Part shown: piece after piece, positions 1 to 41,500 of the stretch
How positions within the stretch are numbered: the stretch's first letter is position 1
How the letters are laid out: each line of letters begins with the position of its first letter
From: a virus
Virus record (IMG/VR): IMGVR_UViG_3300046512_000361
Coordinates: 1 to 41,500 of that record
Strand: one strand, 5' to 3'
DNA: 41,500 nucleotides
The notes under the pieces: model-generated
Database searches by the model: none
What the model was told of the DNA's origin: nothing
Seen by the model: the letters and a program-made list of their open reading frames with translations, nothing else
Made by a program: the position numbers and the translations under genes

Positions 1-207
1 GCTTTCTGCGCGGCCTCCAAAAATCTGGATACCCTGCGAGCCGGGGGCACGGACGCGGTTGGCCCGCGCCGCCAGCATTCCATCCAGCCCCGCCACCGGC
101 ACCGCCCCCTGCGCCAACGCCAAAGCCCCCGTTACACCCGGCGAAGCCGCCTCCATAGCCGCCGCAAACTCAGCCTTCTGCGCCGTGTTCATAGTAAGGA
201 TGCTCAT
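1..207 (-). CDS. Late-region protein, 3' part beyond window (partial)
   Basis: The start codon at 207 overlaps the stop of the preceding gene as ATGA, so this is the next member of the late minus-strand chain. The 69 visible codons stay open to the window edge and the protein continues outside. It begins MSILTMNTAQKAEFAAAMEA and is rich in Ala and Gly, with no signal peptide or membrane segment in the visible part. It lies just after the lysis cassette, so it may be a further tail or virion component. I do not recognise the family. Confidence 0.6.
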   Translation of the reverse strand, partial: MSILTMNTAQKAEFAAAMEAASPGVTGALALAQGAVPVAGLDGMLAARANRVRAPGSQGIQIFGGRAES

Positions 208-347
208 GCCGCAAACTCCAGATAGGTGCCGTCGCTGAATTGAAGGGGGGTGTTGTCGGAGAAGGTTAGGGCGTTCTCAGGCACAGGAGCCGCCCCGGTG
301 GCGGGGGAACCAATGGAAAGGCCCAGACCAAGCAGCAGGCCGACCAT
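204..347 (-). CDS. Small 47-aa hydrophobic N-terminus protein
   Basis: This 47-residue gene has a GGAGG ribosome site seven bases before its ATG, and that ATG overlaps the upstream stop as TAATG. A longer version starting at 368 is possible, but its start has no good ribosome site. The N-terminus (MVGLLLGLGLSIG) is hydrophobic and could be a short membrane segment or signal. The rest contains two similar short segments, LTFSDNTPLQF and FSDGTYLEF. It sits between the lipoprotein gene and the truncated gene at the window edge. The function is unknown; a small virion or lysis-related protein would suit the position. Confidence 0.6.
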   Translation of the reverse strand: MVGLLLGLGLSIGSPATGAAPVPENALTFSDNTPLQFSDGTYLEFAA

Positions 348-529
348 TAGTGGACCTCCATCGGACATATGCGCGCCATAGCAGCGGTTGCCAATTCCGC
401 CGCTGCACGGGCGGTTTGGCAATTCGCATATGGCTGGACGGTCGCACAGCCCGTGAGCATGATGTAGGCGATGGCGATCAGGCCCCAGATGGCGACCGAT
501 ATCGGCAATCCGATGACGATGCCCTTCAT
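347..529 (-). CDS. Small lipoprotein, spanin-like candidate (60 aa)
   Basis: The start at 529 overlaps the stop of the holin-like gene as ATGA. The 60-residue product has a hydrophobic signal segment (residues 5-22) followed by the lipobox LTGC, so the mature protein would begin at Cys and be lipidated. The remainder is short, with two further cysteines. Its place in the endolysin/holin cassette suggests an outer-membrane spanin (Rz1-like), though it lacks the proline richness typical of Rz1. That role is inferred from position and lipobox only. Confidence 0.65.
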   Translation of the reverse strand: MKGIVIGLPISVAIWGLIAIAYIMLTGCATVQPYANCQTARAAAELATAAMARICPMEVH

Positions 530-789
530 GGCTTTGGCTCCGTCGCTGGAGGTTCGGCAGGCGGCGAATTGGCGAGAGACTGGCCCATCCGATCGACGCT
601 GCGCTGGGTCCACCGCTCCTTGATCGCGCCGATGATCAGCGTGAGGACAACGAGATAGGCGGAGGGGTCGAAGTTATTGGGGCTACGGTGGATGCCGATG
701 CCCATGACGATCGCCACGACTGCCGCGATGAACGCGAGCAGGCCGATTTCGCTGCCGTGGTCGGTCATTTTGATGGCAGGGAGTTTCAT
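526..789 (-). CDS. Holin-like protein with two membrane segments (87 aa)
   Basis: This 87-residue protein has two hydrophobic helices, at about residues 16-34 (IGLLAFIAAVVAIVMGIGI) and 44-57 (AYLVVLTLIIGAI). A basic segment follows, then a Pro/Glu-rich tail ending EPPATEPKP. Size, two membrane spans, charged C-terminus and ATGA coupling to the endolysin gene fit a class II-type holin that would permeabilise the inner membrane at lysis. ATG at residue 8 is a possible alternative start. The family is not recognised with certainty. Confidence 0.6.
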   Translation of the reverse strand: MKLPAIKMTDHGSEIGLLAFIAAVVAIVMGIGIHRSPNNFDPSAYLVVLTLIIGAIKERWTQRSVDRMGQSLANSPPAEPPATEPKP

Positions 790-1463
790 GCCCGCCCTCC
801 CGCAATCAACGCATCCTGGATCTTGACCGCATAACCAGCGATCAGGTCATCCTTGTCGGTCCCGTTGATGATGCGACGCGCGTTAACGAACTGGCTTGGT
901 GTCCCGGCGTGATCCTTGGCGATGTAACTGCCCAGCGACTTGCCGGTGAACCAGCCCGCCTCCATGCCGCGTACCATGATCTTGACCGCGATTTCGGGAT
1001 CAAGGGCGAGGTCGTAATTCTTGATCAGCGCGCCGCCCAGGTTCAATTCGGTGTCGGCCCGCTTGTAATTGTCATGCCATGTGAGCTGGACCAGTCCGCG
1101 GCCATAGGGTACCTTGCCGGTGCTGTTGACCGTGCCATAGGCCTTGCCTTTGCCCTTGCCCCATTCCTCGATCGGTTTCAGGCGCGCTTCGTGCCAGGCG
1201 GTCGCCAGCGCATAGGCCAGCCAGCCATTGCCCCAGTCTGTGGTGTCGGCCAGCAGGCGGTTGACGATATCGACCTGCACGCCATCCAACACGCCGGTGA
1301 CCTTGCGCAGGCCACCCCAGAACGCTTCTACGTTGCGGAAGCTGGCGCCGTTGGTCGGGACGCTCAGGCTATCCAGTAGCGCGTCTATACGGGCGACTTC
1401 GGCTTGGGTGAAGGTTGCACCGGCGCGTGCCGCTTTGATGGCGGCGAAGATTGGTTCACGCAT
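786..1463 (-). CDS. Endolysin, glycoside hydrolase family 19 (chitinase-like)
   Basis: The 225-residue protein degrades peptidoglycan at lysis. The GH19 fold is indicated by the HE pair at residues 91-92 (ATAWHEARLKPIEEWG), where the general acid Glu is expected, and by the characteristic YGRGLVQLTWHDNY segment near residues 120-133. There is no signal peptide, so it needs a holin for export; the adjoining 87-aa membrane protein is the candidate. The start at 1463 has GGGGACC upstream. A longer start at 1484 is possible but lacks a ribosome site. The gene overlaps the membrane coiled-coil gene upstream by 8 bases and the holin-like gene downstream by 4. Confidence 0.9.
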   Translation of the reverse strand: MREPIFAAIKAARAGATFTQAEVARIDALLDSLSVPTNGASFRNVEAFWGGLRKVTGVLDGVQVDIVNRLLADTTDWGNGWLAYALATAWHEARLKPIEEWGKGKGKAYGTVNSTGKVPYGRGLVQLTWHDNYKRADTELNLGGALIKNYDLALDPEIAVKIMVRGMEAGWFTGKSLGSYIAKDHAGTPSQFVNARRIINGTDKDDLIAGYAVKIQDALIAGGRA

Positions 1464-1884
1464 TTTCAGGTCCCCTTGCGGCAATCTCGGCCGCGTGGAT
1501 TGTTGCTTTTTCGGTCGCCTCTGCCGTCATCTGGGCAGCGCGCATTTCCTTGACCCGGGTAATCATCTCGCCTGCGCGCTCCGGGGAGACTTCCAGCATC
1601 AACATCACGGCGTCGAAGCATTGGGTCAGGTTGGCGATCTTGTGGCGATCCAACGCCCGTTCTGCGGCGTGGATGGCATCTTTATGCTCCAGCGCCTTTT
1701 CGAGCTTCTCGACCCGCGCCATCAGTCCGTCGCGCAACTTGGATTCCGCATCGCTGGTCTGTTTCTTCCATGGGCCAACTTGCCTGATGATCACGCCCAT
1801 CAGTGCGACGAATGACGCCCATGCCCCGGCCGCCGTCCAGCCAAAGCCATGCGCTGTTACGGCTATGGGGGTGGGGTCGGTCAT
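1456..1884 (-). CDS. Membrane-anchored coiled-coil protein in lysis cassette
   Basis: This 142-residue product has one hydrophobic segment near residues 12-33 (GWTAAGAWASFVALMGVIIRQ) followed by a charged helical region rich in Lys, Glu and Ala, probably a coiled coil. That is the general layout of an inner-membrane spanin, and the neighbours are endolysin, holin-like and lipoprotein genes. It could equally be a second holin or a tail-associated protein, because sequence alone does not decide membrane orientation. The chosen ATG overlaps the upstream 41-aa gene as ATGA, which supports it over the codon nine residues earlier. Confidence 0.6.
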   Translation of the reverse strand: MTDPTPIAVTAHGFGWTAAGAWASFVALMGVIIRQVGPWKKQTSDAESKLRDGLMARVEKLEKALEHKDAIHAAERALDRHKIANLTQCFDAVMLMLEVSPERAGEMITRVKEMRAAQMTAEATEKATIHAAEIAARGPENA

Positions 1885-2006
1885 GAATGGATGCTTTGCT
1901 GGGTGAGCCAACGCCTGAACGACGCATCACTCAGATGCGCTTGCCATTGGCGCGCGCTTATCTGGCCGGAGCGGTAGCAGGTGAGGATCATGGCGAAATC
2001 GCTCAT
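1881..2006 (-). CDS. Small 41-aa protein between tail spike and lysis genes
   Basis: The gene is defined by two ATGA overlaps: its start sits on the stop of the tail-spike gene and its stop sits on the start of the membrane coiled-coil gene. The 41-residue product begins MSDFAMILTCYRSGQISARQ and contains a Q-W-Q-A-H-L segment, with no membrane span. Small proteins of this general look occur near lysis genes in phages, but I cannot name a family. Coupling on both sides is the main evidence that it is translated. Confidence 0.6.
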   Translation of the reverse strand: MSDFAMILTCYRSGQISARQWQAHLSDASFRRWLTQQSIHS

Positions 2007-3991
2007 TTCTCCACCCACCCGGTGTTGCCGGTCCCCGACACCTTCAAGAACAGCTTGCCGACGCCACCGACGACGGCAGTGACCATCGTGCTGGGAAGGG
2101 CCGTCAAGACGCCTTCCGGGCTGCCGTTGATCCCGAATATCGCAGCCTGCACAAAAGCATCGCCAACGCGCCTGAGTATCTCCGCCTGGCTGTCGGTCCA
2201 GTTGGCGTTTTGGGCTACCAGACGAATGCCACCGACGCCTTTGATCGTCCCCACAGTGTCCACACCGAACGCGACAACCTCGGCCGTCTTGCCAGTGGTG
2301 TTGGATTGATCGGGATTGAACGGGCCAGCGACCTTTGGCAGCGCCCAGCCATTGCCCGGCAGGTTGGCGATGACTCGGTTGTTCTGGTTGAGGCCCGTAC
2401 CGTCGGCGATAATCTCGAAATCGCTCGGCAGGAGCCGCACAATGTTGTCGTAGGCGAACACCCCGAAATAGGCGCAAGTATCGACAGCGCGCATTGTGAG
2501 GTCCGCATCAATGCCGTTGCCCTGTGCGATCTCTATGCCGGTGCTCGACGTCATGCCGGGGCCGCCCAGCTGCGCGTCGATGATCGCCGCGATCTTCATG
2601 TCCTGGTTGGCAATGTCTCCGCCATCGACATGGACGCCGATGAACTCGCCAGATCCATTTTGGCAGTAGATCAGCCCTGGCGTGATCGTCACCTGAAGGA
2701 CGTTGTTGAGATAAATACCTTTGCCGCGCGTGTTGATATGCCAATTCGTCATGCTCAGCCAAGGCTCGGACGTGCCTGTATGCAGCTTGGCAACGCCGAT
2801 CAGCACATCGACCGCCACATAGTTGTTGAGGATTGTGCCTTCGACCTGGTCGATAATATCGCAGCCGGTTTTGACCGACACCGCCATGCAGTTGCTGATC
2901 TTCACGTCGGTCGCTTCGCCAGCAACGCGGAAGCCGTAGGCCGTGCGGTTGAGATCGGCGGTCGGGCCGTGAATATAGCAATTTTCGACGACGGACGTCT
3001 TCGCGTTCTTGAGGTAAATCCCGCCCGACCAATATTTGTTGGGGTCGGCAAAATCGCTAATGGCCACGACATCGTCGATGAAGCACGTCCGAGCGTACAG
3101 GCCGCTGGGATTGCCGTAGCTAAGGCTGACGGCCGGGCCGCAGTTGGCGGCGCCCGCGATCGCTCGGAAGCCCCTGATGTCGATGTTGCTATCGGGAGAA
3201 AGGTTGGTGCCGACGAACAGGCCGCCGGCGCCCGTGAACAGGATGTCCAGAGCGCCGGAGCCGGGGCCGTAAATGCAGAGGTCCGCGTCCGGAATGATGA
3301 CGCTGGTGGTCTGGGTGAATTCCTCGTCACCAAGGTAGAGCGCGCGGCCCGTTGAGCCGGCCGCGTTGACTGCGGCTTGTAGGCTGGTGAAGTCGCGGCG
3401 ATCGATTGGCAGATCGTTCAGCTTGTCTTTGGTCGTCCGAGTGACCGCCCCGCCTTCCGCCTGCCGAAAGGCTATCAAGTCGGCACCTTTGTCGGGGGCG
3501 GGGGAGGCTGCGTCTGCGCGAAACGCCGGGTCGTTGCCGGTGCCACTCGAAAAACCCCAGCTTCCATCTGGTAATACGGTTGGGAATTGGCCCTCCGCGC
3601 CGCCGCCAATCGGGGCCTGGGGCGCGCGATCAATTTTCCCCTTCAGGTAGAGCGCCCTGACCACATCGCGGTCATTCACCTCATTGACGACTGAAGGCAG
3701 GAACGGCTGCCCGCTGGCAAACTCAACAGATTGAATGAAGGCTGGCTCCGAAACGACGAACACGTCGCCAACAAGCGCAAGTGGAGCAGTGCTGAAAGTG
3801 ACGGTCCCGCCTTCAGATGCCAGCACCACCGTAAACAAGCCACCATCTGCGACGATTTCCGAACCATCGCTGGCCCGAAAGATGACCGCGACATCGGCAG
3901 TAGAAACCGCCTTGAATGTGAAGGGAAACGCGACCGTCACCCCATTGGCCGCGTACGGGCCGGAATAGGTATCGGTCGTGGAAACGGCCAT
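2003..3991 (-). CDS. Tail spike/fibre with beta-helix domain (662 aa)
   Basis: The N-terminal ~130 residues (from MAVSTTDTYSGPYAANGVTV) look like a podovirus tail-attachment domain: short beta strands, then VNEVNDRDVVRALYLKGKID. The middle, from about residue 205 (DFTSLQAAVNAAGSTGRALYL), resembles the start of pectate-lyase-type right-handed beta-helix spikes, with repeating Gly/Asn/Ile turns (GSGALDILFTGAGGLFVG). The C-terminus could be a trimerisation region. It probably recognises surface polysaccharide and may cleave it, although no catalytic residue can be assigned. GGAGG lies seven bases before the ATG, inside an inverted repeat just downstream of promoter-like element A. Confidence 0.85.
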   Translation of the reverse strand: MAVSTTDTYSGPYAANGVTVAFPFTFKAVSTADVAVIFRASDGSEIVADGGLFTVVLASEGGTVTFSTAPLALVGDVFVVSEPAFIQSVEFASGQPFLPSVVNEVNDRDVVRALYLKGKIDRAPQAPIGGGAEGQFPTVLPDGSWGFSSGTGNDPAFRADAASPAPDKGADLIAFRQAEGGAVTRTTKDKLNDLPIDRRDFTSLQAAVNAAGSTGRALYLGDEEFTQTTSVIIPDADLCIYGPGSGALDILFTGAGGLFVGTNLSPDSNIDIRGFRAIAGAANCGPAVSLSYGNPSGLYARTCFIDDVVAISDFADPNKYWSGGIYLKNAKTSVVENCYIHGPTADLNRTAYGFRVAGEATDVKISNCMAVSVKTGCDIIDQVEGTILNNYVAVDVLIGVAKLHTGTSEPWLSMTNWHINTRGKGIYLNNVLQVTITPGLIYCQNGSGEFIGVHVDGGDIANQDMKIAAIIDAQLGGPGMTSSTGIEIAQGNGIDADLTMRAVDTCAYFGVFAYDNIVRLLPSDFEIIADGTGLNQNNRVIANLPGNGWALPKVAGPFNPDQSNTTGKTAEVVAFGVDTVGTIKGVGGIRLVAQNANWTDSQAEILRRVGDAFVQAAIFGINGSPEGVLTALPSTMVTAVVGGVGKLFLKVSGTGNTGWVEK

Positions 3992-3994
3992 GCA

Positions 3995-4019
3995 CTTGCC
4001 TCCGATATTGGATGGCAAG
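3995..4019 (-). repeat. Inverted repeat over the spike ribosome site
   Basis: On the minus strand CTTGCC and GGCAAG flank a 13-base loop, with an extra TCC/GGA pairing inside. The right arm contains the GGAGG ribosome site of the tail-spike gene. An almost identical repeat (CTTGCC/GGCAAG) occurs at 12121-12144 at the same distance from the same upstream motif. It is either an RNA hairpin affecting translation or a DNA dyad near the transcription start. Confidence 0.6.
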
Positions 4020-4021
4020 GG

Positions 4022-4053
4022 ATTAGAGGTTGCAGGGGAGGGCTTGAATCGAC
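4022..4053 (-). promoter_or_regulatory. Putative phage late promoter, copy A
   Basis: The minus strand reads GTCGATTCAA, exactly 15 bases, then CTCTAAT. The element begins five bases after the stop codon of the 2008-aa ejection protein and precedes the tail-spike gene. The same motif and spacing recur at 12147-12178, 13288-13319, 16741-16772 and 22716-22747. If CTCTAAT is the -10 box, transcription would start near 4015 and give a leader of about 24 bases. A role in transcription is inferred from repetition, spacing and position. Confidence 0.6.
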
Positions 4054-4057
4054 GGGG

Positions 4058-7000
4058 TTAGTCTTCTTTGATCTTGCCCTTGGTCAGGCCTTCCCACCAG
4101 TCGCCGAACGTTTCAGGCTCCTGATTGCCAGTGCTGACGTCGACCATGAACTGAGCGGCCGCAGCGACCTGGCCGGGGATAGGCGCTCCGACATAACCCG
4201 CCGTCTCCAGCGCATCGCGGGTCGCGCGCTTCGTTTCCTCGCCCTCGATCAGGCGATGGATGTTCTTAGCTGTGTTGACGACAGATCGCCCGACCCCGGA
4301 TGCTGGCGTGAAATTATAGCCGAAGCCAGACGCCAGCCCGCCTGCAATATCTCGTACGACTGGAATTGGCCCTAGCGCCGATAGGCCCACCTTCTCCAGC
4401 GTCCAAAGCGTCCAATCTTCATCATCTTCAGGCGATCGGCCCGCGAGCAATTCAGATGCCAGCGCCGGGAAGAAGTAGAGCATCATCGTGCGGGCGAGCA
4501 GTCCGGGAAAATCCTTGACCGAACCCGTGCGGAATGCTGCACCATAGTCGCGCCCAAGTGTGCGCTGGCGCTGATAGAACGCGCTCATATAGCTGTAGAA
4601 CATCGTCAGCAGCTTACCCGCTTCCCCCGCAGCGCCTTTACCACGCTGGATTGCCGCCAGATCCTTGGCCGCGCCGGAACCCTGCGACTGCCGGACAGCC
4701 TTGTCGGCGAATGCGACCGCATCGGTTTCAGTCGCACCCTCATATAACGCCTTGTTGTAAGCACCGATCCAACCGGCCGTCGACACGAACCGATCCATCA
4801 TACCGATGAAGTAAAAGCCGAATTTCTTAGCGTCAGACAGAAATCCGAACTTGGATTGCTCGCGCTGGATGGCGTCGCGAATATCACGATCGAGCGTTTC
4901 CGTGCGGGCGGCAACCTCTTGGCTGGTGGCCAGAACATAGCGCATCGATTCGACCGGCGACTTGCCGACACGATAGATGCCTTCCGCCGTCCAGCGCGTC
5001 CCGATCCGCTCGGCCGTATTGAAGAAGCCAGCCAACTGCATCATCGTGGTCGACACACGGAAGCCCATACCCACAAATGTCGCGTTCGTCCGCAGTCCCT
5101 TCACCAACTTCTCGACTGCGCCCATGCCCTGCGCGTCATAGGCAAACTCATTGGCGATGTGCTGGAGCCATGGATTGAACTGCTTCTGAACATGCTCGCC
5201 CAGGGCGCTGCGAACGGCCGTAATGACCCGCTTATCATTGAGGAAGCGATGGGCATCAATGACAGCCTCGCGATGCGTGATATCATGGATGACCTCGCCG
5301 ATATGCCGGGACAGCACTGACAGAGACAGCAGGACCGGGCGTTCTACTTTGGTCCGCTCGTTGGTCGATCCTGCGCGTGTATTGGATCGGCGATATGCGC
5401 TTTCAAACAACTTGTCACCACTGACTGCATTTTGCCGTTCGGTATCAAGTGAGCGGGTCGGATCATAGACGACGGGATAGTAACCTCCACGCAGCTTCTG
5501 CGCCGTGCGGCCGAAGCCAACCCACATCTCGCGCGCCTCGACCTTCTCAGGCTCCACGCCGTTTACTCGCCTCTCCAATGCCGCAATGTCGGGCCAGAGG
5601 GTGTCGATAATATCCCAGGTTTCCTGAACAAAAGACCACTCTTCGGGGGATAGTTCAGTGTTGAGCGCATCAAGGATGGACTGCTCGTTCCATCCATAAC
5701 CCCCGGCAAGTTTGCGGATATTGCCTTCGTTGCCCATGTTCAGAGCCATCGCGATCAATTTGTCGCGCGTCATCACTGCGGGGCGTCCCGTCTCGGGATC
5801 GATCATGGTGAGCGTGATCTTTCGACCCCACCGCCTGCGCGTGGCTTCAGGTATCCTCATGCGCGCGACTTCCAACTGCCGCATCATATCGGCCGTCCGC
5901 AACCGCCGCTTTTCCTGCGCATCAACAAAGCGCTGAAAGACTACTCGGTTGAACACGCCTTTCGGCCCACGATCCAGCCAGTCGAAGACGGTTTCCATCT
6001 TGAGCATGGAGGCATCAAAGCTCAGCACGAAAGACTTTCCGCGATCGAACCAGCCTAGCTCATCGAATGAAATGTCGGACGGCTTCTGCGGCAAGCCACC
6101 AGCGGCCGTGATTGCCTCGCCAACAACCGCCTCATAGTCACGCTCATCCTTGGCATCGATCAGCTTTTGCTTAAGCCGCCCAAGGTGCATGATCTGCTTG
6201 ACCGCCGCGTCCAACCCAAGAAGTTGGTCGACGGTGAGGCGGCTCCAGCTCGTTGTTCCCAGCGTGGCGGCAAATGAAGGCGGGACAATCATGTCGCGGC
6301 CCGCATCTTCTTGCTCGCGCGCCCAAGCCTCATAGCTTTCCTGACGATCAAGGAACCGGCCAGTCCGCTGCTTCAGGTCGACCTGCTCCAGCAGTCCCTG
6401 CGCGCGCTCCAGGTAATCCTGATCGATGCTGGCCATGGTCCGCTTCGACGCAACCTTGCCCAACCGGTTCAGCGCCCCTTCAATCTCGTCGGCGGTGCGC
6501 TTGGCTTCGGACACGAGCGCGTTGTTCAGCAACTGCGCCTGTTTCTGCCGGAAGGCCTCAACATTATCGCCAGCGACCACCGCATCAAACGCCGCCTTGC
6601 CAGCCTTGGATGCAGCACGCTGATAGCGCTGAATAGCCGATCGCGACGCCACGTCTGCGACACGGCTCGACCTTACTGTCCGCGTCGCCCAATCCTTCGC
6701 AATGCGATAAGGCGTAACCCGCTGGCCTGTCGAGCGAGCCAGAACACGCATTTCGGAGGCGATGACCTCGCCCTGTTGATCGTTATGGATAATCGCAAGC
6801 GCTTCCTCCTCGATCGTGCCATCAGTGAATGGGTCGCCGTAGCGCTCCAACATGAGCGCATCGACTTCCTGATCTATCAGCGCCTTGCGTACCGACCGCT
6901 GATCACCTCCTTCCCTCAATTGCCGACGTGCGGTTTCCACCCCCATAAGGGCGCGGACCATCTCATCGCCGGATGTGAAGCCGGACAACTCGGCTGCCTC

Positions 7001-10000
7001 ATCTGGATTGACCCCACCGTCTTTGAAAATCGGGGGGACGTTCTTTGGGAGCATCGCAGGCGCGTCTTCGCCCAACGTCTCACGAATCCATACCGCATCC
7101 AGCGGCGCCTGCCTGGCAGCTGCTAGTGCGCGAAATTCAGGCCTTGCGTCTATGGATGCTTCCACATCGACAGCAAGGGCGGCGCGACGATCCTTATATT
7201 CCTTGGTTACGCGACGCTTGACCGCATTCATCACCTTGGCCAGCAGAGTATCATGAGCGGCGTCGCGCGCGCCGACAGCACTTTCCCGATAGGCCGCAAA
7301 TTCATCATCGGTCATGTTCGTCGGCTTCTCAGGGAACAGTGCCGAAATATTCTGCGCCTCAGCCGCCGCAACGATTTCTTCGTCTGTCGCGATCATGCGA
7401 TCCATGACAGCGCGGATTTCCGGCGTGATCGGGGCCTTGAGCCGGTCGATGCTGCGGTAGACCGCGACCAGCCACGACTTGAATGCCTCAAAAGCCTTTC
7501 GCAGCACCGGCGTCGGCGCCTTGCCCTCCATCAGATAGCGCTCGACCCCGCGCGCCCATAGCTCGTGGGCATCAACGGGAATCACGCTATCTGCGACAGC
7601 ATGGCCTTGACCGGCGAACCATTGCTGAACCGTCAGCCAATCCGTCTTTAGCTGCTCAGTCGCGTCCGGATCAGCAGCATCATAGCGCAACTGCTCCAGC
7701 CACAGATGCCCGGTTTCATGCAGAAAGGTGGACTGGTCACGGGCCTGGAATAGTTCGATCACACTTGGTCCTTGGCCGAAGCCCGCAGACGGGAAAACGA
7801 TGCGACCGCGCGGTCCGTCGTTTAGGGTTTGGTCGAACGCCTGGCCCTCAGCCTCTACCTGGTAAGCGGCAATGGCGTTCTTCACTTCTTTGCGCGTCGC
7901 CGTGTCGGGGTCGATCCCGCGGCTATCTAGCATCCCGCGCAATTCCTGCGCCGCATCCCGCAGCGTCTTTTCCTTGGCGGTCAGATAGCGGTCACGCCCG
8001 GCGACGCCTTCAGACACGGCGTCCAGCAGATCATTAGCCGATGGGCGATCGGCGAACTCAGGGAAATAACCCGCCTCCCACGCGCGCATGGCCCACTGAT
8101 CGGCGCTATATTCGTTCTCGCCAAGCCCGCCTTGGTCGATCAACTCGCCTTGATCCTTGACCAACTTTCGCTTGCCCGGCTTACCCTTGTGCCACGCATC
8201 GGCGCCCATGGCCTTCAGATCGCCGCCTGTGTCGACAATGCCGCCGCCCTTCGCAATGAAGTCCATCAGCGATGGCCCCGCCGCCGTCCTGGCGTCTTTG
8301 CCACCCTTCATCGTTTCAATCAGAATGTCGGTATTGTCGGCGGCCTGCACCTGGGCAAGGGCGGGGGGCAGAATTTGCCGCACCTCAACAGGATCAAACT
8401 CTTGCCCCGTAAGATCGCGGCCCATGCGAGCGGCCCGCGTCACTTCGCGCTGGGTCAAAAGTTCAGCCTGCTGTATGGCCGTCGACGGGGTGAAGCCCGC
8501 ATTCATCAGTTTGTCGGCAACGGACTGCCGGAGCGTTTCGCGCGGCTGCATATCAGCCCGCGCTTGCTCAGCCTCCTTAGCCGCCTGCTCAGACAAGTCA
8601 TCCATGACATCAGCCATGGCGTCATCGAACGCCTGCGATTCGCGCAGGGACATGCCGCCAGCGGAAAGCCGCATATCATCCTTCAGTGCAGCCCATGCCG
8701 GGGTGTTGGAGATGCGCGCGGTCACTTCGCCGATCGGCAGCACAATATCGCCGCCCGTCGCATAGGCTTCGTCCACGGCATCGCGAAAGCTGTCGAACTC
8801 ACCACTATAGCCTTCACTCTGCTCATAAGCGCGCAGGGCGTCGGCGGGAATGAACACGCGGTCGTTGCCTGTTTCGTCGCCTAGCTGCTGCGCCAGATCA
8901 GCCAGCGCATCCGGTGCGCGACCCGTCAGTTTCGATTTTGCCGCCGCGTCCGCAACATTGCCCAGAAAAGCGCTATTCTCCTGCGCTTGACTGGCCTCTT
9001 GTCGGCGCTCCAGCACTTTGGCGGTCACGCGGGTAGTGCGCTCTACAGCGCTCGTCAGGCCGACCGTCGCACCGACGCCGCCGATTGTTGCAGCCAATGT
9101 CTCGGCCGCCGCAGCTGGACGTTCAGCGACGAATTGGCTCAGCGACTTTTCAGGGTTGAGCGTAGCCCACTGGTTCAAGTCCTGAAGCAAGGTTGCCGCC
9201 TGCTCACCAGGCACTTCTGCCGCAAGCTGGCGCATCAGGGTCTTTCCCAGCGGAGACTTTGCTGCGAGATCGCCAACCAAGCGAGACACGGGCATCTTCT
9301 CGGTGATGAACTCGACCGCGCCTTGCGATGCGCCGTATAGGGCCGATCGCACAGGTGAGAGGCCTTTATCCCGCGCATTCACATATTCGTTACCGCCAAC
9401 TGATGCGCCCATGATGCTGGCGCCCGCTCCGGGGCCAGCCACCATGCCAACACCAACAGCCGCCGCGGAAGTGGGGAGGCTTTCCACTCCCTGAAGTAGA
9501 TTGCGAGCCAGCCAATTATCGACTTGGGGCCGCGTCTTGTCTGAACTGACTTTATCGGCCCGTTGAATACCAAGGGCGGCATCGGCGATAGGCTTGAACA
9601 GGGCGTTTGTCTCAGGGCTGATTTGCGCAATGTTTTCGGCCAGGCCACCGATCGTCCCATAAATACCGCCTAGCGCCGTATAGGTGCCCGCCTTGAGCGT
9701 CTTGCCCAAATTCTTGACGCCGTAGAACGCCTTCCCCAACAGTCCGAGATTGTCGTAATCGTCGGCAGCAAGTGCAGCATTCCCAGGCTTAGCCGACCAT
9801 TTGCCGATCGCGGGATAGGCCTGCATCGCAGACTTCGCGCGGGCTGCCCGCGCCTCAGCTTCAAACGCAGGCAACTGACCAGCAACGACAGACGGCGGCA
9901 GTCCGCGCGCCTCTGCGATCGGTCGCACACGCGCCTCTTCATCGGGCCTGGCGACCTTGATCCGATAGGACAACTCATCGTCGCGCTGGCGTTGCAGATC

Positions 10001-10084
10001 CGCTTCGAACGGATCATCGGACGCAGCAGGCGCGGCTGTCCGCGCGCGCATCTGATCAAGATATTTATACGGGTCCGTCGCCAT
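4058..10084 (-). CDS. Giant internal virion/DNA-ejection protein (2008 aa)
   Basis: This is the largest gene in the window. It lies where T7-like phages encode gp16 and follows a gp15-like partner. The N-terminus (MATDPYKYLDQMRARTAAPA) is helical and charged. A Gly/Ala-rich segment near residues 120-300 may be membrane-active. A HETGH motif at residue 789 (STFLHETGHLWLEQL) is the zinc-protease pattern HExxH. The later half is mostly helical and resembles large polyvalent proteins of temperate podoviruses. It probably leaves the capsid with the DNA and helps build the envelope channel. The start at 10084 overlaps the upstream stop as TAATG; a TTG six bases earlier is less likely. Confidence 0.8.
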   Translation of the reverse strand: MATDPYKYLDQMRARTAAPAASDDPFEADLQRQRDDELSYRIKVARPDEEARVRPIAEARGLPPSVVAGQLPAFEAEARAARAKSAMQAYPAIGKWSAKPGNAALAADDYDNLGLLGKAFYGVKNLGKTLKAGTYTALGGIYGTIGGLAENIAQISPETNALFKPIADAALGIQRADKVSSDKTRPQVDNWLARNLLQGVESLPTSAAAVGVGMVAGPGAGASIMGASVGGNEYVNARDKGLSPVRSALYGASQGAVEFITEKMPVSRLVGDLAAKSPLGKTLMRQLAAEVPGEQAATLLQDLNQWATLNPEKSLSQFVAERPAAAAETLAATIGGVGATVGLTSAVERTTRVTAKVLERRQEASQAQENSAFLGNVADAAAKSKLTGRAPDALADLAQQLGDETGNDRVFIPADALRAYEQSEGYSGEFDSFRDAVDEAYATGGDIVLPIGEVTARISNTPAWAALKDDMRLSAGGMSLRESQAFDDAMADVMDDLSEQAAKEAEQARADMQPRETLRQSVADKLMNAGFTPSTAIQQAELLTQREVTRAARMGRDLTGQEFDPVEVRQILPPALAQVQAADNTDILIETMKGGKDARTAAGPSLMDFIAKGGGIVDTGGDLKAMGADAWHKGKPGKRKLVKDQGELIDQGGLGENEYSADQWAMRAWEAGYFPEFADRPSANDLLDAVSEGVAGRDRYLTAKEKTLRDAAQELRGMLDSRGIDPDTATRKEVKNAIAAYQVEAEGQAFDQTLNDGPRGRIVFPSAGFGQGPSVIELFQARDQSTFLHETGHLWLEQLRYDAADPDATEQLKTDWLTVQQWFAGQGHAVADSVIPVDAHELWARGVERYLMEGKAPTPVLRKAFEAFKSWLVAVYRSIDRLKAPITPEIRAVMDRMIATDEEIVAAAEAQNISALFPEKPTNMTDDEFAAYRESAVGARDAAHDTLLAKVMNAVKRRVTKEYKDRRAALAVDVEASIDARPEFRALAAARQAPLDAVWIRETLGEDAPAMLPKNVPPIFKDGGVNPDEAAELSGFTSGDEMVRALMGVETARRQLREGGDQRSVRKALIDQEVDALMLERYGDPFTDGTIEEEALAIIHNDQQGEVIASEMRVLARSTGQRVTPYRIAKDWATRTVRSSRVADVASRSAIQRYQRAASKAGKAAFDAVVAGDNVEAFRQKQAQLLNNALVSEAKRTADEIEGALNRLGKVASKRTMASIDQDYLERAQGLLEQVDLKQRTGRFLDRQESYEAWAREQEDAGRDMIVPPSFAATLGTTSWSRLTVDQLLGLDAAVKQIMHLGRLKQKLIDAKDERDYEAVVGEAITAAGGLPQKPSDISFDELGWFDRGKSFVLSFDASMLKMETVFDWLDRGPKGVFNRVVFQRFVDAQEKRRLRTADMMRQLEVARMRIPEATRRRWGRKITLTMIDPETGRPAVMTRDKLIAMALNMGNEGNIRKLAGGYGWNEQSILDALNTELSPEEWSFVQETWDIIDTLWPDIAALERRVNGVEPEKVEAREMWVGFGRTAQKLRGGYYPVVYDPTRSLDTERQNAVSGDKLFESAYRRSNTRAGSTNERTKVERPVLLSLSVLSRHIGEVIHDITHREAVIDAHRFLNDKRVITAVRSALGEHVQKQFNPWLQHIANEFAYDAQGMGAVEKLVKGLRTNATFVGMGFRVSTTMMQLAGFFNTAERIGTRWTAEGIYRVGKSPVESMRYVLATSQEVAARTETLDRDIRDAIQREQSKFGFLSDAKKFGFYFIGMMDRFVSTAGWIGAYNKALYEGATETDAVAFADKAVRQSQGSGAAKDLAAIQRGKGAAGEAGKLLTMFYSYMSAFYQRQRTLGRDYGAAFRTGSVKDFPGLLARTMMLYFFPALASELLAGRSPEDDEDWTLWTLEKVGLSALGPIPVVRDIAGGLASGFGYNFTPASGVGRSVVNTAKNIHRLIEGEETKRATRDALETAGYVGAPIPGQVAAAAQFMVDVSTGNQEPETFGDWWEGLTKGKIKED

Positions 10085-12117
10085 TACCAATACCGCCCCT
10101 TGCCGTTGCGGTATGTCTCCGCGATCTTCTCATCATCGGGCGCGGTGCCGTAGATTTTCTGATAGCTATTCACGATGCGCTGCCGGACATTCTCAGGTAC
10201 GTCCTTCGCGCCCAGCTCGTAGCGCGGCTTGGAGCGCTCAGCCTGCCCGGTGCCTATGCCCAGCACCGTCGTGTTTACCTTGAACGTCACGTCGCGGGTT
10301 GCCGACTGATAGGCGCGGTATAGTTCATCGTCGGTTGGATTGCGCTTGCCGCCCGTGATGGCGCTGACCTCGCCTTCCATGATCTTTTGCACAGCGACGC
10401 GCTTTTGTCGGTCCTTTTCCTTGTTGCCGGTCAGGCCATCCTCGACACCGAACGTGCTGATCGTGCTGGCGACCTTGGACCGGATCGACTTGTCGGGATC
10501 GCCCTTCACGATCTTGGCCTGCTCGACCAGTAGCCCCTGCATTTCGGCACGGGTTATGGATCCAGCATATTTGCCCAGCGGCTCCTTCGCGAACTTCTCT
10601 GGCTCTAGGATGCGCATCAGTTCAAGACTGGTGGTGGTGGCGCTATTGGCGACAGGCTCCTTGGGCTTCGCGTTCGACTTAGCCACACCCATATACTGCC
10701 GCGCCGCATCTGGGTTCAGTCCATTGCGGATGCTCGCTGGCATTTGCGATATATCGGTAAAGCCCGCGCCCTGCTTCAGAACCCATTCGCTTGCGGATCG
10801 ATCGGCATCCTGCTCCTGCCGCGATTTCAATTGCTCATCGAAGCCGATGCGATCCTTGGCCGCCTCAAGCACAGCATCACGCTGCTCCAGCGACCAGCCT
10901 TGTTTTTCCGCCTGACCATAGATGCGCTGCGTGATGTCCTGCAAGTCCCAGCGCCGCGCTGAAGGCGAGACAGCACCACCGCCACCGTCGCCCAAGACGA
11001 TATGCCAGTGGTCGCCCGTCGCGTGCTTGGAGCGTCCAGCGCCGGTTTCATTCAGGGCTTCGATGACCTTGTAACCCGCGCCCTCAACGCCCTTCACATA
11101 CTGGTCGAACGTCATGCCGGGGATTGGCTTTACATCGACGGCTGCATGGCTCTGAGTGTGCCACGAACGAGGATTGGCCTTCGACAGCGCGTGATCCTTG
11201 GGCCGATAGGTCGATGTGACATTGGCCGATGGAAATAGCGCTTTGATCGCCGCGCCCCCGTCAGCCACCGGCGCGCCAGCGACACCCTTGCCAGGCTCGC
11301 CACCAATCGTCGGGAGCGCTGCAATCGCGGTGAATTGCTGCTCAGCCCAACGCTTCTGCATCGGGCCAGCCAGAGACGCGGACAAGGACGCTTCATCCCC
11401 CGTGCTGAGATTATCCTTGTGCGCTTCAAAATATGCGCTTGCCATGTCGATGTCTTTGTCCGCCAAGTAGCGATTCACGATCGCACCATGGGCCGTCGAG
11501 ACGGCCTTGCGCTCCTCCGACGCTATGATTTCAGGATCGCCCAGCCCAGCCATTTCCGCATTGGCACCAGCTTGCGCCTTCGCGCTGGCAATGAACTCCG
11601 ACCGAGCCGCTGGATCACTGGCAGCCACCGCGCTTTCAATGAAGTTGCCCAGTTTGGCCTTGCCAGTTTCCTGCGCATAGACCTTGGCCTGACCCACCGC
11701 ATAGCTGGCAACATCCGTGACGGCCGACTGGCGCAACCGTGCAAGTTGCGGCTCGAGAAAGCGTTTCGTTCGCGGGTCAGCCTGTCCAAGCACGCCGTTG
11801 ATCGCATCGTCCAGCGACTTATCGACAGTCGGGCGCGCATCCAGCGCCAGCTTTCCCGCCTTTGTCTTATAGTCCGCTACCGCTGTCGACGCGGTGGAAT
11901 GGGCGGTCAGATAGAGATTGTCCGCGTTCGTTTTGGCCAGTGTTTCCTCAATCTGGAACTGCGCCTGCGCATACTCCGACACCACCCCGCCAGCCTGTTG
12001 CAGGCCGCGCCCGATCGCGCCCGCCGCGCCACCGTCATTGTCAGCAGCACGAAACCGCGCGCCTGTAGTCTGGACCTGGCCGACCTGGGGAGCGCCATAT
12101 TGGGGGATGCGTGGCAT
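10084..12117 (-). CDS. Internal virion protein with M15-type peptidase domain
   Basis: The 677-residue protein sits in the T7 gp15 position, directly before the giant ejection protein. Residues 1-260 and 380-677 are long Ala/Lys/Glu helices. Between them, residues ~293-376 form a separate domain with the zinc pattern of M15/D-Ala-D-Ala peptidases: SWHTQSHAAVDVKPI supplies H324 and D328, and GDHWHI supplies H370 and H372. This domain would locally cut peptidoglycan cross-links during DNA injection, a task done in T7 by a transglycosylase domain of gp16. The ribosome site lies in the inverted repeat downstream of promoter-like element B. Confidence 0.8.
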   Translation of the reverse strand: MPRIPQYGAPQVGQVQTTGARFRAADNDGGAAGAIGRGLQQAGGVVSEYAQAQFQIEETLAKTNADNLYLTAHSTASTAVADYKTKAGKLALDARPTVDKSLDDAINGVLGQADPRTKRFLEPQLARLRQSAVTDVASYAVGQAKVYAQETGKAKLGNFIESAVAASDPAARSEFIASAKAQAGANAEMAGLGDPEIIASEERKAVSTAHGAIVNRYLADKDIDMASAYFEAHKDNLSTGDEASLSASLAGPMQKRWAEQQFTAIAALPTIGGEPGKGVAGAPVADGGAAIKALFPSANVTSTYRPKDHALSKANPRSWHTQSHAAVDVKPIPGMTFDQYVKGVEGAGYKVIEALNETGAGRSKHATGDHWHIVLGDGGGGAVSPSARRWDLQDITQRIYGQAEKQGWSLEQRDAVLEAAKDRIGFDEQLKSRQEQDADRSASEWVLKQGAGFTDISQMPASIRNGLNPDAARQYMGVAKSNAKPKEPVANSATTTSLELMRILEPEKFAKEPLGKYAGSITRAEMQGLLVEQAKIVKGDPDKSIRSKVASTISTFGVEDGLTGNKEKDRQKRVAVQKIMEGEVSAITGGKRNPTDDELYRAYQSATRDVTFKVNTTVLGIGTGQAERSKPRYELGAKDVPENVRQRIVNSYQKIYGTAPDDEKIAETYRNGKGRYW

Positions 12118-12120
12118 AGG

Positions 12121-12144
12121 CTTGCCTCTTGTGCGGATGGCAAG
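12121..12144 (-). repeat. Inverted repeat over the ejection-protein ribosome site
   Basis: CTTGCC and GGCAAG flank a 12-base loop on the minus strand. The right arm carries the GAGG ribosome site of the 677-aa ejection protein. Arms and placement match the repeat at 3995-4019: each starts two bases after the -10-like box. The conservation of these arms against otherwise different sequence suggests a functional role. Confidence 0.6.
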
Positions 12145-12146
12145 TA

Positions 12147-12178
12147 GCTAGAGGGGATGGCAGACAGCTTGAATCGAC
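12147..12178 (-). promoter_or_regulatory. Putative phage late promoter, copy B
   Basis: The minus strand reads GTCGATTCAA, 15 bases, then CTCTAGC, upstream of the 677-aa ejection protein. The plus-strand moron genes begin right beside it, so this element would keep the downstream ejection and spike genes transcribed past the insertion. The predicted start near 12140 leaves a leader of about 23 bases. Confidence 0.6.
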
Positions 12179-12183
12179 GGAGC

Positions 12184-12417
12184 ATGAAGACGGATAGCGG
12201 AAAGCTTTTTCTGTCTGCTTGGCTGTTCGCTATCGGATATTATCTAGCGCAAGGCAGGCTGCATGTCGTTGGGGCGCTAGGCTTCTGCTTGCTGCCGTTC
12301 TGCTTTGGGTTGGCAGTCCTGTTGTTGAGCAAGGGCAGTGACAATCGGCTACGCAATGCTGTGGTAGCGGTGGGCGCAGTTACGCTGATCTCCCTGTTTG
12401 GTAGTACGCGACTATGA
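12184..12417 (+). CDS. Membrane protein of a plus-strand moron (77 aa)
   Basis: This gene runs against the surrounding late operon. From the ATG at 12184 the product is 77 residues with about three hydrophobic segments (LFLSAWLFAIGYYLA, VVGALGFCLLPFCFGLAVLL, AVVAVGAVTLISLFG). An ATG at 12157 would add nine residues and run through promoter element B; neither start has an ideally spaced ribosome site. Base composition is more AT-rich than the neighbours. It is coupled by ATGA to a lipoprotein gene. The pair looks like a moron, possibly affecting the lysogen's envelope; the function is unknown. Confidence 0.6.
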   Translation: MKTDSGKLFLSAWLFAIGYYLAQGRLHVVGALGFCLLPFCFGLAVLLLSKGSDNRLRNAVVAVGAVTLISLFGSTRL

Positions 12418-12674
12418 AAACATACTTGAAACAATGGGTAACAACTCTCGTTGCGCTTCCATTGACAGCTTGCGCAACCAGCCCCACCAACGTTTATGGA
12501 GGGCTGCACGGCCAGGGCGTGACGGGTAATGAGGTATCCGTCATCGTTTCCAATATTTGGAACGAGATGGATGGCCTGAAGTTAGCGGACGCGCACTGCA
12601 AACAATATGGAAAGGCGGCCCGACTAAACCGGTTTGAAAATTACAAAGCTAGCTATGATTGCATCGCCCCCTAG
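12414..12674 (+). CDS. Lipoprotein of a plus-strand moron (86 aa)
   Basis: The 86-residue product starts MKTYLKQWVTTLVALPLTAC, a signal peptide with lipobox LTAC, so the mature form is a lipoprotein beginning at Cys20. The rest (~66 residues) contains two further cysteines (ADAHCKQYGK, SYDCIAP). That arrangement and the motif resemble small secreted bacterial proteins that monitor or modify the envelope, but I do not assign a family. Its start overlaps the membrane-protein gene as ATGA. Its stop TAG shares the palindrome CTAG with the stop of the convergent gp14-like gene. Confidence 0.7.
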   Translation: MKTYLKQWVTTLVALPLTACATSPTNVYGGLHGQGVTGNEVSVIVSNIWNEMDGLKLADAHCKQYGKAARLNRFENYKASYDCIAP

Positions 12675-13174
12675 CCGCCTACCATCGGACGCAACTGCCG
12701 ATACTGCTTAGCCCCACCCAGCGCAGTCGTCCCCATGTCGAACATACCCTTGACCAGCGCGCCGGTCGCCGCCTGCCGTGAAGCCTTGGCCTGCGATCGG
12801 TAATTGCTGCTCTCGATATTCCGGCCCAAGACATTCTCAGCGCCTTGGTCATAGATCCGGCGCACATCCTCATTGGCCAGCATGTCGGTATCGGCGGTCA
12901 GATCAGCGGCATTGCCGAAATTCACATCAACCCCGCCCGCTGCCATGGCGACACGCTGCTGGCCCTTAAGCGCGCCGACGCGGCGATAGTGCTGGAGCGC
13001 GGCGTCGCGGGTATTCTCTTCCTCCCGCCTTGCCGCCTCGTTCGCCAGTTTGGCGTTCTGATCCGCGACCTGGGCCTGATAACGGTTTTGCGCATTGGCT
13101 TGCAACGCCGAAAAGCCGGTGCCAATGGTCGCCGCAGCGGTTGCCGCAATGGTCAAGGTGACGGGATCACACAT
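12671..13174 (-). CDS. T7 gp14-like internal virion protein (167 aa)
   Basis: The protein begins MCDPVTLTIAATAAATIGTG, the Met-Cys plus hydrophobic Ala-rich opening typical of podovirus internal core/ejection proteins of the gp14 type. A long charged helix follows (QVADQNAKLANEAARREEEN). It would sit in the head core and form the outer-membrane part of the ejection channel. It overlaps the gp13-like gene by 8 bases and is followed by the two large ejection proteins, interrupted by the antisense moron. Promoter-like element E lies about 115 bases upstream, inside the gp13-like gene. Confidence 0.75.
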   Translation of the reverse strand: MCDPVTLTIAATAAATIGTGFSALQANAQNRYQAQVADQNAKLANEAARREEENTRDAALQHYRRVGALKGQQRVAMAAGGVDVNFGNAADLTADTDMLANEDVRRIYDQGAENVLGRNIESSNYRSQAKASRQAATGALVKGMFDMGTTALGGAKQYRQLRPMVGG

Positions 13175-13640
13175 CGCGATTCATCCAGAAATGACGGAAA
13201 GGGACGCCGCGCACCATTTGCTCCTCAGGCTCGACCGTGAAGCCCCAGCGCCGCAGCAGCGCGATAGCCTTCCGGTTGGCGCTGGACACTAGATTGGAGG
13301 CAAGCCAGCGTGAATCGACGCAGCGTCGCAGCATAGCTGGCCCCCAGGACAGGAGGATGCGGCCTTGACGATAGACTTCATCGGTGCCGAGAAACCAGAC
13401 CGTGCACTGCCGGTCAATCGCTGACACTGTGACCGCGCCGAACATGGCTTCGGGCCGTCCATCGACCAGAGCGGTATAGCAGCGATCCGACAGCATGAAG
13501 CCGTTGCGTAGCGCTTGCTTGGGGCTATGGCCCATCGCCTCACATTCCTCTTGGTCTATGCCACGCATCCGGCTTGCGATCGGTCCTATATGGGTGACGC
13601 GCGCCGGGACGACCTCGATCCTACCCACCGACAATCGCAT
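13167..13640 (-). CDS. T7 gp13-like internal protein, GNAT-related
   Basis: The 157-residue product resembles the phage gp13/DUF2833 family, small proteins with an acetyltransferase (GNAT) type fold. Visible features are an opening beta strand plus helix (IEVVPARVTHIGPIASRM), a central strand (PEAMFGAVTVSAI), then VYRQGRILLSWG and NRKAIALLRRWGF, the latter like the last helix of GNAT proteins. It is probably needed for virion assembly rather than acetylation. It overlaps the upstream tail gene by 20 bases; a GTG at 13628 would shorten the overlap. It precedes the gp14-like gene, the same order as in T7. Confidence 0.75.
   Translation of the reverse strand: MRLSVGRIEVVPARVTHIGPIASRMRGIDQEECEAMGHSPKQALRNGFMLSDRCYTALVDGRPEAMFGAVTVSAIDRQCTVWFLGTDEVYRQGRILLSWGPAMLRRCVDSRWLASNLVSSANRKAIALLRRWGFTVEPEEQMVRGVPFRHFWMNRDV
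13288..13319 (-). promoter_or_regulatory. Putative phage late promoter, copy E (internal)
   Basis: The minus strand reads GTCGATTCAC, 15 bases, then ATCTAGT. Nine of ten motif bases and the exact spacing match the four intergenic copies. It lies inside the gp13-like gene and points at the gp14-like gene. Because it is within coding sequence it could be coincidental, so the score is lower. Confidence 0.4.
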
Positions 13641-15441
13641 CCAGATAGACGCCCAGAAGGGTCAGGGGCAGTGGATCGGTCTGCTTGATATAGACGCTGG
13701 CCTCACCCGCGACGACGTTCGTACTGTCGATGACATATTTACCCTCAAGCAGCGTGTCGACAGCGCCCCAATCTTCATCGGCACGCGGCTTCATCTCATA
13801 GGTGGTGGGCTGCAATCCGTCAGACTTTCCCGCGCCCACTTCGACGTTGCGGGTCCGACGAAGGTGCAACACGATCTCGCCCGGCTGCTGCTTGCGGCCT
13901 GCAATCGCGCCTTGCCCGCCCTGAAACATAATCGGCATCGTCTGAATATCGACATCGAAAGGCAGCCCGAACGTAGCCTTGCGCGCGGTTCCAGCGCTCG
14001 ATGGCAAAACCACACGGCCATTCGTGACGGTCAACCCCTCGACCACCGAGCCGTCAATCAAGCCCCAGACCGTCATGCCCTCCAGATGCCACAAGCCTAT
14101 GAAGGTGTCGGTCGGATCATCGAAAGCGAAGGACACAGCGCAATCGAGATAGCAGCAATCCTCGATTGCTGCCCAGCGCGCCACCGCCATGCGCTCGATG
14201 AACGTGCGGCTCACCCCGGCAATCTCACGCCGCACGACCAGATAGACGCGATCCTCACCGCCTTCGCTGATCGCGCAGCAGGACAGAACATCCCCTTCCG
14301 TCTCGCAGATCGTCCAGCCCCAAACCTGTTGGGCTTGCTCCCAGGTGAAGCAGAGCAGCTTGCCATCGCTACGCACAGCCCACACGACAGAGCGCGGCTC
14401 CTGCGCGTAGCACCAGGATACGATGTGCATGTCTTCGAAGAAATGCGGGGAGAAGATCGTGACATCGTCGGAGGTCAGGCCGTCAACCTCAAATTTGTAA
14501 TTGATCGAGCGGACGCCAGAACCCGTCGAAGGCGTATAGAACACCACATTATCGACCACCAGCGGCGATAGGCGCGACGATCCGCGTCCGATCTGTCGAC
14601 GCACGGTCGGAGGCGGGGAAGCTGTCAGATAGCCGCCATCTGCGCCTGCCTCGACCACGAACAGGCTATCCGATGTCAGGGCCAGCAGTGAGGAGGTGGC
14701 GACAAGTTGGTTGACCGCATTGACGCGCCCAGCGTTCGCCGCGACCGCGATGCTGTCATCGGCGCGCAATGGGCTGGCCTGGTCGAAATTCTCGAACTCC
14801 GCTGACCGGCTACCCCATATTGCGTTCGGATTGTTGCGCGATCGGCCCAGCATCAAGCGCTGCTCAAAGAAGGTGACCGCCGAGGGATAATCGCCCGCGC
14901 CACTGAACGGATTATAGGCTTCAGGCGGCGCTTTATCGAGGGCTGGCCCGATATTGTCGTCATTGAACTCAAGCGTGTTCGTCGTGCCGATATAGCCGTA
15001 AAACTGACTGTTCTGCGCCTTGTAGACATTGTACCGATCCGCGCCTGCCGATGCCGACCATTCCAGGAAGTTGTAATTCCGCTTGAGGGTTAGATCGTTA
15101 TAAGCCGTCACGTCGGCCGCAGTCGGGCGGCTTTCGAAGCCGTCAATGTCCACCGCCGTAATTGCATATCGCGCATTGGTCGGGAAGAACGCTGCACCGC
15201 CATTTTCGCTGTCTGTGTTGGGCGTATTGACGGTGACGGTCAGGCCGGTTGGCGCAACCACCTTTGGTCCCAAGCTGACTGTTGAGAATGCCCAGCTATC
15301 ATGCGCATAGCGAACCAGCTTCGTCAGCTCATGGTCGATATGCGCCATATACATGGTGTCGGCCGTCTGCTCGGCATCCAACTCGGCAAGCTCAACGCCG
15401 TTGAACGGAGAGCCGACACGGACAACGCGCGCAACGCCCAT
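13621..15441 (-). CDS. Tail tube/stabilisation protein, C-terminal portion (606 aa)
   Basis: This large beta-rich protein (MGVARVVRVGSPFNGVELAE…) has segments typical of podovirus tail proteins comparable in role to T7 gp12: ELDAEQTADTMYMAHIDHE, ITAVDIDGFESRPTAADVTA (fibronectin-like) and AVTFFEQRLMLGRSRNNPNA. In related phages as I know them, these segments usually follow the N-terminal domain found here in the preceding gene. The two genes overlap as TAATG, so the proteins are probably made together and assemble into one tail component. GTG or other starts are not needed, since the ATG at 15441 is well coupled. Confidence 0.75.
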   Translation of the reverse strand: MGVARVVRVGSPFNGVELAELDAEQTADTMYMAHIDHELTKLVRYAHDSWAFSTVSLGPKVVAPTGLTVTVNTPNTDSENGGAAFFPTNARYAITAVDIDGFESRPTAADVTAYNDLTLKRNYNFLEWSASAGADRYNVYKAQNSQFYGYIGTTNTLEFNDDNIGPALDKAPPEAYNPFSGAGDYPSAVTFFEQRLMLGRSRNNPNAIWGSRSAEFENFDQASPLRADDSIAVAANAGRVNAVNQLVATSSLLALTSDSLFVVEAGADGGYLTASPPPTVRRQIGRGSSRLSPLVVDNVVFYTPSTGSGVRSINYKFEVDGLTSDDVTIFSPHFFEDMHIVSWCYAQEPRSVVWAVRSDGKLLCFTWEQAQQVWGWTICETEGDVLSCCAISEGGEDRVYLVVRREIAGVSRTFIERMAVARWAAIEDCCYLDCAVSFAFDDPTDTFIGLWHLEGMTVWGLIDGSVVEGLTVTNGRVVLPSSAGTARKATFGLPFDVDIQTMPIMFQGGQGAIAGRKQQPGEIVLHLRRTRNVEVGAGKSDGLQPTTYEMKPRADEDWGAVDTLLEGKYVIDSTNVVAGEASVYIKQTDPLPLTLLGVYLDAIVGG

Positions 15442-16091
15442 TATGGAATATCCTCGTTAGGGCCAAGCGGGCGACCGCCGCCGCCTGTAACGGGCGGATC
15501 GGGGGGCGTGACAGGGGGCGGAACAACTGGCGCGACAGGATCAGGATCAGGCTCTACCGTCCGCGTGATGCCCCCCGTTGCCGCAGTGAATGATCTCTTG
15601 CCCGTCGTGTCAGCGGCAATTGTGAAAACACCGTCATTGACCACGGACACAACGGTCCAGAAGCGATTATTGAGATAGTCGCCCAGATCACCCTCGATCC
15701 CCGAAAGGAATACCTCATCACCCACAGAATAGCCGTGGAAGGCGGCGCTGATTTGCGCGACAGCGGCGTTCGTGATCGCCGTGATGGCCAGTTCCTCGTT
15801 CAGCACCATGCCGCCGCCACTGGCTACGCGCATATAGCCTTGCCCCATTTCCAAGGCATAGGTCTGCTCAAACGAGAATTGGAACGGCAGCAGGCGCACC
15901 GGCTCGCTGGCGTCACGCACTTCGGCAACGAGCCGGGTGCCGGGGCGCTTGGTCAAGCCGCCATATTTAAGGACTATGACGTTGCGGGCTTTGCGCGCCG
16001 ACGAGGAATAGGCGTCCACATCGAATCGGCCATACAGATCCGGCGCGATCTCGCCCTTGCTAAAATTGGGAGACGCAAGCCGGTAGCCCAT
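15441..16091 (-). CDS. Tail protein, N-terminal portion (216 aa)
   Basis: The protein starts MGYRLASPNFSKGEIAPDLY and contains ARNVIVLKYGGLTKRPGTRL, the hallmark opening of large podovirus tail proteins. It then has a carbohydrate-binding-like or Ig-like beta segment (AFHGYSVGDEVFLSGIEG). It ends in a Pro/Gly-rich linker (PVAPVVPPPVTPPDPPV then GGGGRPLGPNEDIP) and stops, with the next gene taking over by TAATG. This looks like a natural split of a usually single polypeptide at a flexible linker. The start overlaps the gp11-like gene as TGATG. Confidence 0.75.
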   Translation of the reverse strand: MGYRLASPNFSKGEIAPDLYGRFDVDAYSSSARKARNVIVLKYGGLTKRPGTRLVAEVRDASEPVRLLPFQFSFEQTYALEMGQGYMRVASGGGMVLNEELAITAITNAAVAQISAAFHGYSVGDEVFLSGIEGDLGDYLNNRFWTVVSVVNDGVFTIAADTTGKRSFTAATGGITRTVEPDPDPVAPVVPPPVTPPDPPVTGGGGRPLGPNEDIP

Positions 16092-16732
16092 CAGACAGAC
16101 AGGCCCATGCGCGCATATTCGACCGGGCTGATATAGTCGGTCTGGCGACGTGGATTCCGGTTCTCGCTTGCGGCGACAGCACGCTGCCGGGCAATTTCGG
16201 CCTGCTTGATCAGATCGCCTTTCAACTCGCGGCTTTTCTTGATCGGCATGGCGAGACGCGCGGCAAGTTCCAATTCCACCGCGCGCGCGGTCAGCGAGTC
16301 TATGCGCGCCTCCTCGACCGCATTGCGCTGATATTCGAGGATGGCGCTTTCCTCGTTGGAATAGATCGCGCCCTCCGACAGAAGAAAGGGACGAGGGCCA
16401 AGTGCATCCCATTCGGGGAAACTGTAGGGGCCAAATTCAGGTAGGTTGATGGCCTGTGTTGCGACGAGTGGCACGATGTGCAGCGCGACGGAAAGGTCCG
16501 ATGGTCGGGCATAGCGATAGAGCCATTCACCAAAGCGATCGTTGGTGGTGAGGGCCAGTCCGACACGGCGGATCGCGAAGTCAAACTCGGTCCACGTCAG
16601 CATCTCGGCCAGGACTTGCGGATAGAAGCGCAGGCATTCCCGCCCGCCTATGGACCGCTCATCCAGCGAATTGATGGGGTCGGCCGCAATCTCGGCCAGG
16701 GCATTGTTGCACAGGGTCAGACGGTCGGCCAT
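16091..16732 (-). CDS. T7 gp11-like tail tubular protein A (213 aa)
   Basis: MADRLTLCNNALAEIAADPI followed by LDERSIGGRECLRFYPQVLA is the conserved N-terminus of gatekeeper/tail tubular protein A. Further segments FDFAIRRVGLALTTND and LYRYARPSDLSVALHI fit the same family, and the length is close to the usual ~200 residues. It forms the ring under the connector that joins head and tail. There is no clear ribosome site. Promoter-like element C predicts a transcript starting about two bases before the ATG, so it may be translated from a leaderless mRNA. Confidence 0.85.
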   Translation of the reverse strand: MADRLTLCNNALAEIAADPINSLDERSIGGRECLRFYPQVLAEMLTWTEFDFAIRRVGLALTTNDRFGEWLYRYARPSDLSVALHIVPLVATQAINLPEFGPYSFPEWDALGPRPFLLSEGAIYSNEESAILEYQRNAVEEARIDSLTARAVELELAARLAMPIKKSRELKGDLIKQAEIARQRAVAASENRNPRRQTDYISPVEYARMGLSV

Positions 16733-16740
16733 GGCGCGGT

Positions 16741-16772
16741 TCTATGGCGGCGTGCACAGCCGTTGAATCGAC
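16741..16772 (-). promoter_or_regulatory. Putative phage late promoter, copy C
   Basis: The minus strand reads GTCGATTCAA, 15 bases, then CCATAGA. The first base of the motif is the last base of the TAG stop codon of the upstream gene. The ATG of the gp11-like gene lies only nine bases after the box, which would leave a leader of zero to two bases. A weaker dyad (CGGC/GCCG) falls inside the 15-base spacer. Confidence 0.6.
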
Positions 16773-17653
16773 TAGGCGTCACTCCGCTGGATCGCAATGC
16801 AACTGAACGCCGTGCCGGTCACGGATGCGCCGAAGACGTTGAAGCCGGTCAAGGATGCGATGAGCGTGTTCACGCCGGTGATGACGCCAGTGAGCAGCGA
16901 AACAAGCGACAGAGTGGTTTGCGTCGGCAGCACTTGCGACCGCCACGCGCGTATCACGGCGCCCGTATAAGCGCCCGATGGCGTCGGCGTCATGATTTCG
17001 CGGACCCAGCTTTCTACCTTGAATGTCGCAGGCATTGTCTGGGGCGGCGCCGTGCCGGGGATCTCGGTTATCACCATTCCCGGTGGCAGGGTAAAGGTGC
17101 GGGTAAAGGCGACTGTTGCAGTACCGTTCGCGAGTATCGTCCCGGCCGTCGTGGAAGATAGGCGTGGGTGCTGATGCTTGGCACCAAGCACCTTGAGGCC
17201 GTCGACGCCTGGTTGCGGGTTGACCGCCTCTGGCTGGGGCATGTCGGTGGCGATCGTGGGGACGGTGGCAGCGAGTGACGTCAGCGCGGCCGTGGACGCC
17301 TTACCAGACACCGTAGAGGAAAGTGCGGCGAGCGTCGCCGCGTCCGCTTTCGAGGCAAGCGCGGTTGCATCAGCCTTGTCCGCCAGCGCTTGTGCTACAG
17401 CCGCTGTGTCTGCCTTTGCCTGCAATGCGGCAGCGTCAGCCTTCTGTGCAGCCAGGGTGTTCAAATCAGACTGTGACGCCTTGGAATTCAATGCCGTAAC
17501 AATGCCGCCAACGGTGCTGGCGTTCGCTTTCTTTTGATCCAGCGCGCTGATCTGTTGCTCAATCCCGCTGGGATCAAAAGCCGGAACAGGGCGGGGCGGC
17601 ACAGTCTGCACTGGCCGCCCCGGTATTTTGCTGCGGTTGAGTTCGCCAGCCAT
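16772..17653 (-). CDS. Structural fibre-like protein with coiled-coil repeats
   Basis: Residues ~30-125 are a run of short Ala/Asp/Lys repeats (KADAAALQAKADTAAVAQAL, DKADATALASKADAATLAAL), typical of trimeric coiled-coil stalks in phage fibres. The rest has a beta-rich portion (GTILANGTATVAFTRTFTLP) and a hydrophobic Ser/Leu/Thr-rich C-terminus. It lies between capsid-decoration genes and the tail tube, so a head fibre or appendage is likely. The ATG at 17653 overlaps the upstream stop as TGATG; a longer reading frame upstream lacks such coupling. It could have been mistaken for a collagen-like protein, but no Gly-X-Y repeat is present. Confidence 0.65.
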   Translation of the reverse strand: MAGELNRSKIPGRPVQTVPPRPVPAFDPSGIEQQISALDQKKANASTVGGIVTALNSKASQSDLNTLAAQKADAAALQAKADTAAVAQALADKADATALASKADAATLAALSSTVSGKASTAALTSLAATVPTIATDMPQPEAVNPQPGVDGLKVLGAKHQHPRLSSTTAGTILANGTATVAFTRTFTLPPGMVITEIPGTAPPQTMPATFKVESWVREIMTPTPSGAYTGAVIRAWRSQVLPTQTTLSLVSLLTGVITGVNTLIASLTGFNVFGASVTGTAFSCIAIQRSDA

Positions 17654-17895
17654 CAGGGATATCCGATGAAGCCTGATGCCGTGGTGCCAGTGGTGTTGAT
17701 GCCCTTCACTATGCACTTTATGGCATAGCCCGCAGGAACGTTCGGCAAAACCACCGTTTCCCCTCGTGCATTGACGAACGATACATTGCCCCCCGTCAAC
17801 ACATCAACCCAGCGGAATGGCCCCCCAACAGTGTCGGTCGTGTTCGCCGGCGTGATGGGAACGGCTGTGTACGAAACGTCGATAGGATAGGCCAT
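17653..17895 (-). CDS. Small spike-base-like structural protein (80 aa)
   Basis: This small all-beta protein (MAYPIDVSYTAVPITPANTT) contains NVSFVNARGETVVLPNVPAG and KGINTTGTTASGF. That pattern of strand-turn-strand with a V-P-A-G motif and a TGTTA segment resembles the small spike-base proteins of alphaproteobacterial gene transfer agents and phages (RCAP_Rcc01079-like). It is directly coupled to the fibre-like protein gene, so the two may form a head spike: base plus shaft. This pairing is an inference. Confidence 0.65.
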   Translation of the reverse strand: MAYPIDVSYTAVPITPANTTDTVGGPFRWVDVLTGGNVSFVNARGETVVLPNVPAGYAIKCIVKGINTTGTTASGFIGYP

Positions 17896-17941
17896 AACTG
17901 CTCCCATGCGGAAATGGGCGACCCGAAAGCCGCCCTATCCG

Positions 17942-18268
17942 TTACTGCGTGCGATCCTTGTCGTTGGCAGCCTTGATCGCTGTGATCAGGTCTTCCTTCG
18001 ACAGCCCGCCAGCATTGATGCCATGATCGACCGCCATTGCTTCCAGCGCAGCCTTGGACAACTTGGTCAGATCGACGTCACCAGGTTGCGGATCGAGCGC
18101 CTCCTCGATCGCACGCGCCAGTTCGGGCTTGCCGTCGACGCGCTCCATCCACGAGCCGACAGGGAAACCTGCCGGGACCAGGCCGTCAGGCTCAATCAGA
18201 AGCCCGCCGACATATCCGCGTTCGGTGGCCCGATGCGTATTCGAGCCAGTGAGGTTGGGTTTAGCCAT
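17942..18268 (-). CDS. Head-region protein with HeH/SAP-like C-terminus (108 aa)
   Basis: The N-terminal half (MAKPNLTGSNTHRATERGYV, GGLLIEPDGLVPAGFPVGSW) looks like a small head-associated domain. The C-terminal 40 residues (LTKLSKAALEAMAVDHGI, GLSKEDLITAIKAAND) read as a helix-extended-loop-helix motif of the HeH/LEM/Rho-N type. This motif is common at the ends of small phage head proteins and may bind DNA. It lies just downstream of the cement-protein gene. The start at 18268 was chosen because the preceding codons run back into the upstream gene. Confidence 0.65.
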   Translation of the reverse strand: MAKPNLTGSNTHRATERGYVGGLLIEPDGLVPAGFPVGSWMERVDGKPELARAIEEALDPQPGDVDLTKLSKAALEAMAVDHGINAGGLSKEDLITAIKAANDKDRTQ

Positions 18269-18281
18269 ATCTTGGTCCTCC

Positions 18282-18710
18282 TCAGTTCGTCTGCGCGCCA
18301 GCCACAACGGCGGCGAACAGTTTGCCGGTCGTGGGCGCGGTGCCGTTTACGTCGTAGTAGAGCCGCACATACTGCTCATCGACACCTTCGGGCAGTTCCG
18401 AGGGGAACTTGAGCCGGGCGCCGAGCGTCAGTTCCGCCAGCGGATAGGTGCGCGATGCGACCTCCTTGGGCGAAGAGAACGCCGCGTTGTCATCGACCTG
18501 AAGCGACAGAACCAGACTTGTCAGGTTGTTGAAAGCCTCCGTTACGGAAATCCACAGCGGGATCTCCGTGCCGATACCGATGTCACGGCGAACCGGCGCG
18601 GAGTGACCGTATGCCGTCCCCGCCGCGCCGATATTCAAGTTGTTGGTCGATCCCGCATCAGCGGTGACAGGCTGACTGTCGCTGAAGATCAGGGTAGCGT
18701 CGATAATCAT
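18282..18710 (-). CDS. Capsid cement protein, Bbp16 family (142 aa)
   Basis: MIIDATLIFSDSQPVTADAG followed by IPLWISVTEAFNNLTSLVLS, LQVDDNAAFSSPKEVASRTY and EQYVRLYYDVNGTAPTTGKL is the Bbp16-type cement (decoration) protein pattern. The length of 142 residues is typical. It stabilises the expanded capsid from outside. It follows the major capsid protein gene, as in phage BPP-1 and relatives, with a GGAGGAAA ribosome site near its ATG. Confidence 0.9.
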   Translation of the reverse strand: MIIDATLIFSDSQPVTADAGSTNNLNIGAAGTAYGHSAPVRRDIGIGTEIPLWISVTEAFNNLTSLVLSLQVDDNAAFSSPKEVASRTYPLAELTLGARLKFPSELPEGVDEQYVRLYYDVNGTAPTTGKLFAAVVAGAQTN

Positions 18711-18737
18711 GGAATTTCCTCCTTGCGATGCCGCCGA

Positions 18738-19775
18738 TCAGACGACGCGGGCTTCAGTGTTGAGAAGAGCGTCCGTCACCTCGATCGGGATGCCGCGATA
18801 GGACTGGACCATGCGGCCCTCCAGCTCCATGGGCTTGAGCATCAGCGCTGGGTTGCTGGAGTTGGTGCCGAGCGCGTCGAGTGCCTGGAGAACGCCGCGG
18901 TTCATATAGATGACCGTGCGGCCCTCGACCGACGCATTCTCGTTCAGCTTGCCGCCCGCCCCCATCATGGCCGTCGCATAGACGCCCTGAAGCTTGTAAA
19001 ACGCCTGCCGCAGGAGTTTGTAGAGATCGACGGTGCCCGCGTTCATGTCCGACACATCGATGTTGGCGACGCGCGAGTTGTAGCGCCAGTCACGCACCGC
19101 GACACCCAGATGCCAGCGGAACAACTCTTCCTTGACATAATAGGCGTTGCCGTTGGCGTCGGTGACGCGCTGCTCGCCCTTGTCTTCGCGCTGGATCCCC
19201 GCCTTGGTCCCCTTGGGATGGATAAGGTGGGTCGCCTTCTCGCTGTGCGTGACGATTGCGATGGACGTGTTGTCCGAACCAGTGCCGCCACCATCGACAA
19301 TCTGATTGCCGGCACCGCTGCCGCCAAGGGCATTGTAGCGAGCGAAAAGACCCTTGAACTTTTCCGGCGTGGTCGTCACGTCATGATAGAAGAAGCCTGT
19401 TTCAGCTTCCTGCACCATGGCCTCCAGAAACGCTTCACCCTCTTGAAGGCGCAGCGCCGCAGGGTTCGGCGAGATTTCCAGCAATCGAGTATCGACGGTG
19501 GACAGGCCCTCGACAAACCCCGTCGTGTCCGTCACCGCAGCGCGGCCCGACTTGCTCTGTGGGATGCCCTGATAGAGCCGCCCCCAGGTCACGCTGGGCA
19601 GGCCGGTCCGAATCGAATGCTGGTGAATGGTGCCTTTGTTGGCTTCGACCGTGAATGCATTGCGCACCACCGGCGAGAGCCGCGACAGAACTTCCACGAC
19701 TTCCGCAGAAGCCGCATCCCCACCCGCCCTGAACATGTCGATCAGATTGAGGTAGGACGAGCCGAGAGTAGCCAT
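18738..19775 (-). CDS. Major capsid protein, BPP-1/BcepC6B type (345 aa)
   Basis: The 345-residue protein begins MATLGSSYLNLIDMFRAGGD. It carries typical capsid segments NAFTVEANKGTIHQHSIRTG and GLPSVTWGRLYQGIPQSKSG near residues 39-77, and RWHLGVAVRDWRYNSRVANI near residue 220. This is the pattern of major capsid proteins paired with Bbp16-type cement. It forms the icosahedral shell with the HK97 fold. It is flanked by scaffold upstream and cement downstream, with a GAAGGAAGGAGC ribosome site. Confidence 0.9.
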   Translation of the reverse strand: MATLGSSYLNLIDMFRAGGDAASAEVVEVLSRLSPVVRNAFTVEANKGTIHQHSIRTGLPSVTWGRLYQGIPQSKSGRAAVTDTTGFVEGLSTVDTRLLEISPNPAALRLQEGEAFLEAMVQEAETGFFYHDVTTTPEKFKGLFARYNALGGSGAGNQIVDGGGTGSDNTSIAIVTHSEKATHLIHPKGTKAGIQREDKGEQRVTDANGNAYYVKEELFRWHLGVAVRDWRYNSRVANIDVSDMNAGTVDLYKLLRQAFYKLQGVYATAMMGAGGKLNENASVEGRTVIYMNRGVLQALDALGTNSSNPALMLKPMELEGRMVQSYRGIPIEVTDALLNTEARVV

Positions 19776-19778
19776 AAT

Positions 19779-20552
19779 TTACGCTCCTTCCTTCCTTACG
19801 TCGTTGGGGTAGAGAACCTCTTCCCGCGACTGTTTTACCTGCGCGCCCGCATCAGCGCGCACGAAGTCACCATCCTCGCCAACCATTCCGCCGATCTTGG
19901 CCATGGCCTTGATCATCTCCGGGTGGTTGCCGAGGCCAGTTTCGTTGAGAAGCGTCCGCAGCGCAGACCCTTCGCCATATCCAAGGGCGTCAAGGCCGCG
20001 ACCGGCTGTGTGCAGCGTGGCATCCCACTTGTTCCCGCCGATTTCCGGGTCCGCCTTGGCCTCTTCCAGCCACGCCTTGCGCTGCTGGTTGCCCTGGTCG
20101 ATAAATTGCTGGACCGTCGCGTCCTGCGTCTTGGCGATCAGGCTCTGCGCGAGTGGCAGCACCTTGCTTGCCGCCTCGTTCGAAAGGCCCAATTCCTTGA
20201 AGATCGGCGTCGCTTCCGTCAGCATATCGGCATCAATCGTCATGCCTTCGGGCGCGGTCAGTTCGTACGCCTCCGGGACGACGGGTGCTTCTGGCGCGGG
20301 GTCGGCAGGATCGGCAGCGTCAGGCTTCTTGCCGCCTAGCGCGGTGTCATCACCGTCATCGTCGCCGCCAGCAGGAGGCGCAGGATCAGTGGGAGGCGTG
20401 ACAACCGGATCAGCATCATCCGCAGGCGCAGGATCGGCGGCGGGCGCAGGATCGCCAGTCGGATGATCCGGCGCGCGCATGTAACGACCGACGCGCCGCT
20501 CCATCGCGGTCATCGCGACACCAGCCAGCAGGCTATTCCGGGATTTCGTCAT
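19779..20552 (-). CDS. Scaffolding-like protein before major capsid (257 aa)
   Basis: After a basic start (MTKSRNSLLAGVAMTAMERR), residues ~30-85 are a low-complexity acidic Pro/Ala/Asp region (PAPAADPAPADDADPVVTPP). A helical C-terminal half follows (LGLSNEAASKVLPLAQSLIA, EGSALRTLLNETGLGNHPEM). Acidic, helix-rich proteins directly before the major capsid gene usually scaffold procapsid assembly. No protease motif is visible. It overlaps the Bbp19-like gene by 20 bases. Identification rests on composition and position as much as on similarity. Confidence 0.75.
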   Translation of the reverse strand: MTKSRNSLLAGVAMTAMERRVGRYMRAPDHPTGDPAPAADPAPADDADPVVTPPTDPAPPAGGDDDGDDTALGGKKPDAADPADPAPEAPVVPEAYELTAPEGMTIDADMLTEATPIFKELGLSNEAASKVLPLAQSLIAKTQDATVQQFIDQGNQQRKAWLEEAKADPEIGGNKWDATLHTAGRGLDALGYGEGSALRTLLNETGLGNHPEMIKAMAKIGGMVGEDGDFVRADAGAQVKQSREEVLYPNDVRKEGA

Positions 20553-20847
20553 ACCGATCCGTCGCACTCTTCTTCTCCTTTGGGGCTGGGTTCGCTTCCT
20601 CGCGAAGCACCGCAATCAAGGTCATGATGTTAAGGGGGTGGCGGAGCGATGCCGGTTGGCCCGTCTCCACGTCGCTGAGCATCGCGAACACTTGGCTGCG
20701 ACGCCCCTCTGCAAATGAGAGATCGCGTCCATCAGCCCCGGTCGTTGCTTGCGACAAAATTCCGGCGCTTTGAATCGACCGCCAGAGGAAGCGACGAAAC
20801 GCGGGCAGCTTCATCAACTCGCCCATGTCGGTTTCTTGCTGGGTCAT
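20533..20847 (-). CDS. Bbp19-like head-region protein (104 aa)
   Basis: The segment LMKLPAFRRFLWRSIQSAGI followed by DLSFAEGRRSQVFAMLSDVE matches the Bbp19-type small protein found between connector and scaffold genes in BPP-1-like podoviruses. It is helical and polar with no membrane span. The role is unknown, presumably in head assembly. The ATG overlaps the connector stop as ATGA. A copy of GTCGATTCAA occurs within the coding region at 20770-20779 but lacks the TA box. Confidence 0.75.
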   Translation of the reverse strand: MTQQETDMGELMKLPAFRRFLWRSIQSAGILSQATTGADGRDLSFAEGRRSQVFAMLSDVETGQPASLRHPLNIMTLIAVLREEANPAPKEKKSATDRYDEIPE

Positions 20848-22490
20848 CCGAGCAGCGTGTCCAACATGGACTGGCCGTTGACATCCGTTTCAGACAGTAG
20901 GCGCGCACCATCAGCGCCTTGCTGCAGGGCCGGGGCCATCTCTGCCATCTTCGCCATGTTTTGCTGCTGGGCGCGCTGCTGGCGGATCTTTGCGACCTGT
21001 TCAGCGGTGCGGATCAGTTTCGGCGGTGCTCCCGCCCGATCCGCATACTCATCAATCATCTCATCGGTATCGAGCTTGTCGATGGCCTCGGGGAACACGC
21101 CAGCCAAGTTGCCGATGAAGGACGCGGTGCGCTCGATCTGGCCCAGACCGACCATGCGCTGCATCTGGGTCAGGATCGACACGAACTCCACCTTGATGTC
21201 GCCCTGCTCCTGCATTGCCTCAGGCACAAGCGGCAGCATCCCGCCGCGCATCATGATCCCGAACACGCGGTCAATGGCGACGTTCAGCTTCTCGGTGTTG
21301 ACGCGCTCGATGGTCGGGCCAAGCTGGGTCAGCTTTTCCTCGTTGCGCGCGGCAATTTCCTCGATATTGCGCGGTTGAACGCCCGGCATATTGGTGATTG
21401 CCATGAACAGTTCGGCGTAGGAGGTGGCGTCGATCTGGCGATAGAGCCGATCAATCTCGATGCCGATGATCTGCGGCGCTTGATATGGCACCTGATACGG
21501 CACCAACACGCTATCCTTGTCGACATCAGCCGCCGACACGATGTTGCCAGGCTGGCCCGTCAGTTTCAGGCCGGGCTTGACCACCTTCTCCGGCTTAACG
21601 ATGTGATCAATCGCCTCGTTGCGGCGCTTGACCTGCATCTGGAGTTCACGGATCGAGGCCAATCCCTCCATCGCCGGGGAATAGCCGTAGGTGTCCGATC
21701 CCGTCGTGTCCCAGCGTGGCGCATAGAATGGCTGATCGTGATAGCCATCGACCCGCAGAATCTTGTCGCGGCTATCTTGCTCGTCCCAATAGACCGAGCG
21801 GAATTGCTTGGAGAACGGATTGCCCGGCTGCCAGTCGGCATTCGGCTCGATGGCGTGGAACACATCGACCGTTTCGTCGTATGCCCCGCGATCATAAAGG
21901 CTGCGAACCGTGGTGGAGACACGGTCACCAAACGACTGCACCGCCTGCCGCACCGTCATGGGGCAGCGGCGATAGAGCGTGTCTGCCACCATCGCGTCCG
22001 ACTGCGCGATCCAATATTCGCCAGCGGTGAGGGCGTGGCACACCATGCCGAGCGATCGATGCTCGACCATGACGCAGGCCTCGGTCCCGAACAGGCCCAT
22101 CTCATGATAGCCGGTCTTGGCCGCGCCGTAGAAGTTCGTGGTGGCGAAGAACGCGCCCATGCGGCGCTCGACCTCCGACAGCCAGTAGCGCACATCAGGA
22201 TCATCCATCAGCGCTTCGTCATAGGCCGCCAGCTTGAACCATGGCCGCGACGGCGACGACAGGCCGGATGTCATGCCATTGGCCAGCGTCCGATAGCTGG
22301 TGATCGCATATTCGTCGTAGAGCTTGGCATTGCGGACACGGCGCGCGGACTTGTTCGTCTCGCTGTTCATGAACCGGGAGCGCGCAGGCTGGGCAAAGCG
22401 CGCGATGTCTTTCCATTCGGCCTCGTAATCCTGCCGAACAGACTTCATGCCCGAAAGCCGTGTCTCACAGTCCTGACGGATGGAGGACAT
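20844..22490 (-). CDS. Portal / head-to-tail connector protein (548 aa)
   Basis: The 548-residue protein matches podovirus head-tail connector proteins (T7 gp8/Bbp20 type): WKDIARFAQPARSRFMNSET, YRTLANGMTSGLSSPSRPWF, YGSPAMEG-like GYSPAMEGLASIRELQMQVK and QRAQQQNMAKMAEMAPALQQ in the C-terminal helix. Twelve copies form the portal through which DNA enters and leaves the head. It is preceded by terminase and a 64-aa protein (TGATG overlap) and followed by the Bbp19-like gene (ATGA overlap). Confidence 0.9.
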   Translation of the reverse strand: MSSIRQDCETRLSGMKSVRQDYEAEWKDIARFAQPARSRFMNSETNKSARRVRNAKLYDEYAITSYRTLANGMTSGLSSPSRPWFKLAAYDEALMDDPDVRYWLSEVERRMGAFFATTNFYGAAKTGYHEMGLFGTEACVMVEHRSLGMVCHALTAGEYWIAQSDAMVADTLYRRCPMTVRQAVQSFGDRVSTTVRSLYDRGAYDETVDVFHAIEPNADWQPGNPFSKQFRSVYWDEQDSRDKILRVDGYHDQPFYAPRWDTTGSDTYGYSPAMEGLASIRELQMQVKRRNEAIDHIVKPEKVVKPGLKLTGQPGNIVSAADVDKDSVLVPYQVPYQAPQIIGIEIDRLYRQIDATSYAELFMAITNMPGVQPRNIEEIAARNEEKLTQLGPTIERVNTEKLNVAIDRVFGIMMRGGMLPLVPEAMQEQGDIKVEFVSILTQMQRMVGLGQIERTASFIGNLAGVFPEAIDKLDTDEMIDEYADRAGAPPKLIRTAEQVAKIRQQRAQQQNMAKMAEMAPALQQGADGARLLSETDVNGQSMLDTLLG

Positions 22491-22684
22491 CAGCCGAGCG
22501 TGTTGGATGCAGCGGAGGTGTTGGCAGTGCCCAGCGCGCCGGACGGGCTGGTCATCATGCCCGCTATCGTGGCCCGGCGCTTGCGGCGCGCGTCGCGATC
22601 CTTGTTCGGGTCCGCGCCCTCGTCAGGCAGCTTTACCGACTGCCGCTCAGGGACGGTCGGAACATCAGGGGTCGAAGTGCAGAT
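22490..22684 (-). CDS. Small pre-connector head protein with likely ATC start
   Basis: The frame between the TGA at 22700 and the stop at 22490 encodes a short basic protein containing DVPTVPERQSVKLPDEG, DARRKRRATIAGMMTSPSGA and the tail SAASNTLG. This Pro-rich opening, basic R/K stretch and G-M-M-T-S-P-x-G motif are typical of the ~65-90 aa proteins next to connector genes in podoviruses, which normally begin Met-Cys. Here the Cys is preceded by ATC, with GGGAG seven bases upstream. No ATG, GTG or TTG occurs before residue 43. The stop overlaps the connector ATG as TGATG. The ORF is certain to be open; the ATC start is inferred. Confidence 0.7.
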   Translation of the reverse strand: MCTSTPDVPTVPERQSVKLPDEGADPNKDRDARRKRRATIAGMMTSPSGALGTANTSAASNTLG

Positions 22685-22691
22685 GGCCTGT

Positions 22692-22711
22692 CTCCCGCGT
22701 CATGGCGGGAG
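22692..22711 (-). repeat. Hairpin over the ribosome site of the 64-aa gene
   Basis: A perfect 7-base inverted repeat, CTCCCGC / GCGGGAG with a 6-base loop, lies 16-25 bases after the end of element D's TA box region. The right arm contains the GGGAG ribosome site of the ATC-started gene. It parallels the repeats at 3995 and 12121. Without a T run it is a poor candidate for an intrinsic terminator. Confidence 0.55.
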
Positions 22712-22715
22712 CAGG

Positions 22716-22747
22716 GATATGGGTTAGGGTGTTGGGGTTGAATCGAC
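22716..22747 (-). promoter_or_regulatory. Putative phage late promoter, copy D
   Basis: The minus strand reads GTCGATTCAA, 15 bases, then CCATATC. It overlaps the last codons of the 73-aa gene (where it encodes V-D-S-T) and precedes the connector operon. Predicted transcription from about 22709 would leave a leader of some 25 bases before the ATC start. Confidence 0.6.
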
Positions 22748-22945
22748 GGGGTGGCGCATGATGATCTCATGCGGGCCGAGCGGCGGAATCTCGTCATCGC
22801 AACGGGGAAGGCCGAACATCATGTCAACTCTGGTTGCCACGACGCGCGCGCCATGAGGGACGGGGATTCCTTTGGTCATATCGCCCACCGCCTCGCAGTA
22901 GGTGCCGTGGTGCCAGTAGCAAACCACATCCTTGCGTTCAGCCAT
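22724..22945 (-). CDS. Small protein after terminase (73 aa)
   Basis: The 73-residue product begins MAERKDVVCYWHHGTYCEAV, with two Cys and paired His that could bind metal. It contains a Pro-rich segment (DDEIPPLGPHEIIMRHPVD). Its ATG overlaps the terminase stop as TGATG, which fixes the start against a TTG one codon earlier. The C-terminal codons coincide with promoter-like element D. The family is not recognised. The position between large terminase and connector genes suggests a packaging or head-completion accessory. Confidence 0.6.
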   Translation of the reverse strand: MAERKDVVCYWHHGTYCEAVGDMTKGIPVPHGARVVATRVDMMFGLPRCDDEIPPLGPHEIIMRHPVDSTPTP

Positions 22946-24450
22946 CAATCCAACTCCTTATACCGATCAGCAGCCCCAGACTGCCCATAATTCATGGGGT
23001 TCAAATAACCCGGCACGGCACGCGGCTGCACAGGCTCTGCGAAGGTGCAGGCAAGCGCATCAGCATCATCGGGCGACGGCAGCAGGCGCGCCTTCATATG
23101 GACCTTCTTTTCCAGCAGGATGGCCTGGTCCTCATTGAACCCATATTCCGGCCCGATCAGGTCATCAGCCAGCCCTTGATGGTCAGGGATAGCGCCGCCC
23201 GCCAGCCACTCGCGCATATTCGTCCACATTTCCGCGCGCTTGTTGGCGACACGCACCACGGCCCCATTGAACCGAGCGTTGCGGACCTTGGTTGACCCGA
23301 ACCATACTTCAAACACAGGCACGTCAGGCAATAGCTGGCGGAGACGATCAATGACAGACGCGCCGATGTTACCCGCATCTACAAAGATCGCGTCAGGCTT
23401 CCAGATCGCCGCCTCCAGCGCAATGTCACCGGCCAACGTCATGCTGTCCATGTGATACCAGCGCTTCCATGGCCGGGTGCGCGCGTCGCGACCGCAGCGG
23501 ATCGCGAGCGTGCTATGGTCATCACCAAAGCGCGCGCAGTCGACGCCGAATATGACGGGATCAGAGCCAAGCCCAGCGCCAACATCACGGACCCGCGCAG
23601 CATCAACCATATCGCCGGGGATGAACTGCATGGACGATGCGGACGGGAACATGCCGCGGACGCGCACCTTGGCGATGTCGCTGTCCACGCCATAGGTATC
23701 GATGATCTCTTGCAGATAGGTCTTATTCGTCCCCTCGACCTCGCGGCTGTCGATCTGCTTGGTCTTCCACAGGTTGCGCAGCTTGCCGAACAGTTCTCGG
23801 AATGTCCCGGTGTTGAGCGTCGGGTTGCCGAAAGCGAGGAAAATGATCTCTGTGTCTTCATCGGTCAGCGCGCCAAGGATGACCTCCCATACCTTCGCAT
23901 GAACGCCGCTCGCTTCGTCCAGGATGACGATGATGCGCTTGCCCTGATTATGCAGGCCCGCGAATGCCTCCGTGTTGTTGACTGACCATGTGACAGCATC
24001 GGCGCGCCACGATTTCTCATGCCCAGGCGCGTTGGAGATCAGCGCCGTCGCGGTCGCCTTAAACCAGTCCTTCGTGATCGAGAGATTATGCCATTTCGTG
24101 ATTTCCGGCATGGTCTTGGTGAGCAGCTGGCCCTCGGTGTTCGCTGTGAACACGATGCGGCAATCGTCGCAGGTATCCAGACCCCACTTCACCACCATGG
24201 AGATCAGCGCGGATTTGCCGATGCCGTGGCCTGATGCACGGGCGATCCGGCATGGCGTGAAGCGCGTCAGTGGATTTGATAGGTGGTCGCCTATGTCGGT
24301 CAGGACTTCGCGCTGCCAAATGCGCGGGCCGTCAACGTCCTTCAGCGACCCTTCGCCCCATGGATAGGCGTAGAGCGCATGGCCCAGCGGATCATGCGTG
24401 AAGGAGCCGATGTCATCGACTAATTCGGCCAATACATTAGTCGCGGCCAT
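22945..24450 (-). CDS. terL: Terminase large subunit (501 aa)
   Basis: This is the ATP-driven DNA packaging motor and headful/end nuclease. The ATPase has Walker A GHGIGKS at residues 74-80 and Walker B IIVILDEA at 173-180, with FLAFGNP near 204-210 as the coupling motif. The RNase H-like nuclease has FGVDCARFGDD (301-311), AIFVDAGNIG (~353-361) and DDADALAC near the C-terminus, supplying the acidic metal ligands. It overlaps the small subunit gene by 14 bases. The packaging strategy (cos or pac) cannot be read from the sequence alone. Confidence 0.95.
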   Translation of the reverse strand: MAATNVLAELVDDIGSFTHDPLGHALYAYPWGEGSLKDVDGPRIWQREVLTDIGDHLSNPLTRFTPCRIARASGHGIGKSALISMVVKWGLDTCDDCRIVFTANTEGQLLTKTMPEITKWHNLSITKDWFKATATALISNAPGHEKSWRADAVTWSVNNTEAFAGLHNQGKRIIVILDEASGVHAKVWEVILGALTDEDTEIIFLAFGNPTLNTGTFRELFGKLRNLWKTKQIDSREVEGTNKTYLQEIIDTYGVDSDIAKVRVRGMFPSASSMQFIPGDMVDAARVRDVGAGLGSDPVIFGVDCARFGDDHSTLAIRCGRDARTRPWKRWYHMDSMTLAGDIALEAAIWKPDAIFVDAGNIGASVIDRLRQLLPDVPVFEVWFGSTKVRNARFNGAVVRVANKRAEMWTNMREWLAGGAIPDHQGLADDLIGPEYGFNEDQAILLEKKVHMKARLLPSPDDADALACTFAEPVQPRAVPGYLNPMNYGQSGAADRYKELD

Positions 24451-24877
24451 CTACGACCTTCTGCCTGCGAACCGCAAGCATGGCCGCGAAGTCGATCGTC
24501 TCGCCGCCGCTGGTTACGTCCATCTTGTCGCCGTAGCGCTTGGGATCCCATTTCGAGAGTAGCTTGAGTCGGGTGTCGACACGAAGTTTTGACCGGCTGA
24601 TCCATTCGGTGTCCGCCATCTCCTGCCCGTCTTTACCGACCTTGGTGTCGTTGCCGGTCGCGTCCGCGATTTCGAGGCAGTCAGCCGCGATGGCATCAAA
24701 ACCAACCTCGCGCGCGCGCGCATATGCGATGGCTAAACTTTCGTCTGAGTTCACCCACTTCCCCCATGCAACCGGCGAGGGAAACTTGTCATCGCTTCGG
24801 CAAATCACAGCCAAGGGTTCACCCTGAGCAATGCGCTCCAATATCTCTTCCTCGATTTGAGGTGACCGTTTACCCAC
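24437..24877 (-). CDS. terS: Terminase small subunit-like protein (146 aa)
   Basis: The product (VGKRSPQIEEEILERIAQGE…, first residue Met from GTG) opens with a helix-turn-helix (EEEILERIAQGEPLAVICRS) that would recognise the packaging site. A central helix region (AYARAREVGFDAIAADCLEI) and ISRSKLRVDTRLKLLSKWDP follow, the latter shared by phage small terminase-type proteins. GTG at 24877 has GGTGGAG seven bases upstream; the longer open frame starts inside the upstream gene with no site. Overlap with terL and gene order support the call. Confidence 0.85.
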   Translation of the reverse strand: MGKRSPQIEEEILERIAQGEPLAVICRSDDKFPSPVAWGKWVNSDESLAIAYARAREVGFDAIAADCLEIADATGNDTKVGKDGQEMADTEWISRSKLRVDTRLKLLSKWDPKRYGDKMDVTSGGETIDFAAMLAVRRQKVVDGRD

Positions 24878-25298
24878 GCTCCTTCTCCACCTGCCACCCA
24901 ACGAAAACCAGATCAGCCAGAGCATCACAGATCGGGATGCTGCGGCTCGCTGCCCACGTCATGATCTGCGCGGCCATATCGGGTTGACGCGCACGAACCG
25001 CAGCGACTGCCGGTGTTGGCATATCGCGCGGACGATCGCGCCAGTGCGGCGCCGTCGAAATAGGCATCGCCGTGCATTTGCCCGTCGCAACGATGCAAAC
25101 CTGCCGTGTGCGTTGGAAGCGCTGGACCTGAATCAGGCCTTTCTCCTCCAAGCGGCGAATTGTGTGCGGGGGCGTGCTGTCGGACGAACAACCCATGATG
25201 GCCATAAGATCATCGTTGCGTGGCGCTGGCTGGCAAGCCTCAGCGGCGGCGTTGAGCGCCTGAAGCACAATGCGCTCTCGTTCGGTCACTTCGATCAT
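24870..25298 (-). CDS. Winged-helix DNA-binding protein before terminase (142 aa)
   Basis: The start MIEVTERERIVLQALNAAAE, followed by RNDDLMAIMGCSSDSTPPHT and IRRLEEKGLIQVQRFQRTRQ, is a winged helix-turn-helix of the MarR/LexA-N general type. The second half (~60 residues) includes VRARQPDMAAQIMTWAASRS and has no clear domain. It lies immediately before the terminase genes, a place where late-gene activators or accessory terminase proteins occur. It is therefore a candidate for acting on the repeated late elements, by inference only. The start overlaps the 24-aa gene as ATGA. Confidence 0.7.
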   Translation of the reverse strand: MIEVTERERIVLQALNAAAEACQPAPRNDDLMAIMGCSSDSTPPHTIRRLEEKGLIQVQRFQRTRQVCIVATGKCTAMPISTAPHWRDRPRDMPTPAVAAVRARQPDMAAQIMTWAASRSIPICDALADLVFVGWQVEKERG

Positions 25299-25369
25299 CT
25301 GCCCAACACTCCCGCCAATATCGACACAGCCGCAAACCCAAGCACCGCAATTCCAGCTATCTGCTCCAT
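25295..25369 (-). CDS. 24-residue hydrophobic peptide
   Basis: A 24-codon frame starts with ATG after GGGAGG (eight bases away) and ends overlapping the winged-helix gene's start as ATGA. The peptide (MEQIAGIAVLGFAAVSILAG plus four residues) is nearly all hydrophobic with a C-terminal Arg, a single membrane helix. Good ribosome site, operon coupling and sensible composition support translation. The function is unknown. Confidence 0.5.
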   Translation of the reverse strand: MEQIAGIAVLGFAAVSILAGVLGR

Positions 25370-25400
25370 CACCCCCACCTCCCAATCAGAACCCAGAACC

Positions 25401-26042
25401 TCATACTGCAACCCTCTCGACAATCGGCGCGTCGGCCTCTGGAAATTCGCGGATGCGCAACTGTCGGCAGACAGCGCGCGTAATTTCGGCTCCGGTCATG
25501 TTCCAAGCCATGTCGCGGATCAGCGTCATCATGTTGGTGCGCGACGATGCGGCGACCCGATGCCTTGAACATTCCGCCAGCAGTTCGGATTTCCAACACA
25601 GTTCCAAAAGCCGCGCCGCGTGAGGTTCTGGCTGGGCGGACCAAAAGCGCTGCATCGACCAAGCGCCATAGGGGTAGCGTTCCGCGATTTCAGGATAGCC
25701 CCAGACGCAGGCTGTCTTTACCCCATCGGAAAGTTCTTTGCCGGGGACAAAGCGAGGTGCGCCGTTGTCATACGGATCAGTGTCCCACCAGCGCTCATGC
25801 GCGATGACGATCACTTCATGCGCGGCCCGGCTGAATTGACGAACCTGCTCAGGCAAACGCTTGAGGGTGTCACGCTCCGACTTGATCTCGACCAGCGTAA
25901 CCCGTTCGTCGGTCACCGCGGCCAGATCGGCACGGCAACCACCCACGACCAGTTCATGGATGATCCGCGCGCCGGGGATCATCTGGCGCAGACGATCGGC
26001 GGCATAGTCGCGGATTTCTCGTTCGGATGCTGAACCGCTCAC
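25401..26042 (-). CDS. PD-(D/E)xK nuclease-like protein, sce7726-like (213 aa)
   Basis: The pattern E30, D39 (GGCRADLAAV) and E52-I-K54 (VTLVEIKSERDTLKRLPEQ) is the catalytic core of the PD-(D/E)xK nuclease superfamily, as in MmcB/sce7726-type proteins. QVRQFSRAAHEVIVIAHERW, following the core, is also typical. A C-terminal helical part (residues 120-213) includes MAWNMTGAEITRAVCRQLRI. It may act on DNA in recombination or repair, or limit host or rival DNA. It starts with GTG overlapping the zinc-motif gene's stop as GTGA. Confidence 0.75.
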   Translation of the reverse strand: MSGSASEREIRDYAADRLRQMIPGARIIHELVVGGCRADLAAVTDERVTLVEIKSERDTLKRLPEQVRQFSRAAHEVIVIAHERWWDTDPYDNGAPRFVPGKELSDGVKTACVWGYPEIAERYPYGAWSMQRFWSAQPEPHAARLLELCWKSELLAECSRHRVAASSRTNMMTLIRDMAWNMTGAEITRAVCRQLRIREFPEADAPIVERVAV

Positions 26043-26164
26043 TTCCCAAACCTCCCCATCTCAATCTTACGACAGCTCCAGCACTTCCTCGGCCGCTCCT
26101 GCCCCTCGTCACGCTCGCGGGCGCCGCAGAGGCAATCAAGTTCGCGGATGCGGGCCGCGCTCAT
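26039..26164 (-). CDS. 41-aa zinc-binding-type protein
   Basis: The gene is bounded by an ATGA overlap at its start and a GTGA overlap at its end. The peptide begins MSAARIRELDCLCGARERDE and continues to KCWSCRKIEMGRFGK, giving CxC then CxxC separated by 14 residues. Four cysteines in this arrangement suggest a small zinc knuckle. Basic residues between and after the pairs would suit nucleic-acid binding. It is buried among shadow frames and easily missed. Confidence 0.6.
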   Translation of the reverse strand: MSAARIRELDCLCGARERDEGQERPRKCWSCRKIEMGRFGK

Positions 26165-26784
26165 TCCGCCGTCTCAGCGATGACAGGGCGACGGATGACG
26201 TACCGCTTCTGTTCGTTGATCCAGCGCAGATAGCCTTGCTCCATCGCGATCTGCCGCCATTGCAGCGGCACGGCATCAACAAGATCCTGCGTGGCCAGGC
26301 CAAGCTTCAGGTCGGAAATGAAATCCTCAAACCGGCCTTGGAAAAACCGATGGCACAGGCTCAGCGCCTTTTCCTTTTCGCTCACTGGCGGGCGATACTG
26401 ATCGGCAAGATCGATGCACTGGCGCGGTGTGGGAAACCAGTTCAGCTCGGCGCAGGCCCGGCGCGCCATGTAGGCGAGGGCGTCGTTGCTGTATTCCGCC
26501 AGAATGCTGGAATAGACCGCAAAACGCATCTTGCCGCTGTCATCGTCCTGCGATTTGCTCGGCAGGGTGGCGCCAAGAAACGTCAGGTGTTTCGTGATCT
26601 GGAGCGGCGATGCCCTCCGCTGCCGATCGTCCTGAGTGTCCGCCCAAGCCTTGAGCGCCTTCGCCTCGTCAACCGTTTCCGGAAAACGGATAACGGGCTT
26701 GGGCATCACCGGCTTCGTAGCAAGCGTTGAGGAATCCATCCCGCCCGCGACCACGGTTAGCGCTGCCTTGCCGATCGTTTCCAT
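26161..26784 (-). CDS. Replication-region protein, possible helicase-loader-like (207 aa)
   Basis: The 207-residue protein is mostly helical with SPLQITKHLTFLGATLPSKS, FAVYSSILAEYSNDALAYMA and ELNWFPTPRQCIDLADQY. This pattern is shared by phage proteins encoded next to DnaT-like replication initiators. It may load the replicative helicase, comparable in role to lambda P, but this is inferred from position. It overlaps the replication gene by 116 bases, unusually long. AAGGAA lies upstream of the ATG at 26784. Starts at 26739 or 26706 would shorten the overlap but would not remove it. Confidence 0.6.
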   Translation of the reverse strand: METIGKAALTVVAGGMDSSTLATKPVMPKPVIRFPETVDEAKALKAWADTQDDRQRRASPLQITKHLTFLGATLPSKSQDDDSGKMRFAVYSSILAEYSNDALAYMARRACAELNWFPTPRQCIDLADQYRPPVSEKEKALSLCHRFFQGRFEDFISDLKLGLATQDLVDAVPLQWRQIAMEQGYLRWINEQKRYVIRRPVIAETAE

Positions 26785-27490
26785 TTCGATTTTCCTTCAT
26801 GATCCTGTCGTGCTGATCGCGGATCCGGTTGTGCCAAACCTTGTCCCAGTCGATGCGGGCGGCGTCGCGGTTGCGGGTCGCCCAATAATCCCGGAAGCCC
26901 TCAAGCTCCCGGACCTCCCGACCGGGGGGCCACTGGCCTGTGAGTTGAGCGACGGATGAGGGGAGGGGGCCGGGTTCCCAATTTGCGGGAATGCGTTGGG
27001 CTTTCGCGGGCGTAGCAACCACTGAGGTATCTTTAGATACCGAAGTATATTCTTTCCCTTCTTCTTCTTTGGTCCGCTGTTGCCCCGCTGTTGCCCCGCT
27101 TTGCGGTTCGACGTTGCCCCGCTCTGTTCCTTCGGGTGCCTGATATCTGTCGTAATTACAGATAGTTATAATGCTTTGGCCTTGCCCCGCTGCATGGTCC
27201 GCTGTTGCCCCGTTTTTGGTACGCACTTCGATCATGCTTTCGGCGCAAAGCAGCTTCAAAAACCGATCGACGCGGCTCTTTGACCATCCCCATTTCTCGG
27301 CAAGGAAGCGCTGGGCAAAGCACAGTTCGCCGCGCTGGAGGTCGATCATGTCGCCCTTGACGCGGACGCGGCCCGGCTTCCAGGAAGCGCTCTCGATCAG
27401 CCATGCCCATGCATCGCGCCGCGAGTATTCCTGACGGTCGAAAATCGGGTTATCCTGCCACCCGCGATGCATGAGGATGTAGCCGCTCAC
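26669..27490 (-). CDS. Replication initiator/replisome organiser-like protein (273 aa)
   Basis: MSGYILMHRGWQDNPIFDRQ followed by YSRRDAWAWLIESASWKPGR and RGELCFAQRFLAEKWGWSKS is the N-terminal winged-helix of phage replisome-organiser proteins. It reads along R-F-L-K-L-L to NYDRYQAPE. A Pro/Lys-rich linker follows, then a DnaT-like C-terminal segment (RDYWATRNRDAARIDWDKVW). It would bind the phage origin and recruit the helicase loader encoded next. Low-complexity C-terminal residues (Asn/Gly/Arg) coincide with the 116-base overlap. The start overlaps the RusA gene as ATGA. Confidence 0.75.
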   Translation of the reverse strand: MSGYILMHRGWQDNPIFDRQEYSRRDAWAWLIESASWKPGRVRVKGDMIDLQRGELCFAQRFLAEKWGWSKSRVDRFLKLLCAESMIEVRTKNGATADHAAGQGQSIITICNYDRYQAPEGTERGNVEPQSGATAGQQRTKEEEGKEYTSVSKDTSVVATPAKAQRIPANWEPGPLPSSVAQLTGQWPPGREVRELEGFRDYWATRNRDAARIDWDKVWHNRIRDQHDRIMKENRNGNDRQGSANRGRGRDGFLNACYEAGDAQARYPFSGNG

Positions 27491-27852
27491 TCTGCGCCCA
27501 TCTCCACAATGATCCGGCCAGGCTTAACCGCATCGGCAAACACAAAGGTTGGATCGAAATACTGGTCGTCCACGCCGATGGCGTCCGCGATGCCATCGAG
27601 GATGCTCTTGCAAGCCCCCTTCATTCCGTCGCGGTCGCGCCTGCGCTTGTCGGGCGGGCTGATGGTGATCGTCATGGCGATGTGACTGCCCGCCTCATTC
27701 CATACGGGATGAAACTTGGCGGCCTTGGCCATCAGGCACGCAAGATCGCGCTGGGCCTTCACCGGCTTGTAATAGCTGCGCCAGTGGTGGCTCTGCCGAT
27801 AGTTGGGCCATACCTGCGGCACAGGCCAAGGCATGACGATCATGTTGCTCAT
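27487..27852 (-). CDS. rusA: RusA-type Holliday junction resolvase (121 aa)
   Basis: The 121-residue length and the motifs PPDKRRRDRDG (Asp73, Asp75), MKGACKSILDGIADAIGVDD (Lys78, Asp86, Asp90, Asp95/96) match RusA, which cuts four-way junctions in phage DNA before packaging. The acidic ligands and the lysine after them are intact. It lies between replication genes and a small coiled-coil gene, with ATGA overlaps at both ends. Regulation is with the minus-strand early operon. Confidence 0.9.
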   Translation of the reverse strand: MSNMIVMPWPVPQVWPNYRQSHHWRSYYKPVKAQRDLACLMAKAAKFHPVWNEAGSHIAMTITISPPDKRRRDRDGMKGACKSILDGIADAIGVDDQYFDPTFVFADAVKPGRIIVEMGAE

Positions 27853-28064
27853 GCCGCTAACGCCTCAAAAATGGTGATCTGCGGTGCAGGGTTCGCCTCG
27901 ATCCAAGCCGCAAGGCGCGCCTTCGCCGCCTCCAGATCGTCCAGTGCCTCGTTCATATCGCGATCGGCGGCCCGGCGTTTCTCGGCGGCGCGCGCGATAC
28001 GTTTTTCCACGATGGAGATTAGCGCCTCCATGCGTTCGCGCTCCGTGTTCAGTTCAGTTGCCAC
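27849..28064 (-). CDS. Small coiled-coil protein (71 aa)
   Basis: The product (Met from GTG, then ATELNTERERMEALISIVEK…) is one long charged helix with heptad pattern (IARAAEKRRAADRDMNEALD, DLEAAKARLAAWIEANPAP). GTG overlaps the upstream gene by 11 bases. No domain is recognised; a coiled-coil oligomer or adaptor is likely. The stop overlaps the rusA start. Confidence 0.55.
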   Translation of the reverse strand: MATELNTERERMEALISIVEKRIARAAEKRRAADRDMNEALDDLEAAKARLAAWIEANPAPQITIFEALAA

Positions 28065-28392
28065 TGGAGGCCTCCATGCGTCGGATGCGCCAGACGCGCA
28101 TTTCGGCGGCCTTGAGCGTCACACCCAAGGTGCGAGCAATCGTGGGGAAACTAACCTTTCGTTCCCGCAATTCGAGCATCTGGCGGTCCATTTCTTCGGA
28201 CCAATAATAGCGACGCCGATCACCTGGGCGGTCTGCCAGCGCGATCGCCCCAGCAAGTCTACGGCTTTCGGCATCCGTCAAAGCTCGCTCGCGGGAAATC
28301 TTGTCCAGATCCGCGACGATATCGGCCGCATTCTGGCGCCGCGCCTTCCGCCCCGCCTCGTCAACGGCGTCCTGCATTGTTTGCGGCTTCAT
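28054..28392 (-). CDS. Helix-turn-helix protein of GcrA/SANT-like type (112 aa)
   Basis: The C-terminal half (YYWSEEMDRQMLELRERKVS, FPTIARTLGVTLKAAEMRVW) is a helix-turn-helix like those of GcrA or SANT/Myb-type phage regulators, with the recognition helix at TLKAAEMRVWRIRR. The N-terminal half is helical and charged. It probably binds DNA and regulates middle or late genes. ATG at 28392 overlaps the stop of the PAPS-reductase-family gene, which decides the start against a longer frame. Confidence 0.7.
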   Translation of the reverse strand: MKPQTMQDAVDEAGRKARRQNAADIVADLDKISRERALTDAESRRLAGAIALADRPGDRRRYYWSEEMDRQMLELRERKVSFPTIARTLGVTLKAAEMRVWRIRRMEASSGN

Positions 28393-29222
28393 GCTGCGGC
28401 CTCCATGAATGCGAAATTCCGCTGGTTGCACGACGAGCAAAGCATTCCGCCCCGCGTAGCAGCGCGCTTGCCGGGCGGGCGCGTTCCCCATTTGCAGTGG
28501 ACCCCAGCCTCTTCAGCCTCAGCTTCCAGATCGGCAATCAGCGCCTCTGTCGCAGGGTAGTGATAACGGAGCGCGACACGCTCGCCGTCAGCTGCAAACG
28601 CGCCGCACAGGCACTCACCCGACATGCACAGATCATCGACCACCGGGTTACGCGGCAGGTTGAAATGCGACATGTACGCAATCTTGTCGTCGTCCGACCA
28701 ATTCAAGATCGGGGCAATCCAAAGCTGCCCACCCTTGCGCTGGATCGGCTCGACATTGCCCATACGGCGGACGCTTTCGGACAGGCGGACACCCGTCACC
28801 ATCCCGATCCGATCTTTCCAGTGCGTCTTATGGTCGCGGACCAGATACTGGACGCAGCGCTCTTTGAGGCGGGTGTACATGAAGAGATGCCCACCCGGAC
28901 CGGGGAAGCCATGCTTCAACACGATGTCGCGATAGCTGACAGGCGGCCTATACTCTTTCAGCGGCCACACGAACGACGCGGACGTGTCGCGCACGAACTG
29001 CTTAGTGGCCGGGATACCTATCGTTGTGTCGATATGTGCAACGCCAGAGAAGGCCGGGTGCAGTGATGCAACATGGCTGGAGCAAAGGCTATCATGGCCG
29101 CCGCTGAACAGCCCGAAAAGGTGGCTGGCAGGGTGTAAGGTCAATGCCTGGTCAATGATGCTGTGAGCCTGCGTCACAAGGTCATCGACCGGGTTGACGC
29201 CGAACATGTCCACGACACTCAC
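28389..29222 (-). CDS. PAPS reductase/PP-loop family protein (277 aa)
   Basis: A PP-loop nucleotide-binding motif SGGHDS at residues 40-45 (LFGLFSGGHDSLCSSHVASL) marks the adenine nucleotide alpha-hydrolase/PAPS-reductase family. Cysteines at DLCMSGECLCGAF and, near the end, GMLCSSCNQRNF suggest an iron-sulphur or zinc centre. Phage members are common; substrates are rarely known. The DNA phosphorothioation protein DndC belongs to the same broad family, so a role in nucleic-acid modification is possible. It starts with GTG overlapping a 28-aa gene as GTGA. Confidence 0.8.
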   Translation of the reverse strand: MSVVDMFGVNPVDDLVTQAHSIIDQALTLHPASHLFGLFSGGHDSLCSSHVASLHPAFSGVAHIDTTIGIPATKQFVRDTSASFVWPLKEYRPPVSYRDIVLKHGFPGPGGHLFMYTRLKERCVQYLVRDHKTHWKDRIGMVTGVRLSESVRRMGNVEPIQRKGGQLWIAPILNWSDDDKIAYMSHFNLPRNPVVDDLCMSGECLCGAFAADGERVALRYHYPATEALIADLEAEAEEAGVHCKWGTRPPGKRAATRGGMLCSSCNQRNFAFMEAAA

Positions 29223-29305
29223 GCCACCCCACCCCGCTTAATCCACCGCCCGACGAACGGCCCGGCGATGAAGGAGGTGGCGGCCCAGAGGGCGAGGGCG
29301 CTCAT
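29219..29305 (-). CDS. 28-residue membrane peptide
   Basis: The frame starts with ATG on the stop of the 158-aa gene (ATGA) and ends on the GTG of the PAPS-family gene (GTGA). The peptide begins MSALALWAATSFIAGPFVGR and ends with a basic WIKRGG segment: a single hydrophobic helix with a positively charged tail. Coupling at both ends is the chief evidence. The function is unknown. Confidence 0.5.
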   Translation of the reverse strand: MSALALWAATSFIAGPFVGRWIKRGGVA

Positions 29306-29778
29306 GCTGCGTCCCCATGGCTTGAAACCGGCAGGATGGTCGCAATCAGCATATCCGCCGCCTCACGAACCTTGGGCGCCTCGATGTGGTCGATTCGGCC
29401 ATCAGCGGCAGCGCTGGCGATCGTGGACAGGTGCGCCATGGCGGTCGCGGTCATCTGCATGGGGCAGGCATCATCGCCGTCATCCATGGGACGTGCCGAA
29501 TAGTTGATGAGCGCCATGAAGCTGGCAACCGCATGTTCGCCCAGCGCCCAGCAGAGCGACAGGCAATCAGACGACGTGACGCGGCGGTTCTTCGCTGCAT
29601 CGCGGGACATCAGCGCATCGATCTGATGGATGCTGACACCGCTATCGCTGGCAAGCTGCGTGCGCGTTGTGCTGCGGGCAATGTTGACGGCCCGGTTATA
29701 CTCCTTGCGGAGCATGTCGCGGATACGCTCGTCCGAAACGATCGGTTCGCTTTGGACAGAATTGTTGCGCTGCATCAT
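29302..29778 (-). CDS. HTH-like regulator (158 aa)
   Basis: The segment DMLRKEYNRAVNIARSTTRT then QLASDSGVSIHQIDALMSRD suggests a helix-turn-helix (SGVSIHQIDALMS). SDCLSLCWALGEHAVASFMA and a helical C-terminus follow. Its role may be like other early phage regulators (CII-like), inferred from place in the early operon after the methyltransferase. ATG at 29778 overlaps the 51-aa gene's stop; the next codon pair offers 29775 as an alternative. Confidence 0.6.
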   Translation of the reverse strand: MMQRNNSVQSEPIVSDERIRDMLRKEYNRAVNIARSTTRTQLASDSGVSIHQIDALMSRDAAKNRRVTSSDCLSLCWALGEHAVASFMALINYSARPMDDGDDACPMQMTATAMAHLSTIASAAADGRIDHIEAPKVREAADMLIATILPVSSHGDAA

Positions 29779-29930
29779 GCAGAAGCCTCACTATGAGAAA
29801 GGGAAACATCGACCTCAGCCACCGTGCGATGACCGGAGAAATCGAGCGGGCGTTGACGCCAGATGCGCGTGCCGTCTGCGGTGGTGCGGAGGAGGGTGGC
29901 GCCCGGATGATTGGGGAGGTGGTGAGGCAT
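29775..29930 (-). CDS. Small 51-aa basic protein
   Basis: It lies between the methyltransferase stop and the 158-aa regulator, three bases after the former and overlapping the latter as ATGA. The product begins MPHHLPNHPGATLLRTTADG and continues TRIWRQRPLDFSGHRTVAEV, with many His and Arg and no membrane span. The ribosome site is weak. It fills an otherwise empty 155-base gap, which together with the overlap supports a real gene. Confidence 0.5.
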   Translation of the reverse strand: MPHHLPNHPGATLLRTTADGTRIWRQRPLDFSGHRTVAEVDVSLSHSEASA

Positions 29931-29933
29931 TTG

Positions 29934-30770
29934 CTATGCCGCCTGGCGCATCGAATTGAGAATGGCGCGGCCGATTGCTTCCGGGATCTGCGGAACTACG
30001 GCGTTTCCAAGGCTCCCAACTCGGTCCACCCGATCGGAAACCCCATGAGCCACTCGACCCATTCCGGGTTCAGCGCCCCATTCAGCTCTTCCGGCGTAAC
30101 CATCGTCCGCAATTTCTCGCGCGATCGGGAGCCGCCCCATTTGCACATGGCGGTTCCGCCAGTCGCCGTTACCTTGGTCGGTGTCGGATACAGCTTCACT
30201 TGCGCCGATAATTTCGGCTCGCCGCGGCTGTTCCACTTCCCCGCAACTCGATTGACCTTGTCGTCCGCTACGGGGGCTTGCCACAATCCAGATGCGGTCC
30301 CTCTCATGAGGGGCGCCAATGTTGGAAGCAGGTATGCAGTGCCATTCTGCATCATACCTGAGCGCGGCCAGGCTCCCGAGAACGGCATCCACCCCTCTAT
30401 GAAGCAGCGCAGAGACGTTCTCCACGACGACGTAGCGGGGTCGAATGTCGCCAATAAGACGGGCGAACTCATACCAAAGTCCACTGCGCTCGCCTTCCAG
30501 CCCAGCGCCCTGGCCGGCGATGCTGATGTCTTGGCAGGGAAACCCGCCGCAGATGACATCGACGGTAATTCCATCGGCAGCAAGTCGGTCACGGGTCAGC
30601 GTCCTAACATCGTCATAGCAAGGCACATCGGGCCAGTGCTTCGCCAGCACGCGCCGCGGAAATTCTTCAATCTCGCAAAAGGCAACCGTTTCGAAGCCGC
30701 CTGTGCGTTCCAGTCCGAGACTGAAACCGCCAATGCCACTGAACAGGTCGAGGACGCGCAGCTTGTCCAT
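29934..30770 (-). CDS. C5-cytosine DNA methyltransferase (278 aa)
   Basis: Motif I is LRVLDLFSGIGGFSLGLE (4-21), the catalytic motif IV GGFPCQDIS has Cys79, motif VI is VVENVSALL (115-123), motif VIII ASNIGAPHERDRIWIVA (148-164) and motif X GNAVVPQIPEAIG near the end. All key motifs are present, so it should methylate cytosine at C5 in a target not readable from the sequence. The region between motifs VIII and X, where target recognition resides, is low in recognisable structure and carries a second reading frame with its own protein-like content. The enzyme probably protects phage DNA from host restriction. It follows the zinc-motif 57-aa gene with TGA directly abutting ATG. Confidence 0.95.
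   Translation of the reverse strand: MDKLRVLDLFSGIGGFSLGLERTGGFETVAFCEIEEFPRRVLAKHWPDVPCYDDVRTLTRDRLAADGITVDVICGGFPCQDISIAGQGAGLEGERSGLWYEFARLIGDIRPRYVVVENVSALLHRGVDAVLGSLAALRYDAEWHCIPASNIGAPHERDRIWIVASPRSGRQGQSSCGEVEQPRRAEIIGASEAVSDTDQGNGDWRNRHVQMGRLPIAREIADDGYAGRAEWGAEPGMGRVAHGVSDRVDRVGSLGNAVVPQIPEAIGRAILNSMRQAA
29996..30592 (-). CDS. Nested out-of-frame gene within the methyltransferase (198 aa)
   Basis: A second minus-strand frame, shifted by one base, is open for 198 codons from an ATG at 30592 and lies wholly inside the methyltransferase gene. Its product has AGFPAKTSASPARALGWKAS, DFGMSSPVLLATFDPATSSW, FSGAWPRSGMMQNGTAYLLP and near the C-terminus NPEWVEWLMGFPIGWTEL. I recognise these segments as recurring in phage proteins annotated with methyltransferases, so this is unlikely to be a random shadow. 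Whether it is a separate protein, a frameshift extension or a decayed domain is open. Confidence 0.7.
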   Translation of the reverse strand: MTDLLPMELPSMSSAAGFPAKTSASPARALGWKASAVDFGMSSPVLLATFDPATSSWRTSLRCFIEGWMPFSGAWPRSGMMQNGTAYLLPTLAPLMRGTASGLWQAPVADDKVNRVAGKWNSRGEPKLSAQVKLYPTPTKVTATGGTAMCKWGGSRSREKLRTMVTPEELNGALNPEWVEWLMGFPIGWTELGALETP

Positions 30771-30944
30771 TCAGCCCTCCCGCCCAGGAACAAGCCCAGC
30801 GGCAACCACATCAGGACACTCGCACGTCGTGAAATGCTGATGGCACGACTTGCAGCGCTCAACGCCCGCAACCGTGTCCGCGAGGTCTTCAAGGAACTCG
30901 GCGGCTTGGTGCTGGATGGTGTCGTCGTAGAAGATGATGGTCAT
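30771..30944 (-). CDS. 57-aa protein with CxxC/CxC zinc-type motif
   Basis: The product begins MTIIFYDDTIQHQAAEFLED and has CKSCHQHFTTCECP in the second half, i.e. CxxC followed by CxC. A GGGGAG ribosome site lies six bases before the ATG, and the stop directly abuts the methyltransferase ATG. A similar C-terminal motif (CSDCGKKFLECDC) ends the 105-aa protein at 36586-36903, suggesting related zinc-binding tails on the two early operons. It was hidden among shadow frames. Confidence 0.65.
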   Translation of the reverse strand: MTIIFYDDTIQHQAAEFLEDLADTVAGVERCKSCHQHFTTCECPDVVAAGLVPGREG

Positions 30945-30973
30945 GCTACACTCCCCACGAAGGGAGATTCGTC

Positions 30974-31213
30974 ATGTCGCCAGAAGACCGAGCCTCGATC
31001 ACGACGAGCATCGCCAACCTTTGGACGTTCAACGCGCTTTTCATTTCGCGCCTCCTTGAGACGCTGCGAAATGAAGGCCTGCCCGCCGACAAGATCGAGC
31101 ATTTGCTGCAAATCCTTGACCGCGATACTGACGAAATTCTGGATGGCGTTGACGACCAAGCGTATGCGGCAGGGTTGCTTGCGAGCGTTCGGGCGCTTCT
31201 TGCGCGGGAGTGA
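30974..31213 (+). CDS. Small helical protein, opposite strand in early operon (79 aa)
   Basis: The 79-residue product (MSPEDRASITTSIANLWTFN…) is helical and acidic, with RLLETLRNEGLPADKIEHLL and DRDTDEILDGVDDQAYAAGL. AAGGGAG lies seven bases before the ATG. It is on the plus strand while cro and all genes around it up to 30 kb are on the minus strand, so transcription from the cro promoter would pass through it antisense. Only 29 bases separate its ATG from that of the 57-aa gene, leaving little room for promoters. Two shorter minus-strand frames opposite it have non-ATG starts or poor composition. Confidence 0.55.
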   Translation: MSPEDRASITTSIANLWTFNALFISRLLETLRNEGLPADKIEHLLQILDRDTDEILDGVDDQAYAAGLLASVRALLARE

Positions 31214-31225
31214 GGATAGGTGCGC

Positions 31226-31426
31226 TCATGCCGCCGCCGCCTGCATCACCAGTTCGGCCTCGCTAACCGCACCGTCGGTCGCCGCAGCGATCTTCACCGC
31301 CAGCGGCAAGGATGGCTGGCGTTGACCGTAAACGATCTTGCGCACCGTGTTTTCGGACTCGCCAATTTGCTCGGCGAAGGCGGCGACCGTCTTATCAACG
31401 GCCTTCAGGTGATCGATTAGCCTCAT
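31226..31426 (-). CDS. Cro-like HTH regulator (66 aa)
   Basis: MRLIDHLKAVDKTVAAFAEQ then IGESENTVRKIVYGQRQPSL is a typical Cro/CI helix-turn-helix, with the recognition helix SENTVRKIVYGQR. It starts only 12 bases from the palindrome at 31438-31452. It should bind the same operators as CI and favour lytic growth. There is no ribosome site, and the predicted promoter (TTGTTC, 17 bases, TATCTC) would start transcription at or next to the ATG, so the mRNA may be leaderless. An upstream start at 31462 would run through the operator. Confidence 0.8.
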   Translation of the reverse strand: MRLIDHLKAVDKTVAAFAEQIGESENTVRKIVYGQRQPSLPLAVKIAAATDGAVSEAELVMQAAAA

Positions 31427-31433
31427 GCAACAT

Positions 31434-31462
31434 GAGATACCCCATTTGGGTACATCGAACAA
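31434..31462 (-). promoter_or_regulatory. Predicted cro promoter with operator in spacer
   Basis: On the minus strand TTGTTC (31462-31457), a 17-base spacer and TATCTC (31439-31434) form a plausible sigma-70 promoter. The spacer contains most of the operator palindrome TACCC-CATTT-GGGTA, so repressor would block polymerase. Transcription would begin near 31427, next to the cro ATG at 31426. Confidence 0.6.
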
Positions 31463-31513
31463 TCACAAAATGTACCCTACTGGTGTTCTTCCCTTTTGTG
31501 CCCCATTTGGGCA
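31438..31513. promoter_or_regulatory. Operator region between cro and cI (three sites)
   Basis: Three 15-base sites lie between the divergent genes. They are 31438-31452 (TACCC-CATTT-GGGTA, perfect), 31473-31487 (TACCC left arm, imperfect right arm) and 31499-31513 (TGCCC-CATTT-GGGCA, perfect). Centre spacings are 35 and 26 bases. Arms of the same kind recur at 33348-33362 and 33380-33394. They are most simply binding sites for CI and Cro, as in a lambda-type OR region. Confidence 0.7.
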
Positions 31514-31523
31514 CGAACGCCGC

Positions 31524-32189
31524 ATGGTTCCGAATTATGTATCAGCTTGGCGAAAGCACCGTGGCCTCTCTCAGGATGAGGTTGCGGAAGCGATCGGCAC
31601 GACCAAGAGTATGTACGGCAAGCTGGAGCGCGGTGAGCGCACTTTGGATACGGACTGGCTGGAAAAGATGGGCCGGGCGTTCAAGTGTGAGCCTTACCAG
31701 ATAATAGCGGCCGCGCCTGGCGAGCATCCTGCTTCGGGCAATGGCGCTACCCTGGACGACTTAGCCGCCGAGCATGGACTGGTCTTCGTTGACGAAATCG
31801 ACCTTGCTTTCGGCATGGGCGCCACGTTCCTAGACGACGGCGAACCAGAGGTAATGGGCGTCGTGCCGTTCCGAGAAAACTGGATACACGGGCTGTATTC
31901 TGGCGACGTGAAGCACCTGAAGGTTGTGCGCGGTCGTGGCGATTCAATGGAGCCGACGATCAGAGACGGCGATACGGTCCTGGTTGATACTTCCCTTCGC
32001 CGCATTGATGATCAGGATCGCATCTGGGCCATTTCCTACGGCGATCTGGGAATGATCCGTCGCATCCGTGTGACACCGAGGGGGTCGTGGATGTTGATGC
32101 CCGACAATTCGGTCGTGCGGCCAGACGAGGTAGGCGATGGCGAGACGTTCATCATCGGGCGCGTCATTTGGATCGGGCGGCGCATATGA
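31524..32189 (+). CDS. CI-like repressor, S24/LexA-type C-terminal domain (221 aa)
   Basis: The N-terminal HTH (VSAWRKHRGLSQDEVAEAIG, TTKSMYGKLERGERTLD) reads operators. The C-terminal domain has the S24 peptidase core GRGDSMEPTIRDGDTVLVD with Ser141 as nucleophile. The catalytic Lys normally in V-K-R appears to be Arg179 (GMIRRIR), so self-cleavage may be impaired. It would maintain lysogeny. ATG at 31524 is preferred over the far upstream codon at 31425, which would read through all three operators. It is divergent from cro and followed by three genes on the same strand. Confidence 0.85.
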   Translation: MVPNYVSAWRKHRGLSQDEVAEAIGTTKSMYGKLERGERTLDTDWLEKMGRAFKCEPYQIIAAAPGEHPASGNGATLDDLAAEHGLVFVDEIDLAFGMGATFLDDGEPEVMGVVPFRENWIHGLYSGDVKHLKVVRGRGDSMEPTIRDGDTVLVDTSLRRIDDQDRIWAISYGDLGMIRRIRVTPRGSWMLMPDNSVVRPDEVGDGETFIIGRVIWIGRRI

Positions 32190-32227
32190 CTGTCGTGGCG
32201 ATCGTGGGGAAGACGTGAGATTATGAC

Positions 32228-32563
32228 ATGAGCGATGATAAAGTCACGCCCCGGCCGGGTGAGCCTGTTCCCAATGTTTGGGAACGACTTCTTACTCCCA
32301 AAGAGGTCCATGCGGCAACCAAATGGATTAACGATCGCTCAGTGAAGGCGGGGGATGCTTGCCTTGTCTGCGAAAGCGAAAACAGCCTAGTCCAGCCAGG
32401 AATAACGGCGATGCCGGGTGGCGTATCGCCATATAATGATGGTAAAAATTGGGTGCATCCTTGTGTCGTTGTAATCTGCCAGAACTGCGGCTTCCAGCGG
32501 TATTTTAACGCGGTGATCATGGGCCTTGCCGATGGCGACAATCCAGCAGCAGGAGAGTCCTGA
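32228..32563 (+). CDS. Zinc-ribbon-type protein downstream of cI (111 aa)
   Basis: Two CxxC pairs, CLVC at 45-48 and CQNC at 84-87 (VVICQNCGFQRYFNAVIMGL), form a probable zinc ribbon. The N-terminus is Pro-rich, then WERLLTPKEVHAATKWINDR. It overlaps the next gene as TGATG and lies on the same strand as cI, so it is likely to be expressed in the lysogen. Accessory genes in this place often serve superinfection exclusion or defence, but no family is recognised. Confidence 0.65.
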   Translation: MSDDKVTPRPGEPVPNVWERLLTPKEVHAATKWINDRSVKAGDACLVCESENSLVQPGITAMPGGVSPYNDGKNWVHPCVVVICQNCGFQRYFNAVIMGLADGDNPAAGES

Positions 32564-32940
32564 TGGTTCAACCGATTGACTTGGATGAGCGTAGGCGGAT
32601 CCGGGGGGCGGTAGGTAGCGCGACCAATACCCCCTTGAATACGGGCGGCCCAGGTGGCACATCTGGAGGCATGGAAACGTGGCCAGCCAGCATTGACCGT
32701 CGCGTAGGGCAGGCGGAAACAGACGTCCGTACTTTGCTCAATCGCGGTGCAATCGCCGTAGTCGCATTGGCCGCGATGATAGGCGGTCTATACCTCTTTG
32801 TCGGTGCACAGGATCGAGACATTGAGCGCCGCCTATCTGCTGTTGAAGCGACAGTATCCCGCCTAGACGAACGAACGGCGTCGATGCAAAAGCAGCAAGA
32901 CGACATGGATGGCAAACTGGACAAGCTTCTACAGAAGTAA
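32563..32940 (+). CDS. Single-pass membrane protein with coiled coil (125 aa)
   Basis: After a disordered Gly/Thr/Pro N-terminus (to about residue 55), one hydrophobic span lies at 61-80 (RGAIAVVALAAMIGGLYLFV). A predicted coiled coil follows to the end (RRLSAVEATVSRLDERTASM, QKQQDDMDGKLDKLLQK). The layout resembles XhlA-like or other small membrane-anchored phage proteins. It is coupled to the zinc-ribbon gene, and its TAA directly abuts the ATG of the HIRAN gene. A lysogenic membrane function such as exclusion is an inference. Confidence 0.65.
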   Translation: MVQPIDLDERRRIRGAVGSATNTPLNTGGPGGTSGGMETWPASIDRRVGQAETDVRTLLNRGAIAVVALAAMIGGLYLFVGAQDRDIERRLSAVEATVSRLDERTASMQKQQDDMDGKLDKLLQK

Positions 32941-33342
32941 ATGCGCCACCTCTCCTTGGCCGTCGTCGGCGCCCAATATGAAAACAAATCCGGCCCGACC
33001 CGCATGTTCGAAATCAACATGTGCGAACCTGGCGAGATGGTCGAGCTGCGACCTGAGCCTAAGAACAAGCATGATCCCCAAGCCATAGCCGTCTATTCCG
33101 CGCGCGGTATCCAGATCGGATACATCCGCGCTGAACGTGCGCCGTTGATCGGCAAAGCTATGCGCGACGGGATCGTGCAGGCCATCTTCCAGCAAAAAGA
33201 GCAATGGGGCGCGACCATTCGCGCGCATCTCGACGGCAGCGACCCGATCCTGCCGCCGCCTACCGACTCACGCGCCGCCGATTGGCCGCCTCCGGGGTCG
33301 GGGGATGCAGACTGGTGGCCAGACGAGGAATGGCCCGACTAA
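32941..33342 (+). CDS. Stand-alone HIRAN domain protein (133 aa)
   Basis: LAVVGAQYENKSGPTRMFEI followed by EPKNKHDPQAIAVYSARGIQ and IGYIRAERAPLIGKAM is the HIRAN domain, known from HLTF/Rad5-type helicases, where it binds 3' ends of DNA. Here it stands alone, followed by a Pro/Asp/Trp-rich acidic tail (GDADWWPDEEWPD). It could recognise DNA ends or damaged forks. It is the last of three genes after cI and ends immediately before the PL-like promoter. Confidence 0.8.
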   Translation: MRHLSLAVVGAQYENKSGPTRMFEINMCEPGEMVELRPEPKNKHDPQAIAVYSARGIQIGYIRAERAPLIGKAMRDGIVQAIFQQKEQWGATIRAHLDGSDPILPPPTDSRAADWPPPGSGDADWWPDEEWPD

Positions 33343-33347
33343 TAAAA

Positions 33348-33400
33348 TACCCGCACAGGGCATCTTATAGTTTGACAGATACCCAAATAGGGCACATACA
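33348..33400 (+). promoter_or_regulatory. Second operator region and early promoter (PL-like)
   Basis: Two sites match the arms seen between cro and cI: 33348-33362 (TACCC-GCACA-GGGCA) and 33380-33394 (TACCC-AAATA-GGGCA). The latter lies in the 17-base spacer between TTGACA (33372-33377) and CATACA (33395-33400). This is the same design as the cro promoter. It should direct the plus-strand early operon from 33459 to the integrase under CI control. Confidence 0.7.
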
Positions 33401-33458
33401 TCCTCTCACACCAGATGAGGGCGGCCTTCTCCTTCCTCATCGCATTGGAGGATGGAAG

Positions 33459-33869
33459 ATGGACGAACGGTTTGATGGTCTTGCCCCTGAATTTCGACCG
33501 GGCGGCTCGAAAGATCCCAAGTGGATGCAGGGCGTCCGTTCGCTGCTGGCCGATGGCGCCGCATCCGTTGAACCGCAGATCGTGGTGGACTTGTTCGCCT
33601 ATTACGATGCGGCGAAAGGACATGGCACCCGGCCATCATTCTTGGAGCGGTTGGAGGTCATGTGGGCCGAAACTGCCAGCCTCATCAGCCACCATCACGC
33701 CGACGACAGCACGAAGGAATGGGGCCACGCAAACAATTTGCGGCCGCTTCTTTTGGAGCTTGAGCGCCAGATCAAGTCGTACAGCGGTCCCCGCCCGGAC
33801 GGCAAAAACTACCTGCTCGGCGCCGACTTCCGCATCGACTGGCCGACCACCCCCGAAACAGGAGCCTGA
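33459..33869 (+). CDS. First gene of plus-strand early operon (136 aa)
   Basis: The product begins MDERFDGLAPEFRPGGSKDP and contains LVDLFAYY-like IVVDLFAYYDAAKGHGTRPS, FLERLEVMWAETASLISHHH and a C-terminal SYSGPRPDGKNYLLGADFRI. It is soluble and mostly helical. GGAGG lies seven bases before the ATG, and the predicted PL-like promoter lies 60 bases upstream, so it is the first translated product after derepression. The family is not recognised; early accessory or anti-host function is possible. Confidence 0.65.
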   Translation: MDERFDGLAPEFRPGGSKDPKWMQGVRSLLADGAASVEPQIVVDLFAYYDAAKGHGTRPSFLERLEVMWAETASLISHHHADDSTKEWGHANNLRPLLLELERQIKSYSGPRPDGKNYLLGADFRIDWPTTPETGA

Positions 33870-33913
33870 ATCTCCCCGGACCCCGGCACCACCGGGGCGA
33901 GGCTGAGATTCAG
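33866..33913. repeat. Long inverted repeat between two early genes
   Basis: CTGAATCTC (33866-33874) and GAGATTCAG (33905-33913) pair over 9 bases, with an inner CCCCGG/CCGGGG stem and a short bulge. The stop codon of the 136-aa gene is inside the left arm. There is no T run after it, so it looks more like a processing, stability or attenuation structure than a classic terminator. Confidence 0.6.
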
Positions 33914-33930
33914 TTTGCAGGAGGTTTCAC

Positions 33931-34269
33931 ATGGACTCCGAGATTAAACACACAAAGGGGCCTTGGGCTGTGTCCAAGAAGGCGTCTCGCCGCGTAACCG
34001 CTGATGGCATCGTCATCTGCAACGCGGTTCTGCGCAACCGTGGCGGGCCGAAGCACAAGACCTACATGAAGGATGAGCATGAGGCGGAAGCTAACGCTGA
34101 ACTGATTGCCGCCGCGCCGGAATTGCTGGAAGCCCTGATCGAAGCAGAAGTGCGCCTCCGGTATTCTGGGGATCGCTTCCACGATGTTGGGGCGCCTGAT
34201 CGCGCAGAAGCCGATTGGGCCGCTGCCGATAAGGCCCGCGCCACGATCGCCAAGGCAACCGGGCAATGA
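33931..34269 (+). CDS. Phage early protein of the HTKGPW/ELLEAL type (112 aa)
   Basis: EIKHTKGPWAVSKKASRRVT near the start and ANAELIAAAPELLEALIEAE in the second half match a very common family of small phage proteins of unknown role. A related pattern (ATGGPWDH, NAALVAAALNALPALLDWVE) appears in the 156-aa protein at 39490. AGGAGG lies six bases before the ATG. The following gene overlaps as ATGA. Confidence 0.7.
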   Translation: MDSEIKHTKGPWAVSKKASRRVTADGIVICNAVLRNRGGPKHKTYMKDEHEAEANAELIAAAPELLEALIEAEVRLRYSGDRFHDVGAPDRAEADWAAADKARATIAKATGQ

Positions 34270-34649
34270 CCGCCGCGCTGCACCCCATAAGCGCCTTCAC
34301 GGCCCAGCCCAGCGACTTCACCCGCGCGCAAATCCTGATCCAGGGCCACATCGCGCAGGTTGACGCGGCATTGCGGACTCTGCGCGCGAACCGCGAAACC
34401 ATGCTGCCGTCGATGGCGGACATGCATGCGGACAAGCTGGGCCGCCTTCACCGGACGCTGATCCACGATCTGGATTGCGTCTTGGCCGCGCCGCTGGGCT
34501 GTCAGCCTTACATCGGACGCTGGAACCACAACGGTCGCGGGCCGAACGTCTTGGATGCCTGCGAGGCTGTGGATCGGTCGATCGGTAAGCGCCATGCTTA
34601 TCGGGACATGCTTGCCGCTCGTCGTGGTGGTTTGGTGGTGGTGTCGTGA
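34266..34649 (+). CDS. Uncharacterised early protein (127 aa)
   Basis: The product (MTAALHPISAFTAQPSDFTR…) has QILIQGHIAQVDAALRTLRA and DKLGRLHRTLIHDLDCVLAA, probably helical, and ends in a short hydrophobic VVVS. The start overlaps the upstream stop as ATGA and the end overlaps a GTG as GTGA. I do not recognise a domain. It belongs to the block of small early genes before recT. Confidence 0.6.
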   Translation: MTAALHPISAFTAQPSDFTRAQILIQGHIAQVDAALRTLRANRETMLPSMADMHADKLGRLHRTLIHDLDCVLAAPLGCQPYIGRWNHNGRGPNVLDACEAVDRSIGKRHAYRDMLAARRGGLVVVS

Positions 34650-34915
34650 GCAAGGCCGTTTGGAAATTTCCGCTGTGGGTCGGTGGGATGGTGGAACTGT
34701 CCATTCCCCAGCCGGGCAACATCGTCCTGGTTGGCGCTGATCCCGCAGCTGGGAATCCTGCAATCTGGGTCGAGGTGTATGGGGCGGACTCGGTGACGGT
34801 TGACCGGAAGTTTTATATCAGAGGCACCGGCCACACTGTCGATATCGATGACGTGCATGTTGGCTCTTACATCGACGGCCCGCACGTCTGGCATGTGTGG
34901 GAGCGGTCGAGATGA
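34646..34915 (+). CDS. DUF7352-like small beta protein (89 aa)
   Basis: Starting at GTG (Met-SKAVWKFPLWVGGMVELSIP), it has PGNIVLVGADPAAGNPAIWV, KFYIRGTGHTVD and HVGSYIDGPHVWHVWERSR. This arrangement (W-K-x-P-L, F-x-I-x-G-T-G-H, H-V-W/F) is that of a common small phage protein family. It is a compact beta fold with no known function. It is coupled on both sides, by GTGA and ATGA. Confidence 0.7.
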   Translation: MSKAVWKFPLWVGGMVELSIPQPGNIVLVGADPAAGNPAIWVEVYGADSVTVDRKFYIRGTGHTVDIDDVHVGSYIDGPHVWHVWERSR

Positions 34916-35052
34916 CCCTGCGCGCCCCACCCCGCGAACCAGATCCGCCGCGCGAGCAGTGGCCGATGGGGATCACCATCGGCGCAGTCGTCGCAATCAT
35001 CTTCATTTTTGGTCTGGCACTTGTCGCCGTCCCGAACCCCGGAGCAATCTGA
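34912..35052 (+). CDS. 46-aa single-span membrane protein
   Basis: The frame starts on the upstream stop (ATGA). The N-terminus is Pro/Arg rich (MTLRAPPREPDPPREQWP), followed by a single hydrophobic helix (ITIGAVVAIIFIFGLALVAV) and PNPGAI. The next gene's ATG follows one base after the stop. Size and topology suggest a small membrane modulator; the role is unknown. Confidence 0.6.
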   Translation: MTLRAPPREPDPPREQWPMGITIGAVVAIIFIFGLALVAVPNPGAI

Positions 35053-35053
35053 C

Positions 35054-35269
35054 ATGGCAACATCACCTGTAATAGAGTTGCAGCCCAATCTGGCCGCTAT
35101 GCTGGTTGCGCTGCATCGCTGGCGGGCTGTCCCGGTCGCGGACAATGCGGCTTCGGACCAGGCGCAGCGGAATGTGGATGCGCTGGAGCGGGCTATCGCT
35201 GATCGCGTCAATGCGCTGATCGCCTGCGATGGCGTGACGCTGGCTGATATTGCGGGGGCAGGGCTGTGA
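35054..35269 (+). CDS. Small helical early protein (71 aa)
   Basis: The product (MATSPVIELQPNLAAMLVAL…) is mainly helical, with ALHRWRAVPVADNAASDQAQ and VDALERAIADRVNALIACDG. The ATG follows one base after the stop of the membrane protein gene, and its own stop overlaps the next GTG. A longer open frame starting at 35009 lacks a credible start. The function is unknown. Confidence 0.6.
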   Translation: MATSPVIELQPNLAAMLVALHRWRAVPVADNAASDQAQRNVDALERAIADRVNALIACDGVTLADIAGAGL

Positions 35270-35649
35270 CCCGCGAGGTTCGCGATTATTCGCAGCGCTT
35301 CGACGTGCAGGCCCACGGCTTCAACCCGGATGTTCCTGTTGCCGGGTTCTACCGCTTCCGCATGCGGTCGGGCGGGGCGCTGTGCGGTGTTCGCATCTGG
35401 CACGGTCAGCCGAGCGATCCTGTCACCGGCGAGCTGCTGGACCGGTCGTTGCGCTGGCAAGCTCAGGTCAATGGCGATCCGGTCGATCTGGCCCGCGTCT
35501 GGCCGAAGTGCGCCGCCGATCCGATCGATGCCGACGAATACGAATATCTCCGGTCTGTCCAGTCGTGGGCCAAGCAGCACGCGCCGACCAGCCCTCAAGC
35601 CAATCTGATGCAGCGGATCAATCCGCTCACCGCTCCGACCCCGTTTTAA
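35266..35649 (+). CDS. Uncharacterised early protein (127 aa)
   Basis: GTG start overlapping the upstream stop (GTGA). The product has DYSQRFDVQAHGFNPDVPVA, GFYRFRMRSGGALCGVRIWH and LLDRSLRWQAQVNGDPVDLA, a compact alpha/beta protein with several Trp. It occurs before the coiled-coil and recT genes; in related phages such proteins have no assigned function. The end is followed by AAGGAA, the ribosome site of the next gene. Confidence 0.6.
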   Translation: MTREVRDYSQRFDVQAHGFNPDVPVAGFYRFRMRSGGALCGVRIWHGQPSDPVTGELLDRSLRWQAQVNGDPVDLARVWPKCAADPIDADEYEYLRSVQSWAKQHAPTSPQANLMQRINPLTAPTPF

Positions 35650-35662
35650 GAAAGGAACCGTC

Positions 35663-36586
35663 ATGGCAGTTGTCCAGCGCGCCCGCGCACCCGAAGCCGA
35701 TGAAAACCCGCGCGCCACCATTGGCGGCAACAATCCTCCGATCGACCAGCAGATTGTCATCGATCTGTCCGAAGCGCTGGCCGCCGAGGGGCTGACTGCG
35801 CGTATCAGCGATTTGATCGCCGCAGCCGGTCGCGCGCCGAACATCACCAGCCCTGAAATCGCCGGGCGCTATGCCGACCTGATCAAGCAGATGGTCGCGG
35901 CGGGCAAGGCAGTGGAAGCCGAGCGCGAGAAGCTGAACCGCCCGCTGCTTAATGCCCAGCGCGCATTGAAGGGCAGGGCGGACGCCATCACCGCGCCGCT
36001 CAAGGATGCGGAGACGGAGGCGCGCGCCAAGGTCCGCCGCTATGACGCCGAGCAGGAAGAAATCGAGCGGCAGGGGCGTATCAAGCGTGAAGCTGCCGAG
36101 CAGAAGGCTCGCGAGGAAGCGGAAGCCGAACGCCGCCGCTTGCAGGCGATTGCCGACGAGGAAGCGCGGCAGGAGCGCTTGCGCCTCCAAGCCATTGCGG
36201 ATGAAGCAGCCCGCAAGGAACGGCTGCGGTTGCAGGCAATCGAGGACGAGCGAGCCGCTGCCGAAGCCCGCGAAGCCGCCAAGATCGAGGTGCAGGCCGA
36301 AACCGTCGAGGTCGCTGCGCCGGTGGTCGAGGTCGAGGTTGCCTATCAGCCCGCCACGCCGGAACCGGAGCGGACTGTCATTCAGGGCGACATGGGCGCC
36401 AAGGTTGCCCGCGTCACGGTGTGGAAGCACGAAATCCTGAGTGTCCGCCAGCTGCCTGACAGCATCCTCAAGCACGCCAAGGTGGTCGAGGTTCTGGACA
36501 AGATCATCGCGGCCCAGGTCAAGGGTGGCGTCCGTGAAATGAAGGGATGCCGCATCTTCTCCGAAACCGCGACGGCGATCCGGTGA
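35663..36586 (+). CDS. Recombination-region coiled-coil protein with 15-aa repeats (307 aa)
   Basis: Residues 70-130 (GRYADLIKQMVAAGKAVEAE) lead into a long charged coiled coil. Within it, three tandem 15-residue units start at residues 160, 175 and 190 (LQAIADEEARQERLR and two variants). The C-terminal domain (~235-307) contains KVARVTVWKHEILSVRQLPD and GGVREMKGCRIFSETATAIR, typical of phage proteins near recT. It may bind or protect DNA ends with RecT; this is inferred from position. AAGGAA precedes the ATG, and the stop overlaps the next start. Confidence 0.65.
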   Translation: MAVVQRARAPEADENPRATIGGNNPPIDQQIVIDLSEALAAEGLTARISDLIAAAGRAPNITSPEIAGRYADLIKQMVAAGKAVEAEREKLNRPLLNAQRALKGRADAITAPLKDAETEARAKVRRYDAEQEEIERQGRIKREAAEQKAREEAEAERRRLQAIADEEARQERLRLQAIADEAARKERLRLQAIEDERAAAEAREAAKIEVQAETVEVAAPVVEVEVAYQPATPEPERTVIQGDMGAKVARVTVWKHEILSVRQLPDSILKHAKVVEVLDKIIAAQVKGGVREMKGCRIFSETATAIR

Positions 36587-36903
36587 TGTTCAAGCCTCGC
36601 CCATATGATCCGCTGCGGAGATACAACCAGACGCCGACGCAGCAAGCCGCGACAGAGCGAAATTTCCGCATCTTTCGTCTGCACGGCCTGCACTCCGCAA
36701 TGCACATGCTCACCGGCCCCCGCCGCGACATGGCGCTGATGCTGGTGGATCAAGAGCTAATCGCGATGGGCGCGGACACCACAGCAGAGAGCCAACGTAA
36801 GGCCATCCACAAGCGATTGGCGAAGCAGCGTCGCGAGTTGGACGAAAAAGTCTGCTCCGACTGCGGCAAAAAATTTCTCGAATGTGACTGCATTCCATTC
36901 TGA
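36586..36903 (+). CDS. Small protein with C-terminal zinc motif (105 aa)
   Basis: The N-terminal part (MFKPRPYDPLRRYNQTPTQQ) is basic, the middle helical (RDMALMLVDQELIAMGADTT), and the C-terminus has CSDCGKKFLECDCIPF, i.e. CxxC and CxC for zinc. The start ATG overlaps the upstream stop as TGATG; a GTG one codon earlier is an alternative. The motif resembles that in the 57-aa protein at 30771-30944. It lies just before recT and may bind single-stranded DNA or act as an adaptor. Confidence 0.65.
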   Translation: MFKPRPYDPLRRYNQTPTQQAATERNFRIFRLHGLHSAMHMLTGPRRDMALMLVDQELIAMGADTTAESQRKAIHKRLAKQRRELDEKVCSDCGKKFLECDCIPF

Positions 36904-36914
36904 AAGGACCAACC

Positions 36915-37850
36915 ATGAACGCACAAACTGTCCGCAGCCGCGCCATCGCCGCGCAGGACCAACAGATTGCCGCCAATGTCGCCAAGATCGAGGCTACCAA
37001 GGCGCGCCCGTCTGCGTTGGAGGCGCTGGCCGGGAAGCTCAACGTCAGCCCCGGCGCGCTCACTACGACGCTGAAAAGCACGGTGTTCAAGGGTGCCAGC
37101 AACGAAGAGTTTGTGGCGCTGGTGATCGTGTCGAACGCCTATGGCCTGAACCCGCTGCTCAAAGAAATCTTTGCTTTCCCGGCCAAGGGCGGCGGCATCA
37201 TCCCGGTTGTCAGCGTCGATGGCTGGATCCGCATCATCAATGAGCATCCTGCTTTCGACGGTATCGAGTTCAACGACATCGTTGATGAGGACGGCAAGCT
37301 CTACGCGATCGAAAGCGTGATCTACCGCAGCGACCGGACGCGACCGATCAAGGTCACGGAATATATGGACGAGTGCAAGGGCGCTGGCCCAGCGTGGCAG
37401 AAGACGCCCAAGCGGATGCTTCGCCACCGCGCACTGATTCAGGGCGGACGTGTCGCGTTCGGCTTCTCTGGCATCTACGTCGAGGATGAGGCGCAAGCTT
37501 TCGTCGGCACGGTTCAGCAGGACGGTGGCGAAAATGCGCGCCAGGCGATGCCGACGCGGGATCAGGTTCGGATCGCTCATGATGCCGAAACCGGCGAGAT
37601 CGAAGAGGTGGACGAAGAAGAAGCCGCCCGCGCTCTCGATGCTCAGGCGGGCAACTGGCAGGACGGGCCGGGCGATGAACAGCGCGGCGAAGCACTGACC
37701 CTCGATCAGGCGATGGAGGAAATCGACCGCTGCCAAACCGTGATCGACGTCAATTCCAAGCTGGAAGCGCTCTGCCTCGACCTGTCCGAAGCTGACGGCG
37801 ACGAGCTGCATGTTCATGCCAGCGTCCGCAAGACGGAATTGGGCAAGTGA
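36915..37850 (+). CDS. recT: RecT/Bet-family single-strand annealing protein (311 aa)
   Basis: The N-terminal ~220 residues include ALVIVSNAYGLNPLLKEIFA and FPAKGGGIIPVVSVDGWIRI, followed by DGIEFNDIVDEDGKLYAIES and WQKTPKRMLRHRALIQGGRV. This is the RecT/Redbeta pattern with the G-G-G-x-x-P-V-V-S-V-D-G-W-I strand. It anneals complementary single strands during phage recombination. The last ~90 residues are acidic (EIEEVDEEEAARALDAQ). No exonuclease partner gene is evident next to it. Confidence 0.9.
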   Translation: MNAQTVRSRAIAAQDQQIAANVAKIEATKARPSALEALAGKLNVSPGALTTTLKSTVFKGASNEEFVALVIVSNAYGLNPLLKEIFAFPAKGGGIIPVVSVDGWIRIINEHPAFDGIEFNDIVDEDGKLYAIESVIYRSDRTRPIKVTEYMDECKGAGPAWQKTPKRMLRHRALIQGGRVAFGFSGIYVEDEAQAFVGTVQQDGGENARQAMPTRDQVRIAHDAETGEIEEVDEEEAARALDAQAGNWQDGPGDEQRGEALTLDQAMEEIDRCQTVIDVNSKLEALCLDLSEADGDELHVHASVRKTELGK

Positions 37851-38122
37851 CCACCAAAGGCCAAAAACAGACGAAGGTCCGTGGCCGCTCCAAGATCACC
37901 GGAGAACGCCGCGCGCGGATACTCGCAATCCTTGGCCCCGGCCTCTGGGTCCGAAGCCGCAGACTGCATGACGCTGCTTGCCCGGAGCTTACCCTGATCG
38001 GTTTCCGCCACCTCATGCGCTGGATGCGCGTCGATGGCTACCAGCTGGAATCCGAAGGTGGCGCTCAAGGCCGGGGCTGGCGGCTGATTTCTGAACCGAA
38101 GCAAATGGCCCTGGCGGCCTGA
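37847..38122 (+). CDS. Small winged-helix-like protein (91 aa)
   Basis: GTG start overlapping the recT stop (GTGA). A basic N-terminus (TTKGQKQTKVRGRSKITGER) is followed by RARILAILGPGLWVRSRRLH and IGFRHLMRWMRVDGYQLESE, a likely winged helix with a C-terminal beta hairpin. It may bind DNA. Its place after recT suggests a recombination or regulatory role. Confidence 0.6.
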   Translation: MTTKGQKQTKVRGRSKITGERRARILAILGPGLWVRSRRLHDAACPELTLIGFRHLMRWMRVDGYQLESEGGAQGRGWRLISEPKQMALAA

Positions 38123-38135
38123 GAGGAGATTAGCA

Positions 38136-38567
38136 ATGTCACAAGCAACTTTGATGAAGTCGATTATGGAAAAGCTTGGGTTCGCACCGCAACAGCAGAC
38201 GATCACGCTAGCTGAGCATGTCCGCATCGTCGCGGAGAAGGTTGGAGAGGCGCGCAAGGGCTTGCAGACGAGCCTTACCGCTTCCGAAAGCCGCGGCAAC
38301 AACTGGCGGGCTTCCGCGTTCAAGGCCGCTCGCCGGATAGAGGATCTGGAAACCGAACTGGCCACCCTCAAAGCCGAGCGCGATGGTATCCTGCGCGACA
38401 AGCTGGCCGAAAGCGAGCGGGCAAAGCTGGCCGAACAGCGCGTCAACTCATTGTTGGATGAGATCGCGGCTCTCAAGCCTGACGCCGAAAAGCATCGGGA
38501 AAAGCTGCGCCGGGATCGTGCCTACGTCACGTCCAAGCGCGCGCAGAAGGTTGTGCTGGCTGCCTAA
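38136..38567 (+). CDS. Coiled-coil early protein (143 aa)
   Basis: The product (MSQATLMKSIMEKLGFAPQQ…) has a short N-terminal region and then a long Ala/Glu/Lys coiled coil (IEDLETELATLKAERDGILR, KLAEQRVNSLLDEIAALKPD). There are no catalytic motifs. GAGGAG lies a few bases before the ATG. It probably acts as a structural or adaptor protein; the function is unknown. Confidence 0.6.
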   Translation: MSQATLMKSIMEKLGFAPQQQTITLAEHVRIVAEKVGEARKGLQTSLTASESRGNNWRASAFKAARRIEDLETELATLKAERDGILRDKLAESERAKLAEQRVNSLLDEIAALKPDAEKHREKLRRDRAYVTSKRAQKVVLAA

Positions 38568-38663
38568 CAATCCCCACGCCTCCACCCGCGACGAACCCCC
38601 TGACGCGGACACGGGCAGCATAGCGCACAGCGATGGCAAAGCTGGGGCGCGGGAGATTTGATT

Positions 38664-38768
38664 ATGAGGCACAACCTAGAGGCGCACGGCATGGGATGTT
38701 GGATCGTCATAGTGATGATCGGCCTGAGCATCTACGCGGTGCTTCACATCGCGGGTGTCGCAGCATGA
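38664..38768 (+). CDS. 34-residue membrane peptide
   Basis: GGGAG lies eight bases before the ATG. The peptide begins MRHNLEAHGMGCWIVIVMIG and ends YAVLHIAGVAA, a single hydrophobic helix. Its stop overlaps the next gene as ATGA. The ~95 bases before it (38568-38663) hold no supportable gene. Confidence 0.5.
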   Translation: MRHNLEAHGMGCWIVIVMIGLSIYAVLHIAGVAA

Positions 38769-38929
38769 CCCGCCCCCAACGCCCCGAAGAAACCCGCTGG
38801 CGAGCCGTCCATGCGATGGGGGACCGGAACCCGGTGATTGTGCTGAGCGATCGGCGGAAGCGGCAACCGTCTGGGACTTCCACAAGCATCTGGCAGCGGG
38901 GCCGGAAGCAAAGTGCGGTTTATGAGTGA
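38765..38929 (+). CDS. Small basic protein (54 aa)
   Basis: The ATG overlaps the stop of the membrane peptide (ATGA). The product (MTRPQRPEETRWRAVHAMGD…) is Arg rich, with VIVLSDRRKRQPSGTSTSIW. It may bind nucleic acid. It overlaps the next gene by eight bases. Confidence 0.5.
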   Translation: MTRPQRPEETRWRAVHAMGDRNPVIVLSDRRKRQPSGTSTSIWQRGRKQSAVYE

Positions 38930-39497
38930 GCGGCGCGACCTTGCGATGATCACTGCGCTGGAAACGGTGATGGGTGAAATGGGCGACATGCGGATTCCCA
39001 TATCGGCGCTGTGGCTGGAGCGCTTGATCCGCCGCGCTGGTGTGGATTGGGAGATCTACGATCATGAGGAACCGCGCGAAGTCGAGGGGTGCGCATTGGG
39101 CGCGCTGTGCCAGATCGCGCGACGGAACATGACCTATCGGCAGCATGACGATCTTGCGCCTGCCATCGAGTGGACGCCCGATCGGAATGTTCCAGGCGCG
39201 TATCGTGTAGGCCACAGCCAGCCGCCGCATGTCGCTGATGGCATGGTTGCCCACGTTTGTATCGGAGACGGGGCCTTCATGGAGATACCGAACCCGCAGG
39301 CTGGCCATCATGGCAGCATTGGATGGGTGATGACGTGGGGCAACTATCAGCCAGTCAGGCTCACAGCCCGCAGCCTGATTGAGAGCTACACTTATCTGAT
39401 TTCCGGCTCCATCAACATGAAGGAGGCCACCCACCGGCTGCGGCTGTTGCGAAATGCCTACCGCTCGCTCGCGTTAAAGGAGCCACATAATGACTGA
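38922..39497 (+). CDS. Uncharacterised early protein (191 aa)
   Basis: The product starts MSERRDLAMITALETVMGEM and has SALWLERLIRRAGVDWEIYD, GCALGALCQIARRNMTYRQH and a C-terminal NMKEATHRLRLLRNAYRSLA helix. It probably has an alpha/beta fold with several His and Cys. GTG at 38913 is an alternative start. It overlaps its neighbours on both sides within the early operon. The family is not recognised. Confidence 0.6.
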   Translation: MSERRDLAMITALETVMGEMGDMRIPISALWLERLIRRAGVDWEIYDHEEPREVEGCALGALCQIARRNMTYRQHDDLAPAIEWTPDRNVPGAYRVGHSQPPHVADGMVAHVCIGDGAFMEIPNPQAGHHGSIGWVMTWGNYQPVRLTARSLIESYTYLISGSINMKEATHRLRLLRNAYRSLALKEPHND

Positions 39498-39960
39498 CAC
39501 CATCGCAGAATTGCGCGCGCTGCTGGCGAAGGCGACGGGTGGGCCTTGGGATCATTTGGAGGGCATGGGCATCGTTCGCGCATTGCGTGGCGATGTCGCT
39601 ATCCCGCTGTTCGAAACGCGAACCCCTTGGCATGATCCGCAGCACGGTGCGCCGACTGTCCGCTTGGCAGGCGAGGTGGTTTTTCGGGCCAACAGCGAGG
39701 GCGCTAAAACGTCCGAGGCACTGGGGCGCGAATGGAACAATGCCGCGCTGGTTGCCGCTGCCCTCAACGCCCTTCCCGCCCTGCTGGATTGGGTGGAGGC
39801 GGGGGAAAAGGCTTTGCGAATGGCGAAGGACTTGCTCGACACCATCGAGCAGACGCCGGGTAACGTGTGGCATGTCGTTGCCGACGATCCTGAAACAGCG
39901 GTTGGCGACACCTATAGCGCCGTTGACGCAGCTCTCCAGCAGAAGGCCGACGCCCCATGA
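39490..39960 (+). CDS. Ead/Ea22-like phage protein (156 aa)
   Basis: The opening (MTDTIAELRALLAKATGGPW) and NNAALVAAALNALPALLDWV match the large family of small, variable phage early proteins in which G-P-W starts and A-A-L-N-A-L-P ends a core. A long helix (GEKALRMAKDLLDTIEQTPG) and a short tail follow. The function is unknown in the family. The end overlaps the next gene as ATGA. Confidence 0.65.
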   Translation: MTDTIAELRALLAKATGGPWDHLEGMGIVRALRGDVAIPLFETRTPWHDPQHGAPTVRLAGEVVFRANSEGAKTSEALGREWNNAALVAAALNALPALLDWVEAGEKALRMAKDLLDTIEQTPGNVWHVVADDPETAVGDTYSAVDAALQQKADAP

Positions 39961-40241
39961 GCGAGATGATTGAGAGGGTGGCGCTTGCCATCCTGAATAG
40001 CGATCGTAGGGCGGCGGGACTGACGCCAGCCAAGAGCCGCGACGAAATCCCTGACAGTGACGGTTATGTGCGCAATGCCATCGCCGTCATCAACGAGATG
40101 CGCGTGCCGACCGAAGAAATGATCGTGGCAATGCACGACGGCGCGATGGGCGGTTTCGGCGAGGACATGGGTGATGCTCAACGGCAATATGTCGTTGATT
40201 GCTGGGCTGACATGATCGTTGCAGCGGGGGCGGATCAATGA
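39957..40241 (+). CDS. Small early protein (94 aa)
   Basis: ATGA overlap at the start. The product (MSEMIERVALAILNSDRRAA…) has NAIAVINEMRVPTEEMIVAM and MGDAQRQYVVDCWADMIVAA, helical and acidic. Proteins with the opening E-R-V-A-x-A-I and a V-x-x-W-x-x-M-I-x-A-A ending are frequent in alphaproteobacterial phages, and their role is unknown. Confidence 0.6.
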   Translation: MSEMIERVALAILNSDRRAAGLTPAKSRDEIPDSDGYVRNAIAVINEMRVPTEEMIVAMHDGAMGGFGEDMGDAQRQYVVDCWADMIVAAGADQ

Positions 40242-40278
40242 TGTCCGCCATCGACGCTGCTTTGTGGGGGGATTGAGG

Positions 40279-40473
40279 GTGGGGGCAGAAACTCAAATCT
40301 CATTCCCGCGCAGCCCTGAGATCAAACGACTCATCAAGGCAGCGACGGACGCATATAAAGCTGCGGGCCTACAGGTCGGGTCGATCGACGTTCGACCTGA
40401 CGGCATCAGGATCTACCCCGCAGAAAAGGCACAGGGCCAGTCGGCATATGAAATCTGGAAGGCGCAAAACTAA
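40279..40473 (+). CDS. Small protein before the integrase (64 aa)
   Basis: GTG at 40279 has a G-rich ribosome site nine bases upstream; other in-frame starts are GTG 40264 and TTG 40219. The product contains SPEIKRLIKAATDAYKAAGL and QVGSIDVRPDGIRIYPAEKA, a small alpha/beta protein of a kind often found next to phage integrases. It might assist excision, but no excisionase HTH is visible. It overlaps the integrase start by 26 bases. Confidence 0.6.
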   Translation: MGAETQISFPRSPEIKRLIKAATDAYKAAGLQVGSIDVRPDGIRIYPAEKAQGQSAYEIWKAQN

Positions 40474-41500
40474 GGTCGAGACAGGCTTGCATATCGTGCA
40501 CAAGCTGCGACCGGGGAAGCCAGCGCTTTTCTATGTCTATGCCTATCGCGGCGGCCCCCAGGTCCATACCTGCGAAGGTGAACGCCCGACTATAACGCCC
40601 GCGATCCTTGATGCAGCCGCCGACGCGCGCCGTCACATGATCGCCGCGGCATCCGATAATCTGGACCGCTTGATAGCAGCCTACCAGCGCAGCCCCGAAT
40701 GGAGCGGGCTGGGTGAGCGCACCAAGAAAGACTATCGAATCGAACTCAAGAAGCTGAGCATCAAATTCGGCAAGGTGCCGTTCCCGGTTTGGAACGACCA
40801 GCGGATGCGCGCCGATGTAATGGCCTGGCGCTCCGAACTCTCCAGCAAGCCGCGCACAGCCGACAAAGCGATCGTCATGCTATCCACCGTGCTATCTTGG
40901 AGCGCGACGGAAGGGCTGATCAACCGCAATGTCGCCGCTGGCATCCCAATGCTCTACAAGTCCGACCGATCGCTTATCATTTGGGCCGATGTGGACTGGC
41001 AGGCGATCGAGCCGCATTGTTCGGTCGAACTTTGGCAGGCGCTCCGATTCGCGGGCCTCACCGGTTTCCGGCTTGGCGATCTGGTCAATGTTGCCGTCGA
41101 GCATGTCGGGCCGAGCGCCATCGTTTTTGTTACATCGAAGCGCAAGAAGCGCGTCGTCGTGCCGCTGCTGGACGAACTGCGCGCCTTGCTTTCCGAGATT
41201 GGCCGACAGTCCGGCACCATCCTGCAAAATAGCCGGGGCAAGCCGTGGACCGAGAGCGGGCTAGGTGGCGTATTTCAGAAGGCGAAGGCTAAGGCAGCAG
41301 GGTTCGATAAGGCGCTACGCATCCATGATCTGCGCGGCACCTATGCAACATGGCTGGCACGCAAGGGGCTTACCGATCAGGAGATTGGTCGCATCGTCGC
41401 ATGGTCCGAGAAGCAGGTTGCCGAGATCCGCATGCGCTATGTGAACGAGGAGCATGTTGTTGCATCGATAGTTGAGCGATTAAATAGAAATTCCGCGTGA
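40448..41500 (+). CDS. int: Tyrosine recombinase integrase (350 aa)
   Basis: It catalyses site-specific integration of the phage. The catalytic domain has Arg208 (AGLTGFRLGDLVN), a Lys near 231-235 (TSKRKKR), His293 and Arg296 (IHDLRGTYATWLARKGL), Trp319 at the usual second His position (IVAWSE), and Tyr331 (EIRMRYVNEEH). The N-terminal part (to ~90) is an arm/DNA-binding region, followed by a core-binding SAM-like domain (90-170). The stop TGA is the last codon of the window, so any adjoining attachment site lies outside. Confidence 0.95.
   Translation: MKSGRRKTKVETGLHIVHKLRPGKPALFYVYAYRGGPQVHTCEGERPTITPAILDAAADARRHMIAAASDNLDRLIAAYQRSPEWSGLGERTKKDYRIELKKLSIKFGKVPFPVWNDQRMRADVMAWRSELSSKPRTADKAIVMLSTVLSWSATEGLINRNVAAGIPMLYKSDRSLIIWADVDWQAIEPHCSVELWQALRFAGLTGFRLGDLVNVAVEHVGPSAIVFVTSKRKKRVVVPLLDELRALLSEIGRQSGTILQNSRGKPWTESGLGGVFQKAKAKAAGFDKALRIHDLRGTYATWLARKGLTDQEIGRIVAWSEKQVAEIRMRYVNEEHVVASIVERLNRNSA

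Follow-up and report, generated by a model that had tools for sequence, protein, structure and literature searches.

Repeated element in the late operon

Does a ten-base sequence that recurs along the late operon of a phage mark the starts of its late transcripts and, if so, what reads it? The window analysed here is the whole 41,500-base stretch of virus record IMGVR_UViG_3300046512_000361. Its late operon lies on the minus strand and is of the epsilon15/BPP-1-like type, with PHROGs and Pfam matches to the portal, Bbp16, GP7 capsid and T7-gp14-like families; homologues of the portal are found in BPP-1, epsilon15 and their relatives. An integrase and a CI-like repressor encoded in the window mark this podovirus as temperate. 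The virus family occurs in Sphingomonad bacteria, and related prophages are present in Sphingobium, among them one in Sphingobium sp. Leaf26 (L019). The early region of the window also carries genes for a phosphoadenosine phosphosulfate reductase-like protein (28389–29207, minus strand) and a C5 cytosine DNA methylase (29934–30770, minus strand).

Six copies of GTCGATTCA were found in the window, all of them on the late (minus) strand (Table 1). By chance 0.19 copies of GTCGATTCAM would be expected, and none of 100 dinucleotide shuffles reached six; for the spaced motif (GTCGATTCAM plus TA), five were found compared with 0.03 expected from such shuffles. The TA lies at an identical distance in five of the six copies, the exception being that at 20770–20779. 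The original prediction had listed the five spaced copies, and its coordinates, 15-base spacer and invariant TA are all correct, as is its claim that they recur beyond chance on a single strand. It had overlooked the sixth exact copy, and its statement that the copies sit at gene boundaries does not apply to 13310–13319, which lies inside 13167–13535, about 115 bases upstream of the gp14-like gene. The copy at 22738 sits in the final codons of a small ORF (22724–22945) and is followed by a 64-codon ORF and then by the portal gene. Every late-promoter copy in the window contains GANTC, despite the window-wide depletion of this sequence.

Table 1. Positions of the element copies and of the genes discussed in the text (window coordinates; promoter assignments are predictions)
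Feature	Position	Strand	Remarks
Putative late promoter, portal block	22716–22747	-	GTCGATTCAA-N15-CCATATC; predicted +1 near 22707
Putative late promoter, gp11-like tail gene	16741–16772	-	GTCGATTCAA-N15-CCATAGA; predicted +1 = A of ATG at 16732 (leaderless)
Putative promoter inside coding sequence of 13167–13535	13288–13319	-	GTCGATTCAC-N15-ATCTAGT; would serve gp14-like gene
Putative late promoter, 677-aa gene	12147–12178	-	GTCGATTCAA-N15-CTCTAGC; T to ATG, 33 bases
Putative late promoter, spike gene	4022–4053	-	GTCGATTCAA-N15-CTCTAAT; T to ATG, 34 bases
Orphan copy	20770–20779	-	GTCGATTCAA, no TA box; within Bbp19-like ORF
gp11-like tail tubular protein A gene	16091–16732	-	Predicted leaderless start
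gp14-like (T7-gp14-like) gene	12671–13174	-	
104-aa ORF with orphan motif copy (Bbp19-like)	20533–20847	-	bbp19 position in BPP-1 gene order
64-codon ORF directly after portal-block promoter	22490–22684	-	Start seems to be ATC
142-aa winged-helix protein, candidate specificity factor	24870–25298	-	Upstream of terminase genes

Conservation in relatives and distance to start codons

Relatives were collected by searches with the portal and with tail tubular protein B. The motif is present in records whose tail tubular protein B is about 68% identical or more, and the long relative records contain several copies each (seven at most), without exception on the late strand. The core pattern was found 188 times on the late strand versus four times on the opposite strand, counting redundant loci. 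Some loci are present twice (e.g. L001/L043, L018/L052, L019/L054, L020/L046, L029/L108 and L004/L081), and these duplicates were kept in the strand comparison and removed for the instance alignment, the offset and spacing counts and the tests on coding copies. A check named beforehand, that related phages should share the motif and its spacing, was borne out in more than 20 related records, in which the motif stands before orthologous genes. The portal-block element, for example, also precedes the orthologues in L001, L002, L017–L020 and L044–L060, with a diverged spacer.

Across distinct instances the ten bases and the TA are kept; there is only weak constraint on the 15-base spacer and on the DNA upstream, with C preferred at the two bases preceding the motif. 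The TA occurs at the fixed offset in 90 of 93 distinct sites (GTCG, CTCG and TTCG clades, Bbp19-like copies left out), and the next-best TA offsets (18, 13 and 9 among the 93 sites) probably come from extra sequence shared by orthologous promoters. There are thus two conserved boxes at fixed spacing, one near −35 and an A/T box near −10, as in promoters of the bacterial type. The upstream box is not a TTGACA-type sigma-70 −35 element, the TTCAA of GTCGATTCAA matching TTGAC at three of five positions. TTCAA nevertheless overlaps the sigma-70 −35 position, and host polymerase alone might use the sites weakly.

If the TA represents positions −12/−11 of a −10 element, transcription should begin 12 bases downstream of its T. 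In 31 of 35 close distinct cases at the gp11-like gene, the T of the box and the A of the ATG are 12 bases apart; the figure is 13 in three cases and 14 in one, and five more matches, outside this group, lie far away (109–172). Distances of 12–14 also occur at the gp14-like, 677-aa and spike genes of some phages when the promoter is close. Judging from the spacing, a distance of 12 would yield leaderless transcripts beginning at AUG. With this anatomy, conservation and start spacing, the element is very probably a promoter.

An inverted repeat, CTTGCC...GGCAAG, was observed at 12118–12145 and 3996–4020 (minus strand), around the transcription starts predicted for the 677-aa and spike promoters, and is conserved in relatives. 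These repeats probably do not form full RNA hairpins, as transcription is predicted to begin within or past their first arm.

Copies inside coding sequences

The two halves of the element are coupled even where they are part of a coding sequence. In the family of gene 13167–13535, GATTCA co-occurs with an NTA codon at the −10 place in 29 of 29 sequences, versus one of the 50 without GATTCA (79 distinct sequences; Fisher P = 9e-21, a value that overstates independence because the sequences are related by descent). CTA makes up 53 of approximately 1,000 Leu codons in the window. In L047 the in-gene motif is gone and the codon there is CTG, and a promoter adjoins the next gene at a distance of 12 from the ATG.

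The orphan copy reads as the codons TCG ATT CAA of WRSIQ. Among the 29 distinct phages that have two or more other sites, 28 retain ATT CAA in the Bbp19-like gene, and the four site-free phages still encoding Ile-Gln have ATC CAA. In the coding copies, the synonymous Arg position tracks the clade (CGG, CGC or CGT).

Lineage versions and occurrence in bacterial genomes

Other phage clades carry prefix variants of the element, with CTCG, TTCG, NGCG or CGTG before ATTCAA-N18-TA. Diverged versions are CTCGATTCA (L027, six of six sites), TTCGATTCA (L029/L108 and L059), NGCGATTCAA (many relatives), CGTGATTCAA (L041) and CCGATTCAA (most sites of L033). In GTCG, CTCG and TTCG phages the prefix is uniform at every site, coding copies included, and differs between clades; in L031 and L040 it is not uniform. 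L033 and L041 are two prophages of one strain, Sphingomonas sp. AR_OL41, and their unlike prefixes provide the best evidence that the specificity is phage-borne. Two stringent scans of viral contigs returned 13 stretches, which included three contigs new to the set. One of these, L189, is a member of the phage family; L182 and L191 were rejected as carriers and regarded as chance matches, each having a single copy and none of the virion genes of the family. De novo searches revealed no convincing motif in relatives L025, L028, L030, L032, L035, L037 and L038.

In a more distant group of relatives (class B; L095, L099, L101 and L104), TTTTGAG-N18-TA stands before late genes in the same register. 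This TTTTGAG could be a plain sigma-70-like −35 element.

In four prophage-carrying bacterial genomes, the prophage accounts for 20 of 21 full matches and 11 of 13 core matches. Among 299 genomes of the family, we found 21 matches outside the single carrier versus 12 for the reversed control, so that a host regulon built on precisely this element is not apparent, and one was rejected on these genome-wide pattern counts. The same counts bear on the possibility that the late promoters are read by the host alone, through an alternative sigma factor or a regulator of its own, without a phage protein. Two boxes approximately 17 bp apart do resemble a sigma-factor promoter, TTCAA lies near the sigma-70 −35 register and the class B TTTTGAG resembles TTGA at −35. 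However, the element is not in excess in host chromosomes outside the prophage, and a host reader does not fit prefixes that differ between two prophages of the same host and are uniform within GTCG, CTCG and TTCG phages. We consider a purely host-read promoter unlikely.

As the GATTC of the element is a GANTC site, of which the window has far fewer than expected (42 versus 148–189), control by GcrA/CcrM was also considered, i.e. an epigenetic switch in which GcrA or another methylation-sensitive factor would couple late transcription to phage replication. Sites of the main class carry GATTC in spite of the depletion, GcrA/CcrM promoters of Alphaproteobacteria likewise have GANTC in the promoter, and a GcrA-dependent prophage operon is known in Brevundimonas (PMC7987155). 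The element, however, has an A after GATTC and so departs from the Caulobacter GcrA consensus YGAKTCK (PMC7987155); ten phage-specific bases are conserved rather than five, the clade prefixes are left unaccounted for and class B has no GANTC. The 112-aa ORF at 28054–28392, which on inspection resembled Myb/GcrA and was tried as a GcrA-like activator, was rejected, having no GcrA family match and no relative in the other motif phages. Such a switch appears distinctly improbable. Least probable are DNA sites other than promoters (packaging, recombination or RNA processing signals), which would suit the one conserved coding copy without a TA box and the inverted repeats after several copies, but the fixed TA offset, the 12-base ATG distance, the late-strand orientation and the pre-gene positions are predicted by a promoter alone.

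Conservation, the TA-to-ATG distance, the lack of an excess in host genomes and the differences between prophages all back the original prediction of a phage-specific late promoter with a −35-like and a −10 element. Involvement of a phage factor of some kind seems probable from these patterns, and the joint claim, a late promoter together with a phage-encoded factor, is held with only slightly less assurance. In the mechanism that we propose, the TA would form positions −12/−11 of a weak −10 element for the host RNA polymerase, and GTCGATTCAA would span about −40 to −31, in place of the sigma-70 −35 element. A phage DNA-binding protein, expressed from the early or delayed-early unit that comes before, would be needed to read GTCGATTCAA and would recruit or remodel the host polymerase. 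Several late transcripts would then begin within the late operon, some of them leaderless.

Candidate specificity factor

The phage-encoded factor may be, or include, the winged-helix protein encoded at 24870–25298. This is the only non-virion, non-terminase gene of the window that recurs in each of the 12 other motif phages examined (13 of 13, window included), and a reverse gene survey from two other phages revealed no further candidate common to all. It lies upstream of the terminase genes, which are themselves upstream of the first late promoter, so its place is probably in the preceding transcription unit, as one would expect of a late activator. The predicted structure (mean pLDDT 87) has a winged-helix N-terminal domain, with a LexA/MarR-like fold within the N-terminal 70 residues and a conserved APHWR tail. 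Foldseek yields only weak matches to LexA/MarR-type proteins (none reaches an E below 0.001), and the sequence matches are weak as well (Pfam LexA_DNA_bind, E 1.5e-4, just below the curated cut-off).

The family co-occurs with ATTCAA-N18-TA promoters and was found in 17 of the 22 records searched. It is missing from two class B phages, from L077 and from two records that are short or partial. Short forms of the protein occur in L025, L028 and L032, which do not have the promoter family. Covariation of the recognition helix with the motif prefix was rejected, at least three recognition-helix types being found among phages with the identical GTCG prefix. G012/L055 is a counter-example, with GTCG promoters and yet a replaced helix and C-terminal part. 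These divergent helices under GTCG suggest that the winged-helix protein may not read the prefix. That this protein reads the element at all is, on its distribution and predicted fold, a tentative proposal.

Comparison with known systems

By analogy, the element would work most like the middle promoters of phage T4 (sigma appropriation by MotA/AsiA), in which a MotA box centred at about −30 replaces the −35 element (PMC6755090). In both, a phage box at nearly the same place is combined with a host-type −10 element. The box differs in sequence and length from that of T4, and here it precedes late virion genes of a temperate podovirus. No MotA or AsiA homologues were recognised in PHROGs and Pfam searches of the window proteins scanned. 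Neither was a T7-like single-subunit RNA polymerase: there is no such PHROGs match among the proteins scanned and no non-virion predicted gene of that size in the window record, whose ends may be incomplete.

Several separate activator-dependent late promoters in one phage are also a feature of P2/P4 (Ogr/delta). The activator sites of Mu and P2/P4 are placed upstream of or around −35, a different anatomy from the box described here, which is fused into the −35 position at fixed spacing. Phage Mu too has several separate late promoters that depend on an activator (C protein; PMC4461284), and each late promoter of our phage is predicted to depend on a phage-encoded one.

The epsilon15/BPP-1-like podoviruses (Uetakevirus, Rauchvirus) have the same late gene order, with homologues of the portal, capsid and tail genes. 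In the late regions of BPP-1, epsilon15 and Tr60_Ab31, the last of which has a Q-like antiterminator in its annotation, both the element and its class B variant are absent; the element was not found in Sphingopyxis phage VSN-002 either. We found no description of the element, or of late control in epsilon15/BPP-1-like Sphingomonad phages, in the open-licence literature; as the papers covered were those under open licence, this is weak evidence of novelty. It is conceivable, though still doubtful, that the system represents an undescribed late-promoter/activator class, in which a small winged-helix protein reads a ten-base element in the −35 position with a specificity that drifts between lineages. 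If such a drifting pair exists, prophages in one host could have insulated, mutually orthogonal late regulons.

The element as interpreted here allows transcription starts to be predicted to the single base, together with leaderless late mRNAs, and points to a candidate regulator. Its natural variants across phages would constitute a ready set for the joint change of promoter and activator specificity and could serve as orthogonal promoters for laboratory use in Sphingomonads, and the motif flags prophages of this kind in raw sequence.

Start codon of ORF 22490–22684

The ORF that directly follows the portal-block promoter appears to start with ATC. At the same place, about a dozen relatives (most of the close ones) have ATT, and others have ATG or TTG. 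A conserved GGGAGACAGG precedes the ATC or ATT, and a natural non-canonical start codon is likely at this position.
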